A program made the position numbers and the translations under genes. Shown here piece after piece: positions 1-64,000 of a DNA stretch of 64,000 nucleotides. Where the stretch lies: assembly GCF_024732245.1 (NCBI RefSeq), contig NZ_CP093845.1, positions 1,612,001-1,676,000 of the forward strand, given 5' to 3'. The notes beneath the pieces are model-generated. The model did not search any database, was not told where the DNA came from, and worked only from the letters and a program-made list of their open reading frames with translations. Each line of letters begins with the position of its first letter. Position 1 is the first letter of the stretch. The DNA is from Dietzia sp. B32 (GTDB taxonomy: Bacteria; Actinomycetota; Actinomycetes; Mycobacteriales; Mycobacteriaceae).

Positions 1-709
1 CCAGCGCCGGCGCGACGCCGCCGAGGTCGGCCCCGCCTCCGCCGCTGTCCGCCGCGTCGAGCATGCGGCGCAACCGGGTCCGGTTGATCGCGTCCCGCGT
101 TGCCGACGACAGTCCGTCCACCGAGCCCAGGTCCGGGTGATCGCGGGCCAGCCGGGCCCGGTCGGCCGGCCCCAGCGCGTGCCACAGGCCTGCGACCGCT
201 CGCGGATCGTCGTCGGTCGACCCCGACAGGTCGATGCACGGCCTGGACGCGGGGTCCACGTGGCCTGCGAGGTGCTCGGCGGCCTCCCGCAGGCGCACGG
301 CGAGGCCGCGGTCTGCCTCCTCTACGGCGGTGGAGTCTCCCGCGCCGGGCGTCGCGAGTTCATCGTCGCTCCAGTTGATCACCGTCCGCGCCAACCGGGA
401 GCCCTCGGCCCGCAGCACATCCGCCAGGTAGAGACAGTTGCCCGAGAGCATCCTCGCCTCCGCGGCCGCGTCACCCACGCGGCTGCGTGCCCGCGCACCC
501 GCCTGACCGGACCACCCGCCACCCACCGCTCCGGCATCACCGACAGCGCCACCACCGACAGCGCTACCACCCGCCGCGCCGCCGATCCTGCGGGCGACGG
601 TCTCCAGGTCCTCGGCGGACTCCGCGATTCGCCGACCCACCGCCGCAGCCCTCGATTCGGCGTGGTCGAGCGCCACGACCAGCGCCTCAGCCCGTTGCCC
701 CGGCGACAC
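1..709 (-). CDS. DUF1023-type alpha/beta hydrolase family protein, N-terminal part (cut by window edge)
   Basis: The reading frame stays open to the left edge, so only about 236 N-terminal residues are present. The N-terminal half is an alanine/arginine-rich helical stretch with a glycine-rich linker. It is followed by 'LWHALGPADRARLARDHPDLGS', split here only as the LWHALGPADR and RDHPDLGSVDG blocks, and then RDAINRTRLRRML. That pattern is typical of actinobacterial DUF1023 (Abhydrolase_8) proteins just before their hydrolase fold; the catalytic residues lie outside the window. I chose GTG at 709 because GAGGAGG (719-725 on the plus strand as cctcctc) sits 9 nt upstream; GTG at 676 is possible. 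It overlaps the end of the upstream small gene by 23 nt, so the two are probably co-translated. Substrate unknown. Confidence 0.65.
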   Translation of the reverse strand, partial: MSPGQRAEALVVALDHAESRAAAVGRRIAESAEDLETVARRIGGAAGGSAVGGGAVGDAGAVGGGWSGQAGARARSRVGDAAAEARMLSGNCLYLADVLRAEGSRLARTVINWSDDELATPGAGDSTAVEEADRGLAVRLREAAEHLAGHVDPASRPCIDLSGSTDDDPRAVAGLWHALGPADRARLARDHPDLGSVDGLSSATRDAINRTRLRRMLDAADSGGGGADLGGVAPAL

Positions 710-1124
710 TGCGGGCCACCTCCTCATCCGCCTCCACGAGGAGTCCGGCGGCCCGGACCATCGCCTGGGCGATCCGCCGGCTCTCCGCCTCGTGCTCCCG
801 GGCCCGCCGGGCGAGCAGAGCCGCGCATTCGGCCAGCGCGGGACCGGTGAGCAGCGTCGTCCGCGCCCCGGCCCCCATTCCGGCAGCCGCCGCGGACGCC
901 TCCTCGAGTGCCGCCACCAGGCCAGCCGCACTGTCGGCCGTGTCCGCGCCCGCCTCGCGGACCCGCGCGGCCTCGGCCGTCACGGCCACCTGCTCGAACG
1001 CCAGCAGAACCGCCCCCAGCGGCCCCGCCACAGCCGCCTCATCCGCCTCAGCCGCCTCTACCGCCTCAGCCTCCGCGGCGGGCACCGCGCCCCCTGACCC
1101 CGGTCGTCCGTCCTGCCCTGCCAT
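687..1124 (-). CDS. Small helical hypothetical protein, partner of the DUF1023-type hydrolase
   Basis: This 145-residue protein is nearly all Ala/Glu-rich and predicted helical, with no signal peptide or membrane segment. A GGAGGGGAG ribosome site lies just upstream of the ATG. Its stop codon lies inside the start region of the DUF1023-type hydrolase gene. Small helical proteins encoded directly upstream of DUF1023 proteins in actinobacteria often resemble WXG100/ESX-type secretion partners. This one shows no W-x-G motif, so that link is only an inference. Not recognised as a named family. Confidence 0.6.
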   Translation of the reverse strand: MAGQDGRPGSGGAVPAAEAEAVEAAEADEAAVAGPLGAVLLAFEQVAVTAEAARVREAGADTADSAAGLVAALEEASAAAAGMGAGARTTLLTGPALAECAALLARRAREHEAESRRIAQAMVRAAGLLVEADEEVARSVAGATG

Positions 1125-1271
1125 CGCCCCGCTCCCCTCCGGCCCGGATGTCCGCGCCGTTCGAAGGTCACGCTAGGGGCGGAGTCCGTCACGGACGGGC
1201 CCGGAACGAGGCCCTGTGGATGGGGTCGACGACCATCCACAGGGGACTCCGAGCAGGGCGTCGCGAGCCGG

Positions 1272-1838
1272 TCAGTCGAGGTCGGGCTGGTCGGCGTACC
1301 GTCCACCGACCAGCATCCGCGCGAGTACCGCCGCCAGCCCGACGAGGAACACCATCAGAGCGCCCGGCAGCGCCCACCCCGGCATCCGGTCGGCACCGGA
1401 CTGCGCGGCGACCACGATGCCCACCTGCCCCGCCACCAGTAGGGCGAGCGTCATCACGGTGATGAGCCACAGGTCCTCCCGCACCAGCCTCTCGAACCTG
1501 CGCAGCCGGGCTCCGGAGGCCGTCCACCACTCCTTGTTGGGGGCGTTGATGAACTCGGGAGCCGACACCACCAGCCTCGACATGAGCGGAATCGGCAGAA
1601 CCACCAGCAACGGCAGGAACGCCGAGAAGGCGAGCGCGCCGTTCCTGCTCGACCAGCCGTCGGCCTCGCCGCCGGCACCGAAATGCGTCGGCACCCGCTC
1701 CGGCAGAGCGGCCACCTGCCAGGCCAGCACACCGAGCCACACCAGGATCACCGCCGCCGACAGCGCCAGGATCCACGGCGCGGTCGGCTCCTTCGGCAGA
1801 TCGCGGGCGTCGTCAGCGGCGGACCTCGTCGTCGTCAT
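1272..1838 (-). CDS. DUF1648/SdpI-like integral membrane protein
   Basis: A 188-residue protein with four hydrophobic segments. The first (about residues 22-43) is followed by 'PERVPTHFGAGGEADGW', the signature of the DUF1648 domain also found at the N-terminus of SdpI-type immunity/signalling proteins. I start at the ATG whose first codons are ATG-ACG-ACG-ACG-AGG (1836-1838) rather than 21 codons further upstream, because the extra residues look non-conserved. It lies downstream of purT on the same strand with a gap of about 40 nt and may be co-transcribed. Function unknown; DUF1648 proteins are generally of unassigned role outside SdpI. Confidence 0.8.
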   Translation of the reverse strand: MTTTRSAADDARDLPKEPTAPWILALSAAVILVWLGVLAWQVAALPERVPTHFGAGGEADGWSSRNGALAFSAFLPLLVVLPIPLMSRLVVSAPEFINAPNKEWWTASGARLRRFERLVREDLWLITVMTLALLVAGQVGIVVAAQSGADRMPGWALPGALMVFLVGLAAVLARMLVGGRYADQPDLD

Positions 1839-1879
1839 CGGGCGGAGCCTTCCCACCACCTCGCGGTGACCGGCGGCAC

Positions 1880-3148
1880 CTACCTCACCACCGTCACGCA
1901 CGACGCGGCCTCGCGCGCCCGGTCGCGGGCGAGGTCCACGTCCTCGGCGGTCGCCACGGCCACGCCCATCCGGCGGAACCGGCTGGCGGACGGCTTGCCG
2001 AACAGGCGGACATCGGACTCCGGCACGGCGAGCGCGCGGGCGACCCCGGCGAAGCCGACGCCCTCGACGGTCCCGCTGTCCGCCGCGCCGCCCTCGGCGA
2101 TTCCCGCGCCGCCGTAGATCACCGCGGACGCGCCCGGACTCGCCATGGTGGTGACCACCGGCAGGCCGAGGACGGCGCGCGCGTGCATCTCGAACTCGCT
2201 GAGCACCTGGCTGCGCAGCGTCACCAGGCCGGTGTCGTGGGGGCGGGGGCTGACCTCGGAGAAGTAGACGTCGACGCCCTTGACGAACAACTCCACGCCG
2301 AACACGCCGACCCCGCCGAGCGCGCCCGTCACCCGCGCCGCGACCGACCGCGCCGAGTCGTAGGCGTCCTGGGTCATGGGCTGCGGCTGCCAGGACTCCA
2401 CGTAGTCGCCGCGCTCCTGGCGGTGGCCGATCGGCTCGCAGAAATCGGTGCGGATCTGCCCAGTCTCCGGGTCGACGCTCCGGACGGTGAGCAAGGTGAT
2501 CTCGTACTCGAAGTCCACGAACGACTCCACGATCACGCGCGCGCCAGCGACCCGCGCGCCGGACTGCGCGTACTGCCAGGCACGTTCCACGTCCTCGGGA
2601 CCGTGGAGGGACGACTGTCCCTTACCCGACGACGACATGGTGGGCTTGACCAGGCACGGGAACCCGATCCGGGAGCACGCCTCCTGCAGTTCCTCCAACG
2701 AGGACGCGAACGCGTAGCGGCTCGTGGGCAGGCCCAGTTCCTCGGCGGCGAGGCGCCGGATGCCCTCGCGGTCCATCGTCAGACGCACCGCGCGGGCGGT
2801 GGGCACGACGCGGGCGAGACCATCCTCCTCGATCTGCGCGAGCGCGGCCGTCGCGATGGCTTCGATCTCCGGCAGGATCACCTCCGGCTTCTCCAGCTCG
2901 ACGACCCGGCGTACCTCGTCGGCGTCGGTCATGTCGATGGTGTGCGACCGGTGCGCGACCTGGTGGGCCGGGGCTCCGTCGTAGCGGTCGACCGCGATGA
3001 CCTCGACCCCCAGCCGCTGCAGCGCGATGGTCACCTCCTTGCCCAGCTCCCCCGAGCCGAGCAGCATCACGCGGGTCGCGGTCGGCGTGCCCGGTGTGCC
3101 GAAGCGGTCCACGGCGGGCGGGGCGAGGGGATCGTGAGCGGCGGTCAT
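1880..3148 (-). CDS. purT: Formate-dependent phosphoribosylglycinamide formyltransferase (GAR transformylase 2)
   Basis: PurT makes formyl-GAR from GAR, formate and ATP in cytosolic purine synthesis, an alternative to folate-dependent PurN. The 422-residue product has the N-terminal dinucleotide-like loop '[12 protein letters not shown]' (about residues 24-35), the central ATP-grasp block '[16 protein letters not shown]' and the metal/substrate region 'FGVELFVKG' to '[10 protein letters not shown]', all typical of PurT. Length matches the family (about 390-430). The ATG at 3148 is used because upstream in-frame codons encode a low-complexity Arg/Pro stretch and cross the adjacent terminator. 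The adjacent purine gene purA is about 6 kb away, not in the same operon. Confidence 0.95.
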
Positions 3149-3201
3149 GGCACACAGGCTAGTAGGCCTGCGGTGACGATCCTGTCCGGGCCGAACGAAC
3201 G

Positions 3202-3237
3202 CCCGGGCCCCGGCACCGTGTGGTGCCGGGGCCCGGG
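3202..3237 (-). terminator. Strong hairpin terminator after the secreted-protein gene at 3264
   Basis: A perfect 16-bp inverted repeat (3202-3217 with 3222-3237) with a 4-nt loop (gtgt) lies 26 nt beyond the stop codon of the minus-strand gene. There is no clear U-tract, as is usual for high-GC actinobacteria. It also insulates purT from upstream transcription. Confidence 0.8.
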
Positions 3238-3263
3238 CTGTAACCTGGCGAACTGAGCCGAGA

Positions 3264-4163
3264 TCACTCCACCGGCTCGAGCGGCGGGAGCTCGCCGGTG
3301 TCATCCCCGCCGCTTCCGCCCTCACTGGCGCCCGAGCTCGCGGCCGCGCTGCCGGCGTCGGCCTCCTCCCCATCGGCGGGCTCGTCCTCCGAGCTGGCCG
3401 CGGCGAGCGAGCCGAGGAGGTTCGCACCCGTCGCGACACTGCCGCCGGAAATGGATCCGGCGGAGACGGGCTCCACAGAACCTCCGGGGATCCTGCCGTT
3501 GATCTGGTCCGCGACGACCTGCGGGTCGATACCGAAGTTGGTCTCCAACCCTCCGAGCGTGCCGTCCTCGTTCACGGGGACACAGAGGACGATGCCGACC
3601 GCCGGGGTCTCCGGCGACAACGCGGTCCAGCTGACATCCGCCCCGGCCTCGACCAGGACAGAGCGGCCCGGCTGACCGAATACGAACGGGAGAACGTTCT
3701 GAACGACGTTGTTCTCGACCACGGGATCGTCGAGCTCCACTGCCGGAGCCCCCTCGTCGTCGGCGAGGAGGTGGGTCAGCCCACCGCCGGCCTCGATGGC
3801 AGTGATGAGCGCGATGCCAGCCGCGAGGTCGCCCTCCGGGTAGTCGGTCTCGAGGTCGTTGTCTTCGATCGTCGAGTACGGGGCGGTGGCCCCCAGGCAG
3901 CGCTGGTCGGCATCCGACTCGTTGGTATAGGTGACAGTCGGGCCACCCTCCTCATTCGGCGCGACCGTGACGGGTCCACTGAGGGCCTCGCCAGCGGTCT
4001 CGAGATCACCGGCGATCTCTCCGAGATCGATCGAGCTACTGCCCAGCGAGCCCGTCGACTCCTCATCGTCCTGGGCGGAGGCGATGCCGGCGCCGGCGAG
4101 GCTGGCCCCGGCGGCCAGGGCCACGGCCGAGGCTCCGGCAAGTATCCGATTTCGAGCGAACAT
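3264..4163 (-). CDS. Secreted two-cysteine GSLGS-family protein (paralog A1)
   Basis: 299 residues. A Sec signal peptide (positives at 4-6, hydrophobic core 8-28, cleavage near ASA-QDD at 30) precedes an exported domain. 'STGSLGSSS' follows the cleavage site directly. A block '[10 protein letters not shown]' then runs to Cys89 and 'APYSTI', and a second cysteine sits at 194 ('IVLCVPVN'), suggesting one disulfide. The C-terminal third holds '[19 protein letters not shown]' and an acidic Ser/Gly/Glu tail. Strong AAGGAG ribosome site 6 nt before the ATG. It is closely related to the next gene (4593-5396) and more distantly to five others in this window. I recognise no described family. Expected location: cell envelope or medium. 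Confidence 0.85.
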
Positions 4164-4246
4164 GAGATCTCCTTGCAGTGAGGGAAAGTCACCACTTCGA
4201 GGACCGCGGTGACACGTGCCGACGTCTGGGAGACGCCTGAGCGGAG

Positions 4247-4262
4247 TGTTACATGGGTCACA
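4247..4262. promoter_or_regulatory. CRP/GlxR-like inverted repeat upstream of secreted paralog A1
   Basis: TGTTA-CATGGG-TCACA matches the TGTGA-N6-TCACA pattern of actinobacterial CRP/GlxR sites at 9 of 10 half-site positions. It lies about 85-100 nt upstream of the start codon at 4163. Assignment to a CRP-family regulator is inference. Confidence 0.4.
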
Positions 4263-4496
4263 TCCCCACATCGCGTGAGCTGTGGAAACTTTATGGTAGA
4301 TAACTTCTTATTAACCTTATTCATCCTCGACTGTCACTCAAAGCACTTGCGTCCCATTCGGACATGCGGCGGGCATCGCGATGTGAGCCGCAGGGGATTC
4401 GCCGCGTGACGGTCGCCCGCCGGCGAGACCCCCGCCGTTCCCTCGGTCGCCGACCTCCGTCTAAGTGCCCGACTCCTGTGCGGCAGGAAGACAGAA

Positions 4497-4542
4497 GACC
4501 CCGGAAGGTTCGCCACCCGACGGCGGCGAACCTTCCGGGGTC
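4497..4542 (-). terminator. Strong hairpin terminator after the secreted-protein gene at 4593
   Basis: A perfect 18-bp inverted repeat (4497-4514 with 4525-4542) with a 10-nt loop lies about 50 nt past the stop of the minus-strand gene. Confidence 0.8.
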
Positions 4543-4592
4543 GCCCGGTGTAGGTGTCGCGGTGATCAGGTCGATCACAGCCACACCACGAG

Positions 4593-5396
4593 TCACTCGA
4601 CGACGGGCGGCTCCCCCTCCCCGTCGGCGAGCGAGCCGAGGGCGCCCGCGCCGACCGCGACGCTGCCGCCGGAGATCGACCCCGCCGAGACGGGTTCGAC
4701 CGATCCGCCCGGGATCTTGCCGTTGATCTGGTCCGCGACCACCTGCTTGTCGATGCCGAAATTGATGGCCAGTACCGAAGTCGCGCTACTGGGACTGATG
4801 ATGCAAATCACTCCGGCGGCTGCTGGGGATTCGGGTACCGACGGGGTCCAGGAAACGGTCTCGCCCGGCGCCACGTCCACACTGTTCGCCGGATACTCAG
4901 TGTTCAGGTACTCGTACTGCAGCCCGACGACCTCCATCACGATGTTCTCGGCGAAGTCGGGATCGTCAGCCTGCACGATCGGAGCCCCGTTCTCGTCGCC
5001 CAGCAGGAGCGTGACATCGGGGCCCGCCTCGATCGCATTGAGAAGCGCGAGCCCGGCGGCCAGGTTTGAGGTGTCGAACCCCACGTCGAGGTCGTTGTCG
5101 ACGATTGTCGAGTAGGGCGCGGTGAAGCCCACGCACTCCTCCGCGGCATTCCCTTTGTTGGTGTAGGTGACCGTGGGACCGCCGGTCTCGTTGGGCGTGA
5201 CGGTGACCGGGCCGTTCAGAGCCTTGGCCGCGACGGCGAGATCTCCGATCGCGTCACCGAGTCCCAGGCCACTGCTGGAAAGAGATCCGGCCGATCCGGA
5301 CTCGTCGATCTGGGCGAACGCGGTTCCGCCTCCCGTCGTGACGGCGAGCAGGGCAGCAGCGGTGACCGCGGTGCCCGCGCGTGTACGCAGTTGCAT
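4593..5396 (-). CDS. Secreted two-cysteine GSLGS-family protein (paralog A2)
   Basis: 267 residues with a Sec signal peptide cleaved near AFA-QID (28). After it come 'SAGSLSSSGLGLGD', '[19 protein letters not shown]', Cys88 before 'APYSTI', and Cys198 ('GVICIIS'). The region from 'FGID' through '[19 protein letters not shown]' to 'SISGGSV' is almost identical to paralog A1, so the two arose by recent tandem duplication. The middle (about 100-200) has diverged much more. The ATG at 5396 follows an AGGA ribosome site. It has its own terminator and promoter region, so it is not simply co-transcribed with A1. Function unknown; secreted or envelope-associated. Confidence 0.85.
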   Translation of the reverse strand: MQLRTRAGTAVTAAALLAVTTGGGTAFAQIDESGSAGSLSSSGLGLGDAIGDLAVAAKALNGPVTVTPNETGGPTVTYTNKGNAAEECVGFTAPYSTIVDNDLDVGFDTSNLAAGLALLNAIEAGPDVTLLLGDENGAPIVQADDPDFAENIVMEVVGLQYEYLNTEYPANSVDVAPGETVSWTPSVPESPAAAGVICIISPSSATSVLAINFGIDKQVVADQINGKIPGGSVEPVSAGSISGGSVAVGAGALGSLADGEGEPPVVE

Positions 5397-5473
5397 AAGA
5401 ATCCTAACGCGAGGGGCGCGGTTGAATTCTTCCCGCACCGGACGAGGTGACGTCGGTTTGGCGCCAACAGGAG

Positions 5474-5487
5474 TGTTACACGTCACA
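5474..5487. promoter_or_regulatory. TGTTACA/TCACA motif upstream of secreted paralog A2
   Basis: TGTTA-CACG-TCACA, with a further GTTACA about 10 nt on, lies about 80 nt upstream of the start at 5396. The half-sites match those upstream of paralog A1, but the spacer is 4 rather than 6, so a CRP site is doubtful. Confidence 0.25.
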
Positions 5488-5681
5488 CCTAGTCGTTACA
5501 TCTGGAATACGCCATTCTCAGCATTCGCATCCGAATCACAAGCCGGGAGTCCCCGGACTCGTGCCGACGGCCGGGGCTACCGGGTTTCCGACGCGGGGCC
5601 GCTGTACAGAACCGACCTGACAGGTTGATCGGTCCATGGAGGCGATAACGTGTGTGCAACGCCACACGAAAGGGCATTTCT

Positions 5682-6779
5682 GTGACCACTGCCTCCTCCG
5701 GTCCCCTCGCGGGCATCCGCGTCGTCGAACTCAACGGCATCGGCCCCGGCCCGCACGCCTGCATGATGCTGGCCGATCTCGGCGCCGACGTCGTGACTGT
5801 CATGCGCCCCGGCGAGCTCGACACCCAGGTCGGCGGCTGGGCGCACATCACCCGTCGCAGCCGGACCGTGGTGGAGGCCAACCTCAAGAGCGATGAGGGC
5901 CTGTCGCAGGTGCGCGGGCTCATCGCCAAGGCCGACGTGCTGGTCGAGGGGTTCCGTCCCGGGGTCACCGAACGGATGGGTCTGGGTCCGGACGAGTGCC
6001 TCGAGATCAACCCGCGCCTGGTCTACGCCCGGATGACCGGGTGGGGCCAGCACGGCCCGCTGGCACACACCGCCGGCCATGACCTCAATTACATCTCGCT
6101 GACCGGCCACCTCAACGCCACCGCCCGCAAGGGCGAGCGCCCCGTGCCGCCGCTCAACCTCGTCGGTGACTTCGGCGGCGGGTCGATGTTCCTCATCCAG
6201 GGCATCCTCGCCGCGATCATCGAGCGCGCCACCTCGGGCAAGGGGCAGGTCATCGACGCCGCCATGACCGACGGAGCCTCGGTGCTGGGCCAGTTCCAGT
6301 GGGCGATGCGCGCCCGGGGCCAGTGGTCGGACGTCGCCGGGACCAACATGCTCGACACCGGGTACCCGTTCTACGACGTCTATACCTGCTCGGACGGCAG
6401 ATTCATGGCCGTCGGCTGCCTCGAGCCGCAGTTCTACGCCGAGTTCGCCCGACTGTTGGGTATCGACGGCGAGGGAATGCCCGGCCAGTTCGACATGGAC
6501 CGCTGGGATGAACTGCGCGAGATCATCTCCGGGAAGTTCGCCGAGAAGACGCGTGACGAGTGGGCAGAAGTGTTCTACGGAACCGACGCGTGCACGACGC
6601 CGGTACTGACCTACACCGAGGCGCTCGACCACCCGCACAACGTTGCCCGCCAGACCTTCGTCGAGGTGTCGGGCGATGCCGGGCCCGCCCCCGCGCCCCG
6701 CTTCTCCCGCACCCCGGCTGCTCCGGTCCCGGCCGCTCCGCCGCGCGAGGTCACCGCGATCGACAAGGTGTGGTCCTGA
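5682..6779 (+). CDS. mcr: Alpha-methylacyl-CoA racemase / CaiB-BaiF family CoA transferase
   Basis: 365 residues. Racemases of this family interconvert (2R)- and (2S)-methylacyl-CoA during branched-chain or sterol side-chain degradation. The catalytic His/Asp pair is visible in 'GHDLNYIS' and 'GDFGGGSM', and the conserved glutamate in 'CLEPQFYAEF', matching the H126/D156/E241 set known for the M. tuberculosis enzyme. The fold is the class III CoA-transferase type. I start at GTG 5682, which has a GAAAGGG site 7 nt upstream; an upstream start at 5652 is also open. The GntR gene follows after 3 nt, so the two form an operon. Confidence 0.9.
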   Translation: MTTASSGPLAGIRVVELNGIGPGPHACMMLADLGADVVTVMRPGELDTQVGGWAHITRRSRTVVEANLKSDEGLSQVRGLIAKADVLVEGFRPGVTERMGLGPDECLEINPRLVYARMTGWGQHGPLAHTAGHDLNYISLTGHLNATARKGERPVPPLNLVGDFGGGSMFLIQGILAAIIERATSGKGQVIDAAMTDGASVLGQFQWAMRARGQWSDVAGTNMLDTGYPFYDVYTCSDGRFMAVGCLEPQFYAEFARLLGIDGEGMPGQFDMDRWDELREIISGKFAEKTRDEWAEVFYGTDACTTPVLTYTEALDHPHNVARQTFVEVSGDAGPAPAPRFSRTPAAPVPAAPPREVTAIDKVWS

Positions 6780-6782
6780 ACG

Positions 6783-7193
6783 ATGGGTGAGCCGGTCTCC
6801 GGTCCCGGCGCCGGGGGCTCCCGCGTCGCGGGTGTGGTGCTCCGCGTAGACCCCGCTTCCGGTGACGCACCGTTTCGCCAGCTCAAGGACCAGATCGTCG
6901 AGGCGATCCGGCTCGGAGAACTGGCCACGGGGACTCGGATGCCCCCGGTCCGCCGACTCGCCCAGGAGGTGGGCGTCGCCACGGCCACCGCCGCCAAGGT
7001 GTACCGCGAATTGGAGGAGTCCGGCCAGCTGGAAGGTCGCGGCCGCTCGGGCACGTTCGTCGCCGCCCCAGATCTGCCGTCGGACGCGCTCGCCCGGGCC
7101 GCGGTGGAGTTCGCGGCCCAGGCGGCGGGTGCCGGATTCTCCGAGGCCGAGGCCGTGGACGCCGTCAGAGCCGCCTTCGCCCAGCGCGGGTGA
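6783..7193 (+). CDS. GntR-family regulator, YtrA-type (no large effector domain)
   Basis: 136 residues. A GntR winged helix occupies residues about 20-95: 'PFRQLKDQIVEAIRLGEL', 'GTRMPPVRRLAQEVGVA', 'TAAKVYRELEESGQLEGR' and 'GRSGTFV'. Only a short helical C-terminus of about 40 residues follows, as in YtrA-type regulators that usually control a neighbouring ABC transporter. Here the co-transcribed neighbour is the racemase, 3 nt upstream. Its target and ligand are unknown. It converges on the secreted-protein gene ending at 7204. Confidence 0.9.
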   Translation: MGEPVSGPGAGGSRVAGVVLRVDPASGDAPFRQLKDQIVEAIRLGELATGTRMPPVRRLAQEVGVATATAAKVYRELEESGQLEGRGRSGTFVAAPDLPSDALARAAVEFAAQAAGAGFSEAEAVDAVRAAFAQRG

Positions 7194-7203
7194 ACCGACC
7201 AGA

Positions 7204-7827
7204 TCATCGCTCCCGCGCATTCGATGAGCGAGCGATGAGATGGTCGCCGCCGCCACCGCTGCCGCCTCCGCCCGTGCTGGACGTCTCGAGCTCGGCGTAG
7301 GTAAGCCCCTCGTCGCCGTCCTCGGAGAACGCGCACACCGTGACGATCTCGGGCGAGAAGGCCTTGTCCGAGAGTTGTTGGAGCGGTGTGGGAACCAGCA
7401 CGACATCTCCGTCCTGGCCTTCCTCCGGGTTGACGAATGTCACCGGACCCGACGCTCCGTTCTCCAGCGCGAAGACACCCACCACCCCTCGGACGCCGAG
7501 CTCTTCGCCTATCGTCCCGACGTCAGTCGCGGGCGGGAAGATGTCGAGGTCCCCGGAGAACCCCGCCTCGACATGGACGTCGTAGAGCACCTCAACCGTT
7601 CGGGGAGTACCGATATACGCGTAGCAGAGAAGGTCGTGATTCGACCGGTTGTCATACGACACGACGAGATCACCGCCCTCGTCACGTTCGACGAAGACCG
7701 TGCTGGGGCTGTCGAGCCGCCAGGCAGTCGAGTTCTGAGCACCGGCCATCCCGACCCCGGCGAGGGCCGACGTCCCGGCCAGTGCTGTGGTCGCGGCGAT
7801 GACGCCGAGGCGTCTGAGGGATCGCAT
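7204..7827 (-). CDS. Secreted two-cysteine family protein (paralog B1)
   Basis: 207 residues with a Sec signal peptide ending near AGA-QNS (30). The family pattern follows: 'DLVVSYDNRSNHDLLC' (Cys68), then 'TVEVLYDVHV', then 'EIVTVCAFSEDG' (Cys165). The C-terminus is a glycine-rich linker ('GGGGSGGGG') and a basic end ('ARSSNARER'). The GSLGS motif of its relatives is missing. CGGAG lies upstream of the ATG. It sits downstream of paralog B2 but after that gene's terminator, so it has its own promoter. Function unknown; exported. Confidence 0.8.
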   Translation of the reverse strand: MRSLRRLGVIAATTALAGTSALAGVGMAGAQNSTAWRLDSPSTVFVERDEGGDLVVSYDNRSNHDLLCYAYIGTPRTVEVLYDVHVEAGFSGDLDIFPPATDVGTIGEELGVRGVVGVFALENGASGPVTFVNPEEGQDGDVVLVPTPLQQLSDKAFSPEIVTVCAFSEDGDEGLTYAELETSSTGGGGSGGGGDHLIARSSNARER

Positions 7828-7964
7828 TGGGAACTCCGATCTTTGAGCGTGTACGGCCCGGCGGCCGCGGCGTGGTCCATTAGACGCCCGGGTCAACGGC
7901 GTCGCTGTCGTACGTTCGTATGACCACAGGCGTCCAAGGCGACTGTCCACCGCCCCCGCCCCAC

Positions 7965-8010
7965 GCAGACCTCGCCCCCGGCCTTCGCAGAGGCCGGGGG
8001 CGAGGTCTGC
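7965..8010 (-). terminator. Strong hairpin terminator after secreted paralog B2
   Basis: A perfect 19-bp inverted repeat (7965-7983 with 7992-8010) and 8-nt loop begins 16 nt downstream of the stop at 8027. Confidence 0.85.
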
Positions 8011-8026
8011 AGAGACACGCCTGCTG

Positions 8027-8644
8027 TCAGCTCCCGAGTGAACCCGTCGTCTCGGCGACCGAACCTGAACTCCCGAGCCCCGCCAGGGCGGAGTCCAGCG
8101 ACCCGAGGCCGGTGGGGACGCCGGCCCCCGCGGAGCTCTCGATTTCGACGTATTCCCCGCCATCGGGATTCATACAGATGGCCATCGCGGCCGGTGTGAA
8201 CGAACCGTCGGTGAGTCCCACGGCCCCGTCCGGAAGCTCCAGCCCGGGGAGGTCGAAGGCCGACGGGAGAACAGCGCTCTGACCGTCGTCGACCGTGCCC
8301 ATGTACAGGCCGAGCTTTCCCGTCGTGAGCGCGGTCAGCATCCGCAGGTTCAGTTCGGCGGGGAGCTCGGCCCCGCCGGTGTCCCCGGTCTTCTTGGTGT
8401 AGCTGTAGAAGTCGGCAATCAACCGATCTGGGCCGGCGAACGCGGTACACAGGAGATCGCGCTCGGACTCGTTCCGATAGGTGACCTTGGTGCTCGCGCC
8501 CTTGCCTTCGACACTGACACTGCTGGGGCTGTTGAAGACGGGGGAAGCGACCTGGGCGTTGGCCAGCGCCGCTCCGGAGAGGGCGGTGGCTGACGCGATC
8601 GCGGTGGCCGCGGCGGTGACGGCCATTCGGGAGAGGGGACGCAT
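8027..8644 (-). CDS. Secreted two-cysteine GSLGS-family protein (paralog B2)
   Basis: 205 residues. The signal peptide ends near ANA-QVA (30). 'TKVTYRNESERDLLC' (Cys66) and 'AMAICMNPDGG' (Cys157) show the shared two-cysteine scaffold; B1 has the matching 'NHDLLCYA'. The C-terminal 30 residues are Gly/Ser/Leu-rich ('GLGSLDSALAGLGSSGS') and the protein ends exactly in Thr-Gly-Ser-Leu-Gly-Ser. The same terminal pentapeptide ends the gene at 29027. No membrane anchor, LPXTG or lipobox is visible. Exported; function unknown. Confidence 0.85.
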   Translation of the reverse strand: MRPLSRMAVTAAATAIASATALSGAALANAQVASPVFNSPSSVSVEGKGASTKVTYRNESERDLLCTAFAGPDRLIADFYSYTKKTGDTGGAELPAELNLRMLTALTTGKLGLYMGTVDDGQSAVLPSAFDLPGLELPDGAVGLTDGSFTPAAMAICMNPDGGEYVEIESSAGAGVPTGLGSLDSALAGLGSSGSVAETTGSLGS

Positions 8645-8739
8645 GTGCTGCTCCGATGCTCGGGGAACGGCGGCCTACCGACCGCCTGTCATCGACTCAA
8701 CCGCACAGCCGTGACCTGCGCTGTCCCCTGTTCGCATGG

Positions 8740-8760
8740 CATGTGTCATACGTACACATG
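8740..8760. promoter_or_regulatory. 21-bp palindrome upstream of secreted paralog B2
   Basis: CATGTGT-CATACGT-ACACATG is a perfect 7-bp inverted repeat with a 7-nt centre that is itself nearly symmetric. It is located about 96-116 nt upstream of the start at 8644 and just after the purA stop. It could be an operator; the regulator is unknown. Confidence 0.35.
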
Positions 8761-8801
8761 AAAGCTCGCCCCACCGGTCCCGCTGTCCCCGCTCGTCCCG
8801 T

Positions 8802-10088
<1,287 letters not shown>

Positions 10089-10195
10089 GGTTCGCTTTCA
10101 CCTCGAAATGAGTCGTCTACACGGTGAGGGACGGGCACATTCTCGTGATTCCGCGCACACCAGCGCTCCAGAATAGTCGCATTCGCGCTCTCACC

Positions 10196-11095
10196 CTAGT
10201 CGCCGACCCCCCGCAGCCTGCGCAGTCGCACGGGCGTTCCGGGCAGGAGCTGCGAGATCCTGTCCGCCGAGCGGGCGGTGAGCACCCCGATCACCGGGTA
10301 GCCGCCGGTGACGGGGTGGTCGGGCCCGAACACCACGGGCGAACCGTCGGCGGGGATCTGCACCGCTCCGCGCACCATGCCCTCGCTGGGGATCTCACCG
10401 CGTCGCAGTCGGGGCACGGGGCGGGCGGGGTCGATGCGGACGCCCACCCTGTCCGCGTGCCCGCTGACGTGTCCGGTCGCGGCGAGTACGTCCCACGCGC
10501 CGGCCGGGAACAGGTCGTCGCGAGGACCGGGGATGACCTCCAGGTCGACGGGGTGCCTGCCGTCCCCACCCGGGCCCTGCGCGACGGCGGCGTGCCACCC
10601 GTCGGCCCAGGGCCCCACGACGGCGTCGCCGACGCCCAGCACGTCACCGGTCACGACGGGTGGCGGGCCCAGCCCCGCGAGGGTGTCGCGCGACCGACTG
10701 CCCAGCACCGCCGGTACGTCGATTCCCCCGCGGACGCCCACGTAACTGCGCACCCCGGTGACGGGCCGGCCGATCTCCAGGCTCGCCCCGGCCTCCAGCC
10801 GGAGGACCTCACCGGTGGCGGCGGTGCGTCGGGAACCGCCCGGGGTCACGACGACGACGAGGGCCTCCGCCCCCGTGACCGCCACGATCGCGGGCGCGTC
10901 CGTCATGAGCGTGAGCCCGCCGAGCAGCACCTCGAGCACTGCGGCCGCCGGGTCGGTGCCGACGGCCCGCAGGGCGGTGGCCGCGGCGGCGCGGTCGGCG
11001 GCCCCGGAGGCCGTCACCCCGAGAGAGGCGTGGCCGGGACGACCGAGGTCCTGCACGAGCGCGGACGGCCCGGCCCGCAGCACCAGCAGACTCAT
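10196..11095 (-). CDS. pxpC: 5-oxoprolinase subunit C (biotin-dependent carboxyltransferase/KipA-type)
   Basis: 299 residues of the KipA/PxpC fold: 'GPSALVQDLGRPGHASLGV', 'SGAADRAAAATA', 'SYVGVRGGIDVPAVLGSRSRDTLAGLG' and 'GGYPVIGVL' are diagnostic. With PxpA and PxpB it converts 5-oxoproline (pyroglutamate) to glutamate using ATP. It is third in a minus-strand operon pxpA-pxpB-pxpC, starting 16 nt after the pxpB stop. I use ATG 11095 rather than the upstream in-frame start because the family begins close to this residue. Confidence 0.92.
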   Translation of the reverse strand: MSLLVLRAGPSALVQDLGRPGHASLGVTASGAADRAAAATALRAVGTDPAAAVLEVLLGGLTLMTDAPAIVAVTGAEALVVVVTPGGSRRTAATGEVLRLEAGASLEIGRPVTGVRSYVGVRGGIDVPAVLGSRSRDTLAGLGPPPVVTGDVLGVGDAVVGPWADGWHAAVAQGPGGDGRHPVDLEVIPGPRDDLFPAGAWDVLAATGHVSGHADRVGVRIDPARPVPRLRRGEIPSEGMVRGAVQIPADGSPVVFGPDHPVTGGYPVIGVLTARSADRISQLLPGTPVRLRRLRGVGD

Positions 11096-11111
11096 CGGGG
11101 TCGTTCCGGGC

Positions 11112-11906
11112 TCATCGGGGCCCGCCTTCCTCACGGAAGCGGACCGTCATCCCCGGGGCGAGCAGGGCGGGGTACGGACGGTCGAGGTCCCAGAGCGGGG
11201 CGTCGGTGGTGCCGAGGAGCTGCCACCCGCCCGGGGAGGCACCCGGGTAGACGGCGCAGAAGCGGTCCGCCAATCCCACCGATCCGGCCGGGACCCGCGC
11301 GCGCGGCGAGCCCAGCCGCGGCACCGCAGGCAGGGCGGGTGTCGGCGCCGGGGCCTCGGCCGGCCCGCCCACATCCGGCCGGCCCGCATCCCGCGCGCCC
11401 GCATCCAGCTCCCGCGCGTCGACGAGGTAGAAGAACCCCGGTGCGAACCCACCGAACGCGGCCCGCCACGTGATCGACGTGTGGGTGCGGACCAGCGCCT
11501 CGGTCGACATCCCGGCGAGGTCGGCGACGGCGGCCAGGTCGGGCCCGTCGTAGCGGACGCCGATCGTCACCTCCCGCCCCCCACCTCCCACCGAATCCGC
11601 TACTCCCCTTCCGGATCCGCTATTCGGATCAGAGGCGCCGATCCGGTTTTCGGATAGCGGATTTCGGGAGGGTGGCGCAGCGGCGGGCGGATCCTGGGCG
11701 AGCAGAGCCTCGAGCCGCCGACGCAGCCCCCGCAGGGCGGAGGCGTCCCGCGCGGTCACCAGCACCGTGCGGGCCGCCGCGACCACATCGAGCGCCTCGG
11801 GCCGCAACTGCTCGATCCTCCCGGCCAGCGCGACGGCCTCGGCCAGATCGGCACAGTCGAGCAACAGCGCCGTCTCCCCGCAGCGGCGGATCCTCGTCGT
11901 CGTCAT
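11112..11906 (-). CDS. pxpB: 5-oxoprolinase subunit B (KipI-type), with an in-frame palindromic insertion
   Basis: 264 residues. The PxpB/KipI domain is recognised by 'VTIGVRYDGPDLAAVA', 'THTSITWRAAFGGFAPGFFYL' and 'PGGWQLLGTTDAPLWD'. Its usual length is about 210-230. The extra length comes from a linker around residues 79-110, whose DNA is an AT-richer inverted repeat (11591-11667), and from an Ala/Pro/Gly-rich stretch after 'VDARELDAG'. It overlaps pxpA by 4 nt (ATGA) and precedes pxpC. It likely acts with PxpC on the 5-oxoproline intermediate. Confidence 0.9.
   Translation of the reverse strand: MTTTRIRRCGETALLLDCADLAEAVALAGRIEQLRPEALDVVAAARTVLVTARDASALRGLRRRLEALLAQDPPAAAPPSRNPLSENRIGASDPNSGSGRGVADSVGGGGREVTIGVRYDGPDLAAVADLAGMSTEALVRTHTSITWRAAFGGFAPGFFYLVDARELDAGARDAGRPDVGGPAEAPAPTPALPAVPRLGSPRARVPAGSVGLADRFCAVYPGASPGGWQLLGTTDAPLWDLDRPYPALLAPGMTVRFREEGGPR
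11591..11667. repeat. Imperfect palindromic element inside pxpB
   Basis: The outer arms ccgaatccgcta (11591-11602) and tagcggatttcgg (11655-11667) are inverted copies. Inside them a second copy ggatccgctattcgg lies beside atccggttttcggat, so the motif TCCGCTA/TAGCGGA and its relatives recur four times in 77 bp. The stretch is clearly less GC-rich than its surroundings and stays in frame within pxpB. Confidence 0.6.
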
Positions 11907-12799
11907 CCCGTGCCCGGCTCCCCCACCACGCCGCGCCCCAGCGCGCCGCCCGGCCGGGTGAACGGCGCCACCTCCACCCCGGCCGACTCGAGCGACGCGC
12001 GCACGCGGCGGGCGAGGTCGACGGCACCGGGGGTGTCACCGTGCACGCACACCGAGGCAGCGGTGACCACCACCCGCGCGCCCTCGTGGGTGGTGATCGC
12101 CCGGCCGGTCGCCATCGCCACCACGCGGTCGGCGACCTCGTCGCCATCGGTGATCACCGCACCCGGCTCACCGCGTGGGACCAGGGTGCCGTCGGGCCGG
12201 TACCCGCGGTCGGCGAACGCCTCCGTCACCGCGGGGACGCCGGCCGCCTCGGCATGGGCGAGCACCACCGCACCGGGCAGGCCGAGGATCGGCAGCGGCT
12301 CCTCGTCGGCGAGGTCGGCGTACCGGAGGACGGCATCCACGACGCCCGCGGCCTGCTCGGCATCCCGCACAATACGGTTGTAGAGGGCGCCGTGGGGCTT
12401 GACGTACCGCACCCGGGTGCCGCGCCGTCGAGCCGCCATGTCCAGCTCCACCAACTGGAACTCCACCAGCCGGGCGACCTCCTCCCGGTCCAGCTCGTGC
12501 TCGATCCGGCCGAAGTTCGCGCCGTCCCGGTATGACGGGTGCGCACCCAGCGCGACCCCCCGCTGCGCGGCCGCGGCGGCGGTGGCGTTCATGGTGGGCC
12601 GGTTGCCGGCATGGAAGCCGCACGCGACGTTGGCGGAGGTCACCACATCGAGAAGCGCGGCGTCATCGGGATCCGGTCCGGCGGAGGGGGCGAGCGACGC
12701 GGTCCAGCGCGGCGTCCCCCGGCGGGCCTCGCCGAGGTCGCAGTTGAGATCGATCCTGCGCGCCTGTCCAACCACCCTTCCATCCTGCCCCAGGTTCAC
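11903..12799 (-). CDS. pxpA: 5-oxoprolinase subunit A (LamB/YcsF family)
   Basis: 298 residues. 'IDLNCDLGEA' at residues about 16-25, 'VTSANVACGFHAGNRPTM', 'GVALGAHPSYRD', 'YVKPHGALYN' and 'ADRGYRPDGTLVPRGEPGA' are the standard YcsF/PxpA blocks. PxpA with PxpBC forms the ATP-dependent prokaryotic 5-oxoprolinase. The next block, 'VCVHGDTPGAVDLA', is also conserved. First gene of the pxpABC operon; its stop overlaps the pxpB start. The neighbouring plus-strand gene at 12820 is only 20 nt away, so the promoters overlap. Confidence 0.93.
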   Translation of the reverse strand: MNLGQDGRVVGQARRIDLNCDLGEARRGTPRWTASLAPSAGPDPDDAALLDVVTSANVACGFHAGNRPTMNATAAAAAQRGVALGAHPSYRDGANFGRIEHELDREEVARLVEFQLVELDMAARRRGTRVRYVKPHGALYNRIVRDAEQAAGVVDAVLRYADLADEEPLPILGLPGAVVLAHAEAAGVPAVTEAFADRGYRPDGTLVPRGEPGAVITDGDEVADRVVAMATGRAITTHEGARVVVTAASVCVHGDTPGAVDLARRVRASLESAGVEVAPFTRPGGALGRGVVGEPGTG

Positions 12800-12819
12800 C
12801 CCTGGCAGCAGGGGCGGTC

Positions 12820-13488
12820 ATGATGGAGGTCATGATCGTCATCCGCTGCGGCTCGTCGCCGGTCCCGACGGTTCTCGGAGAACGTCCCCGTATCCAGGTC
12901 AGCGAGGTGCCGACCAAGGATGAGGTCAACCGGGCCCTCGCCGAGGTGGGCCCGGGCCGCCGCCTCGTGCTCTGCGGCACCGACGCCGCGCTGGCCGCAC
13001 TGCTCACCCGCCTCCTGCGGACCGAGAACCTCGACGCCGAGGTCGCCTACGTCGCCGACGAGCCCACCCCCGCCACCCGCGCCTACGGCCTACCGACCGG
13101 GTCGGAGGCCGCCAAGCTCGGCGTCCGGGGCACGGCCCGCGAGGTTCCGCTCGTGCGCGACGAGACCGGGACGGTCCTCGTCGGCGAGGCCCTCGTGCAC
13201 GGGACCGGGGGCGCCCGACTCGTGGGCGAGGCCTACGCCGACGACACCGTGGTCTTCTCCGGGGAGACCGCCACCCTCACCGTCCGGCCCACGCTCGAGA
13301 TGCCGGGGGTCCGCGCCACCGCCGCCCGGCCACGCAGGCTGCGACGCCGTCAGTGGGTGGCGGCCCGGGCGGTACAACTGGGCACCGAGGCCGGGTTGCT
13401 CACCCGTGACGGGGTGACCGGCAGGCGCGCCATCAAGAGGACGACTTTCTATCGTCATACCGAGCCATGGAGGCTCGTGTCGCCCTGA
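12820..13488 (+). CDS. Conserved actinobacterial protein, Rv0358-like by position
   Basis: 222 residues, no signal peptide or membrane segment. The N-terminal third ('EVNRALAEVGPGRRLVLCGTDAALAALLTRLLR') looks like a Rossmann-type sugar- or diacylglycerol-kinase N-domain. The rest is beta-rich ('LVGEAYADDTVVFSGETATLTVRP') and ends in a basic segment ('RRLRRRQWVAARAVQLG'). It lies between purA and DUF3151 on the plus strand, the place of Rv0358 in M. tuberculosis, though I have not aligned them. Two further ATGs (12823, 12832) could be the start. The 3' end overlaps the convergent FUSC gene by 56 nt. Function unknown. Confidence 0.75.
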   Translation: MMEVMIVIRCGSSPVPTVLGERPRIQVSEVPTKDEVNRALAEVGPGRRLVLCGTDAALAALLTRLLRTENLDAEVAYVADEPTPATRAYGLPTGSEAAKLGVRGTAREVPLVRDETGTVLVGEALVHGTGGARLVGEAYADDTVVFSGETATLTVRPTLEMPGVRATAARPRRLRRRQWVAARAVQLGTEAGLLTRDGVTGRRAIKRTTFYRHTEPWRLVSP

Positions 13489-14722
13489 GCGGCGGCATCA
13501 CCGACGTGGGCCGGTCCGGCGAGTCCGGCCATTCCTCCAGCAACTCCGGCTCGACCGCGGGCCTACGCACGGTCGGCGGCAGGGTGGCCAGCGCCGAGAT
13601 CTTGCTGAGCCCCGCGACCTGCATCATGTCCACGAGGATCGACCGCAGCTGAGCCAGCATGACGGTCTCGGTCAGGCCCGATCCCGCGACCAGTTCCCGC
13701 TTGGCGCGGGACGCCACCGCCCGCAACTCCCGGTGGACCTCGGCGTCCGTGGGGGCGTCGGGGTCCGCGGCCACCCGCCTCGTGAGCACCTCCAGCGCCC
13801 CTGCCAGCCCCGCGATCAACGAGCTCAGCGCAGGCGGCACGTCTACCTGGTCGTCGGCCGCCACGATCGCCCGGCGCGCGAGGACGCGGATGTTGCGGAT
13901 GCCGTTGTCCAGCGGGTTGAGCATGCTCGTCAGGACGATCTCCTCCGGGCGCCGTCGCCGGTAGAACGGGGAGATCCGCACCAACTCGCGCGCTCCCGCG
14001 AGCTGCTCGGAGATCGCGTCGACGGCGGGCTGGGTGTCCCGGGCGTCCTGCAGGGCGGAACGTATGAGCTCGGAGTCCCGCCGTTCCAACCCGTCCGCGA
14101 CCTCGGCGAGCACCGACGAGGCCACCCCCAACAGCGACGCCGCCTCCCGGCGGGCGCGGCGCAGCGGATGGACGGGCATGAGCGCCATCGCGGCCAGTGC
14201 CACCACGCCGCCCACCGCCGCATCGAGCATCCGTTCGTACCCGCCCGCACTGCCCGGCGGCAGGATGGTGGCCACGAGGATGGCCGAGGAGGCCGACTGG
14301 GTGCCGGTGATGGCCCCGCGGTCGACGAACACCGCCGCCGACATCGCGAGGATCACCACGACGACGATCTGCCACGCGCCGGAGCCGATCTCCCGGATAA
14401 GCAGGTCGCCCAACCCGACGCCGACGATGACGCCGAGCACCAACTCCGCCCCCCTGCGCACACGACGCCCCATGCCGGTGCCCAGGGCGATGGCGGCCGC
14501 GATGGGCGCGAAGAAGGGTGCCGCGTGGTTCAGCACGTCGTGGGCGAGGAACCACGCCAGCCCCGCGGCGAGGCCGCACTGCAGGATCGGCAGGAACGCG
14601 TAACCGAGACGCCGGGTGCGCGCCCTCAGCGGGCCCGGAAGCGCGGCGTAGACGCCCAGCGCGCGGGCGTCCAGCCGGTCACGCCAGGCCGAGAGGCGCG
14701 GCGGCGTGCGGGTCTGACTCAT
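13433..14722 (-). CDS. FUSC-family membrane protein (aromatic-acid-exporter-like)
   Basis: 429 residues. Six hydrophobic segments lie in the first 200 residues ('AFLPILQCGLAAGLAWFLA', 'FFAPIAAAIALG', 'LVLGVIVGVGLGDLLI' and others), followed by a roughly 220-residue cytosolic helical domain. This is the one-repeat FUSC layout seen in YtxH/YgaY-like and AaeB-related proteins. A conserved 'GRRVRRGAELVLGVIVGVGLG' element is present. The ATG at 14722 overlaps the DUF3151 gene by 44 nt, suggesting translational coupling. Substrate unknown; efflux of aromatic acids or lipids is only an inference. Confidence 0.85.
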   Translation of the reverse strand: MSQTRTPPRLSAWRDRLDARALGVYAALPGPLRARTRRLGYAFLPILQCGLAAGLAWFLAHDVLNHAAPFFAPIAAAIALGTGMGRRVRRGAELVLGVIVGVGLGDLLIREIGSGAWQIVVVVILAMSAAVFVDRGAITGTQSASSAILVATILPPGSAGGYERMLDAAVGGVVALAAMALMPVHPLRRARREAASLLGVASSVLAEVADGLERRDSELIRSALQDARDTQPAVDAISEQLAGARELVRISPFYRRRRPEEIVLTSMLNPLDNGIRNIRVLARRAIVAADDQVDVPPALSSLIAGLAGALEVLTRRVAADPDAPTDAEVHRELRAVASRAKRELVAGSGLTETVMLAQLRSILVDMMQVAGLSKISALATLPPTVRRPAVEPELLEEWPDSPDRPTSVMPPLRATRASMARYDDRKSSS

Positions 14723-15095
14723 TGACCAGGTCCAGGCAGCGGATGTACTCGTCCTCCTCACCGATCGACTGCGCGGCGCGGGCCAGCGCGGCGACGCAAC
14801 GGAGGAAGCCACGGTTGGGCTCATGGTCGTACGGCACGGGGCCGAAGCCCTTCCAGCCGTGGCGGCGAAGCTGGTCCAGCCCGCGGTGATAACCGGTGCG
14901 GGCGAACGCGTAGGCGCTGATCACCTCGCCGGAGTCGAGCGCACGCTCGGCGAGCTCGGCCCAGGCGATCGACGCGGTGGGGTGGGAGGCCGCCACGGTG
15001 CGGGGATCCTCACCGGCGGCGACGGCGGCCTCCGCCTCCGGGTCACCGGTGAGACGGGTGGGCGGGGGGCCGAGGAGATCTCCGAACTGGGTCAT
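14679..15095 (-). CDS. DUF3151 family protein (Rv0360c-like)
   Basis: 138 residues. The start 'MTQFGDLLGPPPTRL' and the blocks 'ASHPTASIAWAELAERAL', 'VISAYAFARTGYHRGLDQLRRHGWKGFGPVPYDHE' (seen as shorter motifs SAYAFARTGYHRGLD and GWKGFGPVPY) and 'FLRCVAALARAAQSIGE' are typical of DUF3151, a soluble tetratricopeptide-like family of Corynebacteriales. I prefer ATG 15095 over 15110, five codons upstream. Its position next to the purA/fba region matches M. tuberculosis Rv0360c. Function not known. Confidence 0.92.
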   Translation of the reverse strand: MTQFGDLLGPPPTRLTGDPEAEAAVAAGEDPRTVAASHPTASIAWAELAERALDSGEVISAYAFARTGYHRGLDQLRRHGWKGFGPVPYDHEPNRGFLRCVAALARAAQSIGEEDEYIRCLDLVNESDPHAAAPLGLA

Positions 15096-15340
15096 GACCC
15101 CATTGTCCATGAATCCGCCGGATCGCCACCTTCGGCCCCGTTGGCTATGGTGGAGGGCATACGGCGTCCCCGCGGGGGGCGCCGTGCGCTCGTCGCGGGC
15201 AGCAATGCACGCCCCTTCGGAGCGATCATGGTCCCGGTGTCGAGGCCCCGTAACGCGGAGTACCAGAACGCGTCGGACGAGCTTCCACCGGAACCGGACG
15301 GAGTCAACGGACAGGCCGCACGTGGGCCGGAAGGAAACCT

Positions 15341-16780
15341 GTGTCACGACAGCGTATTGCGATCATCGGAGCCGGCCCCAGTGGGATGGCGGCCCTCAGG
15401 GCCTTCGAGTCGGCCCAGCGGTCCGGGGCCAAGATCCCCGAGATCGTGGCCTACGAGAAGCAGGACGACTGGGGCGGCCAGTGGAACTACAACTGGCGGT
15501 CGGGCACCGACAAGTACGGCGAGCCGGTGCACTCCTCCATGTACCGCAACCTGTGGTCGAACGGCCCCAAGGAGGCGCTCGAGTTCGCCGAGTACACGTT
15601 CGACGAGCACTTCGGCAGGCCGATCTCGTCCTACCCGCCGCGTGAGGTCCTGTGGGACTACATCGACGGACGGGTCCAGGGTTCGAACGTCAAGGACAAG
15701 GTCCAGTTCTCCACGGCCGTCCGCTGGGTAGACTACGACCGCGAGCTGGACACCTTCACCGTCACGGTGGAGAATCTCAAGTCCGGGAAGACGACCTCGT
15801 CGGAGTTCGACCGGATCATCGTCTCCACCGGGCATTTCTCGTACCCGAACATCCCGGACTTCACGGGGATCGAGACCTTCCCCGGGTCGATCCGCCACGC
15901 CCACGACTTCCGCGGAGCCGAGAAGTTAGCAGACAAGCGCGTCCTGCTGATCGGCGCCTCCTACTCGGCCGAGGACATCGGGGTCCAGGCCTTCAAGATG
16001 GGCGCCCGCTCGGTGACGATCTCCTATCGCACCGCCCCCATGGGCTACGACTGGCCGGACGGGATGGAGGAACTGCCACTCGTCCGGCGGTTCGACGGCG
16101 AGACCGTCCACTTCACCGGCGGCCAGACCCGCGAGTTCGACGCCGTGATCCTGTGCACCGGTTACCTCCACAAGTACCCGTTCCTGCCCGCGGAGCTGGC
16201 CCTGCAGTCGCCCAACAACATCTATCCCGCGGGCCTGTACCGCGGTGTGGTGTGGCAGAAGAACCCCAAGGTCTACTACCTGGGCGCCCAGGACCAGTGG
16301 TTCACGTTCAACATGTTCGACGCCCAGGCCTGGTACGTCCGCGACCTCATCCTGAGCCGGGCCAAGTTGCCGTCCGCCGAGGAGCGGGTCGCCCACATGC
16401 GGGCCTGGCGGAACCGCTTCCAGGAGTTGGAAGGGGACGCCGACGACGTGCGCTTCCAGGCCGATTACGTCCGCGACCTCATCGAGGCCACGGACTACCC
16501 GATGTTCGACCTCGACCAGGTGGTCGAGATCTTCCTCGCCTGGAAGGAGGACAAGAAGAAGAACATCCTGACCTACCGGGACAAGCCGTACCGGTCCGTC
16601 CTCACCGGGACCATGGCGTCCGTCCATCACACCCCGTGGCTCCAGGAGTTGGACGACTCCCGCGAGCGGTACCTCTCGACGCCGGCGAAGACCGAGATCG
16701 AGGAGCTCGTGGTCGGGGACCAACTCGCGGCGGGAGCCGACTCCGCAGCGGAAGTGGACGTCCCCGTCGCCGGGGAGTGA
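15341..16780 (+). CDS. tmm: Trimethylamine monooxygenase-like flavin-containing monooxygenase
   Basis: 479 residues. It has the FAD loop 'IIGAGPSGMAALRAFESA' (residues 8-25), the FMO signature 'FPGSIRHAHDF' and the NADP loop 'LLIGASYSAEDIG'. The whole chain reads like methylotroph Tmm: 'DWGGQWNYNWRSGTD', 'EPVHSSMYRNLWSNGPKEALEF', 'SYPPREVLWDYI', 'SYRTAPMGYDWP', 'QDQWFTFNMFDAQAWYVRD' and 'YRSVLTGTMASVHHTPWL'. Tmm oxidises trimethylamine to its N-oxide with NADPH and O2 in the cytosol. Start is GTG 15341 with GGAAGGAA 7 nt upstream. It has a 30-residue acidic C-terminal extension. No TMAO demethylase is visible in the window, so further catabolism must be elsewhere. Confidence 0.88.
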   Translation: MSRQRIAIIGAGPSGMAALRAFESAQRSGAKIPEIVAYEKQDDWGGQWNYNWRSGTDKYGEPVHSSMYRNLWSNGPKEALEFAEYTFDEHFGRPISSYPPREVLWDYIDGRVQGSNVKDKVQFSTAVRWVDYDRELDTFTVTVENLKSGKTTSSEFDRIIVSTGHFSYPNIPDFTGIETFPGSIRHAHDFRGAEKLADKRVLLIGASYSAEDIGVQAFKMGARSVTISYRTAPMGYDWPDGMEELPLVRRFDGETVHFTGGQTREFDAVILCTGYLHKYPFLPAELALQSPNNIYPAGLYRGVVWQKNPKVYYLGAQDQWFTFNMFDAQAWYVRDLILSRAKLPSAEERVAHMRAWRNRFQELEGDADDVRFQADYVRDLIEATDYPMFDLDQVVEIFLAWKEDKKKNILTYRDKPYRSVLTGTMASVHHTPWLQELDDSRERYLSTPAKTEIEELVVGDQLAAGADSAAEVDVPVAGE

Positions 16781-16845
16781 ACCCTCGGTGACGTCTGGGG
16801 GCGAATCCGCTGCCGGGCCCGACCCGAGGAGACAGACTTGAGCGC

Positions 16846-18570
16846 GTGACCGCGTCTCCTGCCTCCTCGCCCGCGCCCTCCTCGCCCGCTCCCCCCGGGT
16901 CCACGGAGTCCGCCCACCCCACCGCCGGCATCGGCCGTCGCTCCCTGCTCAAGGCGGGAGCCCTGGCCGGCGCCGCGGTGGGGACCGGCGTGCTGGCGGG
17001 CCACTCCGCTCTCGCCGGAGCAGCGCCCGGCGTCGTCTTCCGGCACGGTGTGGCCTCGGGCGACCCCATGGCGGACCGCGTCATCCTGTGGACGCGGGTG
17101 ACGCCCACCCCGCAGGCGAGCCCCGGTTCCGGGATCGGTGACCCCGTCGTCGTCGCGTGGGAGGTCGCCACCGACCCCGGTTTCACCTCGCCCGTGCGCA
17201 CCGGGTCCCTCGTCACCGACGCCGGCCGCGACCACACGGTCAAGGTCGACTGCACCGGCCTGGCGCCGGACCGCTGGTACCACTACCGGTTCCGCGCGCT
17301 CGGCGAGGTCTCGCGAACCGGCCGCACCCGCACCGCCCCCGCCGACGGCGCCATGCCCACGACCGGTCGCTGGCGGGTGGGCGTGGTCTCCTGTTCCAAC
17401 TGGGAGGCCGGGTACTTCTCCGGTTACCGTCACCTCGAGGCGCGCGGGGACCTGGACGCGATCATCGAACTGGGCGACTACATCTACGAGTACGGCCGCG
17501 GCGAGTACACCGCCGCCGCCGGGGCGATCCGCCCGCACGAGCCGCCGCACGAGATCGTCACCCTGGCCGACTACCGGATCCGGCTGGCGCAGTACCACAC
17601 CGATTCCGACCTGCAGTCCCTGCACGCGCACGTGCCGTGGATCTGCACGTGGGACGACCACGAGGTCGCCAACGACTCCTGGGAGCACGGCGCTGAGAAC
17701 CACCAGCCGCACGAGGGACCGTTCCACGATCGCAAGGCCGCGTCCGCGCAGGCCTACTTCGAGTGGATGCCCGTCCGGCCGGAGTCCCTGCGCGATGGCG
17801 GTCACCTGTACCGACGCCTGCGCTGGGGGTCGTTGGCCGAGATCTCCATGCTCGACCTGCGCTCCTATCGTTCCAAGAGCCCCGACCGGCTCGACGGCCG
17901 CGCGATCGACCAGACCAACACGATGACCGGCCCGGAGCAGTTCGACTGGTTGGCCCGCGGGCTGAATTCGTCGACGGCCCGCTGGAACGTCATCGGGAAT
18001 TCGGTGATGGTCACGCCCGTGCTCATCCCGCCGCTGGACCCGCGCACGACCGGCGCACTCACCGAACTGCTGGGCGTCCCCCGCGAGGGCATCACCTACA
18101 ACTCCGATCAGTGGGACGGTTACGCCGGTGAGCGTCGACGCCTGTTCGAGGTGATCCGCGGCACCGGTAACCGGAACCACGTCTTCCTCACCGGGGACAT
18201 CCACACGTCCTGGGCGAACGAGGTGCCGTTCGATCCGGCCGACTACCCGGGGGCCGGCACCGGTGCGGTCGAATTCGTCACCCCGTCCATCACGAGCAAC
18301 AACATCAACGACATGGTGGGCGGGCTTCCCGAGGGCAACCCGCTCTCCCAGGCTGCCCAGGGTGCGCTGACCGGCGTGAACCGGCACGTACGCTGGGCGG
18401 ACCTCGACCGCCACGGCTTCACCGTCGTCGAGTTCACCCGTGACTACGCCCACGCCGACTACTGGGCCCTCGTCGCGCGCGAGGACCCGAACAGTGGCGC
18501 GTATCCGATGGCCAGCTGGCGCTCCCCGCACGGCACCGACCGCCTGGAACCCGCTGGACTGCTCCCCTGA
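16846..18570 (+). CDS. phoD: PhoD-family alkaline phosphatase/phosphodiesterase, TAT-exported
   Basis: 574 residues. After about 28 N-terminal residues a twin-arginine signal 'IGRRSLLKAGALAGAAVGTG' (RR at 31-32) ends near 'ALAGAA'. The PhoD N-domain ('FRHGVASGDPMADRVILWTR') precedes the metallophosphatase core: 'VSCSNWEAGYFSGYRHL', 'IIELGDYIYEYG', 'CTWDDHEVANDSW' and 'FLTGDIHTSWANEV', which supply the Fe/Ca ligands of PhoD. It should release phosphate from phosphoesters such as teichoic-type polymers outside the cell. GTG 16846 is used; it follows tmm by 65 nt and may share transcription. A plausible phosphate-starvation gene, but no PhoP box was identified. Confidence 0.93.
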   Translation: MTASPASSPAPSSPAPPGSTESAHPTAGIGRRSLLKAGALAGAAVGTGVLAGHSALAGAAPGVVFRHGVASGDPMADRVILWTRVTPTPQASPGSGIGDPVVVAWEVATDPGFTSPVRTGSLVTDAGRDHTVKVDCTGLAPDRWYHYRFRALGEVSRTGRTRTAPADGAMPTTGRWRVGVVSCSNWEAGYFSGYRHLEARGDLDAIIELGDYIYEYGRGEYTAAAGAIRPHEPPHEIVTLADYRIRLAQYHTDSDLQSLHAHVPWICTWDDHEVANDSWEHGAENHQPHEGPFHDRKAASAQAYFEWMPVRPESLRDGGHLYRRLRWGSLAEISMLDLRSYRSKSPDRLDGRAIDQTNTMTGPEQFDWLARGLNSSTARWNVIGNSVMVTPVLIPPLDPRTTGALTELLGVPREGITYNSDQWDGYAGERRRLFEVIRGTGNRNHVFLTGDIHTSWANEVPFDPADYPGAGTGAVEFVTPSITSNNINDMVGGLPEGNPLSQAAQGALTGVNRHVRWADLDRHGFTVVEFTRDYAHADYWALVAREDPNSGAYPMASWRSPHGTDRLEPAGLLP

Positions 18571-18713
18571 ACGGCGGGGCCGGTCCCCCGAACGGCATGG
18601 CCACTCGCCCGATCCGGCGGGGCCCCTGCACCCCCGGAATCACAGGTCGGTCGGCTACGGTGGCGGGTCGACGCGGCCCGTCCGGGGCCGGCGACGCGCA
18701 CCGGGAGTAGTAG

Positions 18714-19307
18714 ATGACGACGACGAGCCAGCAGCCGGCCGCCGGGGATCCGAACCCCGCGGGACAGTCGGGCGGGGGCCCGGAGGGTGGGGCACGTCCG
18801 GGCAGTGGCCAGCTGGGCGGTCGCGGCGGGCGGGGCCGTGGCGCCGTCGCGGCGGCCGTGGTGGTGGCGCTCCTCGTGATCGCCGCGCTCGCATGGCTCG
18901 TCCTCGCCGGACCGCTGTCGTCGTCCGCGCGGGCCGAGCGGGAGGTCGAGCAGACGCTGGAGAGCATGAGCTCGGCGGAGTCGTTCGCCGAGTTCAACGG
19001 TCACATGTGTGCGGAGAACCGCGTCCCGCAGGAGCTCGTGGACACCATCACCGCGTCGAGCGAGGCGACGGGTTCCGACCTCGACTCGATGTTCCGCGAG
19101 TCGATCGCGGGGTCGTTCCCCCAGGATCTCGAGGTCCTCGGGGTGGAAATCTCGGGCGACGGGACCGAGGCCACCGCGACCGTCGAGTCGGAGTCGGACG
19201 GTTCGGGCCCGGAGCAGATCCATATGCGCGACGAGGACGGTGCGTGGAAGATGTGCCAGCCCGGCGTCGGGATGGGTGCCGTCCCGCAGGACCAGCAGCC
19301 GGGCTGA
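18714..19307 (+). CDS. Single-pass membrane protein, Rv0361-like
   Basis: 197 residues: a Gly/Pro/Gln-rich cytosolic tail (1-42), one membrane segment (about 43-65, 'AVAAAVVVALLVIAALAWLVLA'), then an extracytoplasmic domain with two cysteines ('GHMCAENR', 'KMCQPG'). The external part has a DUF4878/lumazine-type NTF2-like feel, but I cannot assign it firmly. Its position upstream of fba matches M. tuberculosis Rv0361, a conserved membrane protein. The first codons are ATG-ACG-ACG-ACG. Function unknown. Confidence 0.75.
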   Translation: MTTTSQQPAAGDPNPAGQSGGGPEGGARPGSGQLGGRGGRGRGAVAAAVVVALLVIAALAWLVLAGPLSSSARAEREVEQTLESMSSAESFAEFNGHMCAENRVPQELVDTITASSEATGSDLDSMFRESIAGSFPQDLEVLGVEISGDGTEATATVESESDGSGPEQIHMRDEDGAWKMCQPGVGMGAVPQDQQPG

Positions 19308-19361
19308 GCCGCCCCGCCGGCCGTCAGGAGGTGGCCCGGCCGCCCGGCGACCTGCCGACGC

Positions 19362-20975
19362 TCAGGCTGGCCGGGTCGGCCGCTGACCGTTGCGGCTGTC
19401 CCGCTCGATGCTGGGCGGGTTGGTGAAGTGGCCGTCATCGGCGATGAGGCGGTCGAGGTGAAGTCGCCACTGGTGGTCGAGAATCCGGTCACGTGCCTGG
19501 GCCAGTGGCCCGTGGGGTGTGGTGCGGTGTTCGTGTCCGGTTTCGGTGATGATCGTCAGCTCGCCCAGAGGCCCCGGCCGGTAGGCGCAGTGGCCGAAGG
19601 TTTTCTCCCGGTGGTGCTTCCGGCAGTGGCAGAACAGATTCCACTCGGCCGTAGGCCCGCCCAGCTCAGGACGCTGGTGGTCGAAGGCGATGGCATGGTC
19701 GATCTCGCAGTCATACGCGTCCACCGTGCAGCCGGGGTGACGGCAGGTCCCGTCGCGTAGCCGGATCCGCTCGGCCAGCGCCGGGGTGATGGCGTACTTG
19801 AGCATCGCGTCCGGCTTGTCCTGGGCCCCCGGCTGCGGGTCGATCAGTTCGAACCTCACCTTCGCGTCGCCGCCGGACAGGAGTTCCTCGCACAGCCAGT
19901 CGAAGCTCGAGTAGGCGCCGTTGACGAACTGCACGCGGTTGGGCAGTCCCTGGGCGACGCTGTCGATGACGGAGATCCGGATGGGCTGCTCCGTGCCCCA
20001 CGACGCGCCCAGCTGCGGCCTGCCGGCGCCGGCCGGGGCGGTGTCGGCGGAGGCGGTGTCGGCAGGGGCGTCGCCGGCGCGGGCGGCGGCAGCAGAAGCA
20101 GCAGCATCCGTGTCGCTGCCGCTGTCGGCGGGCCCTTCCGGGTCGTACAGGCTGGTGCCGATGTCGTCGGTGGTCGGGTCCCCGAGTGCGCAGAGCGCGT
20201 CGGCGCGCAGTTGGTCCCGCGTGCGGGGGTGGCCCGCCTCGGAGGCGGCGCGGGCGGCGGCGTCGATCCGGCGGCGCAACTTCTCGGCGTCGCCACTGGG
20301 CAGCGAGGCCCACATGCTGGTCATGCCGTCGCGTGCCGGACGGAACCGGACCGTGCGCTGCTCCATGGCGGCGGCCACAGCATCGCCGGCGGCCTGCGGG
20401 TCGTGACGCTCCCGGGACGCGTCGACCGCGGTGTCCAGTGCCACCCGGCTTGGCCGGTGACCACCGTCGAGGTCTCGGGTCAGGGCGCCGACGACGTCCG
20501 ATTCCACCGCGCCGATGATCTGGTCGGGAACCCCTGCCAGGCGACAGGCGGCGTCGATCGCCAACTGTTCGGGGACCAGTCCCCGTTCGACCGCCTTGCG
20601 CAGCCGCGGTAGCCGGGTGTGGATCTGCACGCCGGCCGTGACCAGCCGCGCGGCGTGCCACCCGGTCAGCGACATGGCCGCGGCCAGATGATCGCGCGCC
20701 CGATCGGCGGGCTCGAGCCGGGAATAGTCGGGACGGGAGTCGGTGGACTGCTGCCCGTGCGCCGACTCCCGGGCCTCCCGGTCGAGACGCCCCATTGCCT
20801 CGACCAGCAGGTGGGCAGCGTGCAGCCGGGTCGCCGCTGCCAGGTTCTGTGCCAGCGTGGCCGAGCGCGCCACCTCGCTCAGCGCCTCGGCGCCCAGCGT
20901 GTCGAGGGGTTCCGACACGGCGCGAAGCGCCCCGGCGGAGGCCGAGCTCGTCGTCGTTCCCGTTTTCTCGCTCAT
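19362..20975 (-). CDS. DUF222 / HNH endonuclease domain protein (13E12-repeat type)
   Basis: 537 residues. A helical DUF222 domain (about 30-330), interrupted by an Ala/Asp-rich linker, precedes a C-terminal HNH nuclease module (about 405-470). The module has 'CRHPGCTVDAYDCEIDH', then an asparagine ('AEWNLFCHCRKHHREKT') and two further Cys/His pairs. This is the widespread actinobacterial 13E12-type family, often multicopy and thought to be linked to mobile elements, though its activity is poorly known. ATG 20975 is preferred for its GGAGGGGGTG site. It sits between the Rv0361-like gene and fba, where M. tuberculosis has mgtE, so it is a local insertion. Confidence 0.88.
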   Translation of the reverse strand: MSEKTGTTTSSASAGALRAVSEPLDTLGAEALSEVARSATLAQNLAAATRLHAAHLLVEAMGRLDREARESAHGQQSTDSRPDYSRLEPADRARDHLAAAMSLTGWHAARLVTAGVQIHTRLPRLRKAVERGLVPEQLAIDAACRLAGVPDQIIGAVESDVVGALTRDLDGGHRPSRVALDTAVDASRERHDPQAAGDAVAAAMEQRTVRFRPARDGMTSMWASLPSGDAEKLRRRIDAAARAASEAGHPRTRDQLRADALCALGDPTTDDIGTSLYDPEGPADSGSDTDAAASAAAARAGDAPADTASADTAPAGAGRPQLGASWGTEQPIRISVIDSVAQGLPNRVQFVNGAYSSFDWLCEELLSGGDAKVRFELIDPQPGAQDKPDAMLKYAITPALAERIRLRDGTCRHPGCTVDAYDCEIDHAIAFDHQRPELGGPTAEWNLFCHCRKHHREKTFGHCAYRPGPLGELTIITETGHEHRTTPHGPLAQARDRILDHQWRLHLDRLIADDGHFTNPPSIERDSRNGQRPTRPA

Positions 20976-21079
20976 CACCGCACCCCCTCCGACGCCGCGC
21001 CGTAATCGAACATACAAGCGATTGTACCGGCGCTGCGGAACTAGCACAAGAGTTCGACCCCGGAAGGGTCCGCGTACGA

Positions 21080-21113
21080 CAGCGGCGCCCCTCCGAGTGG
21101 AGGAGCGCCGCTG
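21080..21113 (-). terminator. Hairpin terminator after fba
   Basis: A 15-bp inverted repeat with one mismatch (21080-21094 with 21099-21113) and a 4-nt loop lies about 80 nt beyond the fba stop. Confidence 0.7.
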
Positions 21114-21192
21114 GTGGGGCGGGGTCGGACCGCGGTGAGGACTGATCGGTCAGACGGGCGGGATCAGGCCGTACCGATCAGGCCGCGTTCGA

Positions 21193-22236
21193 TCAAGCAG
21201 CGGCACCCTTGGACTTACCCGCCGACTTCAGGTCGTTGCACGCCTCGACAACGCGCTCGGACATGGCCTGCTCGGCCTTCTTCAGGTACGAACGCGGGTC
21301 GTAGACCTTCTTGTTGCCGACCTCGCCGTCGACCTTGAGCACACCGTCGTAGTTGCCGAACATGTGAGCGGCGATCGGACGGGTGAACGCGTACTGGGTG
21401 TCGGTGTCTACGTTCATCTTGATGACGCCGTAGGACAGCGCCTCCTCGATCTCGCTCTTGGCCGAGCCCGAACCGCCGTGGAAGACGAAGTCAAACGGCA
21501 GGTCACCGGCGTTGAGCCCCAGCTTCTCGACCGCGACGTCCTGGCCCATCTTCAGCACCTCGGGCTTGAGCTTGACGTTGCCCGGCTTGTAGACACCGTG
21601 GACGTTGCCGAAGGTCGCGGCCAGCAGATAACGCTGCCCGGTGTTGCCGGCGCCGAGTGCGTCGATGGTGGCCTCGAAGTCCTCACGGGAGGTGTAGAGC
21701 TTCTCGTTGATCTCGTTCTCGACACCGTCCTCCTCGCCGCCGACGACGCCGATCTCGATCTCGAGGATCTGCTTGGCGTTGGCCGTCTTCTCGAGCAGCT
21801 CCTTGGCGATCTCGAGGTTGCGGTCGAGCGGGGTGGCCGAGCCGTCCCACATGTGCGACTGGAACAGCGGGTTCTCGCCGCGGTCGACGCGCGCCTGGGA
21901 GATCTCGATGAGCGGTCGTACGAAGCCGTCGAGCTTGTCCTCGGGGCAGTGGTCGGTGTGCAGCGCGACCAGGATGTCGTACTTCGCAGCGATGACGTGC
22001 GCGAACTCGGCGAGCGCGACCGCGCCGGTGACCATGTCCTTGACGTTCAGGCCCGAGCCGAACTCGGAACCGCCGGTGGAGAACTGGATGATGCCATCGG
22101 ACCCGGCGTCGGCGAAGCCCTTGATGGCCGCGTTGATGGTCTCCGAGGACGTGCAGTTGATCGCCGGGTAGGCGAAGCCCTCGTTACGGGCCCGGTCGAG
22201 CATGTCCTTGTACTGTTCGGGAGTTGCGATGGGCAT
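21193..22236 (-). CDS. fba: Class II fructose-bisphosphate aldolase
   Basis: 347 residues. It is the Zn-dependent aldolase of glycolysis and gluconeogenesis. Signatures include 'FAYPAINCTSSETINAAIKG', the zinc site in 'LVALHTDHCPEDKLDGF', 'FQSHMWDGSATPLDRNLEIA', 'LEIEIGVVGGEEDG' and 'FHGGSGSAKSEIEEAL', all at family positions. ATG 22236 begins 'MPIATPEQY', the normal N-terminus. Corresponds to Rv0363c in M. tuberculosis. It ends in an Ala/Lys tail. Confidence 0.97.
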   Translation of the reverse strand: MPIATPEQYKDMLDRARNEGFAYPAINCTSSETINAAIKGFADAGSDGIIQFSTGGSEFGSGLNVKDMVTGAVALAEFAHVIAAKYDILVALHTDHCPEDKLDGFVRPLIEISQARVDRGENPLFQSHMWDGSATPLDRNLEIAKELLEKTANAKQILEIEIGVVGGEEDGVENEINEKLYTSREDFEATIDALGAGNTGQRYLLAATFGNVHGVYKPGNVKLKPEVLKMGQDVAVEKLGLNAGDLPFDFVFHGGSGSAKSEIEEALSYGVIKMNVDTDTQYAFTRPIAAHMFGNYDGVLKVDGEVGNKKVYDPRSYLKKAEQAMSERVVEACNDLKSAGKSKGAAA

Positions 22237-22366
22237 GTGGTCTCCTCCAGGGTTCTCGGCTGTGCGACGTGCGCATCTCGGGGCGCCGCACCCCTGTGGA
22301 GGTGGGCGCACACCCTCCAGCCTAGGCCAGCGTGACGGGGCGCACCCGCGAGCCGGGTGCGACACG

Positions 22367-23362
22367 CTACCGGCGGAGCAGTTCGGCGAGCGCGGTGTCG
22401 GCCCGGGCGAGGTCGTCGCGGTCGAATGTCGAGGTCGAGGCCATGATCTCGTCGGCCCCGGTCCGCTCCACCAGCGCGGCGAGCTCCCCCGCCACTTTCC
22501 CGGCTTCCCCGTGGAGGGCCCCCGCCATCCAGTCCTCCATCCGACGGAGCTGCTGCGGACGGAATCTTCGGTCCAGGATCTCCGCCGGCGACCGGAGCGG
22601 GCCGAACACCCCGGTCTCCCGCGACTCGGCCATCGCCCAGGCCTCCGGCAGCAGCAGGCCCCTCGCGTCCTCGATGGAGTCGGCGACCATCACCTCCAGG
22701 CTCACCACCACGTACGGTTCCGGCGTGGCGTCGCTCGGCCGGAACGTCTCGCGGTAGCGGTCCAGCGGCGTGGGGTCGGCGAGCAGTCGCGGTCCCCCGA
22801 CCACGACGGGCAGGCCGGCGCGCGCGGCGACCTCGAGGCCCCGGCCGGTGGCGAGCACGAACACCGGGGGCGGGTCCTCGACGACCGGCAGCGAGGTGAC
22901 GGGGCCGCGGCCGTGGAGGAAGTCGAGTACGGCCGTGATGTCGCGGGCGAAGGCGTCGGTGCCGTAGTCGGTGACACCGAGCGCCTCGCGGACCGGCGCG
23001 GTGAACCCGAGCGAACGCCCCACCCCCAGGTCGATCCGGCCCGGGTGCATGGCCTCGAGCATGGCGAACTGCTCGGCGACGACCAGCGGCCGGTGATGGG
23101 CGAGCATCACGCCCCCGGAGCCGAGCCGGATGCGCGTGGTGCGCGCGGCGGCGGCCGCGACCAGTAGGGGCGGGCTCCCGCTCGCGATGCCGGGGACGGA
23201 GTGGTGCTCCGCCGTCCAGTAGCGGTGGAACCCCAGGGCGTCGGCCCGCTCCGCGCGGACCAGCGTGCCCTCGATCGCGGCGGCGTGGGACTCGCCGACG
23301 CGGGTCCGCGACCTGTCCAGGAGGGACAGTCGGAGGGTGTCCGGCAGGTCTGTGGGGGCCAC
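22367..23362 (-). CDS. LLM-class (luciferase-like) flavin-dependent oxidoreductase
   Basis: 331 residues with the group of motifs of the MsnO8/YhbW-type LLM family: 'LSLLDRSRTRVG', 'GFHRYWTAEHHSVPGIASGSP', 'IRLGSGGVMLAHHRPLVVAEQFAMLEAMHPGRIDLG' (seen as GSGGVMLAHHRPL and AMLEAMHPGRIDLGVG) and 'DEIMASTSTFD'. It should use FMNH2/F420-type flavin; the substrate is unknown. GTG 23362 ('VAPTDLPDTLRLS') is the best start, since upstream frame content is antisense to dedA. Divergent from DedA. Confidence 0.9.
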   Translation of the reverse strand: MAPTDLPDTLRLSLLDRSRTRVGESHAAAIEGTLVRAERADALGFHRYWTAEHHSVPGIASGSPPLLVAAAAARTTRIRLGSGGVMLAHHRPLVVAEQFAMLEAMHPGRIDLGVGRSLGFTAPVREALGVTDYGTDAFARDITAVLDFLHGRGPVTSLPVVEDPPPVFVLATGRGLEVAARAGLPVVVGGPRLLADPTPLDRYRETFRPSDATPEPYVVVSLEVMVADSIEDARGLLLPEAWAMAESRETGVFGPLRSPAEILDRRFRPQQLRRMEDWMAGALHGEAGKVAGELAALVERTGADEIMASTSTFDRDDLARADTALAELLRR

Positions 23363-23437
23363 GACCCCACCGTAGCGCCGCGGGTGGCGGGGTCCCGCGC
23401 GCTGCAGGATCACGGGCGGGCGGATTGTGATGCCCCG

Positions 23438-24133
23438 GTGATCACGCACCTCCTGGCCGAGCAGGCCCCTCAGGTTCTCGCGCTGGGCCCCGGCTTCATG
23501 GATCCCGAGTTCTGGCTGTCCGGCGACGGGCCGTTCGGCAAGGCCATCCTCCCGGCACTGCTGTCCGTGGTCTTCATCGAGTCCGGCCTCCTGTTCCCGT
23601 TCCTGCCCGGGGACTCCCTGCTGTTCACGGCGGGCCTGCTCACACAGCAGGACAATCCCTTCGCCCCACTGTGGGTGGTGCTGGTGACCGCGCCGATCGC
23701 GGCATTCCTCGGTGACCAGGTGGGGTATTTCATCGGCAACCGCTGGGGACATCACCTGCGGGAGCGGCCGGACGGGCGGTTCTTCAAGCAGGCCTACATC
23801 CACGAGTCCCACGAGTTCTTCGAGAAGTGGGGCCCTGCGACCATCATCCTGTGCCGCTTCGTGCCGATCGTCCGCACCTATGCGCCACTGGTCGCGGGCA
23901 TGGCCGGGATGCGCTACCGGGTCTTCGTCGCGTTCAACGTGATCGGGGCCCTGTTGTGGGCGGCGGGCGTGACCGCGCTCGGCGCGTGGCTCGGCCAGTT
24001 CACCTTCATCAAGGAGCACATCGATCTCATCCTCATCGGGATCGTGCTGGTGTCGGTGCTGCCGATGCTGATCACCGCGGGACCGAAGCTCCTCGCCCGG
24101 ATCCGCAACGGGCCGGCCGCCCCGGCCGCCTGA
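23438..24133 (+). CDS. DedA-family membrane protein (Rv0364-like)
   Basis: 231 residues with five hydrophobic segments and the DedA/SNARE-associated signatures 'FIESGLLFPFLPGDSLLFTAG', 'FLGDQVGYFIGNRWG', 'FFEKWGPATIILCRFVPIVRTYAPLVAG' and 'NVIGALLWAAG'. The acidic Glu/Asp in the first re-entrant loop and the arginine in 'CRFVPIVRT' are the conserved functional residues. DedA proteins such as UptA are undecaprenyl-phosphate translocases or related lipid scramblases. GTG 23438 is the only well-placed in-frame start. Matches the position of Rv0364 after fba. Confidence 0.93.
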   Translation: MITHLLAEQAPQVLALGPGFMDPEFWLSGDGPFGKAILPALLSVVFIESGLLFPFLPGDSLLFTAGLLTQQDNPFAPLWVVLVTAPIAAFLGDQVGYFIGNRWGHHLRERPDGRFFKQAYIHESHEFFEKWGPATIILCRFVPIVRTYAPLVAGMAGMRYRVFVAFNVIGALLWAAGVTALGAWLGQFTFIKEHIDLILIGIVLVSVLPMLITAGPKLLARIRNGPAAPAA

Positions 24134-24152
24134 GTCGTCGCCGGCCCGCCGC

Positions 24153-24359
24153 CTAGTCCGGCCCGCGCCGCCCCGGCCCTCGCCACCCCGGTCCGCGCCA
24201 GCGCAGCGCGGCGACCGTCGCCCCGATCACCACGAGCACCCCGATCCCCTGCAGCCCCGGGGAGTCGTCGGCCTCGCCGAGAACGACCGCCGTCGCCCCC
24301 AGCGCGATCGCGACCAGCACGGCGGTCAGCACCAGTGCGAAGTGCAGCGCGCGCCTCAT
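24153..24359 (-). CDS. Small two-helix membrane protein
   Basis: 68 residues with two hydrophobic segments ('HFALVLTAVLVAIALGATAVVL' and 'LQGIGVLVVIGATVAALRW') and a basic Gly/Arg/Pro tail. It overlaps the HTH gene by 4 nt (ATGA). Last gene of the DUF2975-HTH operon. No family recognised. Confidence 0.7.
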   Translation of the reverse strand: MRRALHFALVLTAVLVAIALGATAVVLGEADDSPGLQGIGVLVVIGATVAALRWRGPGWRGPGRRGPD

Positions 24360-24562
24360 TCCTCCACCCACTCCAGCAGGTCCCCGGGCTGGCACTCGAG
24401 GACGCGGCACATGGCCTCGAGAGTGCTGAACCGCACAGCCTTGGCCCGGCCGTTCTTCAGCACCGAGACGTTCGCCGGCGTCAGTCCCACCCGCTCCGCG
24501 AACTCGCCGACGCTCATCTTGCGCCTGGCCAGTTCCACGTCGATCCGCACGACGATCGGCAT
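24356..24562 (-). CDS. Cro/C1-type HTH transcriptional regulator (YozG-like)
   Basis: 68 residues, essentially one helix-turn-helix: 'MSVGEFAERVGLTPANVSVLKNGRAKAVRFSTLEAMCRVLECQPGDLL' is visible as MSVGEFAERVGLT, NVSVLKNGRAKA and TLEAMCRVLECQPGDLL. This subfamily is commonly encoded beside DUF2975 membrane proteins. It begins at the A of the upstream TGA (TGATG junction) and overlaps the next gene by 4 nt, so three genes are tightly coupled. It likely represses its own operon. Confidence 0.92.
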   Translation of the reverse strand: MPIVVRIDVELARRKMSVGEFAERVGLTPANVSVLKNGRAKAVRFSTLEAMCRVLECQPGDLLEWVEE

Positions 24563-25041
24563 CAGACCACCGCGTCCATCTCGGAGCGCAGGGAGGTGGC
24601 CTGCCGCAGCAGGGCGCGCATGACCACCATGAGAAGCGCGGCGACCGTGATGACGACGACGACGAGGAAGAGCAGGAGCGGGAGACCGGGGTCATCAGCG
24701 TTGATGCCGACCAGCACCAGCACGACCACGAGCATCACCCAGGCCGCGACGATCGCCCCCAGGATCACATCGACCCAGACCAGGGACGCGTCCGTGAAGA
24801 TGCGGTCGGCCTTGACCATCGAGAGCAACTTCCAGGTGGCCACGACCACGACCTGGATGCACACCACCCAGTAGATCGATACGGCCGTCAGCGGCCAGCG
24901 CAGATGCGCCGCCTCCGGCGTCGTCTCCGCCATGTGCGCGAACTGACCCGGCAGCGACATCACCTCGAACAGGACCAGGATCGCGAACAGCACCACCAGG
25001 AACACCCGCAGCGGAAGTACCGCTCGTCTTTCGATCTCCAT
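24562..25041 (-). CDS. DUF2975 membrane protein
   Basis: 159 residues with four membrane segments: 'LRVFLVVLFAILVLFEVM', 'PLTAVSIYWVVCIQVVVVATW', 'VILGAIVAAWVMLVVVLVLVG' and 'LLLFLVVVVITVAALLMVVM'. Between segments two and three is 'RIFTDASLVWVDVI', typical of DUF2975. ATG 25041 ('MEIERRAVL') is chosen; an upstream in-frame start at 25059 would run into the putative operator. Paired with an HTH regulator as is common for this family. Function unknown. Confidence 0.88.
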   Translation of the reverse strand: MEIERRAVLPLRVFLVVLFAILVLFEVMSLPGQFAHMAETTPEAAHLRWPLTAVSIYWVVCIQVVVVATWKLLSMVKADRIFTDASLVWVDVILGAIVAAWVMLVVVLVLVGINADDPGLPLLLFLVVVVITVAALLMVVMRALLRQATSLRSEMDAVV

Positions 25042-25062
25042 GCAACGACTATGGGCCACTAT

Positions 25063-25079
25063 CTATCGAAAATCAATAG
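25063..25079. promoter_or_regulatory. AT-rich near-palindrome, candidate operator of the DUF2975-HTH operon
   Basis: CTATCGAAAATCAATAG (plus strand) has arms CTAT-CGA and TCA-ATAG around AAA. It lies 22-38 nt upstream of the DUF2975 start in an otherwise GC-rich stretch, where a promoter would be expected. Binding by the operon's own HTH protein is inference. Confidence 0.35.
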
Positions 25080-25113
25080 GCGTCGCCCGGGCGAGGCGCT
25101 CAGGGCGAGGCGC

Positions 25114-25803
25114 TCAGGCCGGAGCGGCGTGTTCGCGGATCCAGGCGTGCATCGCGATCCCGGCGGCCACCCCCGCGTTGATCGACCGGGTCGAGCCGAA
25201 CTGGGCGATGGAGACGGTCTTCGCGGCACGCAGGCGGGCGTCGTCGCTCACCCCGGGGCCCTCCTGACCGAAGAGCAGGACGCAGGCGCGCGGCAGGCGA
25301 GCGGTCTCCAGCGGCTCGGCGCCGGGAAGGTTGTCGACGGCGACGACCGGCAGCCCCTCGGACTCGGCCCAGTCCATGAGCGCGGCCACGTCCTCGTGGT
25401 GACGCAGATGCTGGTAGCGGTCGGTGACCATGGCTCCGCGCCGGTTCCAGCGTCGCCGCCCCACGATGTGCACCTCGGCCGCCAGGAAGGCGTTGGCGGT
25501 GCGCACCACGGTGCCGATGTTGGCGTCGTGCCCGAAGTTCTCGATCGCCACGTGGAACGGGTGCCGCCGGGTGTCGAGGTCGGCGACGATCGCTTCGCGG
25601 CGCCAGTACCGGTAGCGGTCGACCACGTTGCGGCGATCCCCCTGGTCGAGGAGGTCGGGATCCCACCGGTCGCCGACCGGACGCGGCTCGTCCGGGTGCT
25701 CGAGCTCCCACGGGCCGACGCCGACCGCGCCCTCGCCCCATTCGGTGGGGCCCGCCGCGGGCTCCGTGGAGTCCGCCGGGCCCTGCGGATCCACTTCCGT
25801 CAC
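25114..25803 (-). CDS. SpoU/TrmH-family RNA 2'-O-methyltransferase (Rv0380c-like)
   Basis: 229 residues. The C-terminal 160 form the SPOUT fold: 'NFGHDANIGTVVRTANAF', 'LLFGQEGPGVSDDA' and 'IAQFGSTRSINAGVAAGIAMHAW' are motifs 1-3, which bind SAM and form the trefoil knot. The N-terminal 65 residues are acidic and not conserved. It methylates ribose in tRNA or rRNA; the position modified cannot be deduced. GTG 25803 overlaps the SDR stop by 4 nt. Last gene of the pyrE operon, as Rv0380c lies beside pyrE in M. tuberculosis. Confidence 0.9.
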   Translation of the reverse strand: MTEVDPQGPADSTEPAAGPTEWGEGAVGVGPWELEHPDEPRPVGDRWDPDLLDQGDRRNVVDRYRYWRREAIVADLDTRRHPFHVAIENFGHDANIGTVVRTANAFLAAEVHIVGRRRWNRRGAMVTDRYQHLRHHEDVAALMDWAESEGLPVVAVDNLPGAEPLETARLPRACVLLFGQEGPGVSDDARLRAAKTVSIAQFGSTRSINAGVAAGIAMHAWIREHAAPA

Positions 25804-26612
25804 GAGGTCAGGCGCCGGTTGGACAGCTTGACCAGGCGACCCGGGGCGACCTGCGAGGCGAGATACATGGCGGTGGCCTGCGCCCCGACCGGTCGATGGA
25901 CCTCGCGGCCCAGCGCGCTGCGGATCCGGCCCACCATCCCGGTGGGCCTCCGTCGCGTCTGCTCGGCCAGGTCGAGGACCTCGCCGGCGACGTCGCCCTC
26001 GGTGAGGCGCACGCCCATGGTGCGCATCCCGGCGGTGTCGACGCCCTCGAGCATCCCCGTGCCCACGTACAGTGGCCACACCGAGCACACCCTGATGCCG
26101 TGGGGCGCCCACTCCAGGTCCAGGGCCTCGGTGATACCGCGGACCGCGAACTTGGTGGCCGAGTACGTCGCCATCTCGGCCTGGCCGTAGATCGCCGACG
26201 CCGAACAGAGGTTCACCACGGTGGGGGTGGAGGCCTTCCGCAGGAACGGGAACGCGGCCCGACAGCCGTAGAGGACGCCCTTGACGTTGACGTCCACCAG
26301 CGCGGAGTCCTTCTCGAAGCTCGCGTCCATGAACGGCGTGCCGTAGAGCAGGCCGGCATTGTTGACCAGCACGTCCAACGCGCCGCCGCTGCGGGAGGTG
26401 AGCTCGGCCAGAGCTGCTTCCCACGCGCCCGGGTCTGTGACATCGAGGGCACCGGTGACGATGCGGTCGTCGCTCTCGGCCCATGCGCAGGGCTCGAGGT
26501 CGTACGCGCCGACCAGGTAGCCGGCGTCGGCGAACCGGCGGGCGGTCGCCTCGCCGATCCCGCGCCCGGCACCGGTGACGAGGACGGTGCGGGGGGTTCC
26601 GGAGGCGGTCAC
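25800..26612 (-). CDS. Short-chain dehydrogenase/reductase
   Basis: 270 residues. Classical SDR: the NAD(P) loop 'VLVTGAGRGIGEATARRF' (about 10-27), 'LDVLVNNAGLLYG', the catalytic Ser in 'NLCSASAIYG', and Tyr-x3-Lys in 'ATYSATKFAVRG'. 'WPLYVGTGML' replaces the usual P-G motif. Many actinobacterial homologs act on hydroxy-fatty or sterol-like alcohols; the substrate here is unknown. GTG 26612 and its stop both overlap neighbours by 4 nt, showing tight coupling with the lysoplasmalogenase-like and SpoU genes. Confidence 0.92.
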   Translation of the reverse strand: MTASGTPRTVLVTGAGRGIGEATARRFADAGYLVGAYDLEPCAWAESDDRIVTGALDVTDPGAWEAALAELTSRSGGALDVLVNNAGLLYGTPFMDASFEKDSALVDVNVKGVLYGCRAAFPFLRKASTPTVVNLCSASAIYGQAEMATYSATKFAVRGITEALDLEWAPHGIRVCSVWPLYVGTGMLEGVDTAGMRTMGVRLTEGDVAGEVLDLAEQTRRRPTGMVGRIRSALGREVHRPVGAQATAMYLASQVAPGRLVKLSNRRLTS

Positions 26613-27379
26613 GGCCTGCTCCCGGCGTTCCGGGCGGCCGCGGCGGTGCCGGTGAGCAGCAGGAGCGCCGCCGTGGCGTAGGTGTCGATCACTCCGACGT
26701 CCAGCGACCGGGCGAGGGCGGTCCCGCCCTCGGCCCGGCGGCGGGCCAGGATGAGCGAATCGCTGAGCAGGAACACGGGCCCGGCGACCGCCAACACCGA
26801 GGCCGCCGGGCCGTGCGAACGGTCGACGGAGGTGGCGAGCGCGGACAGCGTGGCGAGCAGCCCGCCGTATGCCGCGAGCGGGGCATTGCGGCGGTTCTCC
26901 GTGAGGAGCACCGCACCGGCGACACCGGCGACCACGCCGTGCACGGCGGATTGCACCGGCTTGAACCGCAGCCCCGAACGCAGCATCAGTCCACCGAGTG
27001 CGAGGTGCCCCACCCCGAACGCCGCGGCCCCCGCAACGAGACGGGACGTCGACCGGCTCGCGTGGCCGCCGCCGAGCATGAGGATCGCGTCGCCCGCCGT
27101 GTACCCCGCCCCGGTGACCGACAGCAGGGCGGTGTCGACCGCGGAGAGCCGGCCGTCGCGTAGGGCGATCGTCAGCGCCGCCGGCACGATCACCGGCTTG
27201 CACAGCTTCTCCAGCGCGCCGACCCCGGTGGCCTTGGCGATCTCCGTCCCCGCGGTGGCCGCGAGGAACGCGGGCCCCTCCGGGCGGGAGGTGTCGGCGA
27301 GCGAGCCCACCCGCTCCGTCAGCGCCTGCACCAGGCGATCGCGGAATGCCCTCGTCGTCGTCGTATCCATGCTGGTCAC
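26609..27379 (-). CDS. YhhN/TMEM86 (lysoplasmalogenase-like) membrane protein
   Basis: 256 residues with about eight short hydrophobic segments after a soluble 60-residue start. 'CKPVIVPAALTIALRDG', 'GAGYTAGDAILMLGG', 'FGVGHLALGGLML' and 'GPVFLLSDSLILARRR' are the YhhN-family signatures, including the conserved Asp residues in GDAIL and SDSL. Vertebrate TMEM86 and some bacterial YhhN proteins cleave the vinyl-ether bond of lysoplasmalogens; activity here is inferred. GTG 27379 overlaps the pyrE stop (GTGA); the internal ATG at 27370 is an alternative. Confidence 0.87.
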   Translation of the reverse strand: MTSMDTTTTRAFRDRLVQALTERVGSLADTSRPEGPAFLAATAGTEIAKATGVGALEKLCKPVIVPAALTIALRDGRLSAVDTALLSVTGAGYTAGDAILMLGGGHASRSTSRLVAGAAAFGVGHLALGGLMLRSGLRFKPVQSAVHGVVAGVAGAVLLTENRRNAPLAAYGGLLATLSALATSVDRSHGPAASVLAVAGPVFLLSDSLILARRRAEGGTALARSLDVGVIDTYATAALLLLTGTAAAARNAGSRP

Positions 27380-27933
27380 TCCAGTCCCAGGTCGGTCAGG
27401 CCCAGCAGCGCGCGGTACTCCACGCCCTCGGCGCGGATCACCTCGTCGGCGCCGGTCGCGCGGTCCACCACGGTGGCCACGCCCACGACCTCGGCGCCCG
27501 CCTCGCGCAGGGCGGTGACGGCGGTGAGGGGCGAGTTCCCGGTGGTGGTGGTGTCCTCGACGACGAGGACCCGCCTGCCCACGATGTCAGGGCCCTCGAT
27601 GCGACGCTGCATGCCGTGTTTCTTGGCCTCCTTGCGCACCACGAACGCGTTGATCGGCCGGCCGGGCGCGTGCATGATCGCGGTGGCCACCGGATCCGCG
27701 CCGAGCGTCAACCCACCGACTGCGTCGAAATCCCAGTCCTCGGTGAGCTCGCGCAGCAGCCGCCCGATCAACGGCGAGGCCTCGTGGTGCAGCGTGGCGC
27801 GGCGGAGGTCGACGTAGTAGTCGGCCTCCCGCCCCGACGAGAGGGTGACTCGACCGTGGACGATGGCCAATTCGGCGACCAGCTCGGCGAGCCTGCGGCG
27901 CGGATCGGGATCGATATCGGTGGCGGCGGGCAT
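27376..27933 (-). CDS. pyrE: Orotate phosphoribosyltransferase
   Basis: 185 residues. It makes OMP from orotate and PRPP in pyrimidine synthesis. 'LSSGREADYYVDLRRATL', 'VGGLTLGADPVATAI', 'VVRKEAKKHGMQRRIEG' and the PRPP loop 'RRVLVVEDTTTTGNSPLTA' are all in place, at normal length. It heads a four-gene operon with the lysoplasmalogenase-like, SDR and SpoU genes, all joined by 4-nt overlaps. Equivalent to Rv0382c. Confidence 0.96.
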   Translation of the reverse strand: MPAATDIDPDPRRRLAELVAELAIVHGRVTLSSGREADYYVDLRRATLHHEASPLIGRLLRELTEDWDFDAVGGLTLGADPVATAIMHAPGRPINAFVVRKEAKKHGMQRRIEGPDIVGRRVLVVEDTTTTGNSPLTAVTALREAGAEVVGVATVVDRATGADEVIRAEGVEYRALLGLTDLGLE

Positions 27934-28020
27934 ACAGCTCCCTCGGTGGTGGCAATGTCACGACGGTGGGACGGGAATCGATCCCGTCGACCACGACTCT
28001 AGACCGGCCCCCGGACAGCA

Positions 28021-28059
28021 GTGGACGGGTCGACCGCTCGGTGCGGTCGACCCGTCCAC
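28021..28059 (-). terminator. Strong hairpin terminator after the three-gene secreted cluster
   Basis: A perfect 17-bp inverted repeat (28021-28037 with 28043-28059) with a 5-nt loop ends 34 nt past the stop of the gene at 28093. It separates that cluster from pyrE. Confidence 0.85.
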
Positions 28060-28092
28060 TCCCGGAGCGCGGGCGGGATTCAGCTGTGGGCG

Positions 28093-28998
28093 TCAGCCCT
28101 CGCCGCCGGTGCCCCCACCCGTGTCGTCGCCACCGGTGTCGTCACCGCCCGTGTCGTCACCGCCGGTGTCGTCACCGCCACCGACCGGAGGCGTGGGACC
28201 GGAACCGCTGCTGCCGAGCGATCCCAGGGAACCGCTGTCGAGGGTGCCGCTCTCCTCGGGCTCGACGACCGGCGGGGGCCAGCCCTCCTCGTACGCCGAC
28301 CACGCGTAGAGCTGCGCGGTGCCCTGCGCGGCCGCCGAGTTGGCGCCCTGCGCACACACCGTGAAGAAGCCGACCTTGTCCGTCCCACGGGGGCTGGTGG
28401 CCGGCGGGCCGAGGGTGATGGTCCGGGTGGTGTTGGCACCGTTGTTCAGCGCGAACGCGGTGGTGGTACCGAACAGGCCCTTGACCTTGGCGTCGGTGTT
28501 ACCGGCGGTGATCTGGCTCCGCAGCGTCACCGCCTGGCTGGCCATGTTGCCGAGACTGCCCTGCGGGAGGAGCTGGAAGAGCGGCCACAGCGGCACCCGC
28601 ATGGTGCCGGAGGAACCGGCCACCTGCATCGTGATCGCCACCTCCTCGGCCTTGGAGTTCTGGAACTTCGAGTAGTACTCGATCGACTGCTCCACGACCG
28701 TGGCCGTCGAGATGGACCCTCCGGGGCGGTTGGCCGCGTCCTGGCTCGGCGCCTCGCAGTAGACCTGGAAGCCCGTGTTGTTGGTCATGGTGACCTGGGC
28801 GGTTCCCGCCGCTCGATCGACGGAGACGACGTCGACGGCCATCCCGGGATGGTTGACGACGATGGTCCGTCCGTCGCCGTTGTCCCCGGGGACCACGGTG
28901 ACGACGTCCTGCGCGGATGCGGCGCCGGCGCCGGCGGCCGCGATCGCCGCGCCGACCGAGACCACCGCGAGGCCCTTCGTGAATTTCGAGGTAGACAT
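28093..28998 (-). CDS. Secreted two-cysteine GSLGS-family protein with a GGDDT-repeat tail (paralog C3)
   Basis: 301 residues. The signal peptide ends near ASA-QDV (29-30). Family pattern: 'VTMTNNTGFQVYC' (Cys81), 'EQSIEYYSKFQ', then 'VGFFTVCAQGAN' (Cys215). The tail has 'SGSLGSLGSSGSG' (residues 255-267) and then four copies of Gly-Gly-Asp-Asp-Thr, giving a disordered acidic end. Its middle resembles the next two genes ('S-V/I-E/D-Y/F-Y' segment), so the three are paralogs. It is the last gene of a minus-strand cluster (29 nt after the gene at 29027) closed by the 28021 terminator. Exported; function unknown. Confidence 0.85.
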   Translation of the reverse strand: MSTSKFTKGLAVVSVGAAIAAAGAGAASAQDVVTVVPGDNGDGRTIVVNHPGMAVDVVSVDRAAGTAQVTMTNNTGFQVYCEAPSQDAANRPGGSISTATVVEQSIEYYSKFQNSKAEEVAITMQVAGSSGTMRVPLWPLFQLLPQGSLGNMASQAVTLRSQITAGNTDAKVKGLFGTTTAFALNNGANTTRTITLGPPATSPRGTDKVGFFTVCAQGANSAAAQGTAQLYAWSAYEEGWPPPVVEPEESGTLDSGSLGSLGSSGSGPTPPVGGGDDTGGDDTGGDDTGGDDTGGGTGGEG

Positions 28999-29026
28999 GG
29001 TGCTCCTTGACTAGTGGGCGGCGGGC

Positions 29027-29764
29027 TCAGGATCCGAGAGAACCGGAGCTGAGGCTGCCGGTGTTCTCGGGCTCGGGAGCGGGGTTCGGGTCCTCGATGT
29101 CCTCGAGACCGGTGTAGAGGAACCAATCGCCGGTGACGTTGTTCTTGCACATGAACAGTGCCGCGGCCTTCCACTGGCCGCGATCACCCGTCGCCGGGAC
29201 CCCGAGGGTGGCGGTGTAGTTCACGGTGGCGCCCGCGGCGACGTCGAACTGGAGGTTGCCGCCGACCCGGGGGTCCCCGGTCCGACCGGCCACCCGCGCC
29301 TCGTTGTGCGCCTGGCGGGTATCGGCCTCGGACGAACCGACGGAGCTCCCCGCAGGGAAGACGTCGTACAACGAGCCCATGGACACCAGATCACCGTTGG
29401 CGTTGGTGTCGGACGGCCCGGTGAAGACCTGGGTGCGGTAGTACTCCCGCACTTCACGCGCCGCGGCGGCCGTGGTGACCTGGCCGTAACCGACCGGCGT
29501 GGTCTTGTCGCCCTTGGCGAAGGCCGGCACCTCGCACCGGAACGCCTGACCGGTGGTGTTGGCGATCGTTCCCGTGACCACCGTCGGGGTGTCCCCCTTG
29601 GGATCGACCGAGACGATGAGAGAGGTGTCGTCCACCTTGACGACGTAGCCCGCGAATCCGCCTCCGGGCACCTGTGCCATGGCCGGCGCGGCACCGGCGG
29701 TCAGTGCGAGAGCCGCGGCGGCGACCGTCGCCCTACGCGTCGCACTACGGATAGATAGTGTCAT
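29027..29764 (-). CDS. Secreted two-cysteine GSLGS-family protein (paralog C2)
   Basis: 245 residues. The signal peptide ends near AMA-QVP (30). 'IANTTGQAFRC' (Cys77) and 'AALFMCKNNVTGDWFLYTG' (Cys206) give the shared disulfide pair; 'AREVREYYRTQVF' matches the Y-Y helix of C1 and C3. The chain ends 'NTGSLSSGSLGS', so the last five residues equal those of paralog B2. It lies between C1 (86 nt upstream) and C3 (28 nt downstream), most likely one transcript. No known domain recognised. Confidence 0.85.
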   Translation of the reverse strand: MTLSIRSATRRATVAAAALALTAGAAPAMAQVPGGGFAGYVVKVDDTSLIVSVDPKGDTPTVVTGTIANTTGQAFRCEVPAFAKGDKTTPVGYGQVTTAAAAREVREYYRTQVFTGPSDTNANGDLVSMGSLYDVFPAGSSVGSSEADTRQAHNEARVAGRTGDPRVGGNLQFDVAAGATVNYTATLGVPATGDRGQWKAAALFMCKNNVTGDWFLYTGLEDIEDPNPAPEPENTGSLSSGSLGS

Positions 29765-29850
29765 TCTGATTCTCCTGTCAGTCCGACACCCGGGCGGGGT
29801 CGGTGTGCTCTGCCGTGTCTGTCCGCGGATCCCATCCGCATGCCGGGTGC

Positions 29851-30570
29851 CTAACTGCCGAGACCCACACTGGCGAGGGATCCCTGGGCGGTGTTGCCGC
29901 CGTACTGGGGCTTGATCTCGCCCTCATAGGCGTGGAACGCGTACCGCTGACCACCGAGCTGGCACGTCAGGAACACGCCCGTCTGGAAGTCGGCGCGGGT
30001 GCCCTCACTGGGGTGGTCCAGCCGCACGGTCCGGACGACGGCCTGGCTCGCGGGCAGCGACAACGCGGAGGGGATCACCCCGTACTGCCCGGCCAGCCGG
30101 GCATCGGTCAGAGCGGCACCGCTGGCGTCCAGGGCCGCCCACTCCGGGTTCATGAACTCGCCCGCGCTGCCGATCTGGTCCGTGACCGACCCGAGGGGGA
30201 TCGTCTGGTTGCCGATCTGTGGGATCTGAAGGGTGAGATCGGCGAGGGTCGTGTTCGGGAACTGCGTGTAGAAGTCCACGGATCGCGCCACGACCTCGGC
30301 CGTCGTCACCGTGGCGGCGGGTCCGCCACCGACTCCGGTGCAGCTCACCGAGGCGGCGGTGTTGTTCTGGATCGTCACCTGCACCGTGCCGTCAGCCTCG
30401 TTGAGACCGTCGACCTCGATCAGGATTCGCGGGTCGTCCACCGGGAACACCTCGGTTTGCGGATTGTTCCCCGGGATCTGCGCCTGCGCAGCCGGCGCGA
30501 TGGCAGCGCCGATGGCCGCCGCCACTCCGAGTGCCGCCACACGAGCGACGGGATGCCACGTTCGTGCCAT
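29851..30570 (-). CDS. Secreted two-cysteine GSLGS-family protein (paralog C1)
   Basis: 239 residues. The signal peptide ends near AQA-QIP (30). 'VTIQNNTAASVSC' (Cys77), 'VARSVDFYTQFPNT' and 'GVFLTCQLGGQRYAFHAYEG' (Cys203) follow the family plan. The chain ends 'GSLASVGLGS', a variant of the terminal motif. ATG 30570 has AAAGGAG 8 nt upstream; earlier in-frame codons cross the promoter and are unlikely. First gene of the C1-C2-C3 cluster, divergent from the Ig-like secreted gene at 31032. Confidence 0.85.
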   Translation of the reverse strand: MARTWHPVARVAALGVAAAIGAAIAPAAQAQIPGNNPQTEVFPVDDPRILIEVDGLNEADGTVQVTIQNNTAASVSCTGVGGGPAATVTTAEVVARSVDFYTQFPNTTLADLTLQIPQIGNQTIPLGSVTDQIGSAGEFMNPEWAALDASGAALTDARLAGQYGVIPSALSLPASQAVVRTVRLDHPSEGTRADFQTGVFLTCQLGGQRYAFHAYEGEIKPQYGGNTAQGSLASVGLGS

Positions 30571-31031
30571 CTTGGAATCTCCTTTGCGTTTGCAATAATT
30601 CCGATAAGTACAGCGCCGATCCAGATCTATCCGGACCCCGGACACCGCCTCACCAGCAGACCGCCTCAGTGTGACATGTCGCACAAAGCTGTTACGCACT
30701 CGACGTATAACGAAATTATTACAAGACATCACTTTCGCCCCTTCCGTTACAAATGACACTTCCCCCACATTTCAGAAGCTGACGAAACATGTACCACCCG
30801 CCAACTGGTGCAATTTGTGTTTCTTTACTCCGTCAGCGGGGCGTCTCGAAAAATCCGGCCCGTTCAACTCGTTGCTCTATAAGACTGGATTCACCGCGTG
30901 TTTCATGTCACACTCTGTGCGTCTTTGTGTCACCGCACTCCCGACGGAGACACGACACCGCCCCCGGGCCCGCTTTCATGTCGAGGATCCAACGGCCCCT
31001 CGGCCGGCCCCCCTCAGAAAAGAGGATATTT
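30571..31031. other. AT-richer divergent promoter region between two secreted-protein genes
   Basis: About 460 nt without a convincing gene. It serves the minus-strand cluster (start 30570) and the plus-strand gene (start 31032). The stretch 30690-30900 is far less GC-rich than the rest of the window, with several GTTAC/GTAAC and TATAA-like words. A CRP-like site is at 30670-30685. No riboswitch or small RNA could be supported. Confidence 0.6.
30670..30685. promoter_or_regulatory. CRP/GlxR-like site between the divergent secreted genes
   Basis: TGTGA-CATGTC-GCACA matches TGTGA-N6-TCACA at 9 of 10 half-site bases, about 100 nt upstream of the start at 30570. A related motif precedes paralog A1. 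The regulator is inferred only. Confidence 0.4.
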
Positions 31032-32597
31032 ATGTTCAGGAGACGCGCTCTAGCACTCGCGGCCTGCGCCGCCCTGCCGCTCGGTGCGGCCGTCGGGCTC
31101 GCGCCGGCCGCCGGAGCCCAGGCAGGTGCCGAGATCATCAATCAGACCGTGGATGTCACCTACAGCTGCATCGCTGCCAACACCAGCAACATCGGCGGTA
31201 ACGCACCGTTCACCAACTCCGTGTCCGTCAGCTACCCGGAGACCGTCGCCCCCGGCGAGGTCTTCGAGGTGACGCTCCAGCCCGGGTCCATGCAGCCGGT
31301 CCAGGCTCGGACCGGCCGCGTCACCTACGACATCCAGCTGCCGACGAACGCCTACGTCGTCAGCTCGGCACTGGCCGGTGGAGAGTCCGGATTCAACAGC
31401 GGCACCCCCGCGATCGCCAAGATCAACGCCACATCCAAGGCGACCGACGCCGCCGGGACCGCGCTGCGGATCTGGGGCGGCGCCTCGGCCCGTTACGGCT
31501 CGAGCACCGGCACCTCCACCAACGCAGGTCTCCAGAAGACCAGCAACGCCGCCTTCAGGCTCCCCGCGGTGAAGATCACCATGCGCGCGCCCCTGACCCC
31601 GGGCGAGGACATCGTGGTGGGTCTGCCCGGCGCCGGAGCGGCGTCGGCCAACAACGGGGCCAACACCCAGTTCGCCTACACCCGCGGTACCAACAACACC
31701 GGAACCTATGTCGACTGCGCGGTGAGCCAGAACGCCGCCAGCCTGATCACCGTCCCTGTCACCGATTCCGCGCCGGTCACGATCGACTCCACGACCAACG
31801 TGGTGGGCGGCGATCAGACCGCGGACTCCTCCATCCCCGTCAACCTGACCGCCCAGGTCACGGCGCAGAACGTCAGCCCCTCCGACATCTCGCAGGGAAC
31901 GGTCACCTTCCGTGACCAGGAGACCAACCTCGTCGTGGGAACGGCCAACCCGAACGCATCGGGCATGGCCACCGTCACCCACCAGTTCCCGCGGATCCCG
32001 GACGGTGATCCGGACCAGGTCCGGACCGTCATCGCCGAGTACTCCGGCGTGGCCGGCAACGTAAACCCGAGCTCGGACACGATCCAGCTCACCCTGACCG
32101 AGAAGCCCACGGTGTTCTACAACACGACCTTCACCGTCGCCGCGCGCGTGGGAACGCTCACCGACACCACACAACCGGTCTCCGTCACGGCCACCTTCGC
32201 CCGGCCCGCGACCAACTTCCCCGCGACCACGCAGGTGCAGTTGTACCGTGACGGCGAGGCGGTCGGCGCTCCCGTCACCATGCCGGCGTCCGGGACGACC
32301 GTGACCCTGACGGACGAGGTCTCGCGCAGCGAGCTCGCCACCGTCCACTACTACACCGTGGAGCTGGTGACGATCTGGGAGGACTACAAGGAGTGGAAGG
32401 GTTCCACCGCCACCCCCTCGCCTGTCGTCGTGAGGGGCCTGAACGGCGAGACCATCACCCCACCGCCCGCTCCCGGCTCGCTGGACCTGAGCGGGATCAC
32501 CAACCCGATCACCGGCAGCCTGAGCGACCTCGTGGGGCATGACGTGGCCCCGCTGTCGAGCCCCACGGTCACCGGCATGCTCAGCTCGGCGTCCTGA
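31032..32597 (+). CDS. Large secreted Ig-like domain protein
   Basis: 521 residues. The signal peptide (cleavage near AGA-QAG, 30) is followed by a beta-rich domain with Cys46 ('VDVTYSCIAAN') and Cys229 ('TGTYVDCAVSQ'). An Ig-like Big_3/Ig_5-type repeat covers about 245-355 ('GTVTFRDQETNLVVGTA', 'VIAEYSGVAG'), a second beta domain 355-480, and the tail holds 'PGSLDLSGITNPITGSLSD' and 'GMLSSAS'. No LPXTG anchor or C-terminal membrane helix. ATG 31032 has AGAGGA 7 nt upstream; upstream in-frame starts cross the AT-rich promoter. Divergent from the C1-C3 cluster and sharing its two-cysteine, Gly-Ser-Leu tail style, so probably part of the same envelope system. Confidence 0.82.
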   Translation: MFRRRALALAACAALPLGAAVGLAPAAGAQAGAEIINQTVDVTYSCIAANTSNIGGNAPFTNSVSVSYPETVAPGEVFEVTLQPGSMQPVQARTGRVTYDIQLPTNAYVVSSALAGGESGFNSGTPAIAKINATSKATDAAGTALRIWGGASARYGSSTGTSTNAGLQKTSNAAFRLPAVKITMRAPLTPGEDIVVGLPGAGAASANNGANTQFAYTRGTNNTGTYVDCAVSQNAASLITVPVTDSAPVTIDSTTNVVGGDQTADSSIPVNLTAQVTAQNVSPSDISQGTVTFRDQETNLVVGTANPNASGMATVTHQFPRIPDGDPDQVRTVIAEYSGVAGNVNPSSDTIQLTLTEKPTVFYNTTFTVAARVGTLTDTTQPVSVTATFARPATNFPATTQVQLYRDGEAVGAPVTMPASGTTVTLTDEVSRSELATVHYYTVELVTIWEDYKEWKGSTATPSPVVVRGLNGETITPPPAPGSLDLSGITNPITGSLSDLVGHDVAPLSSPTVTGMLSSAS

Positions 32598-32632
32598 TCT
32601 CGTCCCCACCGGGAGCCTGACGCACGAAACCG

Positions 32633-32668
32633 GAAGGCCCGTCCACGCATGAGCGTGGGCGGGCCTTC
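32633..32668 (+). terminator. Hairpin terminator after the Ig-like secreted gene
   Basis: A 16-bp inverted repeat with one G-U pair (32633-32648 with 32653-32668) and 4-nt loop lies 36 nt past the stop at 32597. It could serve both strands, since the minus-strand gene ends at 32682. Confidence 0.8.
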
Positions 32669-32681
32669 TGCCGTTCAGAGA

Positions 32682-34913
<2,232 letters not shown>

Positions 34914-35015
34914 GCCCTCAAGGGTAGTCAGCGGCGGCGGTCTGCCCGGCCAGGCGCAGCGGCGCGTGGGGGCGCGACCGGCGTGAGGACGGGCGTGGGG
35001 TGGAGCGGAGGGCGA

Positions 35016-35900
35016 CTAGCGGGGCTGATCACCGATCGCGACGGGCCGCATCCGGTCCGCCGACCACTGCGACCACGAACCCGGGAACAACCGGCCCGTC
35101 TCGAGCCCCGCGACCTCCATGGCCGCCAACGCGTGGCAGGCGTGGATGCCCGAACCGCAGTACACGACCGCGTCCGACCCACTGGCGACGCCCACGTCGG
35201 CGAACATCTTCCGGATCTCCTCGGCCGGCAGGAAGTGGCCGCGCTCGTCGAGGAAGTTCCCCGTCGGCATGTTGACCGCACCCGGGATGTGCCCGGCCCG
35301 TGAGTCCATCGGCTCGGTGCGACCCGCGTAACGCTCCGGGGTGCGGGCGTCGATGAGCACTCCCCGCTCGGGCCACGCGCCGGCGTCCTCGATGCCGACG
35401 GTGAGCATGTGGTCCAGGTCGAAGGTGACGTTGCCGCGAGAGACCGGGTTCCCGGGCCCCACCGCCAGGTCCTCGCCCTCCGCGATCCACGCCTTGAGCC
35501 CGCCGTCGAGCAGGTAGACGTCCTTCTTGCCGGCCCAGCGCATGAGCCACCAGGCGCGCGCCGCGGAGGTGTTGCCGCAGTCGTCGTAGATCACCACGCG
35601 ACTGTCCTCGTCGATCCCGACCCGGCGCATCGCGTCCTCGAAGTCCTCCGGCGACGGGAGCGGGTGACGGCCCTCGCGGACGTTGCGCTGCCCCGCGAGG
35701 TCACCGGGCAGGTCCAGGTACTGCGCACCGGGGATGTGACCGGACCAGTAGTGCTCGCGGCCGCGGGTGTCGCCCAACTGCCAGCGCACGTCGAGGATGA
35801 CGGGGGTCGGCAGCGTGGCGACGTCCTCGATCAGCTCGCGGGCCGTGACGAGAAGGGGACTGACCTGGGTGGTGGGGGCGGGGGCGGGTTCTCTGGTCAC
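35016..35900 (-). CDS. Two-domain rhodanese-type sulfurtransferase (thiosulfate/3-mercaptopyruvate)
   Basis: 294 residues with two rhodanese domains. The first is non-catalytic ('VILDVRWQLGD', 'HIPGAQYLDLPGDLAG', 'VVIYDDCGNTSAARAWWLMRWAG'). The second carries the catalytic cysteine in 'VVYCGSGIHACHAL', a CGSG-type loop typical of 3-mercaptopyruvate sulfurtransferases, whereas thiosulfate enzymes prefer CRKG. Cytosolic. It moves sulfur to cyanide, thiols or cofactor pathways. The extra Cys four residues after the catalytic one is unusual. GTG/ATG at 35900 follows a (GAC)-rich leader. Confidence 0.92.
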   Translation of the reverse strand: MTREPAPAPTTQVSPLLVTARELIEDVATLPTPVILDVRWQLGDTRGREHYWSGHIPGAQYLDLPGDLAGQRNVREGRHPLPSPEDFEDAMRRVGIDEDSRVVIYDDCGNTSAARAWWLMRWAGKKDVYLLDGGLKAWIAEGEDLAVGPGNPVSRGNVTFDLDHMLTVGIEDAGAWPERGVLIDARTPERYAGRTEPMDSRAGHIPGAVNMPTGNFLDERGHFLPAEEIRKMFADVGVASGSDAVVYCGSGIHACHALAAMEVAGLETGRLFPGSWSQWSADRMRPVAIGDQPR

Positions 35901-36015
35901 GTGGCCAGGATAGTCCTTGTGACGACGAGGTGACCCCTCCCCGCAGCGCCGCGGAGGACAGGCGTCGCGGGGACGCCGGGGAAGGCCGGGAATCCACCCT
36001 CGGGACCGGAAATGA

Positions 36016-36049
36016 CGGGTGCCCCGCGGGGAAGGCCGCGGGGCACCCG
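36016..36049 (-). terminator. Hairpin terminator after the porin-like pair
   Basis: A perfect 14-bp inverted repeat (36016-36029 with 36036-36049) with a 6-nt loop ends 16 nt beyond the stop of the small gene at 36065. Confidence 0.8.
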
Positions 36050-36064
36050 GTCAGGAATCGTAGG

Positions 36065-36241
36065 TCAGATCGGCGAGGCGACCGGCTGGCCGCTGGCCGC
36101 GTAGATCGCCTCGAACACGGTCGAGAGCAGGCCGACAACGCTGCCGGAGCCGCCGCCGAGGATGCCTCCGAGCGAACCGCCCGCGGCTTCGACGCTGCCC
36201 TGTACGACGCCGAAGATGTTGTCAATCGAACCGAAAAGCAT
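36065..36241 (-). CDS. 58-residue PorH/PorA-like small protein
   Basis: The product is 58 residues, starting 'MLFGSIDNIFGVVQGSVEAA' and ending 'AIYAASGQPVASPI', with a glycine-rich centre ('GGSLGGILGGGSGSVVGLL'). There is no signal peptide, yet the chain is amphipathic. It has a textbook GAAGGAG ribosome site 6 nt upstream and a terminator downstream, which is strong evidence for a real gene despite its size. Size, lack of signal and pairing with a 47-residue neighbour match the PorH (57 aa) and PorA (45 aa) mycomembrane channel pair of Corynebacterium glutamicum, although sequence identity is not obvious. Assignment as a porin is inference. Confidence 0.72.
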   Translation of the reverse strand: MLFGSIDNIFGVVQGSVEAAGGSLGGILGGGSGSVVGLLSTVFEAIYAASGQPVASPI

Positions 36242-36302
36242 TGTGCACTCCTTCGATGAATGGAACTCAGGTGAACGACAGATCTGGTTGAGACGTGTGA
36301 AG

Positions 36303-36446
36303 TCAGGCGCCGCCGCCGACGCCGATCATCGCACCGAGCGAACCGAAGAGTGCACCGACGAGCCCGTCGATGCCGCCGATGACCGTCAACAGGTCAAGCA
36401 AGAAATCGTCGCCCGCAGCTTCCGCGGACCCTGCAAAGGAACCCAT
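36303..36446 (-). CDS. 47-residue PorA/PorH-like small protein
   Basis: 47 residues, starting 'MGSFAGSAEAAGDDFLLDLL' and ending 'GSLGAMIGVGGGA'. It has an acidic helix followed by a hydrophobic Gly-rich half ('VIGGIDGLVGALFGSLGAMIG') and no signal peptide. A GAGGAG site lies 8 nt upstream. It precedes the 58-residue gene by 61 nt and shares its promoter and terminator. The amphipathic, acidic-then-hydrophobic layout resembles corynebacterial PorA-type channel subunits, which also lack signal peptides and may be O-mycolated; the serine in position 3 or 7 could be a target. Function is inferred, not shown. Confidence 0.7.
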   Translation of the reverse strand: MGSFAGSAEAAGDDFLLDLLTVIGGIDGLVGALFGSLGAMIGVGGGA

Positions 36447-36516
36447 CGTCAATCTCCTCACCCTCGTGACGCGACCAACCGGACGGTGGCCGCAGACCGA
36501 ACCGGTCTGGTGAAGG

Positions 36517-36545
36517 AATCTATATCAATGTGGCGTTGGTCACAA
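36517..36545 (-). promoter_or_regulatory. Sigma-A-type promoter of the porin-like pair
   Basis: Read on the minus strand: -35 TTGTGA (36540-36545), 17-bp spacer, -10 TAGATT (36517-36522), in an AT-rich patch just upstream of the gene starting at 36446. The leader would be about 65 nt long. Confidence 0.5.
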
Positions 36546-36561
36546 TACTTATACACAAGCC

Positions 36562-36598
36562 CGCTGTTCCCCGCCCTTCGACGGGGCGGGGAACAGCG
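36562..36598 (-). terminator. Hairpin terminator after clpB
   Basis: A perfect 15-bp inverted repeat (36562-36576 with 36584-36598) with a 7-nt loop lies about 30 nt beyond the clpB stop. Confidence 0.85.
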
Positions 36599-36628
36599 AT
36601 GATGGGAGGGACCGGATCGAGTCCGGCG

Positions 36629-39181
<2,553 letters not shown>

Positions 39182-39257
39182 CGACCGGTCCTTTCTTCGA
39201 CGTATGGTTGAGCGTACGTGAATCAACACCGGCTCGGATCCGGCCGGACACTCTCTT

Positions 39258-39284
39258 CAACCACAGTTGCCTTGAGTCTATTCC
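39258..39284 (-). promoter_or_regulatory. SigH-like promoter of clpB
   Basis: Minus strand: GGAAT (39280-39284), 18-bp spacer, GTTG (39258-39261), matching the GGAAY-N17/18-GTT pattern of SigH promoters. It overlaps the HAIR operator, so HspR bound there would block it. About 75 nt upstream of the start codon. Confidence 0.6.
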
Positions 39285-39291
39285 ACTCAAG
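39271..39291. promoter_or_regulatory. HAIR element (HspR operator) upstream of clpB
   Basis: CTTGAGT-N7-ACTCAAG is a perfect match to the HspR-associated inverted repeat known from Streptomyces and mycobacteria. It is centred about 100 nt upstream of clpB. The lipoprotein gene at 39389 is divergent and could be affected too. Confidence 0.9.
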
Positions 39292-39388
39292 TCGTGCGAT
39301 GTGATGTGAACGCCGTCCGCAATGAGTACACTCTTAGATTCCAACGGGCGCCCTCACCCGTTCCACCCTCGAGCCGCAGGCAGATCCC

Positions 39389-40003
39389 GTGAACCACGTC
39401 CCCATGCCCTCCACTGTCCCGACGACGATCGCACCCGGCCGGTTCCGTACCCCCGGCAGACCGCGGGCCGCCGCCGCACTCGCCGCCCTCGTCGTCGTCA
39501 CCACCGCCTGCTCCCCCGGCGACGATCCGCAGATCGCCGCGCAGGCGGCGGACGCGGTGACCGTCACCGCCACCACGACGAGCACCGTGACGAGGGAGGT
39601 CACCGTCACCGCTGGCCCCACCGGGTCCACCGCTACCGCCGCCGCGACGGACACCGTCGTCCCCGCCGCCACCACCGCGGCTCCCGCGGCCGTACCCCGA
39701 GCCGGAACAGGAGTCAGCGCCGGTCAGCGCAATGCGGCGAGGTCGGCCGAGCAGTACCTGTCGATCTACGGGTTCTCGCGTTCCGGTCTGATCGGGCAGC
39801 TCGGGTACGAGGGTTATTCCGCCGCGGACGCCGCCGCCGCGGTGGACTCTCTGACGGTGGACTGGAACGTCCAGGCCGCCCGATCGGCCGAGCAGTACCT
39901 GTCGATCTCGGGATTCTCGCGCTCAGGCCTCATCGAACAGCTCCAGTACGAGGGCTACTCCGCGGACCAGGCCGCCCACGGGGCGACCGCGGCCGGGCTG
40001 TAG
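39389..40003 (+). CDS. Ltp-family lipoprotein with two tandem surface-lipoprotein repeats
   Basis: 204 residues. A signal segment ends in a lipobox-like 'VVVTTACSPGDD' (Cys about 41), so it should be a lipid-anchored surface protein. A Thr/Ala/Val-rich linker (about 50-105) leads to two repeats of about 45 residues, each with 'ARSAEQYLSI.GFSRSGLI' followed by 'YEGYSA', the PF07553 host cell surface-exposed lipoprotein domain. Phage-encoded Ltp from Streptococcus thermophilus TP-J34 uses this domain for superinfection exclusion; chromosomal copies in actinobacteria are of unknown role. GTG 39389 is used; ATG 39404 is possible. Followed after 4 nt by a protease gene. Confidence 0.87.
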   Translation: MNHVPMPSTVPTTIAPGRFRTPGRPRAAAALAALVVVTTACSPGDDPQIAAQAADAVTVTATTTSTVTREVTVTAGPTGSTATAAATDTVVPAATTAAPAAVPRAGTGVSAGQRNAARSAEQYLSIYGFSRSGLIGQLGYEGYSAADAAAAVDSLTVDWNVQAARSAEQYLSISGFSRSGLIEQLQYEGYSADQAAHGATAAGL

Positions 40004-40007
40004 CGAG

Positions 40008-40856
40008 GTGGATTACTACAGTCCCGTCGCACGGGCCACACGAGGCGTCATCTACTTCCTGGCGGTCACCGTTCCGGTGGCGATTGCCCTAGCGGTAATC
40101 GGAACGACCCCGTCCCTTCTGGACAAGGTGCCGGAACAGCACCGCGACACGATCGCCGCGATCGGCGACGGCGCGGTCCGGCTCTCCGGCGGCGACGGCG
40201 GGATCTTCCGCGCCGGCGACGCGCACGCCGTGGACACCACCATCCCGGGCGCGCCGGTGCCACTGCAGGGGGAATGGTCACCTCGACGCCCGGAGGACTA
40301 CCGGCCACCTGCCGGGCTCATCGACGGGGTCGACTACTCCATCGAGACCGGCGACGACGGATTCATCGCACACTGGCCGTGCGGACACGAGATCCCGGTT
40401 CGGTCCTACCAGGCGCCCCCGGGCAGCGCCGCGGACCTGGCCTGGGCCGTCGAGACGCTCGCTTTCGCCAGTGGGCTGCCCCTGCGATTCGTCGGGCCGG
40501 GTTCGGGGGCCGACAAAGAGGGCCAGGGGGCCATCTCCGTCACGTACGGGGACCATCCGGACTTCCACGGGACGGACGTGGCCGGCATCGGGGGTGTCAC
40601 GGTCTGGCCACGCGGGTTGGTACTCCAGGGATTCGTCACCCTTCGGCCCGAACACGTCGCCCCCGTCCCCGGCGACGCCTGGACCCGGAGCCTCACTCTG
40701 CACGAACTCATGCACGCACTGGGGGTCACCCATGCGGTGCCGTACGGGCCCGAGGTCATGGCCGAGCGGCCGGGTCACCAGCCGCAGGTTCTCCTCGGCT
40801 ATGGCGACCACTTCGCGCTACACGTAGTCGGTTGCCCGGGTGCACCCACCAGCTGA
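40008..40856 (+). CDS. Membrane-anchored metzincin-like metalloprotease
   Basis: 282 residues. A signal-anchor helix ('GVIYFLAVTVPVAIALAVIG', about 13-32) places the rest outside the membrane. Near the C-terminus 'LTLHELMHALGVTHAV' is a full HExxHxxGxxH zinc motif, and 'PEVMAERPG' 12 residues on supplies a methionine at the Met-turn position. The intermediate region ('HWPCGHEIPVRSYQAP') is typical of small actinobacterial matrixin-like proteins. GTG 40008 starts 4 nt after the Ltp lipoprotein, so they form an operon. Substrate unknown; perhaps an envelope protein. Confidence 0.85.
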   Translation: MDYYSPVARATRGVIYFLAVTVPVAIALAVIGTTPSLLDKVPEQHRDTIAAIGDGAVRLSGGDGGIFRAGDAHAVDTTIPGAPVPLQGEWSPRRPEDYRPPAGLIDGVDYSIETGDDGFIAHWPCGHEIPVRSYQAPPGSAADLAWAVETLAFASGLPLRFVGPGSGADKEGQGAISVTYGDHPDFHGTDVAGIGGVTVWPRGLVLQGFVTLRPEHVAPVPGDAWTRSLTLHELMHALGVTHAVPYGPEVMAERPGHQPQVLLGYGDHFALHVVGCPGAPTS

Positions 40857-40883
40857 GGTGCCCGTCGCCGACCACGTGGAACG

Positions 40884-41501
40884 TCAGAGTGTCTCGACGA
40901 CCTCGTCGATGTCGAGTCGGGGCAACCGGTCGAACCAGGCGTCCTCGGCGGGCTTGCCGATGTTGACCGCCACGAGGACCTGGTGGCGACCGTCCGGGAA
41001 GAACTCCCGGGACACGGCCTCCGCGTCGAATCCCGCCATCGGGCCGGCGGCGAGTCCGGCGGCACGGATGCCGATGATGGCGTAGCCGATCTGCAGTCCG
41101 GCGTTGAGTCGAGCGGCGTCCGCGCGGGTCGCCTCGTCGCCGACGAAGAGGTCGCGCGCGCCGGGGAAATGCGGGAAGAGTGTGGGCAGCTCGTCGTGGA
41201 AGTCGATGTCGGCGGCGAGCAGCGCGACAACCGGGGCATTGGAGGTCTTGGCCCTGTTCCCCGCCGCCAGGTGCGGAAGCAACCGGGCCTTGGCCTCGTC
41301 GGACCGGATGACCACCACCCGGAGGGGCTGGGTGTTCATCGCAGTCGGAGCCCACTTGACCAGGTCGAAGATCGCGGCGATCTGCTCATCTGTGACGGGC
41401 TCGTCGGTGAACGCGTTGGCGGAACGGGCCTCGCGGAACAGCAGGTCCTGAGCCTGCTCGTCCAGAACGAGGGGATGCCGGGTATCGATAGATGTAGCCA
41501 T
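40884..41501 (-). CDS. Nitroreductase family (RutE/malonic-semialdehyde-reductase-like)
   Basis: 205 residues. FMN-binding nitroreductase fold: 'LLFREARSANAFTDEPVTDEQIAAIFDLVKWAPTAMNTQPLRVVV' appears as FREARSANAF and WAPTAMNTQPLRV, the N-terminal FMN/phosphate element. 'GIRAAGLAAGPMAGFD' and 'VNIGKPAEDAWFDRLPRL' match RutE-type proteins. RutE acts in pyrimidine breakdown, but no other rut gene is present, so the physiological substrate is uncertain. ATG 41501. Divergent from the ROK gene. Confidence 0.88.
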   Translation of the reverse strand: MATSIDTRHPLVLDEQAQDLLFREARSANAFTDEPVTDEQIAAIFDLVKWAPTAMNTQPLRVVVIRSDEAKARLLPHLAAGNRAKTSNAPVVALLAADIDFHDELPTLFPHFPGARDLFVGDEATRADAARLNAGLQIGYAIIGIRAAGLAAGPMAGFDAEAVSREFFPDGRHQVLVAVNIGKPAEDAWFDRLPRLDIDEVVETL

Positions 41502-41652
41502 ATCCACAATCAACGGTGGAACGACTTCGCCCATGCCCGACACCCGCGTGAGATCGGGCACACCCCCGTTGTACGAAGTCATCACCCAGCCCGCGCCGCG
41601 GCCGCTACGAATGAGAGGTGAGAATGGTGATGGGAGAACCGGAGGTGCAGCG

Positions 41653-42444
41653 ATGAGGAACGGCGTCGTCGTCGACATCGGCGGCAGTGGCACACGGATC
41701 GGCGCGGTCGTCGACGGCAACGTCGTCGGCGTTCACGGGGCCGAGGTCGCCACCGCCGAGGACCTCGCCGCAGCGGTCCTCGCCGTCGACGACTCCCCCG
41801 CGGGCGTGGGCGTCTCGCTCAACGGCCACGTCGACGCCGACCGGGGCCACGTCGTCTTCTCACGGGCCGCGGCCTGGGCGGAGGGCGAACTGCGCACCGA
41901 ACTCGTCTCGCTGATCGACGCACCGGTGTCGGTCATCGGCGACGGTGACGCCCACGCCCTGGCTCTGACGCGGCTCCCGGATGTCGAGTTCGGCGGGATC
42001 GCCATCTCGCTCGGATCGTCCCTGGCGTTCGGCGCCCTCAACCACCACGGCGCGCTCATCCACCCGTGCGGTCACACCGGCTGGGATCTCGGGCACTGGC
42101 GCATCGTCGGGGACGGCACCAACACCGAGGCCTGGTGGGGGCTCGGCGGGCACGGGCTGTACGACCTCGAGCGGGAGCACGGCGACGGTGCCGCCGAGAT
42201 CTACGCCTACCGACTCGGCTCGTTCCTCGTGGACGCCGTCCAGCTGTTCCGCCCGCAGACCGTCCTGCTCACCGGCGGGATCGTGGTGGGCCTCGGCAAG
42301 GCGCTGCACGGTCCGGTCGCCGAGCAGCTGCAGTCGCTGCCGAACTCGGTGTCCACCCCGCGGGTGGTCTACTCACCCTCGCGTGACACCGCCCTGTTCG
42401 GGGCGGCCGTGGCCGCGGGGCTCGCCTTCCCCGAGCGGCGCTGA
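41653..42444 (+). CDS. ROK-family sugar-kinase-like protein
   Basis: 263 residues. N-terminal ATPase loop 'VVDIGGSGTRIGAVV', 'GDGDAHALAL', the catalytic/zinc-region 'ISLGSSLAFG', 'HPCGHTGWDLGHWRI' and the C-terminal 'VLLTGGIVVGLGKAL' are ROK-like. The usual CxCGxxGC zinc loop is absent and the catalytic Asp of 'GxGND' is replaced by GDGDA, so kinase activity is uncertain. ATG 41653 has GGAGGTG upstream. Confidence 0.8.
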   Translation: MRNGVVVDIGGSGTRIGAVVDGNVVGVHGAEVATAEDLAAAVLAVDDSPAGVGVSLNGHVDADRGHVVFSRAAAWAEGELRTELVSLIDAPVSVIGDGDAHALALTRLPDVEFGGIAISLGSSLAFGALNHHGALIHPCGHTGWDLGHWRIVGDGTNTEAWWGLGGHGLYDLEREHGDGAAEIYAYRLGSFLVDAVQLFRPQTVLLTGGIVVGLGKALHGPVAEQLQSLPNSVSTPRVVYSPSRDTALFGAAVAAGLAFPERR

Positions 42445-42487
42445 GTTCACGCCCGGGGCCGGTCCCCCGACACCCGGCCGGCCGTTT

Positions 42488-45400
42488 CTAGTCGAGCAAC
42501 CCCCGCAGGTCGTCGGCGGTGAGCGCGGCGGAGAAGTGCTCACCGCTGTCCAGGACCGACGCGAACAGTTCCGCCTTGCGGCGCTGCAGCTCGACCACGC
42601 GTTCCTCGATGGTGTCGCGGGCGACCATCCGGTATACCAGCACCGGCCGGGTCTGGCCGATGCGGTGCGCCCGGTCGACGGCCTGCGCCTCGGTCGCCGG
42701 GTTCCACCACGGGTCCAGCAGGAACACGTAGTCGGCGCCCACGAGGTTCAGCCCCACGCCGCCGGCCTTGAGGCTGAGGCAGAACACCTGGGCACCGCCC
42801 TCGGTGAACTCCCCCACTGCGCCGGCGCGGTCGGTGGTCCGGCCGTCGAGGTGGGCCACGGTGATCCCCTCGTCGCGCAGCCTGTCGACCACCGTGTCGA
42901 GGTAGGTGGTGAACTGGCTGAACACCAGCGCGCGGTGCCCTTCGGCCACCACCTCCCGCAGCGAGGCGATGAGCTCATCGGTCTTGGCCGAGCCGACCCC
43001 GGCGTGGTCCGGGTCGATCAGCGAGGCGTCCAGACACAACCGCCGGAGCACCGTGAGCCCGGCGAGAATGCTGATGCGGTTGGCCTCGAAGTCGTCGAGC
43101 AACGCCAGTAGGGATGCCCGCTGCCTGGCCAGTTCCCGCTCGTAGATCCGGCGGTGCGTCGCCGAGAGTTCGATCTCCATCACCGCATCGGTGCGCGGGG
43201 GCAGATCGCCGGCCACGAGTTCCTTGCGACGCCTCAGCAGGAACGGTCGCAGCCGCCGCCGCAATCGTTCCAGCGCAGCGGCGTCACCGTACTTCTCGAT
43301 GGGCGTGCGGTACTGGGACCGGAAGTCCCTGGCGTCGGGCAGGACACTGCGGCACGACAGCGCCGCGACCGCCCACAGCTCCGTGAGGTTGTTCTCCATC
43401 GGCGTGCCGGTCACGGCCAGCAGGAAGTCGGCGCGCAGCCCGGCCAGCGCCGCGAAGAGTTTGGAGGTGGGATTCTTGGCCTGCTGGGCCTCGTCGAGGA
43501 TCACCCCGGCCCAGTCGATGCCGGCGTAGGACTCGGCGTCCAGACGCAGCACGGTCGCGGAGGTCACCACGATGTCGTGCGCGCGGGCGTCCTCGGCGAC
43601 CGTGGAGGCGGATTTGGCCTCGGTCGCCGATCGTCGCGCCACGCGGAGTGAGGGGACGAACCGGCAGGCCTCGGCCTCCCAGTTGGGCACGACCGACGAC
43701 GGCGCCACCACCAGGAACGGGCCCGGCGATCCGGCCTCGTCGACCCCGGCCGGTGCGGCGCAGGCCGTCTCGTGCGCGTGGGCGATCAGCGCGAGCGCCT
43801 GCACGGTCTTGCCCAGGCCCATGTCGTCGGCGAGGATGCCTCCGATCCGGTGGCGCCACAGCATCGCCAGCCAGTCCAGACCGTGCTGTTGGTACGGCCG
43901 CAGGTCGGCCTCGAGCATCGCGGGGACCGGCACGGGGGCGGGCGTGTCGGAGGCCAGTTCGAGCAACGCCTCGGCGCGGCCCGAGGGCGGGGCCAGGTCG
44001 TCGGCCAACTCGGCCAGGTCCGCGAGCAGGCCCGCCTGACCCAGGCCGATCCGCACGCCCGTGGAGTTCGGCCCCCTGCCCACCCGGTCGGCCGCGGCCT
44101 CCATCGCCTCCTCGAGCAGCACGCGCAGCTCCCCGAACCGTTCGAGGTCCACCGGGACGAGCAGCCCGTCGTCGGTGATGAACTCCTCCTGGCCGGTGAC
44201 GACCGCCCGGAACACCGCCGCGAACGGCACCGGGCGTCCCTCCACCGTCACCGTGACCGTCAGCCCGAGCCAGTCGATCCCGGACCTGTCGTCCTCGGTC
44301 GCCACATGGATCCGCGGTCCCTCGGTGGCCCGCCGGATCTGTGGGACGCCGTCGAGCACCGTCACCCGGATGCCGTCCAGGGCACCGAGCTCCCTGATCC
44401 CGTCGGTGAGCACCATCCCGGCATCGCGCCCGGAGACCCGGATGGCGCCCTCCGCGATCGTCCATTCCCAACCCGCGACCTTGACCGTGGCGGCCAGCGT
44501 GACAACGGCGGGATCGGCAGGGGCAGGCCTCCGCTCGCCCAGGTCGGCCGCGGTCAGCGGCCGCCGGCGCTCCGCCTCGGAGCCGTCGGACATCCGCATC
44601 ACGTCGACGCGCTGCCATTGCAGGACCAGCTCGAGGCCCTGCCCCGCAGTGGCCGCCGCACCGGCGCCGCCTGCGCCCGCTCCCGCGAGGGGGCGGATCG
44701 TCAGCTCGAGCTCCACGCGGTCGAATTCGGGCAGTTCGAGCCGCCCGACCCGGTCGACCACCGGGAACCGGTCGGCTAGGTCGGGGAGGAAGTCGGCGCA
44801 GAACTCCCCGACCGCCTCGTCCGGGATGGTCAGCGTCTGCCAGTCGCGGAGCCGCCGGGCCACGCCGGGGTCGAGACGCCCGACGGGGCAGAGTTCCAGC
44901 ACGCGGCCCCTGACCAGGGCGACCATGTCCCCGTGCTCCCCCACGAGGGCGCCGGGCAGGGGACGGTCGATGACCTCGTCGTCGTCGCCCTCGTCGTCGC
45001 CGTCGTCGCCCGGTTCCGGTTCCACCTCTGCCGCGGCGACCAACACGAGCTCCGCGCCGTCGGGGCTCCACGCCGTCAGTCCCACGCGGCGCGGTGGTCC
45101 GGGCACGACCTCCCTCAGGCCGTCACCGGGGACGATCTCGATCTCCGCCTCCGCCGCGGTGGCGATGAGCGGCCACAGCGCCGGGACCTCGGCGTCGCAC
45201 AGGTCCAGCCACACGCGCGCCTGACGGTGACTCCGCGCGAGGGCGTCGACGGCGCGAAACCAGCCGGCCTGCGCCATCGACAGTGCACCGTCCCAGCCGT
45301 AGCGCAGCCGGTCCCACTCCACGCCGGCCGATTTCCAGCGCCCACCGCTGCCCGGCACGACGATCCGGGCCTTGAGGCGGTTGCCCAGCCCGGGACGCAA

Positions 45401-45871
45401 CCCGCCCGAGCCGTCGTCCGGTGCCAGCTCGTCCCGGACCACCGAGAGCTGGAGTCCGACCACCGGGGCCTCGGGCTGCCGAAGCGGGGCGTCGAGCGCG
45501 CGCAGCGACTCCTCCGCCTGGCGGCGCCAGGCCGGGACCGACTCGTCGTGGTTCGCCTGCGCTCCCGCGAAGAGCATGAGTGCGGCGGCGTGTTTGCAGT
45601 TCAGCGCGACGGGACACGAACACATGCTGCGCAGCGGGCGGGCCGAGCCATCCGCGGCCGGCGCGGTGAGGTGGACGCTCGTGGAGTACCAACCACGGCC
45701 GCCCCTGCCTCCGCTGCCCTCGACGTTCGCGGTGAGCCGGTGGGTGCCGGCGTCGTACGCGACGTCGCGGACCCGCGTCGCGTTCGCGTAGGCGCGGGCA
45801 CGTCCCAGCGCCGCGGAGCCCACGAAGGACGCGACGTGGGATTCGGGAACCCGGGGGATCGATGCCGGCAC
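42488..45871 (-). CDS. SNF2-family helicase with N-terminal SWIM zinc finger
   Basis: 1127 residues. A SWIM finger 'CSCPVALNCKH' (about residues 84-94) in the N-terminal region is followed by a long SNF2-associated beta domain (about 100-640), then RecA domain 1 ('ADDMGLGKTVQALALIAH', Walker A; 'VILDEAQQAKNP', DEAQ box; 'AVTGTPMENNLTELW') and domain 2 ('RALVFSQFTTYLDTVV', 'LSLKAGGVGLNLVGADYVFLLDPWWNP', 'AHRIGQTRPVLVYR'). It is a dsDNA translocase of the bacterial Rad54-like class; M. tuberculosis HelZ is of this type. Partners not visible. It has an insertion of very acidic residues around 280-300. Confidence 0.94.
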   Translation of the reverse strand: MPASIPRVPESHVASFVGSAALGRARAYANATRVRDVAYDAGTHRLTANVEGSGGRGGRGWYSTSVHLTAPAADGSARPLRSMCSCPVALNCKHAAALMLFAGAQANHDESVPAWRRQAEESLRALDAPLRQPEAPVVGLQLSVVRDELAPDDGSGGLRPGLGNRLKARIVVPGSGGRWKSAGVEWDRLRYGWDGALSMAQAGWFRAVDALARSHRQARVWLDLCDAEVPALWPLIATAAEAEIEIVPGDGLREVVPGPPRRVGLTAWSPDGAELVLVAAAEVEPEPGDDGDDEGDDDEVIDRPLPGALVGEHGDMVALVRGRVLELCPVGRLDPGVARRLRDWQTLTIPDEAVGEFCADFLPDLADRFPVVDRVGRLELPEFDRVELELTIRPLAGAGAGGAGAAATAGQGLELVLQWQRVDVMRMSDGSEAERRRPLTAADLGERRPAPADPAVVTLAATVKVAGWEWTIAEGAIRVSGRDAGMVLTDGIRELGALDGIRVTVLDGVPQIRRATEGPRIHVATEDDRSGIDWLGLTVTVTVEGRPVPFAAVFRAVVTGQEEFITDDGLLVPVDLERFGELRVLLEEAMEAAADRVGRGPNSTGVRIGLGQAGLLADLAELADDLAPPSGRAEALLELASDTPAPVPVPAMLEADLRPYQQHGLDWLAMLWRHRIGGILADDMGLGKTVQALALIAHAHETACAAPAGVDEAGSPGPFLVVAPSSVVPNWEAEACRFVPSLRVARRSATEAKSASTVAEDARAHDIVVTSATVLRLDAESYAGIDWAGVILDEAQQAKNPTSKLFAALAGLRADFLLAVTGTPMENNLTELWAVAALSCRSVLPDARDFRSQYRTPIEKYGDAAALERLRRRLRPFLLRRRKELVAGDLPPRTDAVMEIELSATHRRIYERELARQRASLLALLDDFEANRISILAGLTVLRRLCLDASLIDPDHAGVGSAKTDELIASLREVVAEGHRALVFSQFTTYLDTVVDRLRDEGITVAHLDGRTTDRAGAVGEFTEGGAQVFCLSLKAGGVGLNLVGADYVFLLDPWWNPATEAQAVDRAHRIGQTRPVLVYRMVARDTIEERVVELQRRKAELFASVLDSGEHFSAALTADDLRGLLD

Positions 45872-46029
45872 GCCGCCAGGCTAGAGGACGACGACGACGA
45901 GATGCCCGGACACCGGATCCGGTAAGCCGATTCCCTGTGGAGGCGGAACGGGTTGTGGAGAACCGGGTGCGGACAGCGTTTCCGACCGACTATTGACCGT
46001 GACCGACCACCGGCCTATCGTGATACCAC

Positions 46030-46392
46030 ATGGTTTCATATCGAGCACACGAAGTGGACCACAGTGGGCCGGACTTCAGCGACGACGAGGTGGACCGGAT
46101 CTTCCGGGCCCTGGCCGACGCGACCCGGCGGGACATCCTCCGGCGCACCCTGGCCGGCGAATCCTCCGTCTCCGAACTCGCGGACCACTACGACATGTCG
46201 TTCGCGGCCGTCCGCAAACACGTCAACGTACTGGAGGAGGCGGGGCTGATCACAGACCACCGGATCGGGCGTGAACGCCGGATCCGAGGAGACCTCAGGG
46301 CGATCCGCGGGGCGCAACGCCTGCTCGACGCCTACGAGGACATCTGGCGGGGACGCATCGACAGGCTCGACGCCCTCCTCGCCGAGGACTGA
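46030..46392 (+). CDS. ArsR-family winged-helix regulator
   Basis: 120 residues. 'IFRALADATRRDILRRTLAGESSVSELADHYDMSFAAVRKHVNVLEEAGLI' (seen as ALADATRRDILRR, SELADHYDMS and AVRKHVNVLEEAGLI) is a classical ArsR helix-turn-helix. No metal-binding cysteines. 39 nt ahead of the SRPBCC gene, so it likely controls or is coupled to it. ArsR-SRPBCC pairs are common in actinobacteria; the inducer is unknown. Confidence 0.93.
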   Translation: MVSYRAHEVDHSGPDFSDDEVDRIFRALADATRRDILRRTLAGESSVSELADHYDMSFAAVRKHVNVLEEAGLITDHRIGRERRIRGDLRAIRGAQRLLDAYEDIWRGRIDRLDALLAED

Positions 46393-46431
46393 CCCATCAC
46401 ATCGACAGTATCACGAGAAAAGAGGCAGGCC

Positions 46432-47415
46432 ATGCCTGTGACTTCCGTAGACAGAGACCTCGACCGGCTGACCCTGACCATCACCGCGGAGTTCCCGGTG
46501 CCGGTCCGCCGCCTGTGGGACGCGTACGTCGACCCGCGCCAGCTCGAGAAGTTCTGGGGGCCGCCCACCTGGCCGGCCACCTTCACCCGGCACGACGTCT
46601 TCCCCGGCGGCCGCTCGGACTACTACATGACCGGCCCGGACGGCACCCGGGCCGGCGGGTACTGGGAATTCCTGTCCGTGGACGAGGGCCGCTCGTTCGA
46701 GGTGCTCGACGGCTTCAGCCACGACGACGGCCGCCCGAACACCGATCTGCCCACCACGCGCGCGGTGTTCACCTTCGGCGAGACGGCCACCGGCTCCCGC
46801 CTCGAGACCACCACCCACTTCAACAGCGTGGACGAACTCGAGAAGCTCATCGAGATGGGCATCGAGGAGGGCACCCGTGAGGCGATGGGCCAGATCGAGG
46901 CCGTGGTCACCGACGACGCCACCTTCGCGGCCGACACCGGCACGCAGTCCCGGTTCCTCGACGACCGGACGGTGCGGTTCTCCCGCATCCTGCGCGGCAC
47001 GCCGCAACAGGTCTGGGACGCCCACCACGATCCGGAGCTGCTGGACAGGTGGTTCCACGGGCCCGACGGCTGGGCCCTGGTCGACTGCCGCGTCGCCTCG
47101 GCGCCCGGTGAGACCACTCGATTCGAGTGGGCCCCCGACGACGGCGTCGAGGGTGAAGCGTTCGCGCTCACCGGGGAGCTCGTCTCGACCGATCCCCCGC
47201 ACCGCGAGGTGTTCACCGAGACGATGGAGGGGGCCGGCGCGCCCCCGACGCTCAACGAACAGACCCTCACGGCCGTCGAGGGCGGGACCCTCATGACACT
47301 CGTCATCACCTACGACAGCGCCGAGCTCCGCGACATGATCCTCGGCACCGGCATGGTCGACGGGATGGAGACCGGATACCGGAGGTTGGAGTCGGAGGTA
47401 CTCACGCGCACCTGA
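46432..47415 (+). CDS. Tandem SRPBCC (AHSA1-like) protein
   Basis: 327 residues with two START/SRPBCC domains. Domain 1 (about 15-150) has 'PVPVRRLWDAYVDPRQLEKFWGPPTWPATF' in short blocks and 'GGYWEFLSVDEGRSFEVLDGF'. Domain 2 (165-320) has 'LRGTPQQVWDAHHDPELLDRWFHGPDGW'. These bind hydrophobic ligands in a helix-grip fold. Co-operonic with the ArsR gene. Ligand and role unknown. Confidence 0.9.
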   Translation: MPVTSVDRDLDRLTLTITAEFPVPVRRLWDAYVDPRQLEKFWGPPTWPATFTRHDVFPGGRSDYYMTGPDGTRAGGYWEFLSVDEGRSFEVLDGFSHDDGRPNTDLPTTRAVFTFGETATGSRLETTTHFNSVDELEKLIEMGIEEGTREAMGQIEAVVTDDATFAADTGTQSRFLDDRTVRFSRILRGTPQQVWDAHHDPELLDRWFHGPDGWALVDCRVASAPGETTRFEWAPDDGVEGEAFALTGELVSTDPPHREVFTETMEGAGAPPTLNEQTLTAVEGGTLMTLVITYDSAELRDMILGTGMVDGMETGYRRLESEVLTRT

Positions 47416-47437
47416 CCGCCGCCCGATCGGCTACGCC

Positions 47438-48490
47438 CTACCCGCGGTCCTCGAGTGCGGAGGCCCGCGGGTCGGGGTCGGTGGTGGCGGTCCTGTCCGC
47501 GAACACCCGCTCGACGGCCAGCACGATCAGCACCACGACGATGCCCGCGGCCACGGCGGCCAGGACCGCCGGCCAGTCGGCGCCGGGGGCCAGGACCTCG
47601 GCCTCCTCGGTCTGCCACGGCCACAGCGCACGCAGCGACCCCAGCATCAGGCCGGCCATGGCCACCAGCGTGGGCTTGCGGAAATCCTCGAGCAGGCGGT
47701 CGAGGACCTTGACGAACAGGGAGATACCGACGAGCGCGCCCAGCGCGAACACACCGAGGTAGGCGAAGTTCCGGTCGTCGACGGCGCCGAGGGTCGGGGC
47801 GTAGAGCCCCATCGCCAGGAGAAGGTACGACCCGGAGACGCCGGGCAGGACCAGTGCGCAGATCGCCACCGCCGCCGCGACGAACACCAACAGGTAGGAG
47901 GGGTCGCTGATCGACCCGCTCGGCAACCCGGACAGGACGAACGCGAACGCGGCGCCGAGCACGAAGATCAGGCCCAGCACCCAGTTGCGCCCACCCGGGG
48001 TGGCCCGCGCCATCCCCAGCGGCACGGCGACGCTCGCCGCGACCATGCCGAGGAACAGTCCTCGGGCGATCTCGGGACTGCCCTCGACGAACCCCTTCAT
48101 CACACCGGCCATGGTGAAGACCATCGCGAGCATGCCCAGCGCCAGCGGCAACAGCAGCCACCAGTCGACGTGCCGGAACGCCGCGCGGGTGCGGGCCCGG
48201 CGCTCCGGCCCCAGAGCGGCCGAGCGCAGACCGTCCACGACGTGAGCCCCGGAGTCCAGCAAGCGCGGATAGACGCCGGTCACCAGTGCCACCGTGCCAC
48301 CCGAGACGCCGGGCACGAGCTCGGCCATCCCGATGAGCGCGCCACGGACGACGTTGCCGACCATCCCCAGCGGACCGGGCCGGACCGGCACCGGCGTGCC
48401 GGGGTCGAGATCGGCGTCGTCGACCGGGTCATGGATGGACCGGACCGGGTCGTGGTGGTCGCGGGTGGGCCTCGACGAATCGGCAGTCAT
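47438..48490 (-). CDS. DUF368 membrane protein (PopT-type polyprenyl-phosphate transporter family)
   Basis: 350 residues with about eight to ten hydrophobic segments. The two inverted repeats carry 'MAELVPGVSGGTVALVTGVYPRLLD' and 'CALVLPGVSGSYLLLAMGLY', where the PGVSGG/PGVSGS motifs are the DUF368 hallmark. DUF368 (PopT) and DedA (UptA) proteins recycle undecaprenyl phosphate across the membrane. ATG 48490 is preferred; about 95 earlier codons are low complexity. A plus-strand gene begins on the other side. Confidence 0.92.
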   Translation of the reverse strand: MTADSSRPTRDHHDPVRSIHDPVDDADLDPGTPVPVRPGPLGMVGNVVRGALIGMAELVPGVSGGTVALVTGVYPRLLDSGAHVVDGLRSAALGPERRARTRAAFRHVDWWLLLPLALGMLAMVFTMAGVMKGFVEGSPEIARGLFLGMVAASVAVPLGMARATPGGRNWVLGLIFVLGAAFAFVLSGLPSGSISDPSYLLVFVAAAVAICALVLPGVSGSYLLLAMGLYAPTLGAVDDRNFAYLGVFALGALVGISLFVKVLDRLLEDFRKPTLVAMAGLMLGSLRALWPWQTEEAEVLAPGADWPAVLAAVAAGIVVVLIVLAVERVFADRTATTDPDPRASALEDRG

Positions 48491-48621
48491 TCCTCCAGCT
48501 TCCCCGAACCGCGCCCCGGGGTCCAAGCGGCTCACCCACGACCCGTCGTGATGACTAGGCTCGGGGGCCAGCGGCGCGTCATCCGGCGACGTGCCCCCGG
48601 GTCGGCGCGGGAGGTCGGGAC

Positions 48622-49305
48622 ATGCCGATGCACTACCCCCCGCTGTCCGACGGCACCTACCGCTGCGGCGACCCGCCCCGGCCACTGCCATCCCCGGTCC
48701 CGGGGCCGGATCCGGACACCCCCGCGACCCCCGGGACACCCGTGGCCCCCGATGGCCGCCCCGGCGACGGCCCACCGCCCGCCGTTGCCCCGGCAGAGGA
48801 CCGCCCGCGCGGCACCGGCGCGGCCGCGGCGATCATCGGGGTGGCGGCCCTCGTCGTCGTCGTGGCTCTGGGCGTGGTCTTCCTCGGACCAGGATCCGAC
48901 CCCGGCCGCCGCACCGACCCCTCGCGCGGCCCCTTCCCCCAGGTCCTCCCCCCGGCCGACAGCGCGCCGGGGTCCGGGTCATTCACCGTCGACGGCACGT
49001 TCACCGTCGTCTCGACCCCCGCAGAACCCGTCTCGGGCGACCGCACCGGCTGCGATATGCCCATCACACTGTCCGATATCGGCGAGGGCACCACCATCAC
49101 GCTCATCGAGGGCGGCACCACGCAGATCGGCACCGCCATGCTCGTCTACTCCGGCGGCGACCTGTCCTCGTGCACTTTCACCTTCGAGTTCCCCGACGTC
49201 CCCGCCGGTGGCTCGTTCTACATGGTGGAACTGGCCGGCCGCGGCCAACTGACCTACACCGAGGACGAACTGCGCGCGGGGGTCGACATCACCCTGGGCC
49301 GGTGA
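48622..49305 (+). CDS. Single-pass membrane protein with Pro-rich cytosolic tail
   Basis: 227 residues. A Pro/Gly/Asp-rich N-terminal tail (1-67), one membrane segment ('AAIIGVAALVVVVALGVVFLG', about 70-90), then an external beta-rich domain with a cysteine pair ('RTGCDMPITLSDIG' and 'LSSCTFTFEFPDV'). No family recognised. The stop lies in the first copy of a 17-bp tandem repeat. Confidence 0.72.
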   Translation: MPMHYPPLSDGTYRCGDPPRPLPSPVPGPDPDTPATPGTPVAPDGRPGDGPPPAVAPAEDRPRGTGAAAAIIGVAALVVVVALGVVFLGPGSDPGRRTDPSRGPFPQVLPPADSAPGSGSFTVDGTFTVVSTPAEPVSGDRTGCDMPITLSDIGEGTTITLIEGGTTQIGTAMLVYSGGDLSSCTFTFEFPDVPAGGSFYMVELAGRGQLTYTEDELRAGVDITLGR

Positions 49306-49335
49306 GCCGCCCTGATCAGTGAGCCGCCCTGATCA
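49302..49335. repeat. Tandem 17-bp repeat at the end of the membrane-protein gene
   Basis: gtgagccgccctgatca occurs twice in direct succession (49302-49318, 49319-49335). The TGA of the upstream gene is inside the first copy; the second is intergenic. Each copy ends in TGATCA. Probably a simple slippage duplication. Confidence 0.8.
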
Positions 49336-49460
49336 GTGACCGGGCGGGCGGGTCTCGTGCGCGGATAGGGTGGGGCCAGCGGACGGCGCGAGGACGACGC
49401 CCGCGAGAACCACAGCAGCGACGACCAGAGCGACGACGACGAGGACGGAGGCGTGCGACG

Positions 49461-50768
49461 GTGAGCAACGGCCCCGGACCGGACCATGCCGAGGAACCGT
49501 TCCGTGCCTCCGAGCTGGAGCGCCTCGTGGGAGACATCGACCTGGACCCGTTCCTCGGCACGCCCGTCGATCCGTTGGCCGAGCCGCTCGAGCAGCCGGT
49601 CCCCGTCGAGGCGCAGACCCCGCCGCTGCTCGCTCTACGCGACCTGCTGGCCGACGAGCGGTTCCCCGCGTTGTTCGCCCGGGCCCTGCGGGTGGCCGAC
49701 CCCGACTTTCGTGAATTGTTCCCCCGCGACGCCACACCGGTGCTCCGGGACTTCGCGCGGGCGATGCGGTGGGCGTTCGAGACCACCGAGCACGCGCGCG
49801 GCGACCGGGACAAGGTGGAGGAGGTGGTCGAGTTCGCCCGCGACCTGGGAGCCGACCACCGCAAGCTCGAACTGACGCCCGGGCATCACCAGCGCTTCGG
49901 GGAGGCGCTGGCCCACACTCTGCGCCACCTCGCCGGACGCGGCTGGGACGACCGGCTCGAGACGACCCTGGGCACCGCTTACCGGGTGCTGTCGACCGCG
50001 CTGCAGCAGGGCGCCTCCGCCGACGACCGGGGGCCCGCGCGCGTCGGAGCGACCGTGGTGGAGGTCCTCCGGCCGACCCGAGATGTGGTGGTGGTGCGGC
50101 TCCTCAGCGACGTGATGGTCGACTACCACCCGGGGCAGTACCTCAGCGTGCTCACGCCCTACGCTCCCGGCGTGTGGCGACGGCTCAGCCCGTCGATCCC
50201 GTCGAACCCGGCCGGCCAGATCGAATTCCACATCCGCGACGTACCCGGCGGCGCGCTGAGCGGATCCCTGGTCCGCGGCGTGGGGGTGGGCGACCGCTGG
50301 GTGGTCGCCCGCCCGCTCGGACTGCTCGAGGTGGACCGGACCGAGCCGTTCCGCGACGTGCTCATGATCGGCGGCGGGACCGGGATCGCCCCCTTGCGGT
50401 GCCTGCTGCTGGACATGATGCGCCACGCCCACAACCCGCGGGTGCACCTGTTCTACGGGGCCCGCTACCCCGGTGACCTCTACGACCTGCCGACCCTGGT
50501 CGACCTCGCCGCCACCGCCCCGTGGCTGACCATCCAGCCCGTCTCCGAGTCCGACGAGGACCCCTGGTGGGCCGGCCCCCGGCAGGAACTGCCCCGCACG
50601 CTGCACCGACGGCAGTCCGGGACCCTGGTCGAGGCCGTCACGCAGTGGGGATCGTGGGCCGACCGGCAGGTGATCGTCTCGGGCTCGCCCGACATGCTGC
50701 GTGCCACGATCCGCGGCCTGGTCGCGGCGGGCACCCCGCGGGAGAACATCAGCTACGACCGCCCCTGA
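49461..50768 (+). CDS. Type II flavohemoglobin-like protein (globin plus FAD/NAD reductase; Rv0385-like)
   Basis: 435 residues. After about 50 acidic residues a globin domain (about 55-185) has a putative proximal histidine in 'GADHRKLELTPGHH' followed by 'FGEALAHTL'. An FAD-binding domain follows ('DYHPGQYLSVLTPY', 'RRLSPSIPSN') and an NAD domain 'LMIGGGTGIAPLRCLLLD' to 'IVSGSPDMLRATI'. Classic flavohemoglobins have RxYS at the FAD site; this has RRLSPS, as in the type II group. M. tuberculosis Rv0385, adjacent to clpB, is a type II flavohemoglobin reported to oxidise D-lactate. GTG 49461; NO dioxygenase activity is not assured. Confidence 0.88.
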   Translation: MSNGPGPDHAEEPFRASELERLVGDIDLDPFLGTPVDPLAEPLEQPVPVEAQTPPLLALRDLLADERFPALFARALRVADPDFRELFPRDATPVLRDFARAMRWAFETTEHARGDRDKVEEVVEFARDLGADHRKLELTPGHHQRFGEALAHTLRHLAGRGWDDRLETTLGTAYRVLSTALQQGASADDRGPARVGATVVEVLRPTRDVVVVRLLSDVMVDYHPGQYLSVLTPYAPGVWRRLSPSIPSNPAGQIEFHIRDVPGGALSGSLVRGVGVGDRWVVARPLGLLEVDRTEPFRDVLMIGGGTGIAPLRCLLLDMMRHAHNPRVHLFYGARYPGDLYDLPTLVDLAATAPWLTIQPVSESDEDPWWAGPRQELPRTLHRRQSGTLVEAVTQWGSWADRQVIVSGSPDMLRATIRGLVAAGTPRENISYDRP

Positions 50769-50959
50769 GCGGCGCGGGCCTGCCAGTCGCCGCCGATTCG
50801 CCGCCGATCCGCGGTCGATTCGCGGTCGATAAGACAGTTCCGCACACGACGTCCGAGAGCGGACGCGCGGAAGTGTCTTCTCGATGCAGGAACGCCGCGG
50901 CGGCCGGGTCAGCGCGCCGATGGGACGGTGTCGGCGCCGTTGTCGGCGCCGGTCGCGCC

Positions 50960-51925
50960 CTATCCGGCGTCCGCGGCCGCCTCATCGGCCGCGGTGTCGC
51001 CATCAGCGGTCTCGCCATCAGCTCCGTCCCCGCCGTCAGCTCCGTCACCGTTGCCGGGCTCGGGCTGGCCCGCCGGCGGGCCGGGGGTCTCGGTGCTGCT
51101 CGAGGTGCCCGTCGTGGTGGTGGGACTCGTCGGGCTGGTCGGCGAGGTGCTGGGGCTGGTGATCACGTCGCAGGGCTGGAACACGCGTCGGAACCGGTCG
51201 GGAACGCCCAGCTGCTGGAGCTGCTCGCGGCACACCTCCGAGGTGGGTTCGGCCAGGAACGCCCAGGCGTCATCCCGCCACGTGAGCAGCTCGATCTCGC
51301 CGTCGTCACGGGTGACCAGCAGGAAGCGCTCGTCGCATTCCCGCACCGTCGTGCCGCTGCCCAGTGCATCGGCCACGAACCCCGGGCGGCAGCGCTCCGC
51401 CGGGCTCGGCGGGCCGGTGGTCGTGGGCGTGGTCGGTGGGGTGGTCCGGCTGGTCTGCGAGGTGGTCGTCTGCGTCGTCGTGGTGGGCGCGGCAACCGGG
51501 TCCTCGGTCCCGCCGGTCGCCGAGACGAGCCACACCACCAGGGCCGCCACCAACGCCACCGCGAGGAGGATGGCGGCGATCATCCACGGTGTGGACCCGT
51601 CGCCGCCGCCCCCGCCGTCGTCCCAGGCGTCGTCGTCATCCGGCGGCGGGACATCACCGGGCGGGGGAACGTCCCCGGTGGGGTGGCCGGGAGCGGGATG
51701 ACCCGCGGTGGCCGGGTAGCCGGGGTACTGCGACCACGCCGTGCTGCCCTCCCCCGCGCCGACCGGCGGGAGGTGCTCGGTCGGCGGATCGGCGCGCGGA
51801 TCGGCGGGCGGCAGGTGCTGCGTCGGCGGATCGGCGGCCTGGTTCGGCTCGGTGACGGCGTCGTCGCCCGGCCGCTCGGAGTCTGCGGGCCCCTCGCCCC
51901 GGTTCTGGTCGCCCGGCCCGGTCAC
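50960..51925 (-). CDS. Single-pass membrane protein with cysteine-containing external domain
   Basis: 321 residues. Pro/Gly-rich cytosolic part (1-125), a membrane segment ('WMIAAILLAVALVAALVVWLVSA', about 126-148), a Thr-rich stalk, then a domain with four cysteines ('AERCRPGFVADAL', 'VRECDERFLLV', 'SEVCREQLQQLG', 'FQPCDVI') and an Asp/Gly/Ala-rich tail. The GTG at 51925 overlaps the nitrilase stop (GTGA), so it is translated with it. The four-cysteine domain resembles no family I can name. Confidence 0.78.
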   Translation of the reverse strand: MTGPGDQNRGEGPADSERPGDDAVTEPNQAADPPTQHLPPADPRADPPTEHLPPVGAGEGSTAWSQYPGYPATAGHPAPGHPTGDVPPPGDVPPPDDDDAWDDGGGGGDGSTPWMIAAILLAVALVAALVVWLVSATGGTEDPVAAPTTTTQTTTSQTSRTTPPTTPTTTGPPSPAERCRPGFVADALGSGTTVRECDERFLLVTRDDGEIELLTWRDDAWAFLAEPTSEVCREQLQQLGVPDRFRRVFQPCDVITSPSTSPTSPTSPTTTTGTSSSTETPGPPAGQPEPGNGDGADGGDGADGETADGDTAADEAAADAG

Positions 51926-52806
51926 CGCGGGACCTCCCCGGCCGGGGACTCCGTGACCCGTCCGTTGGCGAGCACCGGGATCACCTTCCGGATGCCGGAG
52001 ACCTCGTCGTCGTCGACATCCACCACCAACAGTTCCGACCCGGCACCGGCTTCGGCACGCACGGTCCCGTCCGGGCCGACGAGCAGGGAGTGGCCGACGC
52101 CGGTGGGGGCACCGGGCTTGACCTCGACGCCCTCGGCCTCGGGATCGGCCTGGCCCACGGCCAGCAGGAACGTGGTCGAGTCCAGCGCGCGGGCCCGCGA
52201 CAGCAGCCGCCACTGGTCGATCTTGCCCTCGCCGGCGCCCCACGAGGCGCTGCACAGGATGACCCGTGCGCCGTCGTCCGCGAGGGCGCGGTACTGGCCC
52301 GGGAAACGGATGTCGTAGCAGACGCTCAGGCCCACCCCGACGCCGTCGACGGACACGACGCGCGTCGCATCGCCCGGCTCGACGGTGTCGGACTCGGCGA
52401 ACCCGAACGCGTCGAACAGGTGGATCTTGTCGTAACCCAGGTGGACGTCCCCGCCCTGCCCTTTAGCGCCCTGCCCCTCACCGGCGGATCCTCCCCCGGC
52501 GTCGCCGGCCGGGCCGGTGACCAGGAGGGTGTTGCGCACGCGGCCGCCCTGCCCGGGCGTGAACATGCCGACGACGACGAGGACACCGTGCTGCCGTGCG
52601 CTCTCGGCCACCGCGGTCGCCCACGGGCCGTCGAGGGGTTCGGCGATCTCGTCCAGGCGGCCGGCACCGAACGCCCGCATGGTGGCCTCGGGCAGCACCA
52701 CGATCCGGGCCCCTTGCGCTGCGGCCCCGGCCACCGACTCGCGGACCAGTCGCAGGTTGTCCTGCGGGTCGCGTCCGGTCAGGATCTGGGCTGCGGCGAT
52801 GCGCAC
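51922..52806 (-). CDS. Carbon-nitrogen hydrolase (nitrilase superfamily)
   Basis: 294 residues. The Glu-Lys-Cys catalytic triad is in 'IVVLPEATMRAFG' (Glu), 'LGYDKIHLFDAFG' (Lys) and 'LSVCYDIRFPGQYR' (Cys). The Nit/omega-amidase-like branch is suggested by 'KIHLFDAFGFAESD'. Cytosolic amidase; candidates are omega-amidase or deaminated glutathione amidase. A Gly-rich insertion lies around residue 105. Coupled to the downstream membrane protein. Confidence 0.92.
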   Translation of the reverse strand: MRIAAAQILTGRDPQDNLRLVRESVAGAAAQGARIVVLPEATMRAFGAGRLDEIAEPLDGPWATAVAESARQHGVLVVVGMFTPGQGGRVRNTLLVTGPAGDAGGGSAGEGQGAKGQGGDVHLGYDKIHLFDAFGFAESDTVEPGDATRVVSVDGVGVGLSVCYDIRFPGQYRALADDGARVILCSASWGAGEGKIDQWRLLSRARALDSTTFLLAVGQADPEAEGVEVKPGAPTGVGHSLLVGPDGTVRAEAGAGSELLVVDVDDDEVSGIRKVIPVLANGRVTESPAGEVPR

Positions 52807-52907
52807 GGCGTTCCTCCTCGGGGCTCGGGGTGGTCACCTCGCGTGAGATGGGTACACGGTCCGATGGCGCCGTCTCGTCCCGCCGACCCCGTCGAACGCC
52901 CTCGACG

Positions 52908-54218
52908 CTACCGCTGCCAGTTCGGGGGCGGGCTGTCAGCCGTCACCTTGGCCACCGCTCGGGAGAGGAGTTCCTCCGCCGGCCCCTTGGCGTGACGTCG
53001 CCGCCAGAGCGAGGCCAGGACGGGGAACGCGATGATCGACGCCGCCAGGAGCGCCCACTTGGCGAGGGTCGTCTCGACCATCCAGGCCATGAGCAGCTCC
53101 ATCGCCTGCTCGTGTTCGGGTCCCGCGGTGGTCACCGAGGTCATGAGCAACTCCATGAACTCGGTCTTCTGCCAGAAGAACAGCTTCGCGACGACTGCGG
53201 CGGTGAGCACGTGGAGGATGTAGATCGTCAGCGGCATCGCCCCCGCCGCCCGCATGGGCGCCGTGAGACGGAGGACGCGCTCGTTCCGGCAGGCGAGGAG
53301 GCACATGCCCAGCACCGCCAGCGCCACCCCGAGGGAGCCCATGAGATCGAGCACCCCTCCCGAGTGGGCGTCCGGCGACAGCAGGATGAACTGCCAGTCC
53401 GAGACGGGTGCGGCGAGCTCGACCATTCCCAGGTCCGTCACCGCGGGCTGCGGTTCGCCCGACGCGAACTCCTCGATCCCCGGAAGCGAGACGTGCGTCC
53501 AGGTGCGCGAGACCACGGCGCCCAGGGCGTAGGCGACGAGCGCCATCGAGGCCCCGGTCGCGGTCACGCGACGCTGCACCACCGGGTCGTGCAGACCCAG
53601 GCGCATGACGGCCATGCCCACCAGCCCGTATCCGATCCAGATGAACACCGGATACATGCCGCCCACGAACACCCGGACGATGACGCCGTTGGGCTCCCAC
53701 ACCGAGGTGGGCACCAGGTCCGCCACGAGCACCGAGAGGGTGCCGAGCACCATCGACCCGGCGGCCAGGGCGAACAGCCGCCGGGGCCCCTGTCGCACGA
53801 GGAGGGCGAGGGCGATGAAGACGAATCCGTAGACGGTGAGGACCACCGCGATCGCGTACTGCAGCTCCTCGAGGACCACCCCGATCCCGGCGATCACGAC
53901 GCCGCGGGTCATGAGGTTCAGCCGCAGCCGGGGGACCTCGGCCCCTCCCAGTGTCAGGGGTCTGCGGGAGACGATCGCGACCGAGACGCCGGCGAGCAGG
54001 CCGAACAGTGCGGCGGAGCGGCCGTCGAAGACCGCCGCCCACGCACCCGGATTGAGCAGTGACGAGGGCTCCGTGATCTCGAAGGCGTCGCTGACCCACA
54101 GGTGGGCGGTCATCATCCCGACGATGGCCAGGAACCGGGCGAGGTCGATGCCGTCGATACGTGGTCGCGGCCGGTCCGTGGCGTGCCCCGGTCGGGCCGC
54201 CTCTTCAGTTGTCGTCAT
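52908..54218 (-). CDS. HGSNAT/DUF418-like multi-pass membrane protein
   Basis: 436 residues with about ten hydrophobic segments. It opens with 'RIDGIDLARFLAIVGMMTAHLW', in which IDGIDLARFLAIVGMM and the nearby His are typical of heparan-alpha-glucosaminide N-acetyltransferase-like (DUF1624/DUF418) acyltransferases. 'AMPLTIYILHVL' is the C-terminal counterpart. It is 52 nt downstream of the adenylation-carrier-acyltransferase gene and on the same strand, so both may modify the same molecule. Substrate unknown. Confidence 0.85.
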   Translation of the reverse strand: MTTTEEAARPGHATDRPRPRIDGIDLARFLAIVGMMTAHLWVSDAFEITEPSSLLNPGAWAAVFDGRSAALFGLLAGVSVAIVSRRPLTLGGAEVPRLRLNLMTRGVVIAGIGVVLEELQYAIAVVLTVYGFVFIALALLVRQGPRRLFALAAGSMVLGTLSVLVADLVPTSVWEPNGVIVRVFVGGMYPVFIWIGYGLVGMAVMRLGLHDPVVQRRVTATGASMALVAYALGAVVSRTWTHVSLPGIEEFASGEPQPAVTDLGMVELAAPVSDWQFILLSPDAHSGGVLDLMGSLGVALAVLGMCLLACRNERVLRLTAPMRAAGAMPLTIYILHVLTAAVVAKLFFWQKTEFMELLMTSVTTAGPEHEQAMELLMAWMVETTLAKWALLAASIIAFPVLASLWRRRHAKGPAEELLSRAVAKVTADSPPPNWQR

Positions 54219-54270
54219 GAGAGATCATTTAACTGCAGCCGAGGGGGCGGGTGGGGAGAACCGCGGCGCG

Positions 54271-56898
54271 TTACCGGTGTTGACGGCGTCCCCGACCCCG
54301 GGCGGCGGCCCGCCGCGCGATCGCCGTGCCGCGTTCCCACAGCCACCACGCGCACACCCCCACCGCCAGCGAGGCCGCCCATGACACCCACGGGTGGCCC
54401 GCGTCCCGGATCGGCGGGTAGACGAGGAAGTGGGTCAGATAGATGAACAGCGAGGCCGCTGCTAGAGGGGTCACCACCCGCACCACCGGCCGGGGCAACC
54501 GGACCGAGGGGATCCAGATCAGCGCGAGGATCCCGGCCACGATCACCACTTCCCGCTCCGGGTGGCCGAACCAACCCGGCACGCACACGAGCGCGACCGC
54601 CGAGCAGGCGAGCCGCGCCCACGTCGCGGCCGGGACCGCGCGATGTGGGCCCGGTGCGGACCCCCCGGGCTCGGCCCGCGCCACCGCCCAGCCGAGGCCG
54701 AACAACCACAGCACCGCCGGCGCCGAGTACCACACGAGGGGTCCCCCGCCGAGGTCGATGACGGCGAAGCGCACGAGCAGTCCGAGCCCGACCAGCGTGG
54801 CGGGCAGCGCGAACGGCCACCGCCTGTCGAGTCTGCTGACCGCGGGGACCGCCATGAGCGCGGCCACGCCGAGCAGGAGATAGACGGTCGCCTCGACGAA
54901 CCACATCTGCCACGGGTTCCACCAGCGGTCGTCGGACCAGGACCGGGGACCGAGGAAGTGGGTGGCCAGCAGCGGCGAGTACCAGTGATAGCGACTGGTC
55001 AGAGGAGTGACGAGCAGCAGCCAGACGACTGCGGGGACCGCGATCCTCCCGGCCGTCGTGAGCACGCCGCGGGCCCGCTGGCGGGCGCTGGTGGAGTGCA
55101 GCCGGAAGCGGGCCAGGGAGTAGCCGGTCAGGGCCACCAGGACGTGCGCGCCGCCGTAGACCGCGAACGCCCGGGTGTGCCCGCCGACGATCGTGAGGAT
55201 GAACAGGGCGCGCAGCACCACCGAGGTGTCGACGCGGGCCCACGCTCTCCAGGGAGTCCAGCGGGAGGCCGCCGGCGGACGCGGTCCGGCCGCCCGGGTG
55301 TCGAGTTCACCCAGCGGGCGCAGGTGCCAATCGCGGGGCAGGTCGGGCACCCGCTCCTCGAGCCGGGTCGAGAGGACCACATAGGTGAGGGAGTCCCCGC
55401 CCAGGTCGACGAACGTGGCCTCCGGCGGGCACGCGTCGAGTCCGAGCGCGCGGACCACGAGCGAGCTGGGCGGGTCGGTGTCCGACCCGGCGCCGGCCCG
55501 GTCGCGACCGGCGACGAGTGCGCGCAGCGCGGCCTGGTCGATCTTGCCGGCGGGGGTACGGGGAGGGTCGACGACGACGAACTGTTCGATCGCCGACGTG
55601 GGCAGACCCGAGGCCGACGCGGCGGCGGTGACGAGGGCGTTCGAGCGCTCACGGGACACCACGACCAAGCGGTCGGGCTCACCGACGCACCAGGCGTCGA
55701 CACCACCGTCCGCGAGGGAGGACTCCACGCGACCCAGGTCGATCCGGTGTCCGAAGATCTTCGTCTCGCGCCCCATCCGCCCGACGATCTCCACGAGACC
55801 GTCGGCGGCGATGCGGGCGAGGTCGCCGGTCCGCAGCTCTTCCAGCTCCGGCCCCCGCGCGAGGTCGGCAGACGACCGGGCGTACCCCATCATCACGTTG
55901 GGGCCGCGATAGACGAGCTCCCCCGGGTCGTCGGGCCCGGCCCCCTGCGGACGGTCGACGCGGAACGACCCGCCGGGGATCGCGATCCCGATCGCACCCG
56001 CCCGGGTCCGCGCGAGTTGCGGTGGGAGGTACCCCATGCGGGCCGTCGCCTCGGTCTGTCCGTACATCACCACGAGTTCGGCGCCCCGCATCTCCAGGTG
56101 TGCGGCCAGACGGCGGACCGCGTCCGGCGCCAGCCGGCCACCGGCCTGGGTGAGGTAGCGCAGGTGGGTGAGCCGGTCCAGGTGCTCGAGGCCGGCACGC
56201 TCGAGGAGCTCGACCGTGTGCGGTACGGCGGCGAACGTCGTCACCTGCCGGCTCTCGGCCCGGGCCCAGAACGCCGGCGTGGAGACGGAATCGGAGTTGA
56301 GCACCACGGACGCGCCGGCCAGCAGATGGCTGTGCAGTACCGACAGGCCGTAGCAGTAGTGCGGCGGCAGGGTGGTGATCGCCCGGTCCCCCGGCACGAT
56401 GCCGAGGTAGTCCACGATCGAGCGCGCGTTGGCCAGCACGGCCCGGCGGGACTGCCGGACCAGCTTGGGCGCGCCCGTGGAGCCGGAGGTGCTCATGAGC
56501 AGGGCCAGGTCGGGGTGCAGTTCGTGCCGCGGCGGCGCCGTGTCCACACCGCCCGGGAGTGGCCGGCCGTCCCCGGCGACCACGTCGGGGTGCCAGGCCG
56601 CGAGGAGGTGGTCCGTCGCCGCGCCGTCCGGCGGGAGGAGCAGCACGACGTGCCCGGCCTCGTGGGCGGCGAGGTAGTCCACCAGGAACTCGACGGTGTT
56701 CGTCGCCATCAGACCGATCATGCGGCGACCGGTCGTCACGGACGGGTACTCGGCCGCGCGCTCGGCACTCATCCGGGCGAGCTCCGCGTAGGTGTACTCC
56801 GCCCGGTCGGTCACCACGGCGACCGCTCCACCGCGCCCGGCCGGCCGGGCGGGCAACCCGAGCGGGGCGTGCCCCTGTTCCATACGCGCGGCGGTCAC
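54271..56898 (-). CDS. Adenylation-carrier-acyltransferase fusion (NRPS-like, iron-box regulated)
   Basis: 875 residues in three parts. (1) An ANL adenylation domain (about 25-455): 'ALLMSTSGSTGAPKLVRQS' phosphate loop, 'VVMYGQTEATARMGY', 'GELVYRGPNVMMGY', 'RTGDLARIAADGLVEIVGRMGRETKIFG' (in short blocks) and 'PAGKIDQAAL' with the catalytic lysine. (2) A peptidyl-carrier domain (about 470-535) with the pantetheine serine in 'VDLGGDSLTYVVLS'. (3) A C-terminal acyltransferase-3-like membrane domain of about ten segments. It should activate an acid, hold it as a thioester and hand it to a membrane acceptor. No condensation domain. The start GTG at 56898 lies about 8 nt below a -10 box, implying a leaderless message under an IdeR-like site. 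Confidence 0.88.
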   Translation of the reverse strand: MTAARMEQGHAPLGLPARPAGRGGAVAVVTDRAEYTYAELARMSAERAAEYPSVTTGRRMIGLMATNTVEFLVDYLAAHEAGHVVLLLPPDGAATDHLLAAWHPDVVAGDGRPLPGGVDTAPPRHELHPDLALLMSTSGSTGAPKLVRQSRRAVLANARSIVDYLGIVPGDRAITTLPPHYCYGLSVLHSHLLAGASVVLNSDSVSTPAFWARAESRQVTTFAAVPHTVELLERAGLEHLDRLTHLRYLTQAGGRLAPDAVRRLAAHLEMRGAELVVMYGQTEATARMGYLPPQLARTRAGAIGIAIPGGSFRVDRPQGAGPDDPGELVYRGPNVMMGYARSSADLARGPELEELRTGDLARIAADGLVEIVGRMGRETKIFGHRIDLGRVESSLADGGVDAWCVGEPDRLVVVSRERSNALVTAAASASGLPTSAIEQFVVVDPPRTPAGKIDQAALRALVAGRDRAGAGSDTDPPSSLVVRALGLDACPPEATFVDLGGDSLTYVVLSTRLEERVPDLPRDWHLRPLGELDTRAAGPRPPAASRWTPWRAWARVDTSVVLRALFILTIVGGHTRAFAVYGGAHVLVALTGYSLARFRLHSTSARQRARGVLTTAGRIAVPAVVWLLLVTPLTSRYHWYSPLLATHFLGPRSWSDDRWWNPWQMWFVEATVYLLLGVAALMAVPAVSRLDRRWPFALPATLVGLGLLVRFAVIDLGGGPLVWYSAPAVLWLFGLGWAVARAEPGGSAPGPHRAVPAATWARLACSAVALVCVPGWFGHPEREVVIVAGILALIWIPSVRLPRPVVRVVTPLAAASLFIYLTHFLVYPPIRDAGHPWVSWAASLAVGVCAWWLWERGTAIARRAAARGRGRRQHR

Positions 56899-56905
56899 GC
56901 GCCGA

Positions 56906-56930
56906 ACTATATTAGGTGAGGCTTCGCTAC
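56906..56930 (-). promoter_or_regulatory. IdeR/DtxR-like iron box overlapping the promoter of the adenylation fusion gene
   Basis: Plus-strand TTAGGTGAGGCTTCGCTAC (56912-56930) matches the 19-bp iron-box consensus TTAGGTTAGGCTAACCTAA at 14 positions, with the left half nearly perfect. A minus-strand -10 TATAGT (56906-56911) abuts it, so bound IdeR would block RNA polymerase. Transcription would begin at or next to the GTG at 56898. Confidence 0.6.
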
Positions 56931-56949
56931 GAAAGTCGGGCGGACACGG

Positions 56950-57390
56950 TCATCGGTCGTCGCTGATGTCGGCGTCCCGCTTGTGCCGGGGCCGCCACAC
57001 CACGACGGAGGTCGACCGGGGCACGTGGACGAGCTGGCCGCCCATCCGCGCGGAACCGCCGGAACGGCGACGGAGCTCGGCCACTTCCTCGACCAGCTCG
57101 GACACACGGCCACGCAGGGCGTCGACCTGGTTGGTCAGTTCGATGATCCGTTTGATGCCGGCGAGGTTGACGCCCTCCTCCTGGCTGAGGCGCTGGACCT
57201 CACGGAGCATGGCCACGTCCCGCAGCGAGTAGCGTCGCCCGCCGCCGCTGGTGCGCTCGGGCGTGACGAGCCCCAGCCGGTCGTAGGTGCGCAGGGTCTG
57301 GGCGTGCAACCCGGACAGTTCGGCGGCCACGGAGATCACCAGGACGCTGTCGTCGGGTCCCAGCTCCCCGACGTCCCGCCGGGGAGTCAT
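56950..57390 (-). CDS. hspR: Heat-shock repressor HspR (MerR family)
   Basis: 146 residues. MerR-type helix-turn-helix: 'VISVAAELSGLHAQTLRTYDRLGLVTPERTSGGGRRYS' (read as SGLHAQTLRTYDRLGLV and TSGGGRRYSLRDVAML), then a coiled coil ('VDALRGRVSELVEEVAELRR') and a basic tail. HspR with DnaK as co-repressor binds HAIR sites such as those upstream of clpB and dnaK here. ATG 57390 overlaps dnaJ by 4 nt. Confidence 0.96.
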   Translation of the reverse strand: MTPRRDVGELGPDDSVLVISVAAELSGLHAQTLRTYDRLGLVTPERTSGGGRRYSLRDVAMLREVQRLSQEEGVNLAGIKRIIELTNQVDALRGRVSELVEEVAELRRRSGGSARMGGQLVHVPRSTSVVVWRPRHKRDADISDDR

Positions 57391-58568
57391 GCCGACCCGG
57401 CCCAGCCCGACCGTGGATCGAAGCCGGCGGCGCGCAACGCGTCGTCATAGGCGGCGAGCTCGGCTTCGGCCATCCCGGCGGGGGGCGTGGCCACCCGGAG
57501 GGTGACCTTGAGGTCACCGGTTCCGGTCTTGCGTGCGATCCCCCGGCCACGTACCCGCAGGATCTGGCCGTCGCGGGAACCGGCGGGGATCTTGACGGTC
57601 ACCCGTCCGGTGAGGGTGGGCACCGACACCTGGGCGCCGCGGACCAGCTCCGGGTAGGACACCGGCAGGTCGACGAGCAGGTCGGCCCCGTCCCGGTCGA
57701 ACACCTGGTCCTTCTGGACGGTGACCGTGACGTACAGGTCGCCCGACGGCGCGCCACGGAAACCCGCCTCACCCTGGCCCGAGAGGCGGATGCGCTGGCC
57801 GTCGGAGACGCCGGCCGGGACCTTGACGTTGATGGTGCGGACGCGATCCGTGACCCCGCTGCCCGCGCACTCGGCGCACGGGTCGTCGATCTTGGATCCG
57901 GTGCCGCCGCAGTCGGTGCAGGGCTCGGCGAACCCGAACGCACCCTGGGTGCGCTGGGTGACGCCCGCACCGTGGCAGGTCCCACACACCTTGGGGCTGG
58001 TCCCCGGCCTCGCGCCACTGCCGTGGCAGATCAGGCAGGGCGAGGCCGAGGAGAGCTTGATCTGGACCGTCTCACCGAGGGCCGCCTCACGGAAGGACAG
58101 GGTCAGTGCGGTCTCGACGTCCTGACCCCCGCGCGGGCGCTGCGACCGGCCGCGACCGGCGCCGCCGCCCCCGCCCGGGCGGGCCTGGTTGAACAGGCCG
58201 CCGAACAGGTCCGAGAACCCGCCGGCGCCACCCGCGGGCCCGCCGCCACCGAAGAGGTCGTTGATGTCGAAGTCACCGGACGTTGTGTATCTGCCCCCGC
58301 CGCCCGGGGCGAAGCCGCTGAACCCGCCGGAGGAGACCTGGGCGCGGAACGCGTCGTACTCCTTGCGTCGGGCGGGGTCACCGATGACGTCGTTCGCCTC
58401 GCTGATCCGCTTGAACTTCTCCTCCGCCGCCGCGTTGCCCGGGTTGGAGTCCGGGTGGTTCTCCCGCGCGAGCTTGCGGTAGGCCTTGCGGATCTCGTCC
58501 TGGGTGGCGGACTTGGAGACGCCCAGTTCGGCGTAGTAGTCCTTCTCGACCCATTCGCGCTGACTCAC
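57387..58568 (-). CDS. dnaJ: DnaJ co-chaperone (type I)
   Basis: 393 residues. J-domain with HPD in 'LARENHPDSNPGN' (about 10-75), a Gly-rich linker, the zinc domain with four CxxCxGxG repeats ('CLICHGSG', 'CGTCHGAG', 'CTDCGGTG', 'CAECAGSG', about 165-235), then the substrate-binding C-terminus. It stimulates DnaK ATPase. GTG 58568 with AGAAGGGAGG upstream. It starts 109 nt beyond a strong hairpin that follows grpE, so transcription from dnaK may be attenuated. Confidence 0.97.
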   Translation of the reverse strand: MSQREWVEKDYYAELGVSKSATQDEIRKAYRKLARENHPDSNPGNAAAEEKFKRISEANDVIGDPARRKEYDAFRAQVSSGGFSGFAPGGGGRYTTSGDFDINDLFGGGGPAGGAGGFSDLFGGLFNQARPGGGGGAGRGRSQRPRGGQDVETALTLSFREAALGETVQIKLSSASPCLICHGSGARPGTSPKVCGTCHGAGVTQRTQGAFGFAEPCTDCGGTGSKIDDPCAECAGSGVTDRVRTINVKVPAGVSDGQRIRLSGQGEAGFRGAPSGDLYVTVTVQKDQVFDRDGADLLVDLPVSYPELVRGAQVSVPTLTGRVTVKIPAGSRDGQILRVRGRGIARKTGTGDLKVTLRVATPPAGMAEAELAAYDDALRAAGFDPRSGWAGSA

Positions 58569-58676
58569 CAGACGCCTCCCTTCTGCATAGTCGTAGTCGT
58601 TGTCGTAGTCGTCGTCGTTGTGGTGCGGTGTTCCGGTTGTCGCAGTCTCCCAGCCCCGGCGTGGCCGAGGCGGGTC

Positions 58677-58723
58677 GGCGTGCGGGTGCGACCCGAGGTC
58701 GTCTCGGGACGCACCCGCACGCC
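58677..58723 (-). terminator. Strong hairpin between grpE and dnaJ
   Basis: A 21-bp stem with one A-A mismatch (58677-58697 with 58703-58723), 5-nt loop, lies 21 nt after the grpE stop. It looks like the intrinsic terminators seen elsewhere in the window but sits inside the dnaK-grpE-dnaJ-hspR operon. Confidence 0.75.
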
Positions 58724-58743
58724 GGGATGGTGAGGCGCCCGAC

Positions 58744-59348
58744 TCAGCGGACGATCACCATCGCCGTCCGCAGGGTCCGCTCGCCGTGGCGGTAGCCCTT
58801 GCGCAGTACCGTGCCCAGCACGGGCTCGGACCCCTCGGACTCGTCCTGCACGGCCTCGTGCAGGGCCGGGTCGAACGCGTCGCCCTCGGCACCGAAGGCC
58901 TCGACACCCTGGGCGGTGAGCAGTGCGCGGACCTTGTCGGCGAAGACCTTGAGCGGCCCCTCCGCGAGGTCACCGTGCGCCTCGGCGCGGTCGAGGTCGT
59001 CGACGACTCCCAGCAACTCGATCAGGACCGAGCCCTTGGCGGTGTCGATGATCGACTGGCGGTCCCGCTCGACGCGGCGGCGGTAGTTGGCGAACTCCGC
59101 CGACACCCGCTGCAGGTCCGCGGTCCGCTCGTCGAGCTGCGCCTGCAGCGCGGCGGTCGGGTCCTCCGTCTGGACGTCACCGGTCGGGGCGCCCCCCGCG
59201 TCAGCGGCGTCGGCTGCGGTGCCGTCGCCGGCCGGCGCGGTGCCGTCGTCGACGATCTCGGCCTCGACGGCCTCGGCGGCCTGCTCGGCCTCGTCGTCAG
59301 CGCCGGCCCACGCGGCCTTCTCGGAGGCGTCGGTCTGCTCGGGGCGGG

Positions 59349-59352
<4 letters not shown>
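58744..59352 (-). CDS. grpE: GrpE nucleotide exchange factor
   Basis: 202 residues. An acidic N-terminal region is followed by the long coiled coil and '[17 protein letters not shown]', then '[16 protein letters not shown]' and the beta-domain '[15 protein letters not shown]' to '[16 protein letters not shown]', all GrpE hallmarks. It exchanges ADP on DnaK. GTG 59352 overlaps the dnaK stop by 4 nt. Confidence 0.97.
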
Positions 59353-61202
<1,850 letters not shown>

Positions 61203-61360
61203 GGTGTTCTCCTTCTACTGCGTGTACGAATCGCTTCGCGTACGGATGCTCGTTAAGCGGACCCGACTCAAGGCTCGGATCGATGGTTCCACCCTGCCTG
61301 CCGGTGGCCCGTCGAGTCAACCCGACTTGAGTCCGGCTCGCTGAGGTTTGTCGACCCTTA

Positions 61361-61387
61361 TAACCGGCACCCCGTCGAATCCATTCC
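61361..61387 (-). promoter_or_regulatory. SigH-like promoter of dnaK
   Basis: Minus strand: GGAAT (61383-61387), 18-bp spacer, GTTA (61361-61364), the same layout as the clpB promoter. It is about 160 nt upstream of the dnaK ATG. Confidence 0.5.
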
Positions 61388-61412
61388 GGCAGTGGCGCAA
61401 CTCACACACACA

Positions 61413-61433
61413 ATTGAGCCGAGGGGACTCAAT
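61413..61433. promoter_or_regulatory. HAIR-like element upstream of dnaK
   Basis: ATTGAGC-N7-ACTCAAT differs from CTTGAGT-N7-ACTCAAG at three of fourteen half-site positions but keeps the exact spacing. It lies about 25 nt upstream of the SigH-like promoter. Further single half-sites (ACTCAAG at 61266, CTTGAGT at 61326) lie in the leader. Confidence 0.6.
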
Positions 61434-61570
61434 GAACGACGAAGAGCGCCCCGGCCACCGCCTCGGGGCGGTGGCGTCCGGGACGCTCTACGGTCGGAGA
61501 TTCGGGAAGGTGCGACGACGACAAAGGTGCGACGACGACGACGACGCGGCACGCCGCCACCGGGAACGGA

Positions 61571-62977
<1,407 letters not shown>

Positions 62978-63157
62978 CTAGCGGCAGGTCCCCCGAATCT
63001 CCGACTCAGCTCCGCTTCATCAATCGCCAGTCAAATCCCACCAATCACACGTGTCACACTGGACTCACTAATCACATCTCCGTAATCTGAGCCGCAACAC
63101 ACCGAACCGCGGCCGGTGGGCCCGTCGCCGACCAGCCGTGCATTCCGGAAGGCCATC

Positions 63158-64000
63158 ATGCGCATCACCTCGAAGTTCGCCGCCGTCGCCGCCGCCGCGG
63201 CGCTGGTGGTCACCGCGACCCCCGCCGGGGCGGCGCCCGCTCCCACACCGGGAAACCCGGCTCCCTCCGCCGCCCGACCCGCCGTCGAGCAGCCTCTTCC
63301 CGCGCTCGCCGACGCCCTCGCTCCACAGCTCACGTCGCTCGTCGAGGCACTGCGACGTGATCTCGGACTCACTCCCGAGCAGTTCCTGACCCAGGCCGGG
63401 ATCGGTGAGCGACTCTCCGCGGCACAACCGAGGTGGGAGCAGCAGTTCCGCGAGGCGTTCGGGGGCGTCTGGCTCGACGACGAGGGCACCGGTCTCGTCG
63501 GCGTCGTCGCGGGCGCGGCCGGCGAGGACCTGCGCCGCGAGGCCACCCGGGCCGGCTTCACCGTCAAGGACGTCGCCCTCAGCACGAGTGAGCTCGAGGC
63601 ACGGGAGCGTCAGGTCGTCACGATCATCGAGGGATTCCCCGAGGACCTACGGGAGCTCGTCACCGACGTCCGCGTCGATCCCACCCGCAACACGGTCGTC
63701 GTCACCACCCGCGGCGGCGAGGCGGCCCAGCTCGGCAACCTCGACGCCCGCCTGCGCGACCTCGCCGAGATCGACATGATCGAGGCTCCGGACCCGGCGT
63801 TCGACACCGCCCCGTTCGGCAGCGAGGGAGGCACCGAGTCCGACGGCGAGCCGACGATGGACGGGCTCGAACCTGCGACGACCCGCACCGGCGCCCGGGC
63901 CGGAGCGCCGGAGACACCCGGGAGCGGTGGCGACTCCGGATCGCTCGGCAGCCTGGCCCTGCTCAATGACGCGGGCTTCGTCCCCGAGGGACCGATGCGC
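63158..64000 (+). CDS. Secreted protein with alpha-lytic-protease-like propeptide, 3'-truncated
   Basis: The frame from ATG 63158 runs off the window (281 residues seen). The signal peptide is cleaved near AGA-APA (25-26). Then comes a Pro/Ala linker and a segment 'LRRDLGLTPEQFLTQAGIGE' and 'FGGVWLDDEGTGLVGV', characteristic of Streptogrisin/alpha-lytic-protease propeptides (Pro_Al_protease). A second such subdomain ('VTDVRVDPTRNTVVVTTRGG') follows. After a linker with 'GSGGDSGSLGSLALLN' the sequence ends. A mature S1-type serine protease would be expected beyond the edge. It is not visible, so the protease identity is inferred. Confidence 0.75.
   Translation, partial: MRITSKFAAVAAAAALVVTATPAGAAPAPTPGNPAPSAARPAVEQPLPALADALAPQLTSLVEALRRDLGLTPEQFLTQAGIGERLSAAQPRWEQQFREAFGGVWLDDEGTGLVGVVAGAAGEDLRREATRAGFTVKDVALSTSELEARERQVVTIIEGFPEDLRELVTDVRVDPTRNTVVVTTRGGEAAQLGNLDARLRDLAEIDMIEAPDPAFDTAPFGSEGGTESDGEPTMDGLEPATTRTGARAGAPETPGSGGDSGSLGSLALLNDAGFVPEGPMR

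Follow-up and report, generated by a model that had tools for sequence, protein, structure and literature searches.

Seven secreted proteins, each with two cysteines and several with the motif GSLGS, are encoded in a 64,000-nucleotide stretch of Dietzia sp. B32 DNA (contig NZ_CP093845.1, positions 1,612,001 to 1,676,000; here called the window). The locus raises the question of whether these proteins are a single dispersed family of individually regulated envelope proteins, as originally predicted, or parts of a more ordered system. The flat family of seven gives way to two sets: a Dietzia-specific set, group A, and a three-gene operon, group B, with a divergently transcribed partner gene, c1.

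Shared Anatomy of the Seven Proteins

All seven open reading frames are present at the predicted positions, on the minus strand (Table 1). Each product has a Sec signal peptide with an A-x-A-Q site after residue 28-30 and exactly two cysteines 91-134 residues apart, in agreement with the predicted cleavage site and spacing (about 90-135). An asparagine stands exactly eight residues N-terminal of the first cysteine in all seven. Because this asparagine and both cysteines are invariant in all 48 group B domains and all 21 group A domains, the pattern exceeds chance. Exact GSLGS is less widespread than the five proteins predicted, being found in four (genes 3264, 8027, 28093, and 29027); the expected GSLGS C-termini (8027 and 29027) and variant tail (29851) are in place. 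As also predicted, none of the seven has a lipobox, the first cysteine being at residue 66-89 rather than directly behind the signal peptide, and no LPXTG-type C-terminal sortase signal was seen when the translations were read by eye; lipoprotein or sortase anchoring of A and B proteins was rejected on these grounds.

Table 1. Features of the two gene groups and c1 in the window. Start codons of the seven minus-strand genes were chosen to give a signal peptide (4163, 5396, 7827, 8644, 28998, 29764, and 30570).
Feature	Coordinates	Strand	Description
Group A member, A-I type	3264..4163	-	299 aa, secreted, two Cys; GSLGS at residue 38 but not C-terminal
Terminator-like hairpin	4497..4542	-	20 bp; downstream of gene 4593
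Group A member, A-I type	4593..5396	-	267 aa; without exact GSLGS
Group A member, A-II type	7204..7827	-	207 aa; without GSLGS
Group A member, A-II type	8027..8644	-	205 aa; C-terminus is exact GSLGS
B3, triplet gene 3	28093..28998	-	301 aa; GSLGSLGSS, then long Gly/Asp-rich tail
B2, triplet gene 2	29027..29764	-	245 aa; C-terminus is exact GSLGS
B1, triplet gene 1	29851..30570	-	239 aa; C-terminus is VGLGS
Crp/GlxR-like palindrome	30670..30685	+	TGTGACATGTCGCACA; within divergent promoter region
c1, fourth cassette gene	31032..32597	+	Secreted, about 521 aa; two-Cys N-terminal region, Ig-like C-terminal part, Ser/Gly-rich tail

Two Branches of a Remote Superfamily

A flat alignment of all seven proteins mixed A with B, and the groups were profiled apart. 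Compared by hhalign, a nine-row A-II subset matches the 48-row B profile with a probability of 74% (E 2.8e-5, 109 columns), with the asparagine and both cysteines in register; this score was reached by none of 60 column-shuffles, and the unrelated c1 domain gave no score. The whole A profile matches B much more weakly (probability 7%). The predicted single family thus stands as remote homology, carried by the A-II subset: A and B are supported as one superfamily, of which the seven window genes appear to represent two branches.

That no described family has this plan agrees with the profile searches. Pfam and NCBIfam gave nothing above curated cut-offs for the seven window proteins, and Pfam nothing above cut-off for the 48 B and 21 A domains, the best match being DUF4232 in one of the 21 A domains (E 0.01). 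Sequence searches of the PDB returned no family for A or B, and a literature search found no published work on A, B, or c1, the word GSLGS occurring, within the papers searched, in three that are unrelated by title. The prediction of an undescribed envelope or mycomembrane system is compatible with this lack of family matches and with the tails.

Among 151 genomes of the family, group A matches occur in Dietzia only, with one to five matches per genome in 20 of the 23 Dietzia genomes; one gene of genome G055 carries three A domains in tandem. By sequence, group A comprises Dietzia-specific relatives within the superfamily of B, some with the same tail.

The B1-B2-B3 Triplet and Its Divergent Partner

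The B genes form a triplet in constant order, B1-B2-B3, and are three old paralogues. In a tree of B, all 15 first genes fall in one clade (100/99), and the second and third genes cluster by position (98/92 and 90/94), including three rows from incomplete sets; kinship therefore follows position, not genome. Intergenic gaps in the 15 triplets are about 14-87 nt (starts approximated). B matches number three, six, or nine in 11 of the 15 Dietzia genomes that have any; the other four have one match each in assemblies of 140-560 contigs, and that of G102, the one checked, lies at a contig edge. The predicted B1 structure (pLDDT 83.5) places both cysteines within strands and has in its middle a stretch of low confidence that contains a beta hairpin (residues 82-94); in the B alignment this central stretch is short and varies between subunits.

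A divergent c1 gene was found beside complete B triplets in 15 of 15 cases. Its product has a Sec signal peptide with A-x-A-Q and, in the window, ends in SSAS. The c1 profile matches 36 of the 151 family genomes and 9 of 31 genera, which would place c1 within the wider set of Big_3_5 Ig-repeat secreted proteins of Mycobacteriaceae (annotated as 'Ig-like domain-containing protein'). Relatives in other genera have two cysteines and strong Big_3_5 (PF16640) matches, whereas just one of 14 cassette c1 proteins matches this domain (E 1.3e-5); the relatives also differ in lying in tandem without B genes, and no B or A protein was found beside them in 20 regions inspected. Taken together, the sequences indicate that B is an ancient three-subunit operon with a fourth, divergent gene, c1. 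The original prediction left out c1 (31032-32597), the conservation of the triplet, and the second cassette of the same genome.

The predicted dispersed set of individually regulated genes is not supported, B being an operon-like triplet with a divergent c1. The separate strong terminators that had been proposed were recovered only after gene 4593, as a 20-bp hairpin (4542-4497); none was listed between B genes in a scan of 27900-32800. Seven independent, separately terminated genes were rejected in view of the triplet, the short gaps, and co-inheritance.

Spread and Co-Inheritance of the Cassette

The three B genes and c1 are inherited together as a single cassette. The same genome has a second copy at 3.48 Mb, and genomes with the cassette carry one to three (zero to three per Dietzia genome). 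One copy is borne by a mobilizable MOBF Dietzia plasmid with few other recognisable cargo genes nearby; another is in a second genus, where B1-B3 and c1 are nearest to the D. psychralcaliphila copies; and five share one chromosomal site with the same neighbours in five genomes. Phage records contained no match to B1. The distance matrices of c1, B1, B2, and B3 are correlated (r 0.84-0.94, Mantel p 0.001), which indicates that the four proteins diverge in step.

Linkage alone may produce such co-divergence. In an order-level sample of 298 genomes, with 10 candidates scored per genome, B was found in its own genome only.

GS Tails and Possible Mycoloylation

The available parts of published reports on O-mycoloylation describe the penultimate serine of ProtX as mycoloylated and PorH and PorB as ending in NFSS (PMC5310785), place modified serines within flexible Gly/Ser/Ala stretches under no strict consensus (PMC11066868), and state that it is enough for one of PorA and PorH to be mycoloylated (PMC12632848). 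The B1 tail fits this picture of serines in flexible Gly/Ser/Ala stretches that frequently lie close to a terminus; no strict consensus exists against which to score it. Terminal GS is constant in B1 (15/15), with 5 of 15 in B2 and 1 of 15 in B3, and is absent from three of the four group A proteins in the window.

Across the whole genome, the pattern GS-[L/F]-GS-stop had six raw matches, fewer than the 12 of the reversed control (raw counts in both cases), and three are real in-frame C-termini: two window proteins and one mycoloyltransferase-type esterase, for which the closest PDB entries are PS1 and Cmt1. A second esterase, ending in GSAGSSGS, is closest to Cmt1; these two were the ones checked against the PDB among 12 genomic PF00756 matches. 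Mycoloyltransferases of the Cmt1/PS1/Ag85 type in this genome share a GSLGS-type Ser/Gly stretch, at the terminus or behind the signal peptide, but are alpha/beta-hydrolase-type enzymes unrelated to A, B, and c1. Exact GS[LIVMF]GS occurs in none of 253 non-secreted proteins versus 5 of 39 other secreted proteins. Four secreted families have C-terminal [LIVMF]GS, and as all are A (two), B, and c1, this test is uninformative beyond them.

The shared short tail may be a lipid attachment signal. Against such a tether, most B2 (10/15), B3 (14/15), and A proteins (3/4 here) lack terminal GS and c1 ends in SSAS; the tail serine is also the last residue, not the one before it as at the sites mapped in ProtX and PorH. 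Gly/Ser linkers are frequent in secreted proteins. A bolder proposal, that C-terminal (GSL)(F/L)GS is a general mycomembrane address in Mycobacteriaceae, a lipobox-like O-mycoloylation box by which B1-B2-B3 and c1 would be tethered as a new mobile three-subunit appendage, is unlikely.

A Proposed Tethered Surface Assembly and Its Alternatives

The best explanation, to which we give somewhat less than even credence, is that the cassette products assemble into a heteromeric structure at the cell surface, held to the mycomembrane plausibly through O-mycoloylated tail serines as with PorA/PorH, with group A as Dietzia-specific relatives. All four proteins would be exported by Sec. Each B protein would form a beta-rich domain in which the early-strand and late-strand cysteines could pair as a disulfide, and B1, B2, and B3 would be non-interchangeable, most likely in one hetero-oligomer, from which the Ig repeats of c1 may project or alongside which c1 may be displayed. 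Flexible Gly/Ser tails, chiefly the constant -GS of B1, would keep the assembly at the mycomembrane, the tail serine plausibly being O-mycoloylated by a Cmt1-type mycoloyltransferase; by analogy to PorA/PorH, where one mycoloylated partner is enough for assembly at the surface, one tethered subunit could retain the others. The surface role would be adhesion or a surface coat. Against this explanation, c1 has relatives in other genera with no B or A neighbours (20 regions).

Known systems offer partial parallels. In the available accounts, PorA/PorH, ProtX, and PorB/PorC of Corynebacterium glutamicum are likewise secreted mycomembrane proteins with co-transcribed unlike partners and a near-terminal modified serine in a flexible Ser/Gly context, one mycoloylated partner being enough. 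They are small, alpha-helical, and unrelated in sequence, whereas the B proteins are disulfide-type, beta-rich domains of about 200 residues with Sec signals and putative mycoloylation. The C. glutamicum S-layer protein PS2 is also displayed at the surface and, according to the available part of the report (PMC12021427), its invariant C-terminal residue has been suggested to help in anchoring, but this residue is a terminal Phe and PS2 is a single large protein.

A and B could instead be independent secreted or envelope proteins that arose by tandem duplication, forming no complex and using GS tails as mere flexible linkers. The multiplication of group A without fixed order, the G055 gene with three consecutive A domains, and the many B2 and B3 proteins without terminal GS are in its favour; this reading is nonetheless only about half as credible as a tethered assembly, as good assemblies show no single-gene B expansion, B1, B2, and B3 retain order and identity, and c1 remains adjacent. 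A hetero-oligomeric mycomembrane channel, or porin, is improbable. Dietzia does possess a mycomembrane (PMC8027190) and corynebacterial porins are small, paired, mycolate-modified secreted proteins (PMC5310785, PMC12632848), so far as the available parts of these sources describe, and the hairpin in the low-confidence stretch of the B1 model is a possible stem. The central stretch of B, however, is short and variable between subunits, and no profile of MspA or another porin family was matched; MspA was absent from Pfam matches of the seven window proteins up to E 1, and an MspA-type porin was rejected. Corynebacterial porins are not known to have a divergent Ig-repeat partner, which also counts against a channel.

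Less probable again, the cassette could serve cell contact, as in aggregation, surface exclusion, or phage-receptor masking, and be carried as such on plasmids or islands, in place of a housekeeping coat. The MOBF plasmid copy, the variable copy number, and the affinity of the second-genus cassette to D. psychralcaliphila would suit it, but the five cassettes at one chromosomal site look stable, and the cassette has no phage or mating gene.

If the cassette does encode a tethered assembly, it would be a new, undescribed three-part surface system, plasmid-borne, in an environmental genus. Sorting and retention of proteins at the mycomembrane are poorly understood, the available part of one report mapping sites without a strict signal (PMC11066868); because the tail is constant in B1 and is seen again in this genome's mycoloyltransferases, the B1 tail serine could decide whether there is a sequence-defined anchor.

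Promoter Signals

A sigma-70 promoter scan returned one site in 27900-32800 and none in 3000-9000. Among the 14 cassettes examined, five have TGTGN8CACA at a distance of 89-101 nt from B1.

Two groups of secreted proteins

The seven open reading frames for secreted two-cysteine proteins, all on the minus strand, are present in the window (1,612,001-1,676,000 of a complete single-contig genome of 3.73 Mb) as first described, with some details of that description corrected. Profile searches of the Dietzia sp. B32 genome divide them into two groups: the profile of group A (genes 3264, 4593, 7204, and 8027) matches four places and group A alone, and that of group B (B1, B2, and B3, the triplet) matches six places and group B alone, three of which make up a second triplet at 3.48 Mb. 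Alignments of 48 B and 21 A domains have few invariant positions; N-x7-C and a late cysteine are common to both groups. The tail of gene 7204 differs from those of its paralogues, consisting of GGGGSGGGG and then a charged end, and another Dietzia gene (L076:14927-16408) encodes three group A domains in tandem in one protein.

Simple comparison of the A and B profiles gives a weak match (probability 14%, E 0.0019; second comparison, 7%, E 0.0048). Within group A, the profiles of A-I (which includes 3264 and 4593) and A-II (which includes 7204 and 8027) match at 97.6%. A-II, a subset picked once the alignment had been seen, matches B at 74% (E 2.8e-5) over 109 columns with the Asn and both cysteines in register, a score reached by none of 60 column-shuffles. 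The weaker pairings of A-I with B1 and of whole A with B2 have scores reached by 4 and 2 of 60 shuffles, respectively, and that of the negative control, the N-terminal region of c1 (the divergent secreted Ig-type protein), falls inside its null (18 of 60). As judged from sequence comparison, the two groups are likely remote homologues in one superfamily. The B1 domain model (193 residues, from a 48-row alignment; mean pLDDT 83.5, pTM 0.76) is beta-rich, with helices at residues 61-73 and 112-129; strand 45-47 ends at Cys47, and Cys173 lies within strand 167-175.

Features of the window
Feature	Position	Strand
Group A gene 7204	7204-7827	minus
Three ORFs	10196-12799	minus
B3	28093-28998	minus
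B2	29027-29764	minus
B1	29851-30570	minus
Palindrome TGTGACATGTCGCACA, between B1 and c1	30670-30685	
c1	31032-32597	plus
Further predicted secreted protein	63116-64000	

Distribution

Group A occurs in 10 of 151 family genomes, every one Dietzia; in a set of 23 Dietzia genomes, 20 have it. Group B occurs in 12 of the 151 (2 of 31 genera) and in 15 of the 23 (12 of 15 good ones); B matches number 3, 6, or 9 in 11 of the 15 Dietzia genomes with B, and the remaining four, whose assemblies run to 140-560 contigs, have a single match each. Among named genomes, scanning with the B1 profile gives four loci, all Dietzia; B1 matches are found in one of 72,556 plasmid records and none of 50,697 phage records. 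The spread of c1 is wider (36 of the 151 genomes, in 9 of the 31 genera), its relatives in other genera being secreted proteins with Ig repeats (Big_3_5) in tandem arrangement. No A or B protein lies beside c1 relatives in the 20 regions examined, which argues that the triplet was added in Dietzia and one neighbour genus.

The cassette as a unit

Around 17 B loci the sole near-universal neighbour is c1 (14 of 17), which is divergent, secreted, and about 400-645 aa long; with a fifteenth copy recovered by profile search (L073), c1 stands beside all 15 complete triplets. The two B loci without it are L072, from the second genus with two B genes only, and L077, cut by a contig end. The window's chromosomal site is common to five genomes (flanking clusters c5, c7, c3, and c2) and a second site to four; remaining cassettes occupy sites of their own, a plasmid included, and flanking genes vary from site to site. 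In D. psychralcaliphila the plasmid copy and one chromosomal copy are 91-97% alike across the four proteins.

In a maximum-likelihood tree of 48 B domains, genes group by position: all 15 first genes in a single clade (support 100/99), all 15 second genes in one fork together with both L072 rows (98/92), and all 15 third genes on the same side of a branch as L077 (90/94). The position label has to change five times, against a minimum of three and 24.6 in shuffles. Triplication is therefore older than the spread of cassettes, each position keeping its identity. Distance matrices of c1 and B1-B3 correlate at r 0.84-0.94 (Mantel p 0.001), co-divergence that is expected if the four proteins are inherited as a unit and alone is no proof of contact. 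The cassette is almost certainly a real co-inherited unit.

Besides the cassette, the mobilizable plasmid (L103, NZ_CP015454.1; 26,589 bp) carries one TIR-domain and one RES-domain protein, a recombinase, and an IS21 pair. Near its end, the third B gene of this plasmid departs from the family's frame. The gene directly downstream of the second triplet (L058:6727-7293) has a secreted product containing both GSLGS and GSVGS; in L063 and L069, too, the triplet is followed by an orthologue.

C-terminal GS tails

By hand counts from printed protein ends, GS is C-terminal in 15 of 15 B1 (12 as [LF]GS), 5 of 15 B2, and 1 of 15 B3 proteins, and [LF]GS falls among the last five residues in 12 of 19 c1-family proteins. 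Across the B32 genome, GS-[L/F]-GS-stop has 6 DNA matches versus 12 for the reversed pattern; three of the 6 are true in-frame protein ends, two in the window and one in a secreted esterase whose closest PDB entries are the mycoloyltransferases PS1 and Cmt1. Cmt1 is also closest to a second esterase, ending GSAGSSGS, and GS-x-GS stretches occur in 7 of 11 readable PF00756 proteins (12 found).

With signal peptides called by a simple rule of our own, none of 253 non-secreted proteins in the fetched Dietzia-type loci has GS[LIVMF]GS, whereas 5 of the 39 other secreted ones do (three of them are orthologues); the reversed motif is absent throughout. In a larger set sorted likewise, 37 of 164 secreted proteins have a C-terminal [LIVMF]GS, as do 3 of 386 non-secreted ones, two of which are c1 relatives whose starts are wrong; the secreted families concerned are four, A (two), B, and c1 themselves. 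Being commoner in secreted proteins, the GS tail is thus tied to secretion.

Two adjoining secreted mycoloyltransferase-type esterases at about 2,077,816-2,079,935 of the B32 genome (L090 and L091) are GSxGS-rich, and one ends exactly in GSLGS. At four loci of other genera (L121, L124, L127, and L130) tandem c1-type Ig-repeat genes adjoin a gene whose secreted product ends similarly; that of L124 is a cutinase (Pfam).

A working model

The best-supported reading, which as a whole chain falls slightly short of an even chance, is that B1-B2-B3 would be secreted as a hetero-oligomer, anchored through lipidated tails and displayed together with c1. The cassette is probably located at the mycomembrane, and B1-B3 complex formation is favoured by a smaller margin; mycoloylation of the tail serines is suggested tentatively, and its link to the tail rests on the mycoloyltransferase-type enzymes' own tails and on published sites. 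In the PorA/PorH pair of Corynebacterium glutamicum, one mycoloylated partner, either one, suffices (PMC12632848). That pair serves as a working model for the cassette; A, B, and c1 are not thereby placed in its family.

The divergent promoter region and other window genes

Palindromes of the TGTGACATGTCGCACA type number 3 in the window versus 0.48 expected. Of 14 cassettes examined, 5 have TGTGN8CACA at the position of the palindrome between B1 and c1, and all 5 belong to a single chromosomal site; the other nine lack it there. We take this palindrome to resemble the GlxR/Crp consensus. The predicted secreted protein that reaches the window's edge has GSLGS near its end, and the three tabulated ORFs presumably resemble a 5-oxoprolinase set.
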